A stretch of 32,858 nucleotides of DNA from Boothiomyces macroporosus (lineage: Eukaryota > Chytridiomycota > Chytridiomycetes > Rhizophydiales > Terramycetaceae), in NCBI GenBank assembly GCA_027604185.1, contig JADGKB010000134.1:1-32858 (forward strand), in the 5' to 3' direction. Positions 1 through 32,858 of the stretch are shown piece by piece (position 1 is the first letter of the stretch; each line of letters opens with the position of its first letter). The position numbers and the translations under genes are program-made. The notes beneath the pieces are model-generated. The model was given only the letters and a program-made list of their open reading frames with translations, was not told where the DNA came from and ran no database searches.

Positions 1-462
1 GACGACCTTTATCATTCAAATGCGCAGTTATGCTTTAGATCAATTCATGGAACTTTAAATCATTTACATTTGGCAGACATCAACTGGAGTTTCCGTCTAC
101 AAGGGCAACCTGTCGAACCATCAATCATGGCATATTGGCGAAAGGCGGATGGATATTCACAAGGAGACGCACCTTTGCATTGGGAAGAATATGTAAAGGA
201 TCGTAAAGAGTTAAAGTTAAAGGTATGTGAACAAGCACAGCTGTTGATTGATATTGTCGACCAATTTTCAAATTCGCAATTATCCGAACCTTTCAGTTTG
301 ACATTGGGTAGTGGTGCAAAAGCTACTATGCCTCTTGCTGATGTTTTGATGCATGTTTTTAATCATGGAACTCATCACAGGGGCCAGATATCTGCTGTGT
401 TTCCAAAGTTTGGATTGAGTCCACCAGTGCTTGATTACTTTTATTACTGTATGATGACTTAA
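1..462 (+). CDS. DinB-family protein, 5' end cut by window
   Basis: The frame is open from base 1 to the TAA at 460-462, giving 153 residues of the C-terminal part. Two short motifs mark the DinB/YfiT four-helix fold: an early 'GTLNHLHLADINW' segment and a late 'FNHGTHHRGQ' segment. Together they supply the histidine triad that usually binds a divalent metal. In bacteria such proteins are metal-dependent thiol-type transferases or hydrolases; the substrate here cannot be told. The family is mainly bacterial, so an old transfer is possible. The start codon lies upstream of the window. AATAAA at 461-466 overlaps the stop codon, so the 3' UTR should be very short. Confidence 0.85.
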   Translation, partial: DDLYHSNAQLCFRSIHGTLNHLHLADINWSFRLQGQPVEPSIMAYWRKADGYSQGDAPLHWEEYVKDRKELKLKVCEQAQLLIDIVDQFSNSQLSEPFSLTLGSGAKATMPLADVLMHVFNHGTHHRGQISAVFPKFGLSPPVLDYFYYCMMT

Positions 463-1250
463 TAAAATTGCAGCGTTTCGTTAGTTCTCATCAAGGTTGT
501 GTCTCCTATGATTTATAATCAATTGAATTTGAATGTCCAATTGCAATTAGTAGATATTTCTCAAGTCATTTATGGTCAACAAACAATAGCTTCAGTAATA
601 GTCCAAGCCTGATTGTCAGAGACTGTGTGTTGATTAATTGAAAGCAAGTTTGATAAAGTCTGATTGTGCAAGCAGTTTCCCATAGCCAAGTTCATGTTCT
701 TTACAATATCACAAAACTCGCTTTACTTACAATCATTCAATCTTTGTTCATCCTGAGGACAAATATTGTTTTCTCGTTTCTACACGATTCCCCTACTTAT
801 CTGACATCTGATATAAGTTTGAATAATATAAATCCCATTGATTCTAACCATTCAATTTACAAAATAAAGTACAATTCATTCCTTTCTTTTGGGTCTGTAT
901 ATTTCTAGATTTGATCAGGGAGGTTAAAGTACCTGTGGTTGATGCAAAATTAGTGGTTGTAAAGTGTCTTCAGGTACAGAGTCAGGTAGGTTTGGCAAAT
1001 CTTTCTGCAAATCGCTGTCAGTCAATGTTAGTTTACAAAGCCCAAATAGTGCATCTGGTGGAAAAGATAAGTACTGGTGGAAAAAGTCATCTGATATCAG
1101 ATAAATATCGCCGATACATTATCGTAATTAGTGCATTGCCATTTCAAGGCGATGGATCAAGTGAAACATTACGAAAGGATTACTTTGGATTAGAATAACC
1201 CTTCCTTCCACTCAAGAGAGAAAAGAATTAAATCAAGCAAATTTCTTTAT
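463..1250. other. Gene-poor interval with one unexplained open frame
   Basis: I recognise no gene in these 788 bases. On the plus strand one frame stays open from about 848 to the TAA at 1196-1198, but its first ATG is well inside (about 1024) and I see no homology. It could be the last exon of an unrecognised gene, or chance. A short direct repeat (CTGGTGGAAAA, around 1049-1082) lies inside it. The rest is AT-rich without tRNA or obvious RNA structure. Confidence 0.3.
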
Positions 1251-2707
1251 TCAAGCATTTAAAATCGTTATTGCGATATTCTCTCCAGTGATCCTTTTGT
1301 GGACAGTCTCATTTGGCACAATTTCAAAGTACAAAAAGATATTCAAATATCGAATGGGAGTCACACTTTCAATAATTTGAGAAATCAGATTTGCATCATA
1401 TCTGGCCAGAAATAGTTCCAATCTATCCAATTTGCTGGTTGACAAGCATTTTACCAGTGGGAGGAAACCATCAGGAACAGTGCAATGCTGCAAGTTTAAT
1501 TTTCTCAACTTTGATTCACGAATAGCATTTGCAGTTTCTTCCATTGATTCTTGAGAAATTGGAGTTCTAAACTCTTCAATTTGGAAAATTGTACGTTTAC
1601 CAACAGGTTTGCAAGGGACATATTTGCACGGTGCCATGAGGAAACTTGAATAATGAGGTTTTCAAGCGGCAATTTCTTCCAGTATTTCCCCAATAACTTG
1701 TCACACTCATCATGTTTTGCGATAATCAATTTGAGCTTTGTTATTTTGGACACTGTTAATTGCTCGACAATACTAGATAATTGGACACTATCCAAGCACA
1801 GTGTCAATTCCCTTAAGCAAGACAACCGAAGGTTAGCGGACAAATATTCAAAGCTTTTTGGGCCAAGTGGTCCGTCATATTCAAAGCATTCAAGTTTTGA
1901 ATGTGCTAAATTACAGAGTAATTCGCAATAAAGCTCGGGACTACGAATTTTCTCAAATTTAAATCGTTTGACACTTGAATCAATCAATACTTTGTTCAAA
2001 TATTCACTAGGTCGCCTAGATATAGCACAATGTTGAATCAGCAAAACTTCAATTTTGGTCAGTGGGAGACAAGAAAGCAGATGCACATAATCACGATTAT
2101 TGCAGGATAAATCCAACTCTTTAATGTCGGTTTGAGGTAAAAACATTGTGAGCTTTTCAATAAATTCTGGGGACATATTGCAATACCGCAAGCTCAATGT
2201 GGAGATACTGAGCTTTGGCAGTTCTTCAAAAGGAAAGCTTCCCCCATTCCACAACCTGTACCTGATTTTCAAGGACTGTAAATTCTTTACATGGCTGAAT
2301 CGCTGGAACAGCTTCTCATATTTTCCATCACCTGGATCCTTTCTTACATGCAAAGTGGTCACAGGCGAAATGTCAATTCCTTCAAAATCAGAGTCATCAA
2401 AGTCCGAGATCACCAATTCCATAGCAAACGATTTTGGCAAGAAATCATCAGTCAAATGAAACAAACTAAAATCGATATAGATCTTTGGGAATTTGAGTCG
2501 GACAGTATTCAACTTTAACAGCTGGTCAATTTTATAGTCATTGTCGTAAGATTTCAAATACAGCGTTGGCCAAAAGTCGTTGGGAACTAGCCTCAACTCC
2601 CGAATCACTTTGAGGAAGGAGAACCGCTTCCGAGCCTGCGTATCCGCCATGGACAGATTAACCAAGTCTGCTCCTTCCAGATAATAGAAAATCCGATTCT
2701 CTAGCAA
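1251..2707 (-). CDS. F-box-like/leucine-rich-repeat protein with a broken frame
   Basis: Two minus-strand frames form one LRR protein: 1505-2707 (about 400 aa) and 1251-1637. The N-terminus ('LLENRIFYYLEGADLVNLSM') resembles an F-box, and the rest is irregular LRRs of about 24-27 residues with 'SKLxxLxL' cores. F-box/LRR proteins are usually substrate receptors of SCF ubiquitin ligases. Repeats continue across the change of frame between about 1540 and 1590, so both frames are coding. The change fits loss of one base; no 19-21-nt GT-AG intron fixes it without deleting an LRR core. It may be a young pseudogene, an allele or a sequence error. No ATG opens the frame before the F-box (2707 is TTG), so the start, or a 5' exon, is unresolved. 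AATAAA (1246-1251, minus) overlaps the TGA stop. Confidence 0.7.
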
Positions 2708-2839
2708 ATCAGACGAAAGGTCACAAATAAGAAAAGAATTCTGATTTTCTCTGTTCTTGAATCTGAACAGCCAACATCACCAACCAAAAAGACAGTTCAA
2801 AATATATTCATTTCAAATGATTTAATTTGATTTATTATT

Positions 2840-3823
2840 TCAGGTGCAGTGAGCAACGTATTTCTTGTGCAAGTATGAGCCAGTGGCAAAACCAGCAAAC
2901 CATTCTAGGATAGTAAAGTCACCTTTAAATACATGAGATAGAGAAACAAATGCAGGCCCTGGGCATAGTCCAACCATTCCCCAACCGATCCCAAATACAC
3001 TAGATCCAACGACTAATTCCCAGGTAATATCCTGTCTGGTTGGGATTTCAAATCTGTCCAAAAGAACTGGCTTTTCAAGGTGTCTTTGAATATAGTTTCC
3101 AATCAAGTTTGGAATAATACCGGCGGCCATCATAATTGCGAGAGATGGGTCAAATATCGGAAAAGTGCCTTCTGGTCTTGGAGCAAATACATTAAAGAAA
3201 GATAGGAAATTGAGTGCCCTGGAAGTATCTGCCATTCCACCCTTTATCAGTCCGTATCCAAAGAATATACCAATCATGAACGAAAACACATCTCTCCAGA
3301 AGAGCTTGTTTTGCCATTTTGAGCTAGTGAAAGCAACACCAAACAATCCCAATAAAGATAATAATACTTGCAATGGTGGAATATCCCAGTCAAAAGTAGG
3401 GGCAATCGTGGTGAATACGTCGGGTTCGGTAAAGAATCTTGTAACCATCGCACTCAGCATAAAGGAAGCTACAGCAACAATGGAACGTTTAGAAGACCTG
3501 GCTATTCCACATAAACCATGCCCAGAGGTGCCTAATATTAATTAAAGAATACATCCTGAACCAAGGGCAGTTCCAAATCCAACAAGTAACCCAGCAGTGG
3601 CAAGTTTGACAGGGTTGGAAGTAATAGTGCTTGTAGGCACTGCAAAAAGAAATCCTGAAGCTACTAGCCCGGCCAAATACGACAACCTAAACGTGAAATC
3701 TTTAGTAATGTAGTGGTAAATTCCAGAAATACCCAATACTCTGCCAAAAATCAAGTGATAAAATGCCGCTGAGAGGCCAACCATCGAACCGCCCAACAAA
3801 CTATTAAATGGTGAAATAATCAT
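2840..3823 (-). CDS. YeeE/YedE-family sulfur-compound transporter
   Basis: Two exons (3553-3823 and 2840-3531) are joined by a 21-nt intron at 3532-3552, giving 320 aa. Splicing rebuilds the family signature exactly: 'GSGC' ends exon 1 and 'TSGHGLCGIARSSKRS' continues in exon 2. The second half carries the matching 'GIGWGMVGLCPGPAF' motif, so the protein has the usual internal two-fold repeat with one conserved cysteine motif per half and about nine membrane segments. Bacterial homologues such as TsuA move thiosulfate or related sulfur species. An uptake role in the plasma or mitochondrial membrane is inference. Without splicing the frame ends four codons into the intron. AATAAA (2831-2836, minus) lies just after the TGA. 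The family is mostly bacterial but also occurs in fungi. Confidence 0.9.
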
Positions 3824-4326
3824 AATGCAATAGACAGAAAATGGGATATTGGCGCGATTTTATAGTTTATGCGGAAAAATTGTAATGATTACTCATAGGG
3901 AAAAAATCATTTCCGCAGGCCGTTTCGAATATTCCACTGTTTCATGGAATACACAATTTGTGCAATATTGACTGATAGGTTATCGGTGGATTGGTAATCC
4001 GTCAATCTATATAGTTATAATGCACTAAATGTATTTGAATGGCGGTTTTTGGTCACTCAAATTAAGAAAGAGGTGGACCAAAATTTCCATCAAGCGGCCA
4101 AGTTTTACATGTGCGCCATAATATTTATGCAATTTATTAATGTGAATTGGTTTAGCATTCTTGAGTGTTTGAATGCAATTTCAAGAGATTTTAAATAATG
4201 GCGAGTAATTTTTTTGGAATTTGATGCATTGCTGATAATTTGCACAAAATACCAGTTGAGGCTTTGCATTAAGTTACCATTTAAGGAACCGAGTTGATTG
4301 ATGAACTTTTAGTACTATAGGAAGCT
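3824..4326. other. Intergenic, 503 bp
   Basis: This is AT-rich sequence upstream of the YeeE/YedE-type gene, with no frame worth reporting on either strand and no tRNA. The promoter of the minus-strand transporter must lie in its left part. I see no clear element beyond poly-A/T runs. Confidence 0.4.
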
Positions 4327-5035
4327 CTATAATCTGAAATAGAGAATACAAAAACGGTTTATAATAATATTAATTGTAGCAAAAGGAAACCCCAGCTCAT
4401 TCAAAGAAACATATTCGATTACGGATTGAGTGTCTTTTTCAGCAGTAGATGACGCGTCAAATCCAGAATCGTATCCTCTTGTGACTAGACTGTAAAGAAA
4501 TCCTGGGTACAATTCTTGATTGAAGAATAATACCTTTCTAAAAGTAATGGAAAAGCAATTGGCAGAATCGTTACTAAATCTGCTTTTCGAATGATTTTCA
4601 TTCAGATGATTGACGTACTGTTGATTGCAGACTTTTTGTACTTGAAAACGAATGTGTATTTCTTGTGGTTGCATCAAGTTGCTGATAACTTGGATAATTC
4701 TCGTACGCTGTTTTTGATGCTTGATATTGTCTTTTCCAAGTTGCTGGCTACAAAGGAATCGCAACACAATTCTGCTCCAAAGACTGCTACTAGTAGTGTA
4801 TCGCCACAAAAGATGAAGACTAATGATAGTTGAATAGATTTGTGTATTTCGCATACTTTTTTCAAGTTACACAAGACTGTAGATATCAATCAGCAGTTCT
4901 TACTCTTTAGATTTGAAATAGAGCAAAAATAAGAGCTGGATCAAAGCAAGTTGGAACTAGAATAACAAAACCTCTTTGCCGTAATTCCGTGCTCGAGTTT
5001 GAACCCAAGAGACATCAACATTTTAAAGCTTTAGC
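4327..5035 (-). other. Unresolved region, possible decayed or heavily split membrane-protein gene
   Basis: Several overlapping frames on both strands look partly protein-like, but no single model holds. On the minus strand there are hydrophobic stretches ('FVILVPTCFDPALIFALFQI' near 4910-4970, and 'LVFIFCGDTLLVAVFGAEL' near 4765-4825). A third frame, ending at the TGA at 4598-4600, reads like a Ser/Thr-rich tail. A 175-aa minus ORF spans 4327-4854, and an 80-aa plus ORF (4591-4833) also ends in a Ser/Thr/Lys-rich tail. Given the tiny introns of this genome, a multi-exon gene is possible, but I could not build one with consensus splice sites. It may be a pseudogene. ACGCGT occurs at 4452-4457. 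Confidence 0.25.
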
Positions 5036-5162
5036 AAACCGTCGACATGCATTAGAATAGTTGGTCTTATCACGAATTACGTCACGCGAAATTGGAACTA
5101 CGATCTAGATTTCAATACTGTGGGTAATGTACAAGGAGCTTAATTAATAATTCCAAAACACT

Positions 5163-6203
5163 TTATTCACTTTTTTTAAAAGAAAACTCCAATTCCTCCA
5201 AATCTTCTTTATGAATGTACTTTATCAAATAAAGATCCTTTTCACTCAACATTGTCTGCAATTGTTTCAAAACAGGCAGGTTTCTTTTACATCCTGCAAC
5301 GTATACAATATACTCGTAGTCTACAAGTGTATGATCAAGTGGCAGGGCGGTACCATTTGCAGCAAATACCTCGTACAGTAATTCTCGTTGTTGTTGATCC
5401 AAAAACGGTGAAACTGAATAGTAGAGATTGTGGATCAATGGTTCTAATAAGTTTGTGAATTTCCTGGTAGCTGAAAAAAATGGCCCATACTCGCTGATAA
5501 ATTGGTTTCTCTCTTTTGCTGTTATTTCTAAAGCAAAAGTTTTGGGGAACTGGATTGGGCGGTAAACTGTGTTTGTGGAGCTGTCTATGTTACCTTGGTT
5601 CCAGAAAGAGTTGGGTACATGCCCGATATTTCGAATATTTGATGCATTGCTTGGCAAGAAAGTCGGTGAACTTGGAGTGTAACTTGGAGAATTAGGAGAG
5701 TAGGCTGGGATTGTCGGAGAGTAACTGGGTAAAGTAGGAGAGTAGACTGGTGATGTTGGAGAGTAACTGGGTAAAGTAGGAGAGTAGGAAGGTAAAGTAG
5801 GAGTGTAGACTGGAGAACTGGGAGAGTACAGCAGTGATTGCTCACATATTTCATTTTCAATAACAATCCTAAATGCAGGTAATTCACGATACATGTACAT
5901 CTTGATCAACTCATACTTGTCACTCAAAGACAATTGAATGATATACCTGCTAGATCGTAGTAATTGATGTTCAAGCCCGCTCGCAACCATCCAAAAGACA
6001 GCTTGTACATTAATTTCAGAATTCAGCAATCTTGTATACTTTGAAGTATCAACAGAGGCTTTAGAGTTGGCTTGAAATTGTTTAAAGGAGCATTGCTGGA
6101 TGAGTGGCAAATTATTTCTAAAACAGGCTCTCAAGTGGAAATAATCAGTGATATTCAAGTGGCTAGAAATTTCCAGCAACTCTTGTGGAATGCTTTCAAG
6201 CAT
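5163..6203 (-). CDS. F-box-like protein with RNA polymerase II CTD-like heptads
   Basis: Single exon, 346 aa, ATG at 6201-6203. The N-terminus ('[20 protein letters not shown]') is an F-box-like helix pair, closely resembling the start of the ankyrin protein encoded at 8904-9788. Residues 126-181 are eight contiguous heptads on the YSPTSPx theme of the Rpb1 C-terminal domain, with Y1 and P3 invariant, S2 often kept and P6 invariant. The C-terminal 150 residues have no motif I know. The protein is not Rpb1: it has no polymerase domains. A substrate adaptor bringing CTD-binding factors, CTD kinases or WW proteins to a ubiquitin ligase is a natural guess, but only inference. The stop codon is embedded in GAATAAAG, so AATAAA overlaps it. 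Confidence 0.8.
5661..5828 (-). repeat. Eight 21-bp units encoding YSPTSPx heptads
   Basis: In-frame tandem array of eight 21-bp units. The encoded heptads are [49 protein letters not shown] and YTPSSPT. Y1, P3 and P6 are invariant. Position 2 is S or T, position 4 is T, S or N, and position 5 is S, L or I. DNA units are similar but not identical, so the array is not brand new and the peptide pattern has been kept. Confidence 0.9.
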
Positions 6204-6355
6204 AATTTCGTGTTTGGTCTCAAAACAACAAGCTATTTATACTTTTCGAGTCATATCACGTGACTCTCCAAACTTAAAACTATGATCATAACCGCGCGCA
6301 TAACAGACAACTCTTCATAACAGACACCAATAATAACCCTACTTTATACAATATA

Positions 6356-7217
6356 CTAGTTTTTTATTAACGAGTGAATAAAGATATCCAGGTTATAATA
6401 ATTGTTGTTATTTTTAGCGAAATTTACATGTTTACCATTCAACGAATGCTAAATTAATAAAAATTACATTTTCAAAATCAGAAAATCGTTCGTTACAGTT
6501 TTCACAATATCCTTCCTTTTGCATTTTTGATACTTTAAGTTTTTTTGTTATTGGCTTGTATTTTTTTACTTGCCAGCTAGCGTTGCTCTTGTATTCGTCA
6601 GAGTGGAAAGCAGTTAGTTTGCTGTTGAAATTAAGGGTTGGGAATTTGTAATCTGGGTTGTATTCTTGAAGCATTATTGGTTTGTATTGATCTGATAGAT
6701 CTTTGATAAGGATATAATTGTCTTGTGGGTATTTGTAATTTAATAAGGTAGTTCCAAAAAGCTTTTCTTTTTTCAATTTATCTGATAATTGCTGCTTTTC
6801 TAGTTCCAGTTGCTTTGTAAAAGTAACAGTAGTATTGTGATTTAAACGAACTGTATCTGGCGTGTTTGATCGAATATCAGTTGCTTTAGAGTCTCCAATA
6901 ACTTTGAGAATTCGGTTGATTTTCTCTATGGAAAATAGTTTCATCTGTAACCGATTGCAGATCTCTTGGATATCACCCTTGGCTTTCCCCATCTCTGGAG
7001 AATTAGAAATAATATGGGTAACAGAAAACGACAAGTTATTCAGCACCATTCCACCATGTTTTGTGATTCTTTGTTTCAGCTCTTCGTCTTGGAATCCGTC
7101 AAAGTAAAATACTAGTTTTTTGAAATTCTGCTTCCATGTGTTGATCTGGTCTTGGGATATATTTGGGTTAATGGGAGCTAATGGCTGGCGTTTAAGTGGT
7201 TGTGGTGCCTTTAACAT
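6356..7217 (-). CDS. DBF4: Dbf4-type regulatory subunit of Cdc7 kinase (DDK)
   Basis: Two exons (6468-7217, 6356-6448) are separated by a 19-nt intron at 6449-6467; 280 aa. All three Dbf4 motifs are visible. Residues about 33-105 are a BRCT-like N-motif with 'VFYFDGF' and 'THIIS'. Residues about 168-186 are the M-motif ('YILIKDLSDQYKPIMLQEY'). The C-terminal C-motif zinc finger has Cys238 and Cys241 in exon 1 and His251 and His257 in exon 2. The intron falls exactly between the cysteine and histidine pairs, and without splicing the finger is lost. Dbf4 activates Cdc7 to phosphorylate Mcm proteins at replication origins in the nucleus. The protein is much shorter than yeast Dbf4, keeping little beyond the motifs. 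AATAAA (6363-6368, minus) lies inside the last codons. Confidence 0.92.
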
Positions 7218-7393
7218 TAGATTTCTAAAAAAAAAGTAAAAAAATTAACAAGGGTGTTTAAGAGTTTTAATTTCTGTAAAATGAATAGATTAGGTTGTAT
7301 ATATTAGATATAATTCTGTAATTCCTTTGATGTCGAGTCATAAAGAACCAAGCCACATTACATATTTAAACTTTGCAAATCCTTTTCCTTCAA

Positions 7394-8074
7394 ATGTCTT
7401 GCTCATGTTTTTGTTGCCAAGGAAAAGGATGTACGGCTTTCTTTGTAGGATCATTTCGGTCTAGCCAAGCCGAGTGTCTCTCAACCACATGCACGTCCCT
7501 TTATCCTACCAGCTGTGTAAGAAACCCTGCAATAGGAGGATCGATAAGAGCAGTTTATACCAATAGAAAGCATGAAGACGGAGGAGAATTCCTAGGAGTG
7601 ATTATAGGATTTATTGTACTTGGACTGATATTCTATGGACTGTACAAGATTTGTTGTTGCAGATTTAGAACAGTTTACTATGAACCTATACATGATGAGC
7701 CTGCTCCGCCAGCATATCAACCATTTCCTCCACCCAATAATCCGTATCCACAGCAACCTTTTCCAGGTAATCCTGTATATCAACAGCCTATATATCAGCA
7801 ACCTGTTTATCAACCGATATATCAACAGCCTATATATCAGCAACCTGTTTATCAGCAGCCAGGAGTAGGCTATGGTGGAGTAGCAGCAGGAGTAGGTGCG
7901 GGTGTATTAGCTGGAATAGCTCTTGATCAGGCGTTTAACCACCATGATCACAATGCAGTGCATACTCAACAAGTGACAGTGGATCATGGATACTATGGAG
8001 ATCAAGTACATACTACTACATATGATGATGATGGTTATGGGAATGTGACTGCTGTGGATCAAGATGATTTTTAA
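7394..8074 (+). CDS. Single-pass membrane protein with Cys-rich ectodomain and PPxY/P-Q-rich tail
   Basis: 226 aa from the ATG at 7394. The first 50 residues are rich in cysteine ('CSCFCCQGKGC', then spaced single Cys), as in small extracellular domains. Residues about 64-86 form one membrane helix followed by 'CCC', a likely palmitoylation site. The cytosolic tail has a PPAY motif (about 107-110), which in known proteins binds WW domains of Nedd4/Rsp5 ubiquitin ligases. It is followed by YQQP repeats, a Gly/Ala-rich hydrophobic stretch (about 157-178) and a His/Asp-rich end. No signal peptide precedes the Cys-rich part, so a 5' exon may be missing, or topology is signal-anchor. A role as a Rsp5-type adaptor is inference from the PPxY. 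Confidence 0.7.
   Translation: MSCSCFCCQGKGCTAFFVGSFRSSQAECLSTTCTSLYPTSCVRNPAIGGSIRAVYTNRKHEDGGEFLGVIIGFIVLGLIFYGLYKICCCRFRTVYYEPIHDEPAPPAYQPFPPPNNPYPQQPFPGNPVYQQPIYQQPVYQPIYQQPIYQQPVYQQPGVGYGGVAAGVGAGVLAGIALDQAFNHHDHNAVHTQQVTVDHGYYGDQVHTTTYDDDGYGNVTAVDQDDF
7776..7860 (+). repeat. 42-bp tandem repeat encoding YQQP-type units
   Basis: Two copies of a 42-bp unit (14 codons, 'YQQPIYQQPVYQ..') begin at about 7776 and 7818, nearly identical in DNA. The copies therefore look recent and are likely to vary in number between strains. Confidence 0.75.
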
Positions 8075-8287
8075 CAATACTGTTATTCGAATTGTTTTAG
8101 TTGAAACTTTATTTTTCAGTGAAACCGCAATACTTTTGAAACTTTTTTATCCTTTAGTTGAATCTACTCTATCTTTTTAGAACCACTACTTGCTCTATCA
8201 ATTACCCTATCTGTTAAATACTCTATTCATTTACTTTTAGAAAAGGAATGCATCTCTATAAAAGACTATTTAATAATGCAAATATAT

Positions 8288-8713
8288 TCAGGTAACTTTG
8301 AATTCCAATCGATCGAGTGGATACTTTAACTGTATCCTATGGTCTTTAACCATGCCATTCTGTAAATAATAAAAAGAAACAATCTCTCCTTGAACCAAAT
8401 TACCAATCATCTTTCCACTAAACATGAACCGTATTTCATAATTATAATCGTCAATGGTTTTCTGGCTGATTGCTGATATTTCCAAACTATTGAAACAGAG
8501 TCTGACTGATTTGTGTAGGCAAGTAATAAACATTCTGTAACGGAATAGGTTGGATGCTAGTAAATGGTCATCCAAAGTCAGTGTAATTCTCGGGTGGTAG
8601 TTTTGAGTAGTGTCGATTGAATTGGAGTAAAAGTTTGGTAGTTCTTGTTTGATTCTTTCTATTATTAGAGCATTGGGGCTCATGGAATATAACCGTTTGT
8701 AAATTTTGTACAT
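8288..8713 (-). CDS. Unknown protein, 141 aa
   Basis: Single-exon frame with ATG at 8711-8713. I do not recognise it. It has an N-terminal basic helix, then alternating strand-like segments ('HPRITLTLDD', 'NYEIRFMFSGKMIGNLVQGE', 'IVSFYYLQNGMVKDHRIQ'). The last part is reminiscent of the curved sheet of NTF2/SnoaL-like small-molecule-binding folds, but this rests on pattern alone. No membrane segment or signal peptide is present. It is flanked by short related repeats on both sides (8158-8174 in inverted orientation to those around 8769-8836). Coding is supported by the ATG and an uninterrupted frame, but not by homology. Confidence 0.5.
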   Translation of the reverse strand: MYKIYKRLYSMSPNALIIERIKQELPNFYSNSIDTTQNYHPRITLTLDDHLLASNLFRYRMFITCLHKSVRLCFNSLEISAISQKTIDDYNYEIRFMFSGKMIGNLVQGEIVSFYYLQNGMVKDHRIQLKYPLDRLEFKVT

Positions 8714-8768
8714 TGTGATTTGTTTTTATAGTCAAGTAGACTTTTTTATAGTTTTTATTATTGCCATT

Positions 8769-8836
8769 AAAGTTAATAGAGTAGATTCAAGTTAATAGAG
8801 TGCAGCTAAAGTAGTAAAGATTCAAGTTAATAGAGT
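8769..8836. repeat. Three copies of AAGTTAATAGAGT
   Basis: AAGTTAATAGAGT occurs at 8769-8782 (with one extra base at the left), 8789-8801 and 8824-8836. GTAGTAAAGA-type units lie between and after the copies. An inverted relative (TTGAATCTACTCTAT) lies at about 8158-8174, on the other side of the 8288-8713 gene. Function unknown; it may be a promoter-side minisatellite. Confidence 0.6.
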
Positions 8837-8903
8837 AAAGTTCAAGTAGTAAAGAAAACTATAATTACGATAATCAGCTAAAATTATAATCAAATAAAAT
8901 ATA

Positions 8904-9788
8904 TTAGAAATAGGGTTCAAGTAATTCCAGTACACGATAATGTCTACCTATTTCAGCCAGATAATAAGCTTGATTATCTCTAGCATTTGGATCAACTCGC
9001 TTAAATTCAAGCAAGTACCTTACTATTTCATAATGACCATTAAGAGCTGCCAACCGTATTGGCTCATTGTTATTAGCAGCTGGATTTACTCTTTTGTCTC
9101 TCAGTAACAATTCAACTATATCCAAATGCCCAAAATAGCAAGCATTCACTAGTGCTTCATTGTGCTTGTCTGCTGGATTTACTCTTTTCAATTTCATCAA
9201 TCTTTCTACTATCCTATAGTGTCCTTTTTGTGCTGCTTGTCTAATTGGTTCATTTGACCTAGCTATGGGATCTACCCTATCATCATTTAATAGCAATTCT
9301 AGAATTTCTAGATTGTTATTTTCTGCAGCTGCTATTATCGCTCCATTATCATAAGATGAAGGATCCATTCTCTTGATTAGATATCTTGCTGATTGAGTGT
9401 ACCCATGCATGGCTTTACTAATTAGGATAGAGGGAAGTGCGGGTATATTCAGCAACATTTTCAATCCATATTCGTCACCAATCTTGTAATGCGAAACGTA
9501 AAGTTTTGTTGATTGTTGGAGTGTTTCTGGTTTGATTAATCTAAAGTAACTGTACTGTTCTTTTTGTACTAAGAATACTGCAAATGTATCCCAACTATCG
9601 ATTAAATCTTTGTTGATGTTCATGTATGGTTCGTAATCGATATTCGATTTTATCGATTCATTGAAATAGGTTGGATTTAGTTTTGGCTTGAAATTAATAG
9701 TTTTAATAGAGAATTTTAACTGGTAGTATTCTTCCAAAGTCAAGAAAGTTGATATTTCCACTAGTTCGCTTTGTAGTATCTCTAGCAT
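8904..9788 (-). CDS. F-box-like ankyrin-repeat protein
   Basis: Single exon, 294 aa, ATG at 9786-9788. The N-terminus ('MLEILQSELVEISTFLTLEE') is the same F-box-like module as in the CTD-heptad protein at 5163-6203. From about residue 125 to the end there are five to six ankyrin repeats with the pattern 'N.AI..AA..GH..IVE.LL....RVDP'. This repeat style is abundant in zoosporic fungi. Such proteins usually act as substrate receptors for SCF ligases or as scaffolds; partners are unknown. The last repeat is shorter and probably caps the array. No intron is needed. I see no AATAAA at the stop, unlike most neighbours. Confidence 0.85.
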   Translation of the reverse strand: MLEILQSELVEISTFLTLEEYYQLKFSIKTINFKPKLNPTYFNESIKSNIDYEPYMNINKDLIDSWDTFAVFLVQKEQYSYFRLIKPETLQQSTKLYVSHYKIGDEYGLKMLLNIPALPSILISKAMHGYTQSARYLIKRMDPSSYDNGAIIAAAENNNLEILELLLNDDRVDPIARSNEPIRQAAQKGHYRIVERLMKLKRVNPADKHNEALVNACYFGHLDIVELLLRDKRVNPAANNNEPIRLAALNGHYEIVRYLLEFKRVDPNARDNQAYYLAEIGRHYRVLELLEPYF

Positions 9789-10139
9789 GGTAATTCATTT
9801 TTTTTACTCTCTTGTAAGGCACTAAGGGTTCAAGGGTTCAACGAAATTTGAAAAAGAATGAATAGGGATGCGTCTTTCTACTCAGTAATCACTAAAAGGA
9901 TCAAGTATTTTGGTAAGTTTCTGATTGGTACTGTACTTTGCCATTGTTTAACCTTTATCTGAAAACATTTATTTCTGGTCACACAGTTTATGCGATTGGT
10001 AAACAGTAAATAAGGGTATCTGCTTCAGCCAATGATCTCTATAGCTACAATTGAGCTTTGATCTTGGCAATTCTTGTAGAAAACACTCCATCTTCCAAAA
10101 AATGTTTGTTGGATTTGCCAAATAAATATAACAAACGAA
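9789..10139. other. Intergenic, 351 bp
   Basis: No frame of note. The left part should hold the promoter of the minus-strand ankyrin gene, and the right part the 3' end of the minus-strand Mnn1-like gene. A short direct repeat (GGGTTCAA, about 9829-9841) is the only pattern seen. Confidence 0.4.
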
Positions 10140-11363
10140 TCATGTAAAGGCTTTATTCCACAAAATAGACATTTTATCAATTAATAGTTTGGTTTGCGGA
10201 TCAATTGTATTCATGGAACAGTAATCAACCGTCACGCACAACAGACTGCTACTTTTATCAATATTAGACTCGCTGCACTCTTTAATCCAATTATTAATCT
10301 TTTCAAACGCACTAGTGAATCGGAAATGAATCAACTTGTCGTTAGAATCAAACTGGCCGTGTGTTACTGTACAAAATTCATTCTGGTCATGGTATCCTAC
10401 TGAAACAGATTCGCTGTCATTGATAGAAACTGCTTCTTTTGCAATCGCTGCACTGATCCATAAACCATCTTGTGGGTTGATTTGCCGTGATTTAAAGGTA
10501 TCAATAAACACAAGTGCTAACATTGTCATTAATCTCTTTTGCTTGTTTACCACAACCACACTCGAATCGACTTGAATACTGCGGAACTCATCATCTAAAA
10601 GTATTCCTTGCAACCAATCATAAACACGTCCATCATTTTGTGAATCTTTGAAGAGTAACAATCCAGTTTCATTGTACTCTGGAAACGAAAATAAAGATTC
10701 TGGTGATTCAACTAGCAGCGAATCTTCAACAAGGATGCATTCCATACAAGGAGCAGCAAATAAAGCAAGTGTATTTCTATTGTAACCGCGTTCTATTTTT
10801 GTTTCATCGAATACTTTATGAAGATTGTGTAACTGTACATTGAATATTTCGTTCAATCTATTGAAATTAGGTGTGGATAGTTCATAGGCCAAGTAATAGA
10901 CGTGAATCGGTATTGCTGATTCGTGTATGGATGCAATAACTAGTATTGAATGATATACTTGATTAAAGGAGTGATCGTCTATTGTAAACACTATTCCTTG
11001 GTTGGCAAATGTGCCAGTCAGTGACTTGATTGTGACTGTCGGTACAAACCACTCCAGCATTGTATTTTCAATCATTTCTTTGGTGCCTTCAATCTGATCT
11101 GCGTTTGGATGATCTATTATCTGATCTAACCGCTTGTATTCTAACAGTAAACTGGTAAACTGCTGTATATTGTATCTTTCATACTTTTTACATAGTATCC
11201 TCGTCCTTGTTTGTATTTTAGCCAAAGTATCACAGTCATCGTCAAGACAGATATACTTGGAGCGTAGATAGTATGAATACGGGTCGAATAACAAAGTCAG
11301 AGTTATTGATATTGCAAATAATAGTGCAAGGTAAATTAACCGGCGGTAAAGTCGAAATTTCAT
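10140..11363 (-). CDS. Mnn1-like (GT71) type II membrane glycosyltransferase, possibly inactive
   Basis: Single exon, 407 aa, ATG at 11361-11363. A short basic cytosolic tail precedes one signal-anchor helix (about residues 10-27), so it is a Golgi-type type II protein. The body follows the fungal alpha-mannosyltransferase (Mnn1/GT71) layout. 'GIVFTIDD' leads into a nucleotide-sugar region. 'NRNTLALFAAP' is followed by 'LFSFPEYNETGLLLFKDS', which matches the conserved 'LF..PEY..TG..F..D' block. 'VDSSVVVVNKQKR' matches the '.SG.VV.DK.R' block. The metal-binding DxD expected before 'LF' reads 'LVEDSLL', so one acidic residue is displaced or lost. It lies 53 bp downstream of the epimerase fusion on the same strand, consistent with a shared glycosylation role. 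ACGCGT (11365-11370) sits one base before the ATG. Confidence 0.6.
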   Translation of the reverse strand: MKFRLYRRLIYLALLFAISITLTLLFDPYSYYLRSKYICLDDDCDTLAKIQTRTRILCKKYERYNIQQFTSLLLEYKRLDQIIDHPNADQIEGTKEMIENTMLEWFVPTVTIKSLTGTFANQGIVFTIDDHSFNQVYHSILVIASIHESAIPIHVYYLAYELSTPNFNRLNEIFNVQLHNLHKVFDETKIERGYNRNTLALFAAPCMECILVEDSLLVESPESLFSFPEYNETGLLLFKDSQNDGRVYDWLQGILLDDEFRSIQVDSSVVVVNKQKRLMTMLALVFIDTFKSRQINPQDGLWISAAIAKEAVSINDSESVSVGYHDQNEFCTVTHGQFDSNDKLIHFRFTSAFEKINNWIKECSESNIDKSSSLLCVTVDYCSMNTIDPQTKLLIDKMSILWNKAFT

Positions 11364-11364
11364 A

Positions 11365-11370
11365 ACGCGT
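11365..11370 (-). promoter_or_regulatory. ACGCGT next to start codon
   Basis: Palindromic ACGCGT one base upstream of the Mnn1-like start. In other fungi ACGCG(T) is the MBF/MCB element of G1/S genes. The same word lies shortly upstream of at least three other genes here. Confidence 0.4.
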
Positions 11371-11416
11371 CAAAATTAGAAAACATGTAACAAACTAAAA
11401 AACTTGAACTTTAGCC

Positions 11417-14319
11417 CTATGCTTTATTGGTCATTGCGGTTCGGATTGATTTGAGATAAGCTAGTAGGTCTACCTCGTCGGTAACTGCTCTATCGGCTAA
11501 TCCTAATAAAACTTTTCTCCATTTCTTTTCGTATGGTGAGTAATCATCGTTCTGGTGCGAGTCTAATACTACCACTGGGGTCCCATAGTCGACAGCAGTC
11601 AAGCCAGCAGCAACAGTGGATTCATCAATCTTGCTTGTAGTCAAAACAACTGCTATAGGTTGGGTATTGACCAGTTGGTGATGGAAAGATAGTAAAGTTC
11701 TAGAAATTAAATCCTTACCCTTGTCCAACCCATAATCACCCCTTCCTAATTCCAATGTCCAATAGCCCAAGAAATTCTCTTTCCATTTAACACTAGTTCC
11801 AAAAGTAGCCTGAATTTCGGTCAAAAGATCTAAATTCTGTTGGTCGGTATGTGTGCTTAAACCACCAATAGACACAAACGGTCTCCATGTTTTTCCGTCT
11901 TGAGCTCCTTTCTCCTTGAGTTTAACAATTGCTTGATGTGCTTTAACCAAAAACTGTGCTTGTGCGTTGTCTTTGACATAGAACATGACGTTAATGTGTC
12001 TTTCGTACATCATGTACGCTCGAGGTCTAGTCATGCCTCTATTTAATAAATACCATGCAACAGTGTTTCGCAAGTGATGTGGATCCCAATCAGCACCATT
12101 ATAATGCTTGAGACCATTCCCAGTTGTTTTTTCGCCATCAGCAATTGTTTCGAAATCAGCGCTATGCAAAAAGGATGTCTTGTCGTTCATGTCAACTGGG
12201 AAAATGTAGGTAGGGATATTTGCATGTTTGGACAGCATGGCTCTATGATTAATATTATTTACGTTAATTGGAAATCTTCGCCTGTAGCATATGTTATTGG
12301 ATCTTCGACAAACATAAACTTTACCCATTCTTGTTTCATAAACCATAGCCCTCCAACAACATCTGCTTGTTCTATATGTTCTGGCTCGTGAGTGAAATAA
12401 TTGTAATAGTATTCTGATTGCTCCAATGTCTTTTGCTCAGTATTAATCACATGGCCTTTACAGCCATACATACCATAGTAATCATTCGACTCGAGATTAA
12501 AGGTGTGAAGCATGTTTCTGAAAGCATGAACACCTTCTGGGATTACATCGTCATCAAAGATTGCTACATATTTGGTTGGGGCCAAGAGACCAACTTGGAA
12601 ACGTGCAAAATAAGTAAATTGAGGTGCGCCAGTAATCAAGTGTACTGGAATTTTGGTTTTGCCAGACGCGTTATATTCGTCAATGATTTTTTTGTATTCG
12701 CCCTCGAATGGTGATGAAAAGGCTGTAATCCAAATTTCTTTTGGTGGAATTGATTGATTGGCAATAGCCTCTACTATTCTAATAATGGTTTTTGGTCTCT
12801 TGTAAGTTGAAATTATTGCTGTTATTCCGTTTTCTCCTACACCGTCGCCATTCTCAGGAAATCGTGATTTCATTTCCAGTATATCTTTCAGACTTCTATC
12901 TGGTGCCATCTTTGGTGGGGAAGGTGGAACAGGAACTACATCGTTGGACAACTCAGCCGACATTGATCCGGAAACCGCAACACTATGCACAGCAGCAGAA
13001 GTAATAGTTTCAACAATTCTCTTTGCAGCTTTTCCATCTCCGTACGGAGAGCTGGATTTAACAAATGATTTGTAATATTCCAAATCAACAAGCATTCTGT
13101 TTCCTTCGTTGAAAATATCAGTTTCTTTAGTTCCGACTAATTTGGCAACCCCTGCATTGACCCCTTCTGGTCTACTGTTAAAATCTGCCTACCTTTCTGT
13201 GGTTTCGCGAAGCACAAGAATAGGGACAGAAAACGCGGTTGCTTCTTCTTGAATACCGCCTGAATCTGTCATTACTAAATACACCGACTTCATCAGATGC
13301 GCAAACACATCATAATCGAGAGGCTCACAAAGGACCACGTTGCTGACTTGCGCTAGCTCGGTCTGTGCAACCCTTCGCACTTCAGGGTTCATGTGCATCG
13401 GGAAAACAAATCTAACAGTTGGATGTTCATTAGCAAGTGCTTTGATTGCTTTGCAAATATTCTCAAGTGGTTTACCCCAATTTTCGCGTCGGTGTGCTGT
13501 CACAAGAACAATCTTCATATCGTTGCAGTCGTCGCAGTTTTTGCGTATCTTGCGTTCCAGTTTAAGTGCTTTTTCAGTTGGTGGCTGGACAGACATCCAC
13601 TTGAGAGCATCAATCACTGTGTTTCCTGTCACTTGCACCTGGCTATTTGGCAGTCCTTCCTTGATCAAGTGCTTGTACGATTCAGATGTTGGTGCAAAGT
13701 GAACTGAAGCAAGAGATCCAATAACTCGTCGATTGAGCTCCTCTGGGAACGGATTGTATCGCTGATATGTGCGCAAGCCAGCTTCGACATGACCAACTGG
13801 AACTTTGTGATAAAACGCAGCTACGGAAGCAATAAACGCAGATGTTGTGTCGCCTTGTACAAGGATCCAGTCCGGCTTTGTCTTTGCAATCGCGTCGCTG
13901 ATCCCGCTCATCAATCTATATCAAGAACAATTACTTGACGGACAGATCTGGAAGTTTCTGATTGGCCACCATCACATTCAAGTTGATATCTACTTTGATT
14001 CCAAAAGTCTTTAGCAAAGGCGCAACCATTTCTTGATGTTGGCCCGTAGCCAAAACAATCGACAGCACATCGTTGCGCTAAAATTAAGCATTATTACCTG
14101 TTGCAGCTCATTGATAACTGGAAACATCTTTATTGTTTCCGGTCTAGTACCAATGATTGACATTACCCTAAGTGAGTGATTAGAGTTTTGCAAAAAGTCA
14201 TGTTGTATTTCATCTGGCTTTGAACTTGTTTTGTGAAAGAAAATAAAGTAACCGAGAGTTGAATAAACAACGGCGAGCAGTATTCTAAATTTAAGCTTTT
14301 TCGAGATCTTTGATTTCAT
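11417..14319 (-). CDS. UDP-GlcNAc 2-epimerase fused to a glycosyltransferase, membrane anchored
   Basis: Five exons (14098-14319, 13935-14077, 13193-13915, 12263-13171, 11417-12242) with introns of 20, 19, 21 and 20 nt; 940 aa. Residues about 10-30 are a signal anchor. Residues about 50-390 are a non-hydrolysing-type UDP-GlcNAc 2-epimerase: 'IGTRPETIKMFPV', 'VQGDTTS', 'HVEAGLRT', 'FPEELNRR', 'TGNTVIDAL', 'TAHRREN', 'TDSGGIQEEA', and 'TERPEG' rebuilt across intron 3. Residues about 475-940 look like a GT-A transferase with 'AIISTYKRP' and a DDD metal motif in 'VAIFDDDVIPEG'. The epimerase would make UDP-ManNAc (or ManNAc), and the second domain could transfer it to a glycan; this coupling is inference. 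The animal GNE enzyme has a kinase, not this partner. The ATG at 14319 is preferred over the TTG at 14325. AATAAA (11423-11428, minus) lies three codons before the stop. Confidence 0.88.
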
Positions 14320-14346
14320 CAACAAAATTCGTTTGTTTGTTTCGTT

Positions 14347-14836
14347 TTATTTAGACGCGTCGCGCAATATCGGACTTTGGAATAGACTTGATTCAGACTT
14401 TAGATAAACAAACAACGGGGGTGTAGAACAAATATCAAAAAAGGTGTTTGCTGTGCTTAGATTTGCCAATCTATAAAGAGTATTTGGTAAAGCCCCACAA
14501 AGCCATAAATATTCCTTAAGAGTCTTTATCCTTCCTTCAAACCACAATTATTACACTTTTTTAAAACATCCTTTTGAATAATATATCGTATCCATCTTTC
14601 CTATTTGTTAGTTATAAAATACTTTGCCAATTGCAGATTAGTAGATTAGTGCGGATGGAAGAAAGGCAGGAGACTGGTCGTATAAGAGAGCTATTATGCA
14701 GTACTTTAAGTAAGCCGTGAAATATTTGCTTGGTATTGCAATCAATAAATAAAATCGTAAAATATCGTTTACCAATACGTGTTTTACCATAAACAACCAA
14801 CACATCCTTTGCAATCACGCACAACCGTTTTGGCAA
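14347..14836 (-). other. Possible unresolved minus-strand gene
   Basis: Two minus-strand frames, 14347-14547 and 14612-14836, look partly protein-like ('LKEYLWLCGALPNTLYRL', 'KRLCVIAKDVLVVYGKTR'). The first ends in a stop codon embedded in AATAAA (14346-14351, minus), exactly as in confirmed neighbours, and only 27 bp before the epimerase start, which argues for a real 3' exon. However, the splices needed would be 22-24 nt with poor branch sites, and no convincing start is visible. I found no homology. ACGCGT (14355-14360) would fall inside its last codons. Confidence 0.25.
14355..14360 (-). promoter_or_regulatory. ACGCGT upstream of the epimerase fusion
   Basis: ACGCGT lies 35 bp upstream of the epimerase-glycosyltransferase ATG. 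Same word as next to the Mnn1-like, eS7 and ABCG starts. Confidence 0.35.
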
Positions 14837-14871
14837 ACTTTTTATTGTTCCAAAGTGATTGTGATGTATTT

Positions 14872-15781
14872 ATGAGCTCAACGTCATTCATACAATTATT
14901 CGCAACATACAATTGGATGCTAGTACTCTATCTGCAAATATTGTTTATAATTCTATTCCTTTTGCTTCTAGTAATAGCTGCTGTTTCATTGGTGTATATC
15001 AACAAAGGCTCCAAATTTCGAGGGTATTTTCACGCGTTGTTCAATCTGGTAACTACTCTTTGTGGAATCCAGTCACTGCTCATTCTGCTATGGATTATAC
15101 TCAAGATTTATGATTCCGGGAATGGTTTCATATTGTATACCATCACCTCCATTCAAAATTTGGTGGCAAACATCCAAATTACCTTGATTGTGTTGATTAA
15201 TATTGATATACTTCAGATATTCGCCATTCTCAACCCGAATATAAGTAAAACACAATTGCAGAAAATCAAGATAATTGCAATATTCAGTTACTTGATTTTT
15301 CCAGTATTTAGCAATGTGATTTGTATATTTACTACTTCAGATCTAGCTAATTTGATTGCCACAATATTGTCTGGTATATTTGCAGTTATTTGTGTAGTCA
15401 CGGATAATATCCAAAGCATTTACCTAATTTACGCAATAAGAAACTTTAAGACTACACAGAAAAGTAAGAGGGTAATCAGCGTACAAAAGAAATTCCGCGA
15501 ATTGCTATATTATTACATGGCAATGATCCTCGTAGATTGGATAGTAATTTTAATTGATGTAGGGAGTAGGAAATTATTTAGCAGCAAACGTTGCCTATTC
15601 AGATACTATATTCTATGATTATTTTACTCTGGCTAGCTTGTTTACTGTTAGTATTCATGCGATGGGAATGTTTCGGTGCCTGATGCACTTGAGTGATCTA
15701 GTACTGGGAAGAGGTAAAAGTGATGATAAACAATCAAACTCGATATCAGTTCCAGAGTCATCCACTGTGAGCAAAGGTTGA
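14872..15781 (+). CDS. Seven-transmembrane protein, GPCR-like topology
   Basis: Two exons (14872-15565, 15585-15781) with a 19-nt intron at 15566-15584; 296 aa. Seven hydrophobic segments are spaced like a 7TM receptor: about residues 12-37, 45-70, 80-110, 124-146, 155-183, 205-228 and 238-264. A Ser-rich cytosolic-type tail ('KSDDKQSNSISVPESSTV') follows. The intron falls between TM6 and TM7; without it TM7 is lost. I see neither a DRY nor an NPxxY motif, and it does not share the 'HKNIYP' motif of the other 7TM genes in the window, so it is a separate family. The ATG at 14872 is chosen over the TTG at 14779 because the latter adds a non-hydrophobic, unlikely leader. AATAAA lies at 15797-15802. 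Confidence 0.75.
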
Positions 15782-16194
15782 AGATACCAAATTTTCAATA
15801 AATGGGTATCCACTTTAGAATATTACTTTTCAAAAAGCGCCAACTACGGTGGCTCTTGTGCAAAACGATATGAAAGCTAGATACCCAAATGCCATCAATT
15901 GCATTAGTTAATGTCGAGATTTTAACTGCTTACAGAACAATTATCTGTTTGTTAGTGGGTGTATTTTATCTGCAAAAGGGAACATCCCAAGGATTTTATC
16001 CGTTCCAGCTAATCCTTATCTGTAAGCAAGTTATTTGCGATTGAAGAATCACACATGATACTAAAATGCTTTCCGATTTGAACTCACGATTGTCATAGAA
16101 TACAGCAATAGTTGGTACATTTTGAAAAAACAAAGATTAAAAGAATTAATGAGGATATCTACATTTTCACATTTCAATCATAAAAAAATATGAA
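15782..16194. other. Intergenic, 413 bp, with one small doubtful ORF
   Basis: Between the 7TM gene and the first tRNA. A 51-codon plus frame (15889-16044) has a hydrophobic segment ('IICLLVGVFYL') and reads like protein, but has no homology or splice support. Otherwise I see nothing. Confidence 0.35.
15889..16044 (+). CDS. Possible 51-aa single-pass membrane microprotein
   Basis: ATG at 15889, TGA at 16042-16044. The peptide has one possible membrane helix ('TIICLLVGVFYL') and balanced composition. The frame remains readable after the TGA for about 17 codons, so it could also be a fragment of a larger or decayed gene. Very uncertain. Confidence 0.2.
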   Translation: MPSIALVNVEILTAYRTIICLLVGVFYLQKGTSQGFYPFQLILICKQVICD

Positions 16195-16266
16195 AGCCCG
16201 ACGGGGGACTCGAACCCCCAACCTTGAGATTAAAAGTCTCACGCTCTACCATTGAGCTAGCCGGGC
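16195..16266 (-). tRNA. tRNA-Lys(UUU), copy 1
   Basis: 72 nt, cloverleaf complete: 7-bp acceptor stem (with one G-U), 4-bp D stem, 5-bp anticodon stem around loop CUUUUAA (anticodon UUU), 5-nt variable loop, 5-bp T stem with loop UUCGAGU. No intron. Identical to the copy at 16563-16634, in opposite orientation. The A and B box regions are intact. A run of T follows the 3' end on the minus strand. Confidence 0.96.
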
Positions 16267-16562
16267 TAGTGACTCTCTTTTCCATCTGTTCATTTTAAAC
16301 AATTCAAACATCTTTTTGAATTTTCACCTTTCTTAGAATTTCTTTAACATACTCCTTACATCCCTTCATACATGCTATTTTCAGCAAGAGTCGAACAATT
16401 GAGTTATTTCAACTTTAAAAGGAGAATTATTAAATTTACATCTTCCACAAACTAAAAATAACAGTGTTTTGTTAGAGATTACTATATATGGGAAAATTTG
16501 TAAACTTCAATCTTAAATTTTGATATTACTTTACGATGGACAGATGGAAAAGAGAATCACAA

Positions 16563-16634
16563 GCCCGGCTAGCTCAATGGTAGAGCGTGAGACTTTTAAT
16601 CTCAAGGTTGGGGGTTCGAGTCCCCCGTCGGGCT
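16563..16634 (+). tRNA. tRNA-Lys(UUU), copy 2
   Basis: 72 nt, sequence identical to copy 1. Acceptor GCCCGGC pairs with GUCGGGC; anticodon UUU lies in loop CUUUUAA. It is followed at once by a T-rich stretch (CTTTCTTTTT) suitable as a polymerase III terminator. Its end is 67 bp from the 3' end of the convergent OGFOD1/Tpa1 gene. Confidence 0.96.
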
Positions 16635-16701
16635 TTCTTTTTGGACTTTTAGTGTCCAAATCAACTCAAAATGATAATCATAAACAATTGTTTGGTACGC
16701 T

Positions 16702-18176
16702 TTATTCATAAAAGCATTCAATGTCCCATCTACTTTTTCCAGCACTTGTACCAACATACTTTACAAACTCAAGAATATCATCTCTTAGAACAATAGACAA
16801 ATCGTTGAATGCGACTGGTAAATCTAGCAGCACGTCATCCCCACCTTCCTGGTAAATAGTTTCGTCTCCTTCGTCTCTGCTAGTATAAATCTGATATCCT
16901 CCAAACGAATCTTTCCATTCTCCAACAGACAAGTTTAATGTAACAGATAGACATTCTTTAACGGTTGCCAAAGTGTAATCAAGACCAGGGCGGAACCTGC
17001 GTGCGTTGATTGAATGCTTGGTAATTGTCATTACAGATATCTTTGAAATATATTTTTGAAACTCTTTGGATTTAAAGAAATGTAGTAGCTCGGCTATCAG
17101 AGGCTCTTTGCTTTTATCTTCCAGTATTTGCAATCTCTGAACATGAATCGGGCCAACTGTTTTCCAACCGTCAGATTGAGTTCCATGTGGAGGCATAGTA
17201 TCTTTTTTGAATATAGAATCCCTTTCTACTAGTAAATGCTGAATCTTTTTAGCTAGAGAAGGTTCAAGGAAATCCTTTAGTAGAATAGCTGAATCTTCAA
17301 CAAACTTGCCACTCATAGATTTGAGGAATGAATCTTGCAAGTACTTTTCGTTAATGAATTTCTTTAAATCCACATGGGTATCAGTGAATTCTTTGAAATC
17401 AATTGGCTTGGCTTTTGAAAGCTCTGATAATGTTGAATTTACCAAATTCCTTTTGCCAGTGGTGAATCCTTCTTCGCCTTCTTGCGCAACATGGAACCTG
17501 CTTTAATTTGTAATTACCATCCTTGACAAGATAATCGTTCTTTGTTTGAAACTACTTGTTCAACTGAATGGAAACTCTTTCCTGGTTCGACAGCAAAAAA
17601 CACAATCTTGTTCCATTCAACATCGATTCTCTTACTTGGCTCAATATCAGGTACGCCATCTTTTTCTCCGTAAAGTTCCAATGCTCCTCCATCAGTCGGT
17701 TCCCAATCACTGTCTACCAAGTACAAGATGAATGAAATCATTCTGGTAGAAATCATATCATCATGAACCAGCAAGTGACAGCCCTGAGTATAATTATTGA
17801 ATGCCATATCTACCTTTTCACCAGATAAAGGCTCACAACCAGTGATTTCTTGAACAAAATTGCGAAATTCTTTAGAATAGATTCCGTTGTACAATTCAAC
17901 TACCGATTCAAGCTTTGAAAGTTCCTGGCTTTTTAATCCTTTGAGATTAGCCAAGTCGCCAGACTGATTAAGGGTGTATATATCAGTTTCTTTACGTTTG
18001 TATGATAAATTTGAAAGGATTTCTTTTCGAACTTTTCGCAAGAGACTGTCATTGATTATAGATGGGATTTCCACATGTCTGTATGGTTGCGAGTCATTGT
18101 ATCTCTGTTTCAAAGACTCTGTGCTGTCTAAATTGATGTTGAATGTCGAGTGTTTTAATTTTTTTTGGGTTGGCAT
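16702..18176 (-). CDS. Tpa1/OGFOD1-type prolyl hydroxylase of ribosomal protein uS12
   Basis: Two exons (17518-18176, 16702-17497) with a 20-nt intron at 17498-17517; 484 aa. The N-terminal half is a catalytic 2-oxoglutarate/Fe(II) dioxygenase domain. The iron ligands are His138 and Asp140 in 'LLVHDD' and His203 in 'FHSVEQV', with an Arg about 11 residues later for 2-oxoglutarate. 'MISFILYLVDSDWEPTDGG' is characteristic. The intron splits 'LSCQGW' from 'FHVAQEGEEG', matching the family's 'SISGWFH' block. The C-terminal half is the second, non-catalytic double-stranded beta-helix. The enzyme hydroxylates a proline of small-subunit protein uS12, affecting decoding and termination. AATAAA (16701-16706, minus) contains the stop codon. 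Confidence 0.93.
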
Positions 18177-18285
18177 GAATTTGAAAAAAAAATCGTCACT
18201 ATCACATCATTGAAGGTACTCACAACAGTGTATCCGCATAGAGTTATAGAGTATTCGCTTAATCGAGCAATGAATTCCAATGCCA

Positions 18286-19061
18286 CTATTTCTTTATTAA
18301 CGATCTGAATGGGCGCTTTGGCAATAGAAATCCGGGAATATTATCGCCATACACAGCCAATTTCTGTATGAATTTCTCATCTATGTTACTTGAATGTACC
18401 TTTGTGATTAGTGTTGTTGAATACAGCCTTCATCACTTCCTTGATATTTGCCTCTAGTTTTTCGTTTTGCCAAGATGTATTTCCAATCAACAGATCCAAT
18501 TTATCTCTGATTTCTAGTTTGATGGTCGAATTGGTTTCCCCCATCATTTTTGTAAGATCGTCTCCCACAGTTCCTTTTGCTGGTGACGGCATTAACCCTT
18601 TAGGCCCCAGTATCTTTGCTATTTTCACTACGTTTGGAAACATTTGCTTTGTAGACAAACAACGATCAAACTGTAACTGGTTCTGGGTAATCTGCTCTAG
18701 TAATTCCACGCCGCCAACGATATCTGCTCCCAACTCTTTTGCTAATTCAGCATCCTTTCCCGTTGCGAAAACAAGAATCTTTGGTTTATCCATTTCGATA
18801 GAGTGCGGTAGTCCAACCAGACATCTGCATTAGTCTAAAGTACCGTATAGGCTGCTTTTGCTGTTCAATCTCCAAGTGCAGCTTCAAATCCAATGGCTGT
18901 CCCAACGCATAGATTTTGACCAAGTCAAATATTTGTGTAAGAGGAATTTTCTCGTCAGACAGACTTGCTTTCAACTTTTTCTTTTCTTTTAAATACCTCT
19001 TCCTATCGTAAAATCGAACCTGTTTTATCGTTTGCTTGAATGGTTGTATTAGTCTGAACAT
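18286..19061 (-). CDS. MRPL1: Mitochondrial ribosomal protein uL1m
   Basis: Model: 18844-19061, 18400-18824 and 18286-18380, introns 19 nt (18825-18843) and 19 nt (18381-18399); 245 aa. The N-terminus ('MFRLIQPFKQTIKQVRFYDR') is basic and amphipathic, as in mitochondrial targeting. The first splice restores 'CLVGLPHSIE' followed by 'KPKILVFATGKDAELAKELG', the uL1 core; 'MFPNVVKIAKILGPKGLMPS' is the classic uL1 signature. uL1 forms the L1 stalk at the ribosomal E site. The third exon is less certain: without it the protein ends after 'NHKGTFK' at 18386. I favour it because the intron fits the consensus, the frame beyond reads like protein, and AATAAA (18293-18298, minus) lies near its stop. 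Confidence 0.88.
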
Positions 19062-19326
19062 GGATGAAAAAAAAACTTTGAAAAAATTGTTGAAGGGAAA
19101 CTTGAATAGATATGCAATAAGCGAGACATGTGTTATAGAATATAACGACATGTGTTCGATCCTTGAGACAGGCAGTGAGTACGCGGATAAATCTTTATTC
19201 ATAGTGGTTGGGTATTTACAACTGCAACACTAGAGAACTTGTACTCGTCAGATTCAGGAGTAGATTTGGAATAGAATGGATTCCAAGCCTGTTCTTTGGA
19301 TGAGCTCACATAAATCTGTTCTGCAA

Positions 19327-20311
19327 TTAACCAAGAGTACCTAATACCTTGCTAAAGAGCGGAACTAGTGGATAAATATTCTTGTGACTTCCATTATTTA
19401 TAAATGCGAGTATTGGCGATAGTGAAATTACCATCATCGCAAATGTACCTATATCAACATTAGTTACCAATATACACGTTAATTGCTGACGGGAATATCC
19501 AAATAAGCCACTCGAATGCAAATATAAAGCCCACGAAAGGAATAGTGTATCCGATTTGAAGGACTTGGAATACAACATATCCTGTATAAATTGTATAGTA
19601 CCAGGAATGCCGTTCGATTGGGCAACTGATATCATCCGCTCAAAATTCGCTTTCAGTTTGCGATAAGTGAGGATCGATCTGAATAAACCATAGAATGTCG
19701 TCAAGATACTGATTGTATAAGTCGCAATCACTATGTTAATTTGACTTACGCGTATAAGAGATATTTTGAGCTCTGATGACATATCCATTAACAGAATACG
19801 GAGTCATTCCTCTGGCATACATTTCTACCCAATACAAAATCAACAGAATTATTCCTGGTACTAAGGCAACAGAGAAAAATGCCAGTGGCCGTTTTGTCAA
19901 TAGTTTCAATGTGAATGTGTGCGATGTAGTCAGCATTACATCCAGCGCAACAATTTGGCTTACACCAGCTAAATAGATTGGTAAACAAGCAACCATAAAT
20001 AAGGACGGATTAACGTAGTGTATCCATGTACTTTTGGTAACATTAATATCCGGGTGATCAAAATATAACGAACCAGCATCCCAATTGCAACGCAGCAATT
20101 CTGATTTTGAAAATATTGCAATAACGCAAAACGCCGTAGTCGTGAATATTTGTATTAGTGAACTGTACTGCATTGGGGTAACAGTTCTCTTTATGAATGC
20201 TCTTGCTACACCTATGGATAAAAGGATTAGTAACAACAGTCCAAATGCATCGCAGAGTAGTACGAACAGAATGAAATAGTTTGATATACGCTGTTGAGGG
20301 TCGTAAAACAT
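19327..20311 (-). CDS. Seven-transmembrane protein, 'HKNIYP' family, three introns
   Basis: Four exons (19750-20311, 19602-19730, 19468-19581, 19327-19448), introns 19, 20 and 19 nt; 308 aa. It is a diverged paralogue of the 7TM genes at 29234 and 30707. Shared blocks are 'TPMQYSSLIQ' after TM1, 'VLQIGYTIPFVGF' (visible only after the second splice), 'INVYIGT' (rebuilt by the third) and 'NGSHKNIYPLVPLFS' at the end. Read without introns 2 and 3, the frame stays open but yields an unrelated 35-residue stretch, a trap for ORF-based annotation. Seven hydrophobic segments are present. It belongs to no receptor family I know; it could be a sensor or a transporter. Confidence 0.82.
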
Positions 20312-20734
20312 GTAATATTTTTAGTGAACACGATGATGTCACTTTTTCTAATATAATGTAATCGCCAGATGCGATTATTGAATGGTGGAAGCTTATCAAT
20401 TAACATCCAAGAGTGGATAGTAGCATTTCTTGGATTCATTCGCTGGTTTACTTTGTTGGTAATTTACCTTTTGAGCAAATCAAATGATTTAAAAGACGTC
20501 CATCATGTGGAAATTGTTACGCGCCAATTAAAAAACAGAATAGTGGGTAATTAATCTGGGAATCCCATTTCAATGATTTTACTACATCTATGGCTTTTTC
20601 CACTCTTTCCATTGATTATCATTCTTGAAAACAATAATTTGGAGATTATTCAAAAGAATACATGTTTGAGCTGCATTTTATTAAAAGGCTCGTCTTTATG
20701 AGGTCGTTTACACTATTGTATCCACAAATTCATT
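20312..20734. other. Intergenic, 423 bp, with one small doubtful ORF
   Basis: It lies between the 7TM gene and the 3' end of the proline-rich gene. A 61-codon plus frame (20369-20554) with one hydrophobic segment is the only candidate. Confidence 0.35.
20369..20554 (+). CDS. Possible 61-aa single-pass membrane microprotein
   Basis: ATG at 20369, TAA at 20552-20554. One membrane-helix candidate ('WIVAFLGFIRWFTLLVIYLL') is followed by a charged tail ('HHVEIVTRQLKNR'). It is divergent from, and very close to, the 7TM gene start. No homology is recognised. The charge pattern is protein-like but the length is near chance. Confidence 0.25.
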   Translation: MRLLNGGSLSINIQEWIVAFLGFIRWFTLLVIYLLSKSNDLKDVHHVEIVTRQLKNRIVGN

Positions 20735-21487
20735 CTAGTGACTTTTAGAATGTTTATCAGTTTCACTTGATTCAATAGCTTTAACATCACCATCCTTGTA
20801 TTCGTGGATCGCCATTTCATCAAGCTTTTCAAGACGCGTTTGGTGCTCTTGATGCTGCTTGATCATGCTTTGCATCTTGGATTGGTATTTTTCCATTCTT
20901 TTTGCGTATTTCTCGACTGTTTTTCCATATCTTTCCAATTCTTCATTATAGTGTTCGTCAGTGCGCTTTGCTGTACTGTTAGGAAGTGGTGGTGCGTCTG
21001 GAATATGGCTTGTTATATCTCTAACTGCACAGTTGTAGGTTGACATTTTTGGTGGAGTTGGAGCAGGTGGGGGAGGAGGAGTCGGAATATGGAATTTGAT
21101 ATTCATTTGAGGAGAAACATCAACAGGGATTTTAGGTGGAGCTGGTGCAGGCGGAATATTCGTTGGAATCCTTGGTTTAGGTGGGGCTCTTGGTGATGGA
21201 GGATCAGGAATATGTTGATGGAGTTGTAAAATTGCAGGATTTTTGAAGATTTGTGGTGGTGCTGGCGGACTTGGAATATTCTTGGGGGATTTTGGTGCCT
21301 TTGGAGCTGATGGGGAAAATAAGGGTGGTGGCGGAGGATGCGGAATTGCTCTGTAAATATTTGGTTGTATTGAGATTTTTGGCGGAGGCGGTGGAAAAGG
21401 AACTCCAGATGCCCGCTCTTTAACAGTCGCGGTAAAATCATCACTTGCACTTTCAAAAATGATTATCTTTTGATGAGTCTTGTTCAT
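20735..21487 (-). CDS. Proline-rich protein with C-terminal coiled coil
   Basis: Single exon, 250 aa, ATG at 21485-21487. Residues about 30-165 are a chain of proline clusters of the form 'IP.PP.PP', including runs of five prolines, spaced about 15-25 residues apart. The array resembles FH1-type or WASP/verprolin-like profilin/SH3-binding regions, but I see no WH2, FH2 or EVH1 domain. Residues about 180-232 are charged and heptad-like ('ELERYGKTVEKYAKRMEKYQ'), a likely coiled coil. An actin-related scaffold is plausible inference only. Periodic proline codons make a mild minisatellite at DNA level. No AATAAA lies at the stop. Confidence 0.7.
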   Translation of the reverse strand: MNKTHQKIIIFESASDDFTATVKERASGVPFPPPPPKISIQPNIYRAIPHPPPPPLFSPSAPKAPKSPKNIPSPPAPPQIFKNPAILQLHQHIPDPPSPRAPPKPRIPTNIPPAPAPPKIPVDVSPQMNIKFHIPTPPPPPAPTPPKMSTYNCAVRDITSHIPDAPPLPNSTAKRTDEHYNEELERYGKTVEKYAKRMEKYQSKMQSMIKQHQEHQTRLEKLDEMAIHEYKDGDVKAIESSETDKHSKSH

Positions 21488-21692
21488 TGATGGATATTGT
21501 TTCCTGGAAACTGGAGTATTTTATACCAGATCTTGTACGCTCGGTTAAATACTCGGGTAATAGGCCGAGGCTCAACCGAGAAAACAATTGGTGCTGCTAC
21601 TGCTTCAAAGTAAATACTGACTAATGTGATATGGTTACACTTGGAGTTGAAACTATTATATTGCCAAAACACTTTTACATTTAATCGAATCC

Positions 21693-22177
21693 TTAGCAAT
21701 ACAAAGGCAAATGCTCTTCATGAGGAGTTCTATAGTAGAGATATCTGTATTCCCCGCCAGCTCCAGAATTCAAATCTGTAGAATTTCTAAACCATCCGTC
21801 TCTGTGATGGTCAGAATCATGCACATCCAGCATGGTAATTCCATACTTATGGCCGCCTCGCTTTACTCCAAGATAGACATATTTCCCTCCTGCTCCTTTG
21901 TTCAAATCCCCAGGTATGATTTCCCAGCCATGGTGAATTCCTGTGTGTTCATGGTCGGATGCAAACACTTGTATATCAGTAATACGGCGTTGCGTTTCTG
22001 TATGGCACTGTAATCTTTTAAAGAATATGTAAATGAATTTCCCTCCAAGACCTGGAATTAAAGTGGTATACCCTTGTTTAAATCCTTATCTAGTATATCC
22101 CAACCGTCTGGAACATCCCTCTCTTCCCATTTGCGATCACTAATCCAAACATAAATATCTACTATTGGCTGCATCAT
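21693..22177 (-). CDS. Stand-alone MABP-like beta-prism protein
   Basis: Two exons (22072-22177, 21693-22051) with a 20-nt intron at 22052-22071; 154 aa. Three repeats share the signature 'GW....DLN.G.GG.Y.YL..KR': 'DLNKGLGGKFIYIFFKR' (rebuilt by the splice), 'DLNKGAGGKYVYLGVKR' and 'DLNSGAGGEYRYLYYR'. This is the three-fold pattern of the MABP domain, known from MVB12 subunits of ESCRT-I, where it binds acidic membranes; it also occurs in other proteins. Here it forms the whole protein. Start is either of two adjacent ATGs (22175-22177 or 22172-22174). Membrane binding is inference from the fold. Confidence 0.82.
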
Positions 22178-22825
22178 TGTAGAATGTTTTTGTCGCTGCT
22201 TTTATCTACTAGTTAATCCACAGCCACCACACAGCAAAGGCAATGTTAAATCAAGCACATAGCCATTATCAGAAACGTGTATTTTAGAGGCAATAAGCAA
22301 GACGAATTAGAAAAATATTAACGAACCAATTGAGAAGATCACAAGCGAATCCGGCTCCAATGTTAAATTCCCGATTCGTTTATAGTTCTTTTATTAAACC
22401 TTGAATTAATGACAATTACCCTCATTCAAATCTTTGTTTACTACGTAAATATACGTTTTGGATTACTGTAAATTTTCATTTCTTGGGCTATATTACTAGC
22501 AATTTTTGCTGTACATTTTTAAATTTTGAAACCCCCCAGTACAGTATACATTGTTTTTAAATATAAATAATCTTTGGAAATGAAAACTTTAAAAGATTGT
22601 CTCAAATACTACAACTAACATGTATCATATCACAGAAAGCCCTACGATTACAATTCTTCTAACAGCGCCGTTTATCACCTTCCAAAAGATATTTCAAGAC
22701 AATGCATTCAATACCATATTCAATATACTTGATTTAATGAACAACAAATAAACACCCGCCACTATTTTCCGATGTTGTATTTCCGATTGATTGATAAATT
22801 CACTCGCGTCTTTCTTTCGCGTTAA
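22178..22825. other. Intergenic, 648 bp, with one small doubtful ORF
   Basis: Divergent promoter region between the MABP protein and the HE-motif protein. It contains a 43-codon plus ORF (22620-22751). TCGCGT/TTCGCGTT words at about 22803-22824 lie just before the start of the downstream gene and resemble the ACGCG elements seen elsewhere. Confidence 0.35.
22620..22751 (+). CDS. Possible 43-aa peptide
   Basis: ATG at 22620, TAA at 22749-22751 embedded in AAATAAAC, so AATAAA overlaps the stop as in many confirmed genes. No homology is recognised. It could be a microprotein or a remnant. Confidence 0.2.
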   Translation: MYHITESPTITILLTAPFITFQKIFQDNAFNTIFNILDLMNNK

Positions 22826-23577
22826 ATGCTCTTCCCACTAGTCCAAGCAATTACATTCGCCCAATACCACGGCGGTCCAGTTATCCATTCAGCACAAGTT
22901 GTACCAGTACTCCTAGGCCCAACTCCTACTTCCTTTCCTTATTACAAATCCATTCAGCATTACTATGCTCAAATAATGGATTCGCCTTATATTGACATGT
23001 TGAGCGAGTATAATAATAAAACAAAGATTATTAGAGGTAAAAATTGATAATGTAGGTAAAGCATGGACTCCGCAGTATATTTTTACTGATAAATCTACTT
23101 TTGACGATAACGATATTATGGATTCGTTGGGGGCAATGGTTAAAAGAGGAACTATTAAGCCATCCGTAAATACTATTTATGCTGTCCACGCATCCCCAGG
23201 CATTGCAATTACATTTTCAGGTTTAGAATCCTGCAAGACTTTTTGCGCCTACCATTCCAACATGGGATTGGATGATGGCTCCACACTGATCTACACTGTT
23301 ATCCCAGATACTGACTGTGCATTATGCGGTGGGTTCTACAACAATTACAATAACTTTGGGATGATGGCTAGCCATGAATTGGTAGAAGCTATTACCAATC
23401 CTGATACTGGTAATTCCTACTAATTTAGCTAGTGGGTGGTACGCAGGCACCTCTGATGTTCAGGATGAGATTGGTGATATCTGCGCTTGGCAATTGGGCA
23501 CCATCAAGGGCTGCGATGGGATAAACTATCCGGTTCAAAAGATTTGGTCCAATCAAAATCAAGCTTGTATCGTTTAA
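22826..23577 (+). CDS. Secreted HE-motif protein (EXORDIUM/PHI-1-like start, putative metallohydrolase)
   Basis: Three exons (22826-23036, 23056-23409, 23429-23577) with two 19-nt introns (23037-23055, 23410-23428); 237 aa. A short hydrophobic leader precedes 'YHGGPVIHSAQVVPVLLG', like the mature start of EXORDIUM-type proteins. Near the C-terminus 'MASHELVEAITNPDT' carries a His-Glu motif. After the second splice it is followed by 'SGWYAGTSDVQDEIGDICAW' and 'VQKIWSNQNQAC'. This 'SHE..EA.TDP...GW...EIGD.C.W...W.N...C' pattern is shared by secreted proteins of bacteria, oomycetes and amoebae. The His/Glu/Asp residues may bind metal, but activity is unproven. AATAAA (23576-23581) overlaps the stop. 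Confidence 0.8.
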
Positions 23578-23666
23578 TAAAGTACTTTTTTAATGCTTTT
23601 GATTATCCGCAATGAGGCAATCGTTGTTGATGGCTGTACATTTACCAGATTCAACGAAATCACAAA

Positions 23667-24150
23667 ATGGAAAAAGTAAAGACCTTTCGGCTGATTACTC
23701 ACAACAAAAAGTATGTCCTGGGGGTAATGATAATCAACCTCATACTCGCAAGGTAAGCACGTGCTAAGATAGGTACAATTAATTAACCCAGCATTCAAGT
23801 ATCTCCAACTAACATAGATCTATTTCGTTAAAACCATTCTTGTTTTTACTATACTTCAGTCAATTAACCTCGCATTGCTGTTATCTGCTTTGCTGACTAT
23901 TTATTGCAACTATGCGCTGTACATGTTTATATTTTGCATTCTGTGGACTGTGAATTTGCTCTTGTACTATGTATTTTGTATAATGATATTTTCAGACTTT
24001 GGGACGTGGGATTATGTTCGGTTTGGGATAGGCTTGTTTGTCAATATTATCGCGGTAGTGTTTGGATTGTCCTATGCCATTCTAATGTACCGCAAGCAAA
24101 GAGCGAAACAGCTGAGTGGAGTCAATATCATTGAATTACAACAAATCTAA
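23667..24150 (+). CDS. Small four-transmembrane protein with clustered tiny introns
   Basis: Model: 23667-23752, a 7-nt exon 23792-23798, and 23818-24150; 141 aa. The intervals between are 39 nt (23753-23791) and 19 nt (23799-23817). TM1 ('YVLGVMIINLILA', completed across the splices) is followed by three more helices in the last exon ('TILVFTILQSINLALLLSAL', 'FIFCILWTVNLLLYYVF', 'FGIGLFVNIIAVVFGLSYAI') and a basic tail. No family is recognised. Without removal of all the intervals every path hits a stop within a few codons. The microexon makes this model less certain than others. AATAAA lies at 24181-24186, 31 bp past the stop. Confidence 0.6.
23753..23817 (+). other. Intron cluster: 20 nt + 19 nt back to back, 7-nt exon, 19 nt
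   Basis: Unit 1 (23753-23772) ends GCTAAGATAG, unit 2 (23773-23791) ends ATTAACCCAG, and unit 3 (23799-23817) ends ACTAACATAG; each has GT, a branch-like TAA and AG. Units 1 and 2 abut as AG|GT with no exon between. Removing only one of them leaves a stop codon in frame. Either this is one 39-nt intron, or two introns removed one after the other. Confidence 0.6.
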
Positions 24151-24260
24151 TATACCACATCTCAGGCTTTATGCGAGTCAAATAAAACACGGTGCACAAC
24201 CAATAAATTGATCCGCATCCACAAAAACATAAATTTTCAATATCGTAATGTATTCATTGC

Positions 24261-24864
24261 TTATTCTTGTAAGGTAGCAGCTGGGAATTCAAATACAACA
24301 TCTTTTCCAGTCAACTTCTTGTAAGCAGATGAAAAAGTATCCAATTTGTATTCAAGTGCAGTGTGGTCTTTGCGGTCCAAAAAGACTTTAATTACTTTAC
24401 TTCCATCAACCTTAACTTTGGTTCTCTTGCCAACAATTTCAGTTGGGTAAACCATATCTTCCAATAATTGTTCATGGACTGAGGTCAAAGTACGTGAACG
24501 TGGTCTTTTTTGGGTAAGACGAGATTTGTGAGATGGTTTTGAAAGAATACGACGTTGAGCGACTAAAAGAACATGACGGTCAGAGAATTTCTTTTCTAAT
24601 TCACGGACAAGTCTTGCTTGAACTTTGTGGAAAGATCGGAGTTGTGGTACTGGGACAAAAATAATGATTGCTTTGCGTCCATGTCCAATTTCAACCTATA
24701 TTAACTAGAATTACTTCTTTTGCAGAGGTGAATTGAAGTCCACGGAGGTCAGCCTTGAGTTCAGCAACATTGTGTTCAAGGTCGTAAATGTTTTGAGCGA
24801 CTGAAAGTTCTAAATCGTCTGGTTGTTGACCTGCTGGTTTGATGATTTTAGTGCGTACGCTCAT
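24261..24864 (-). CDS. RPS7: 40S ribosomal protein eS7
   Basis: Two exons (24715-24864, 24261-24695) with a 19-nt intron at 24696-24714; 194 aa, the normal eS7 length. The splice restores '[20 protein letters not shown]'. '[20 protein letters not shown]', '[20 protein letters not shown]' and '[20 protein letters not shown]' are diagnostic. It is part of the small-subunit body and of 18S rRNA processing. The start ATG is 24862-24864; upstream in-frame sequence is 5' UTR. ACGCGT lies 54 bp upstream. At the stop the signal is AATAAG rather than AATAAA. It faces the 4TM gene tail to tail with a 110-bp gap. Confidence 0.97.
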
Positions 24865-24917
24865 CTTTGAAAAGTAACTTTTTTCCTTTCTTTTTTCGTT
24901 TGATTTTTTTGGACGCC

Positions 24918-24923
24918 ACGCGT
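24918..24923 (-). promoter_or_regulatory. ACGCGT upstream of eS7
   Basis: ACGCGT 54 bp before the eS7 ATG, next to a long T-rich run on the plus strand (24886-24910) that is the A-rich leader of the transcript. Confidence 0.35.
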
Positions 24924-25137
24924 TAGCTGATTGGTTGATTAATTCTCCGAGGTAAGACTCAAAAAGCAAATGAAAGGGCAAGATGCACTAGAAAAGATTA
25001 TATCAGAAATACACTGTGAATTTGCCGTGAATGGTTAAGAGGATGTTATATCACTCTATGTTTTTTAATTCTCTTTAAAGCCCACCTGCTATACTAAACT
25101 GCCAACTAACTAATGAGCTGCAAACTTTGTTAAATGG

Positions 25138-25142
25138 ACGCG
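25138..25142 (+). promoter_or_regulatory. ACGCG upstream of the LIM gene
   Basis: ACGCG core 18 bp before the LIM ATG, within the 295-bp divergent promoter shared with eS7. Confidence 0.3.
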
Positions 25143-25159
25143 GATGTTTTCCTATAAAA

Positions 25160-25609
25160 ATGGCAGTAAAATGTGTAGCGTGTAACGAGCCAGCAAACGA
25201 AATCACAGATAAACAAGTGGGAGACTGGTATTTTCATCCCAAATGCTTCAACTGCGCAAACTGCAAGCAGTATATTGAAATGTCTGCAAAGTTCTTTAAA
25301 CATCCAGACAAATCGAGAGAAGGCGCGATCGTATGCGAGCCTTGCAAGAATTTGCTGTTGCCAAAGCACAATCCGAAAAACAAACTAGGCGGCCAAGGAT
25401 ATCAAGTAAACGTACCCAAGATGCAATCTGGCGGTGTGGATTGCTTCAGCTGCGGCAAAACTGTGACGGACGTAGATAAACTCATCGCGATGGGAAATAC
25501 CTTTCACGTAAAGTGCTTCACCTGTAGCAAATGCAACAGGATTCTAAATCAGGCAGATTACGAGTCTAAAGACAAGAAGCCGTTTTGTAAAACTTGTTTC
25601 ACCAAATAA
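25160..25609 (+). CDS. Two-LIM-domain protein (CRIP/PINCH-like)
   Basis: Single exon, 149 aa, ATG at 25160. LIM1 is residues about 5-63 ('CVACNEPA', 'WYFHPKCFNCANC', 'GAIVCEPC'); LIM2 is residues about 91-147 ('CFSCGKTV', 'TFHVKCFTCSKC', 'PFCKTC'). The zinc ligands follow C-x2-C...H-x2-C-x2-C...C-x2-C in both. They are joined by a basic linker. LIM-only proteins are adaptors, often at actin structures or in transcription complexes; partners are unknown. The stop codon lies within AAATAAAAA, so AATAAA (25605-25610) overlaps it. The next gene starts only 36 bp later on the same strand. Confidence 0.92.
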   Translation: MAVKCVACNEPANEITDKQVGDWYFHPKCFNCANCKQYIEMSAKFFKHPDKSREGAIVCEPCKNLLLPKHNPKNKLGGQGYQVNVPKMQSGGVDCFSCGKTVTDVDKLIAMGNTFHVKCFTCSKCNRILNQADYESKDKKPFCKTCFTK

Positions 25610-25645
25610 AAATCGCCTGATTTTTGCTTTTTCGAATTGGTGATA

Positions 25646-27006
25646 ATGTCTTTGGGGGAATCAAACCTGCTTATAGAATTAGGACCGGCAAAATTAAACT
25701 GTTTACAACGAGGCAGAACTTATGCGGTGTTGGGAGATTTTTCTGAATTTAACGAAACCACGCTGAAGGGAACTTTGAATAATCACCAGCTAACGAGAAA
25801 GGATTATGCGCTTGTTCAGGACGATTTACTACAGGACGACTGCACTGTGCTGGACACGCTAATGTTTGCTGCAAATTTGAAATACCCTTGTTCACTCTCT
25901 GTTCAACAAAAACGAAAGGCAGTGGAAGCACTCTGTTATAAATTGGACTTGACGCCAAGTGACAAGATCAAAGATATCCATAATAGAAAGCATGTTATGC
26001 TTGCGCAAGAGTTGCTTACAAATCCAGAGGTGCTAGTTTTGCAATTGGAAAAGGGAGACAAGGAACTGCTGGCTGTAATAGGGGATTTGGTAAAGACCGA
26101 GCTTAAAACTGCTCTGGTATCCCTTGAGCCATCTTGCGGCCATTTTTTAGAGTATATGGATTCAGTAATAGTCGTTGGAAAGGGAACCATCATTTGGCAA
26201 GGAACTGTTAGCGGTAACGTTATACTAATATAGATGCTGTATCACATTTCACGGCGTTGGGATACCCTCGCCCTGCGTATACCAACCACATTGAATATTT
26301 GTCAGCCTTGGTTCTCAAAAAAGGACGGGAAAGCGACAAGGACACAACTGACAGGATTACATATTTGGCAAACGAGTATAAAGCAATTAGAACTGAATGT
26401 AAACCCCCTGGTACAGACCAAGCTTATGTTCATCCGTCTTTACTGCTTTCTGTGTTGTTCTTTATCACTGTTAACAATAATGGAGGTAATTTCGACACCA
26501 ATGGTTTTACTGACTTGCTAATTTTGAATAACTCAGTTCAAAGCGCACTGGCCTATTATATTTATCGCTCTGGAAGGATAAACAAATTCATGTCGATATT
26601 CCAACCTGTACTGGCAGCAAGTGTGTTATTTGCTCCAACAATCCCAAACAACTTGCCAATTCAACTGTCTCTAATTGTTTCTAATCTTTGCATTCTATTG
26701 ATTCAAAATCTACAAGTATTGTCAGTTTCCTACTGCTTGGAACCAATATTTGGACAAAATGCTACTCTAGGTATTATTTTTATGTCATTTGCCGATTATT
26801 TCTTCCAAACAGGGTGGTTAAAGATGCTTTTAGGCTCCAGCATCAAATTTAGCAAAGACATGGGAATGGATTATCTCCATCTCACTGCCAATGTTATTGT
26901 TGGGCTGTCATTGATTCTAGCAGGATACCTATACCGTCAAGGCTTGTGGAAATCTCAATACTACGATTTTGGGTACACAAGAATGAATAAAAAGTGCTTT
27001 ATTTGA
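25646..27006 (+). CDS. Degenerate ABCG-type protein (inactive nucleotide-binding domain)
   Basis: Two exons (25646-26213, 26234-27006) with a 20-nt intron at 26214-26233; 446 aa. The order is that of an ABCG half-transporter, NBD then TMD, but every catalytic motif is eroded. The Walker A position reads 'GDFSEFNETTL' without the lysine. The signature reads 'IHNRKHVMLAQEL' in place of 'SGGERKR...EL'. Walker B reads 'VLVLQLE', lacking the Asp/Glu pair. The Q-loop ('LVQDDLLQD') and the 'GYPRPAYTNHIEYL' linker are kept. The TMD has about five to six helices. The intact frame, proper intron and normal neighbour spacing argue against a simple pseudogene. It may be a regulatory or partner subunit. 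It ends overlapping the intact ABCG gene by 8 bp, tail to tail. Confidence 0.82.
26986..27003. terminator. Back-to-back poly(A) signals of two convergent genes
   Basis: AATAAA on the plus strand at 26986-26991 lies inside the last codons of the ABCG-like gene. AATAAA on the minus strand at 26998-27003 contains the stop codon of the ABCG gene. Coding regions overlap at 26999-27006, so the two transcripts must be antisense to each other at their 3' ends. Confidence 0.7.
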
Positions 27007-28904
27007 GCCTCATTAAAGGTTTTGAACTATAAGAGAACACAATGGTGCCCAAAATCAAGAATGCGACACCTAATCCAGCATTAACCGCAATAGATCCCCA
27101 CAAATCTGGGGTTCCAAATCCATAAGATTTCACAACACTAGGGCCATCTGGAAAGCAAGGCTGGTGTGTACAAGAAAAGACGGCATTGGCATTAAATTCG
27201 TTCTGTACAAATGCCTTCATAGTATACGTTAGGAAAGAAATCCATTGAATCCACCGTAAAAATACTGGGGCGGTATCTAAATTCAACAGTAGGCCAGAAA
27301 ACAGCACGAATACAATCAGAACTAGGGGGGTCACGATTTGCCCTACTGTAGCACTGGGAACTGCTGATCCAATCATCAATCCGAGCAGATTAGCGACTAA
27401 AGCTTGGATTAGCAGAATCAATAGAAAAGTAAAGAAATTTGCGACATTGTTGTACAACCCAACAATCCAGTACAACGGAGTACCAAGGATAATGACTACA
27501 ATAAATACGAGAGGAACAGTTGAAGCTACTTTGGCCAAGTAAGCAGAAGTTGCTCTATAAGACCCAGCGGCTCTTTCTCTCTTGATTCTAAATTAGTAAA
27601 TATTACAGTTTCTTTGTTTCAGGAAACGCATTCACAGTAGGCATTACATTACCAAAGGTCATGTTTAAGGTAAGAAAGAAAAATACACCGATTCTGTTTT
27701 GTATACCTGCAATATCATTTGTTACATTGTAATACAAAATTGACACGATCAACAAGTTGACGCAAGCTTGCCCCAGGGTTGCGAATACTACTGCTTTGTC
27801 TCTTGTCATATTGATAATGTATCTATGCAGGATAATAAAGAATTCGTTTATCCATAGTGATGGCCAAGCTACTTTGGTAGATGTTTCAACTGCTTCAGGC
27901 GGAGTGCTTGGATTTGGATTTGAAACTACGAGTTTTTCATATGCTTCTTGGAATAGAGCGATTCTCTTTAGTGACTCTTCTCGCAATTTTTCATCTCTTT
28001 GATCAATTGTGATAATGTCGATAAAGTAGTCGCTAGGGTTGGTTTTTGGCGGAAGCTTATATCCAAGACCATCAAAGTGGGTTATGGCATCTGTGTAAAT
28101 TAAATGGTACCTGTAGTTGACCCAAACCACATCACCTTTCCAACACTCAACAAAAGCACCTTGTCAAAGAGCTCTAAAATATCCGTTCGTGGTTGATGAA
28201 TAGTCATCAGTACCAGCTATCGTTAAGCAATGCCAACCTTGTTTTCCTTCTTGGCCAATTCTTTAATGCTCTGAATAGTGTTGAATGCGTTAAAGGCATC
28301 TAACCCCGAAGTTGGCTGAATTAGAATGATTTACCTCATCCAAGAACAGGATATGTGGATTTGTTACTAGTTCAATACCAATTGACACACGTTTACGCTC
28401 ACCACCACTAATTCCGCGAACTAGTTCATCTCCAATTGGCGTGTTTTTGCAACCAGTGAGACCTAATTGAGAAATCACACTGTTGACTCGAGCCTCTTTT
28501 TCGGCAATAGTCATAGTTCTTGGGAGTCGAAGTAGGGCAGAATACCGTAGCGTTTCGAAAACAGTGAGTTGTTTAAACAGGATGTCGTCCTGCTCGACAT
28601 ACGCACACTGCAAGGTCCAGTTACGTGGCGACCTTTTCTTTCCATCCAACAAAATATCACCGGACAATTCCCCAGGTCCAATTCTACCAGCAAGGGTGTT
28701 CAATAAGGTTGACTTTCCGGCTCCAGAACCACCCATAATGGCAATCATTTCGCCAGCACGTACCTCACCTGAGACGTTTGTCAGCAACTGTTTCTTGGTT
28801 TTGTTAACAGTTACTGACAAGTTGACATTTTTCCATGAAAAGCATTTTGGCGCGTTTGGAATTGGTGATATATCTTGGATATCTACTTTAACGTCTTCTG
28901 TCAT
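26999..28904 (-). CDS. ABCG-family half-transporter, intact
   Basis: Five exons (28335-28904, 28238-28315, 28111-28216, 27607-28090, 26999-27587) with introns of 19, 21, 20 and 19 nt; 608 aa, a normal ABCG length. Walker A 'GGSGAGKST' is at about residues 58-66, the Q-loop at 'EQDDILF', signature 'ISGGERKRVSIGIEL' at 165-179, and Walker B 'ILFLDE' at 185-190, directly followed after the first intron by 'PTSGLD'. 'LMTIHQP' carries the H-loop. The TMD has six helices and a Cys-containing loop ('SCTHQPCFP') before the last. It should dimerise to export lipids, sterols or drugs. Every intron join restores a family motif, so this gene is the best proof of the intron rules. Confidence 0.96.
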
Positions 28905-29233
28905 TGAAAATTGTTAAACGCGTAACAACAGTGCGGATAATTATATGGTTACAGATCGGATATCCGATTTGGCTCGCCCTATGATTGGTAATCACATGCA
29001 CAAGCTGATCCCAATTTTATTTTCAAGAAACCCTGCTTCCAATCATGGTTTCGCGCAGCAATTTAAAAGTAGTTGCATGTATCTGAATCATGCTATTGTA
29101 ATTTACAATATAGAAATCCCTCCTACTGCAAATATATCGATCATCATAATCCAAATTTAACGTGGATTAGTTATATGGCATGTAACTTGTTTTATTATGT
29201 CCCTTGTATCTCTTTTCTTTTCTTTACGTCACC
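28905..29233. other. Divergent promoter region, 329 bp
   Basis: Shared by the ABCG gene (minus) and the first tandem 7TM gene (plus). Open frames here look like chance. ACGCGT is at 28918-28923. Confidence 0.45.
28918..28923 (-). promoter_or_regulatory. ACGCGT upstream of the ABCG gene
   Basis: ACGCGT 13 bp before the ABCG ATG on the minus strand. Confidence 0.35.
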
Positions 29234-30304
29234 ATGGCAAATCATCAGACGCTATCAATTTATATCCTACTAGTGACACTATCGGTGGATTTCTTTTCGA
29301 CATTTGCTCTCGCATGTCTCATGATTGGCATGTTCCGCACGTACATTAAATCCAGTTTCCAGCCAATGCAATACAGTGCGATATTACAAACTATAATCTA
29401 TTTTGGACTAAATATACTGGCAATACTAGGCAAATGCTCAGTAGCTTATAATGGATGGGACGGTAAAGTTATTTACTTTGACCAGATTGATGTTATCGAT
29501 AGTAAGAATACTGTTCTTAATTTTTGCGCAGTGTTTCTGTTCTTGATGTGTGTCTTGTCGATATACACTGCAGGATTTTTGCAAATATATGTGATGGGAT
29601 TAATTTTGCAGGATGACAGTAGGTCCAGGAGATTTGTTCTAAAGCACCCATGGTTGGTGTTCTCACTGGGTTACATGCCAGGACCGATTTGCTTGATTTC
29701 ATTCTTTCTCGAAATGAGCTATAGCAATAACACAAGGATGATTTCCGTGGTTGGGTATCAAGTGATTCCAAACATTAATACTTTTACAGTCAAATTCATT
29801 TATGGATTTGGGATTCTAATTACCTTATACGCATGCTCAATATCAATCAAATGCTATAAAATGCTTAAAGTAAACAAGGAAAGTATGTTTGCAGCAGCCA
29901 AAAAATCCAATGTTCCCAATTTCGTGGTTTTTCAAGTTTTAGAAATTGGATATGCCATGCCAATAGTAGGATTAAGCAAAGGACTGGAATTACTCATGTG
30001 GTACTTCCCTACTGTCGTGAATCTATACTATGGAACTTTTGGGATGGTTATTCTTTGTATTTCCCCATTTGCAGGATTCATTTCAAATGGAGCACACAAG
30101 AACATATACCCAAATGTCCCGGTATTCAGCGGGTTCCTAAAAAAAGCATACGAGAACATTGTCAAGAAAGAAATGAAGCAAACGGAAGTGAAACAGGCTG
30201 TAGTGAAGCAAGTAGTAATTCAAGAGCCCGCAATTCCAGACCAGAATGAGTTGGAATCGTCTACCAAGCAAAGTCCAGACAATGGCACTATCAGATTAAC
30301 CTGA
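29234..30304 (+). CDS. Seven-transmembrane protein, 'HKNIYP' family, copy A
   Basis: Single exon, 356 aa, ATG at 29234 (CACCATGGC context). Seven hydrophobic segments. Conserved blocks shared with the gene at 30707: 'PMQYSAILQ', 'FLQIYVMG', 'SRSRRFVLKHP', 'MFAAAKKSNVPNFVVFQVLE', 'GLSKGLELLMWYFP', 'VNLYYGTFGM' and 'ISNGAHKNIYPNVPVFSGFL'. A charged Lys/Glu/Gln tail of about 60 residues follows. No known receptor motif is visible. Copies A and B are tandem and clearly duplicated, with the charged tail the most diverged part. Intronless, unlike the diverged third member at 19327-20311. AATAAA at 30309-30314. Confidence 0.85.
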   Translation: MANHQTLSIYILLVTLSVDFFSTFALACLMIGMFRTYIKSSFQPMQYSAILQTIIYFGLNILAILGKCSVAYNGWDGKVIYFDQIDVIDSKNTVLNFCAVFLFLMCVLSIYTAGFLQIYVMGLILQDDSRSRRFVLKHPWLVFSLGYMPGPICLISFFLEMSYSNNTRMISVVGYQVIPNINTFTVKFIYGFGILITLYACSISIKCYKMLKVNKESMFAAAKKSNVPNFVVFQVLEIGYAMPIVGLSKGLELLMWYFPTVVNLYYGTFGMVILCISPFAGFISNGAHKNIYPNVPVFSGFLKKAYENIVKKEMKQTEVKQAVVKQVVIQEPAIPDQNELESSTKQSPDNGTIRLT

Positions 30305-30706
30305 AAATAATAAATGTAATTAGGAATTTGGCTGTTCGAATTCAATATTCGAAATGAATTATCCAATCTAGATGCAAGTCATAAATTTAAGAAATTTCCT
30401 GAATGTTGGATAGTATGGTACAAAATTTCGTACATCACCCCATTTATAATACAAACTGTAATTTTCAAGCAACTAGACAGAAACATGTTTCCCGAAATAT
30501 TGAGTCTTGCTCGATTACGAATCTCCTTTGTGAAATTTTAAATGGCAGGGTAATACACCAGTACTATTAGTATTCAGCAGATATTTGCTTGTGGGAATGG
30601 TTTGAAATTGAATTTTATTCTGGCATATACCTTCTAGTTGGAAAATAATATTCAACTGCTGAAGTGACATCACCCAAACCATTTCTAATTTCTACATTTT
30701 TTGAGA
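30305..30706. other. Intergenic, 402 bp
   Basis: Between the two tandem 7TM genes. AT-rich, no coding signal or RNA gene seen; it should hold the promoter of copy B. Confidence 0.45.
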
Positions 30707-31714
30707 ATGACGTACCAGCAACCACTCTCAAAATATGTAGTACTAGTAACTTTATTATTCGATTCATTTTGTATTTTTGCATATTGTTGTCTGTTGATAG
30801 GATTTGTAAAGTCATATCTAAGAAACACTTTTCAGATAATGCAATATAGTGGGCTATTACAAATTATTGTTACTATCGAATTAGGGGTATTTGCAGTATT
30901 GGGCAAAGCAATGGTTCTATCGACCACAAAAGGAAACCATGTTTACTATGATCGCGTAGATATTCAAACAAGCAGCAGTACAATAGTCAATTACATTGCT
31001 TCAATATGCTTTGTATCCAGTTTTGTTCCAATTTATTTCGCAGCTTTACTTCAGATATATGTAATGAAAAAGATATTGGACGATCGTGATACCAAGAGTA
31101 GGAGAGTGGTGTTGCAGTACCCACACATCATATTTGCACTTGCTTACTTTACAGGCGTTCTATTCATGGTTAGTTTTGCCATTGAAGCGTATTATTCGGA
31201 TAAACAATATTTTACAGTTGCTGGAGTTTATATTGTCCCCAATATTCAATATTACACCATGAAAATAATGTACTTGTTTGGTTTGTTAATAACCGTTATT
31301 GCATGTGGATTATCTCTCCAGTCATTCAAGTTGTTGCAGGCAAACAAAGAAAAGATGTTTGCAGCAGCAAGGAAATCCAATGTTCCCAACTATGTGATTT
31401 ATCAAGTGCTCCAAATTGGGTACACTCTTCCGATTATTGGGTTTTCCAAGGGATTTGAGTTGCTAATGTGGTACTATCCATCACCAGTAAATGTATACTA
31501 TGGCACATTCGGAATGGTGATATTTTCACTCACTCCGTTATTAGCTTTTATAGGCAATGGAGCACACAAGAATATCTACCCCCATGTTCCACTGTTTTCT
31601 GGATTTCTAGAAAAGATGTTTGCAGCAATTACCAGTAAGAATAACGACGTAAAACTGAAATTGGTAGTTGTAACCAATGATTCCCTTGCAAATTCTACAT
31701 TGAAGGCAAAATAA
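30707..31714 (+). CDS. Seven-transmembrane protein, 'HKNIYP' family, copy B
   Basis: Single exon, 335 aa, ATG at 30707 (the TTG two codons earlier is not needed). It is colinear with copy A over the whole membrane part: 'QIMQYSGLLQ', 'LLQIYVMKKIL', 'MFAAARKSNVPNYVIYQVLQ', 'GFSKGFELLMWYYP', 'VNVYYGTFGM' and 'GNGAHKNIYPHVPLFSGFLE'. The C-terminal tail is shorter and unrelated. The 'MFAAA.KSNVPN' loop between hydrophobic segments is the most conserved part and probably cytosolic and functional. The stop codon sits inside AATAAA (31710-31715). Confidence 0.85.
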   Translation: MTYQQPLSKYVVLVTLLFDSFCIFAYCCLLIGFVKSYLRNTFQIMQYSGLLQIIVTIELGVFAVLGKAMVLSTTKGNHVYYDRVDIQTSSSTIVNYIASICFVSSFVPIYFAALLQIYVMKKILDDRDTKSRRVVLQYPHIIFALAYFTGVLFMVSFAIEAYYSDKQYFTVAGVYIVPNIQYYTMKIMYLFGLLITVIACGLSLQSFKLLQANKEKMFAAARKSNVPNYVIYQVLQIGYTLPIIGFSKGFELLMWYYPSPVNVYYGTFGMVIFSLTPLLAFIGNGAHKNIYPHVPLFSGFLEKMFAAITSKNNDVKLKLVVVTNDSLANSTLKAK

Positions 31715-32858
31715 ATTGCATCTATTACAAGTGGATCTTTATTCATTGGAGTGAATTGCACATATATTTGCGTATCCGTTCTCTTCTATTGGAATGATAA
31801 TTTACTCCTTTTGCGGGATAGTCGAGAGATTGCTCCATAACACCAAATATATTTGTATTCCGCACAGTTCTTTTGGCAGGTCTCTGAAACTTGGTCAATG
31901 CAGACGCATTATTATAATGATCGATATGATTAGGCTATAGGTGCATTGAAGTGGGATTGATCATTGCAATCCGGGAGGGCAGTTCACAAGTTGTCCTCAT
32001 GATAAATTTTCCACGCACCAGATTGGCCCCCAACCAGTTTGTGATCAGAATCAAACGAAAATCAAACCACTTGGCCAAATGTCTGTGCGGCAATTAATAT
32101 TATTTTTGTATACTATATCTCAGTATTTGCAAGCACTGTTAAGCAGTGTAATCCGTAACTGGTTTTGGTCGCAACCGGCGTTGATAACGTTTGCACTGAC
32201 GTACAGACTCCAGTTATTTTATCTGTAGCGTTTCTTGCACTCCGCATTTGGATTTGAAACACTTTCAAATTGTGAAACAAGAAGCATGGTTGAAAGACCT
32301 GCTGCTTCTATTGTGAATGCATCTCTTGTTTAATCAACAATTATTCTGTACTACAGAATATGTAGGTTTGTACGACCTTGGAATGACTGGGCACATAGTC
32401 GTTTTTCTTCAGATTAAAGAGAAGATAGGCATAAAAACAAACAGATCAAGTAGATTCCATCAGACTCCGCAAGTCCGGTTTTTGAAATCGCATTAGTTAT
32501 ACTACCAAATGATTTTTAAGCCGTCTTGTGTTTCGTTGTTTTTGCGTTGGGCTAACAGGATCGGCTCGCTACCCTGACTTGACCCGGTTTGCCCCTTAAA
32601 CTAATCACCAGTTTGAATTAAAAACTGTCAAAACCAAAGATAAATCCACTTTCTTTTGTGAATTAGAACGAAACTTTGAAAGCTACCACTCGCAAAAGTT
32701 GTCTCATTGCTCCAGTCATCAATCAGCCCATTCAACAGCTATTCATACAGGGGTCAAAATTTCCTTTTTCGCTTTACACGCGGCACCCGATCCAGACCCA
32801 AAACAGGAACGACGATAGGAGTTAGCCACTTTGATATAAATATGAAGGAATTCGCTAC
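31715..32858. other. 1.1 kb without a convincing gene
   Basis: No long frame, tRNA or known RNA is seen. The one item of note is a plus frame from the ATG at 32079 to a TAG at 32226-32228 (49 codons, hydrophobic) that stays open after the TAG for another 35 codons. Overlapping frames look equally protein-like, so this may be chance or a decayed gene. The longest gene-free stretch of the window. Confidence 0.35.

What the first reader, a model, noticed from the sequence alone, without database searches (positions are those of the whole stretch)
2840..28904. A genome-wide system of 19-21-nt spliceosomal introns
Twenty-three introns in twelve genes are 19 nt (13), 20 nt (7) or 21 nt (3). Most are fixed by homology: splicing restores YeeE 'GSGC|TSGHG', the Dbf4 zinc finger, ABCG 'LFLDE|PTSGLD', eS7 'AKE|VEIGHG', uL1 'VGLPH', epimerase 'TE|RPEG' and Tpa1 'GW|FH'. 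Exon phases add up in every gene. Introns this short and this uniform are known in chlorarachniophyte nucleomorphs (18-21 nt) and, even shorter, in Stentor (15-16 nt). I do not know of them in a genome with this gene content. They raise the question of how a spliceosome fits on 19 nt.
Basis: partly seen in the sequence, partly recalled or inferred. Interest (0 to 1): 0.93.

Follow-up and report, generated by a model that had tools for sequence, protein, structure and literature searches.

The report
Nineteen-nucleotide introns throughout a chytrid fungus
A chytrid fungus, Boothiomyces macroporosus, has genes cut throughout by introns of about 19 to 22 letters, among the shortest known, although the splicing-machine parts that could be found look ordinary.

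Summary
The window is contig C134 of a 15.2 Mb genome, identified as the chytrid Boothiomyces macroporosus. In the window plus 20 fixed 10-kb samples from 20 other contigs, GTA..AG intervals that join two open frames peak only at 19, 20 and 21 nt (44, 67, 17 seen; control means 12.3, 11.0, 1.4); no other length from 6 to 100 passes the same test. A motif scan that ignores reading frames peaks at the same lengths. Introns read GTA, then YTRAY with the A usually at position 14-16, then 5-6 nt to the 3' end. Homology-guided models of 13 genes list 33 introns, 32 of them 19-24 nt and one 46 nt. U1, U2, U4, U6, PRPF8, U2AF65, SF1 and CWC25 are present and look conventional; CWC25 keeps the N-terminal glycine plug reported missing in Stentor. 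New here: back-to-back introns with zero-length exons, e.g. three abutting 19-mers whose removal restores a conserved HNAWDNVE motif. Such tiny introns are known in ciliates, mikrocytids and nucleomorphs; my searches list none this short in fungi. No RNA was seen.

The parts
3532..3552 (-). 21-nt intron in YeeE/YedE-like sulphur transport gene
   Evidence: splicing gives GSGC|TSGHG; Pfam Sulf_transp matches residues 48-119 of the spliced protein, across the junction
6449..6467 (-). 19-nt intron in Dbf4-like gene
   Evidence: zf-DBF score 40.3 bits spliced, 23.3 unspliced
12243..12262 (-). 20-nt intron in epimerase/glycosyltransferase fusion gene
   Evidence: joins two long open frames (929 and 822 nt); only a sub-threshold Pfam match covers it
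13172..13192 (-). 21-nt intron, same gene
   Evidence: restores TE|RPEG inside Epimerase_2 (374.6 bits over 73-421)
13916..13934 (-). 19-nt intron, same gene
   Evidence: lies within the Epimerase_2 match
14078..14097 (-). 20-nt intron, same gene
   Evidence: lies at the start of the Epimerase_2 match
17498..17517 (-). 20-nt intron in Tpa1-like gene
   Evidence: GW|FH; deposited proteins of B. macroporosus and Terramyces read the same
18381..18399 (-). 19-nt intron in uL1-type ribosomal protein gene
   Evidence: inside Ribosomal_L1 match 4-141 of the spliced protein
18825..18843 (-). 19-nt intron in the same uL1 gene
   Evidence..CL|VGLPHSIEMDKPK; Terramyces P0002 reads RCLVALPHSIEMDKPK
19321..19340 (-). 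20-nt intron, 7TM gene 20311-19100
   Evidence: paralogue alignment runs across the junction
19449..19467 (-). 19-nt intron, same 7TM gene
   Evidence: restores FPSAINVYIGTFAMM against paralogue YPSPVNVYYGTFGMV
19582..19601 (-). 20-nt intron, same 7TM gene, missed by the motif scan
   Evidence: restores GIPG|YVVFQVLQIGYT against paralogue VPNYVIYQVLQIGYT
19731..19749 (-). 19-nt intron, same 7TM gene
   Evidence: ungapped paralogue alignment across the junction
22052..22071 (-). 20-nt intron, unidentified gene
   Evidence: open frames and motif score 13.5 only
24696..24714 (-). 19-nt intron in eS7 ribosomal protein gene
   Evidence: AKE|VEIGHG aligns without gap to a solved eS7 chain
27588..27606 (-). 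19-nt intron in ABCG-type transporter gene
   Evidence: inside the printed alignment, beside a one-residue gap
28091..28110 (-). 20-nt intron, same ABCG gene
   Evidence: inside the printed alignment
28217..28237 (-). 21-nt intron with GTT donor, same ABCG gene
   Evidence: restores K|LVLMTIHQP inside the printed alignment
28316..28334 (-). 19-nt intron, same ABCG gene
   Evidence: restores LFLDE|PTSGLD inside the printed alignment
15544..15562 (+). 19-nt intron, unidentified membrane-protein gene
   Evidence: extends the frame from 279 to 327 aa; motif score 19.2; no homology
23037..23055 (+). 19-nt intron, unidentified gene
   Evidence: joins open frames; motif score 16.3
23410..23428 (+). 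19-nt intron, same gene
   Evidence: joins open frames; motif score 19.5
23753..23772 (+). 20-nt intron, first of a back-to-back pair
   Evidence: score 16.8; abuts the next intron with no exon between
23773..23791 (+). 19-nt intron, second of the pair
   Evidence: score 14.0; removing both gives ..NLILASIQIYFVKT..; frame evidence only
23799..23817 (+). 19-nt intron after a 7-nt exon (23792-23798)
   Evidence: score 17.5; frame restored
26214..26233 (+). 20-nt intron, ABC-transporter-like gene
   Evidence: joins 607- and 768-nt open frames; score 18.5

Best explanation
These are ordinary U2-type spliceosomal introns shrunk to near a minimum across the genome of the chytrid Boothiomyces macroporosus. 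Each is little more than a 5' splice site (GTA, often GTAAT), a short T-rich spacer, a branch site (YTRAY, A at position 14-16) and 5-6 nt ending in YAG. A largely conventional spliceosome (U1, U2, U4, U6, PRPF8, SF1, U2AF65, CWC25, ISY1) most likely recognises each intron as a unit and removes it through a lariat loop of about 14-16 nt. Shown: the intervals, their consensus, lengths and genome-wide spread, exact protein repair, and the presence of these parts. Inferred: that they are spliced from RNA, that the YTRAY A is the branch point, and how the complex fits. Occasional back-to-back introns with no exon between them would be removed either stepwise or as one larger intron; any order gives the same product.
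For: Length spectrum with a single peak at 19-21 nt, with accepted introns in each of the 20 sampled contigs and the window. Frame-free motif scan with the same peak. Branch A at position 14/15/16 in 57/48/12 of 120 introns, tail 5-6 nt in about 96% by the fitted model. All six PRPF8 introns (20,19,21,21,22,22) fall at ungapped places of alignments to solved PRPF8 chains. Homology-guided models of 13 genes list 33 introns, 32 of them 19-24 nt. U2 with GTAGTA, U6 with ACAGAGA and U1 with ATACTTACCTG, U4, SF1, U2AF65 matching solved chains over its RRM and UHM regions, CWC25 with MGGGDLNLKKSWHP, ISY1. The deposited protein already carries the 20-nt Tpa1 splice.
Against: No RNA data. U5 was not found (the tool says this does not show absence). 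U1 scores 68.8 bits, just under its cut-off of 69.5. The introns' +5 base is T in about half and G, the base expected for best U1/U6 pairing, in only 9-25% by length class. A 46-nt intron exists (ISY1), so length is not fixed. In 152 introns with clear frames, in-frame stops are not enriched (97 of 152, against 209 of 304 in the other two frames), so there is no sign of Paramecium-like stop selection.
Confidence: 0.95

Rival explanations
1. [quoted passage not shown]
For: Uniform tiny size; no RNA was seen here.
Against: GT-AG ends plus a branch motif at near-constant spacing that fits the U2 and U1 sequences found; intron-recognition proteins SF1 and U2AF65 are kept.
Confidence: 0.02
2. Assembly or sequencing errors (indels) imitate introns in a gene-dense genome.
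For: Lengths not divisible by three resemble frameshifts.
Against: Insertions of 19-22 nt with one consensus, in each sampled contig and in conserved genes, are not an error pattern.
Confidence: 0.01
3. The abutting introns are single 38-57-nt introns that only carry relics of old boundaries, not working introns in series.
For: The deposited methyltransferase protein lacks the 57 nt without trace of steps (P0243); 40- and 41-nt nucleomorph introns were read as fusions of two (PMC4494063, passages).
Against: Each of the three units has a full motif with scores 18.0, 17.8 and 20.9, where reversed sequence gives one 19-nt hit over 16 in about 466 kb.
Confidence: 0.4

Closest known systems
Chlorarachniophyte nucleomorph introns (18-23 nt; PMC4494063, passages read)
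   Same: Nearly the same length range and GT-AG ends; rare 40-41-nt cases explained as two fused tiny introns
   Different: Those sit in relic nuclei of about 0.37-0.61 Mb, U4 found in none and U1 in only one of four; here a 15.2 Mb fungal genome with U1, U2, U4 and U6
Stentor coeruleus introns (15-16 nt; PMC9505925, section 4 parts 1-2 of 3 and section 10 read)
   Same: Branch A at a fixed place, 5-nt tail, GUA donor (commonest intron begins GUAAU), canonical snRNA motifs
   Different: Loop 10-11 nt against 14-16 nt here; Stentor CWC25 is reported to lack the N-terminal glycine plug, here it is present
Mikrocytid introns (16-17 nt; PMC10245619, passages read)
   Same: Uniform tiny introns with conserved sequence
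   Different: 224 introns and a spliceosome of 17-19 identified proteins; here about 250 introns are estimated in 233 kb alone, and PRPF8, SF1, U2AF65, ISY1 and CWC25 were found
Cryptococcus neoformans short introns (PMC11913375, passages read)
   Same: Fungus rich in short introns
   Different: 'Ultra-short' there means under 60 nt; 40-60 nt are spliced best and those under 40 nt poorly

Membership tests
U2-type spliceosomal introns | GT-AG ends | tested here: met
   all 33 listed introns (models were built with GT-AG ends, so partly by construction); the unbiased length peak appears for GTA..AG and not for control end-pairs
U2-type spliceosomal introns | Branch site that can pair with U2 | tested here: met
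   YTRAY at near-fixed spacing; U2 with GTAGTA. Pairing itself is inferred
U2-type spliceosomal introns | Major spliceosome encoded | tested here: met
   U1, U2, U4, U6, PRPF8, SF1, U2AF65, ISY1, CWC25 found; U5 not found (not conclusive); other parts not searched
U2-type spliceosomal introns | Removal from RNA through a lariat | not testable with these tools
   no RNA reads available
Genomes with uniform ultrashort introns | Narrow length peak below about 25 nt genome-wide | tested here: met
   32 of 33 listed introns are 19-24 nt
Genomes with uniform ultrashort introns | Hardly any longer introns | tested here: inconclusive
   no excess at 23-100 nt, yet one of 33 is 46 nt and an abutting train reaches 57 nt
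Reduced spliceosome of tiny-intron parasites/nucleomorphs | Loss of U1, U4 or recognition factors | tested here: not met
   U1, U4, SF1, U2AF65 present
Stentor-type adaptation | CWC25 without glycine plug | tested here: not met
   MGGGDLNLKKSWHP, identical to the start of the solved CWC25 homologue chain 5yzg_X
Stentor-type adaptation | Divergent ISY1 N-terminus | tested here: inconclusive
   predicted N-termini of Boothiomyces, Globomyces, Kappamyces and Gorgonomyces differ from the MARNEEKA of Spizellomyces and Chytriomyces, but gene models there are uncertain

The most novel reading that the evidence does not exclude
An essentially complete, unspecialised spliceosome removes 19-nt introns, and runs of abutting introns by repeated splicing through zero-length exons, without the factors that human spliceosomes need for short introns (RED/Smu1, SPF45). 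The distance of about 50 nt that human extracts need between 5' splice site and branch site would then be a feature of that system, not of the spliceosome.
Probability: 0.3. Interest if true: 0.85.

Novelty: new member of a known kind. Interest (0 to 1): 0.7.

Why it matters
Tiny uniform introns have been tied to odd lineages: giant ciliates, parasites, relic nuclei. A fungus with a human-like PRPF8 and the usual recognition factors makes the question of how a spliceosome fits on 19 nt approachable in a relative of the standard splicing models. It already bears on one proposal: loss of the CWC25 plug is not needed. It also matters for databases: both of the two deposited B. macroporosus proteins I looked at are damaged, one fusing two genes (P0001), one cut short where a 19-nt intron was missed (P0243).

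Tried and rejected
Codon-based and Markov coding models were too weakly trained to find introns well: the first gave 7, 8 and 9 at 19, 20 and 21 nt against control means of 2.4, 1.6 and 1.0, with only 21 flagged; the second gave 1, 0 and 2. They were replaced by the open-frame test. In-frame-stop selection was tested and not supported. Avoidance of intron-like decoys in genes (110 open frames): at score >10 sense strands hold fewer such motifs than synonymous shuffles at lengths 14-17, 18, 23-25 and 26-40 (15 vs 26.2, 1 vs 4.7, 6 vs 10.4, 41 vs 57.3) but more at 19-22 (29 vs 14.9), where I presume real introns lie inside open frames; I draw no conclusion. RED_N and SPF45 among 7 G-patch hits (judged by motif and eye) were not found; both negatives are weak, since no control genome rang for RED and genes are broken by introns. 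The start of ISY1 is unresolved: I read 20 nt + 1-nt exon + 20 nt; the deposited model of a sister strain (P0121) implies a 49-nt intron instead. Left out of the 33: two N-terminal introns of U2AF65, three of ISY1 (the N-terminal pair and a 20-nt one near the 3' end), further SF1 candidates, and the methyltransferase introns (57 nt as three units, 19 and 20 nt), found after the count. SF1 junctions rest on recalled human sequence. Eukaryote DNA from relatives (Terramyces, Globomyces) is not in the collections, so spread of the trait could not be tested. Novelty searches: all of which list at most 40 papers; none of the listed papers reports a fungus with introns this short as far as titles, abstract starts and the passages I opened show. 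A review says Malassezia has 'very short introns' without lengths (PMC7426719, one passage); the primary Malassezia paper was not held, nor did one search list the paper that I recall as describing this genome.
Full report
Where it is. The window is the whole of contig C134 in a held genome of 15,203,306 bases in 216 contigs. A window protein (Tpa1-like prolyl hydroxylase) is 100% identical over 97% of its length to a deposited protein of Boothiomyces macroporosus on a contig of the same length, 32,858 bases; the next hit is Terramyces sp. JEL0728 at 82%. The taxonomy is Fungi, Chytridiomycota, Rhizophydiales, Terramycetaceae. That it is a saprotroph is recalled.

Is it real, and is it general? 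I took 10 kb at a fixed position (20001-30000) from each of contigs C1 to C20, so the sample was not chosen for introns, though it is from the longest contigs. In these plus the window (232,858 bases) I counted GTA..AG intervals that join two frames each open for at least 60 codons and that are not open if read through. Counts at 19, 20 and 21 nt were 44, 67 and 17 against means of 12.3, 11.0 and 1.4 for ten control pairs of end sequences; no other length from 6 to 100 passed the same four-sigma mark, 22 nt included (19 against 13.5). A mixture model on the 160 candidates of 18-23 nt accepted 120: 33, 58, 16, 10 and 3 of 19, 20, 21, 22 and 23 nt, with members in each of the 20 sampled contigs and the window.

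Anatomy. In the 120, the donor is GTA (a condition of the search) with A most often at +4 and T in about half at +5; the branch motif is YTRAY, its A at intron position 14 in 57, 15 in 48, 16 in 12, and elsewhere in 3; the tail to the 3' end is 5 nt (fitted share 0.55) or 6 nt (0.41). In 19-nt introns positions 6-9 are 52-61% T, the only room for a pyrimidine tract. Using this model without any reading-frame condition, and with length left free, score >16 gives 48, 50, 23 and 7 hits at 19, 20, 21 and 22 nt, against 1, 2, 0 and 1 in reversed sequence, and no more than 5 at any other length from 14 to 40. The model was trained on these 120 introns, so peak height is partly circular.

Homology. 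I built spliced models of 13 genes and list 33 introns: 19 nt (13), 20 (9), 21 (6), 22 (3), 24 (1), 46 (1). Support varies. All 6 in PRPF8 lie at ungapped, highly conserved places of printed alignments to solved PRPF8 chains. eS7 (1), ABCG (4, the last beside a one-residue gap) and two of three listed in U2AF65 are inside printed alignments. Four in a 7TM gene of the window are fixed by an intronless paralogue in the same window: 209 bits over 310 residues with all four removed, 102 bits with the three I had first modelled. Dbf4, YeeE, one of two in uL1 and three of four in the epimerase gene rest on Pfam matches that run across the junctions, for Dbf4 with 40.3 bits spliced against 23.3 unspliced. 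Tpa1 and the first uL1 junction rest on deposited proteins, ISY1 on an alignment of chytrid proteins. The CWC25 junction lies in a poorly aligned stretch, the two SF1 junctions rest on recalled human sequence, and 12243-12262 rests on open frames. Of the 31 with 22 nt or less, 27 score over 12.

How many. At score >12 there are 255 hits at 19-22 nt; lengths 23-40 average about 9 hits each, so about 220 are real; corrected by 27 of 31, about 250 in 232,858 bases, or very roughly 16,000 in the genome. This is an extrapolation.

The machinery. U2 is present twice, with the branch-pairing GTAGTA. U6 has ACAGAGA and U1 begins ATACTTACCTG; U1 scores 68.8 bits against a cut-off of 69.5. U4 scores 58 bits; it was found in no nucleomorph with similar introns, and those authors call its absence consistent with the intron size (PMC4494063, passages). 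U5 gave no hit (not conclusive). PRPF8 is 2,329 aa and scores highest with human-type chains. SF1 is found, as is U2AF65 with its RRMs and UHM, itself cut by introns of 19-21 nt. CWC25 starts MGGGDLNLKKSWHP, as does the solved homologue, whereas the Stentor paper reports loss of this plug and suggests that such differences avoid a clash with a tight loop (PMC9505925, section 10). So that loss is not a general need. A human study found splicing abolished in extract at a 5' splice site to branch distance of 46 nt and a need for Smu1 and RED on short introns (PMC6692369, abstract, section 7 and passages). Here the distance is about 14 nt; RED_N gave no hit and none of 7 G-patch hits looked like SPF45. 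These negatives are weak.

Trains. Looking for neighbouring introns, I found pairs with no exon between them. On C6 (L008, minus strand, 8632-8688) three 19-nt units abut, scoring 18.0, 17.8 and 20.9. Of the readings tried (all removed, any one kept, none removed), only removal of all 57 nt keeps the frame open and gives VFDHNAW|DNVEF in a protein of the tRNA N3-methylcytidine methyltransferase type; N, A, W, D and V of this motif are invariant in an alignment of 11 proteins from chytrids to fission yeast and an insect, one of them my own model and three from Boothiomyces or Terramyces. In the 120 listed homologues the pattern HNA[WY]D[NH]V occurs in 62 and HNAW[DE] in 71. The deposited B. macroporosus protein also lacks the 57 nt but reads into the next 19-nt intron and stops at 208 aa, while that of Boothiomyces sp. 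JEL0866 reads as mine does. In the window 23753-23772 and 23773-23791 abut, followed by a 7-nt exon and a third intron; this gene has no homology support. Among candidate pairs, gap 0 occurs 3 times (2 places) while gaps 1 to 60 together occur 13 times. A train is self-correcting: any order of exact removals gives the same message. Whether it is removed in steps is not known.

Negative results. In-frame stops are not enriched in the true frame (97 of 152 against 209 of 304), so Paramecium-like selection for stops is not seen. G at +5, expected for best pairing with U1 and U6, is found in only 9-25% by length class.

Comparison. In size and make-up these introns match chlorarachniophyte nucleomorph introns most closely; Stentor and mikrocytid introns are shorter. 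In fungi, a 2025 study calls introns under 60 nt ultra-short and finds those under 40 nt poorly spliced in Cryptococcus (PMC11913375, passages). My ten library searches list no paper that shows a fungus with introns this short; Malassezia ('very short introns', PMC7426719, no lengths in the passage) remains unchecked. I therefore call it a new member of a known kind, apparently the first in fungi, with trains as an addition.

Noticed in passing
L008 8632-8688 (minus) and window 23753-23791: Back-to-back tiny introns with zero-length exons; three units in a tRNA methyltransferase gene, two in a gene for a predicted membrane protein.
   Followed up: partly
L017 about 9110-9155; L033 1259-1299: Two tiny introns separated by a 3-nt or a 1-nt exon (the second in ISY1, where the deposited model differs).
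   Followed up: partly
P0001 (HK103_001356) and P0243 (HK103_005920): Deposited proteins damaged by tiny introns: one fuses uL1 with Tpa1, one is truncated at a missed 19-nt intron.
   Followed up: partly
window 5163-6203 (-): Protein without a Pfam match that carries repeats resembling the RNA polymerase II tail heptad (YSPTxP type), seen by eye in the reverse strand around 5650-5840.
   Followed up: no
window 16194-16267 (-) and 16562-16635 (+): Two tRNA-Lys(TTT) genes in inverted orientation about 300 bases apart.
   Followed up: no
window 11417-14325 (-): UDP-GlcNAc 2-epimerase fused to a family-2-like glycosyltransferase (the latter below its Pfam cut-off) in one gene; unusual for a fungus as far as I recall.
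   Followed up: no
L036 and L037 (C49:3194-3481 and C100:4789-5076): CWC25 is present on two contigs; the 1,000 bases compared are identical, perhaps an assembly duplicate.
   Followed up: no
window 19100-20311 (-) and 29204-31714 (+): A family of related 7TM proteins, with four tiny introns in one gene and none in a paralogue about 11 kb away: intron loss or gain between paralogues.
   Followed up: partly
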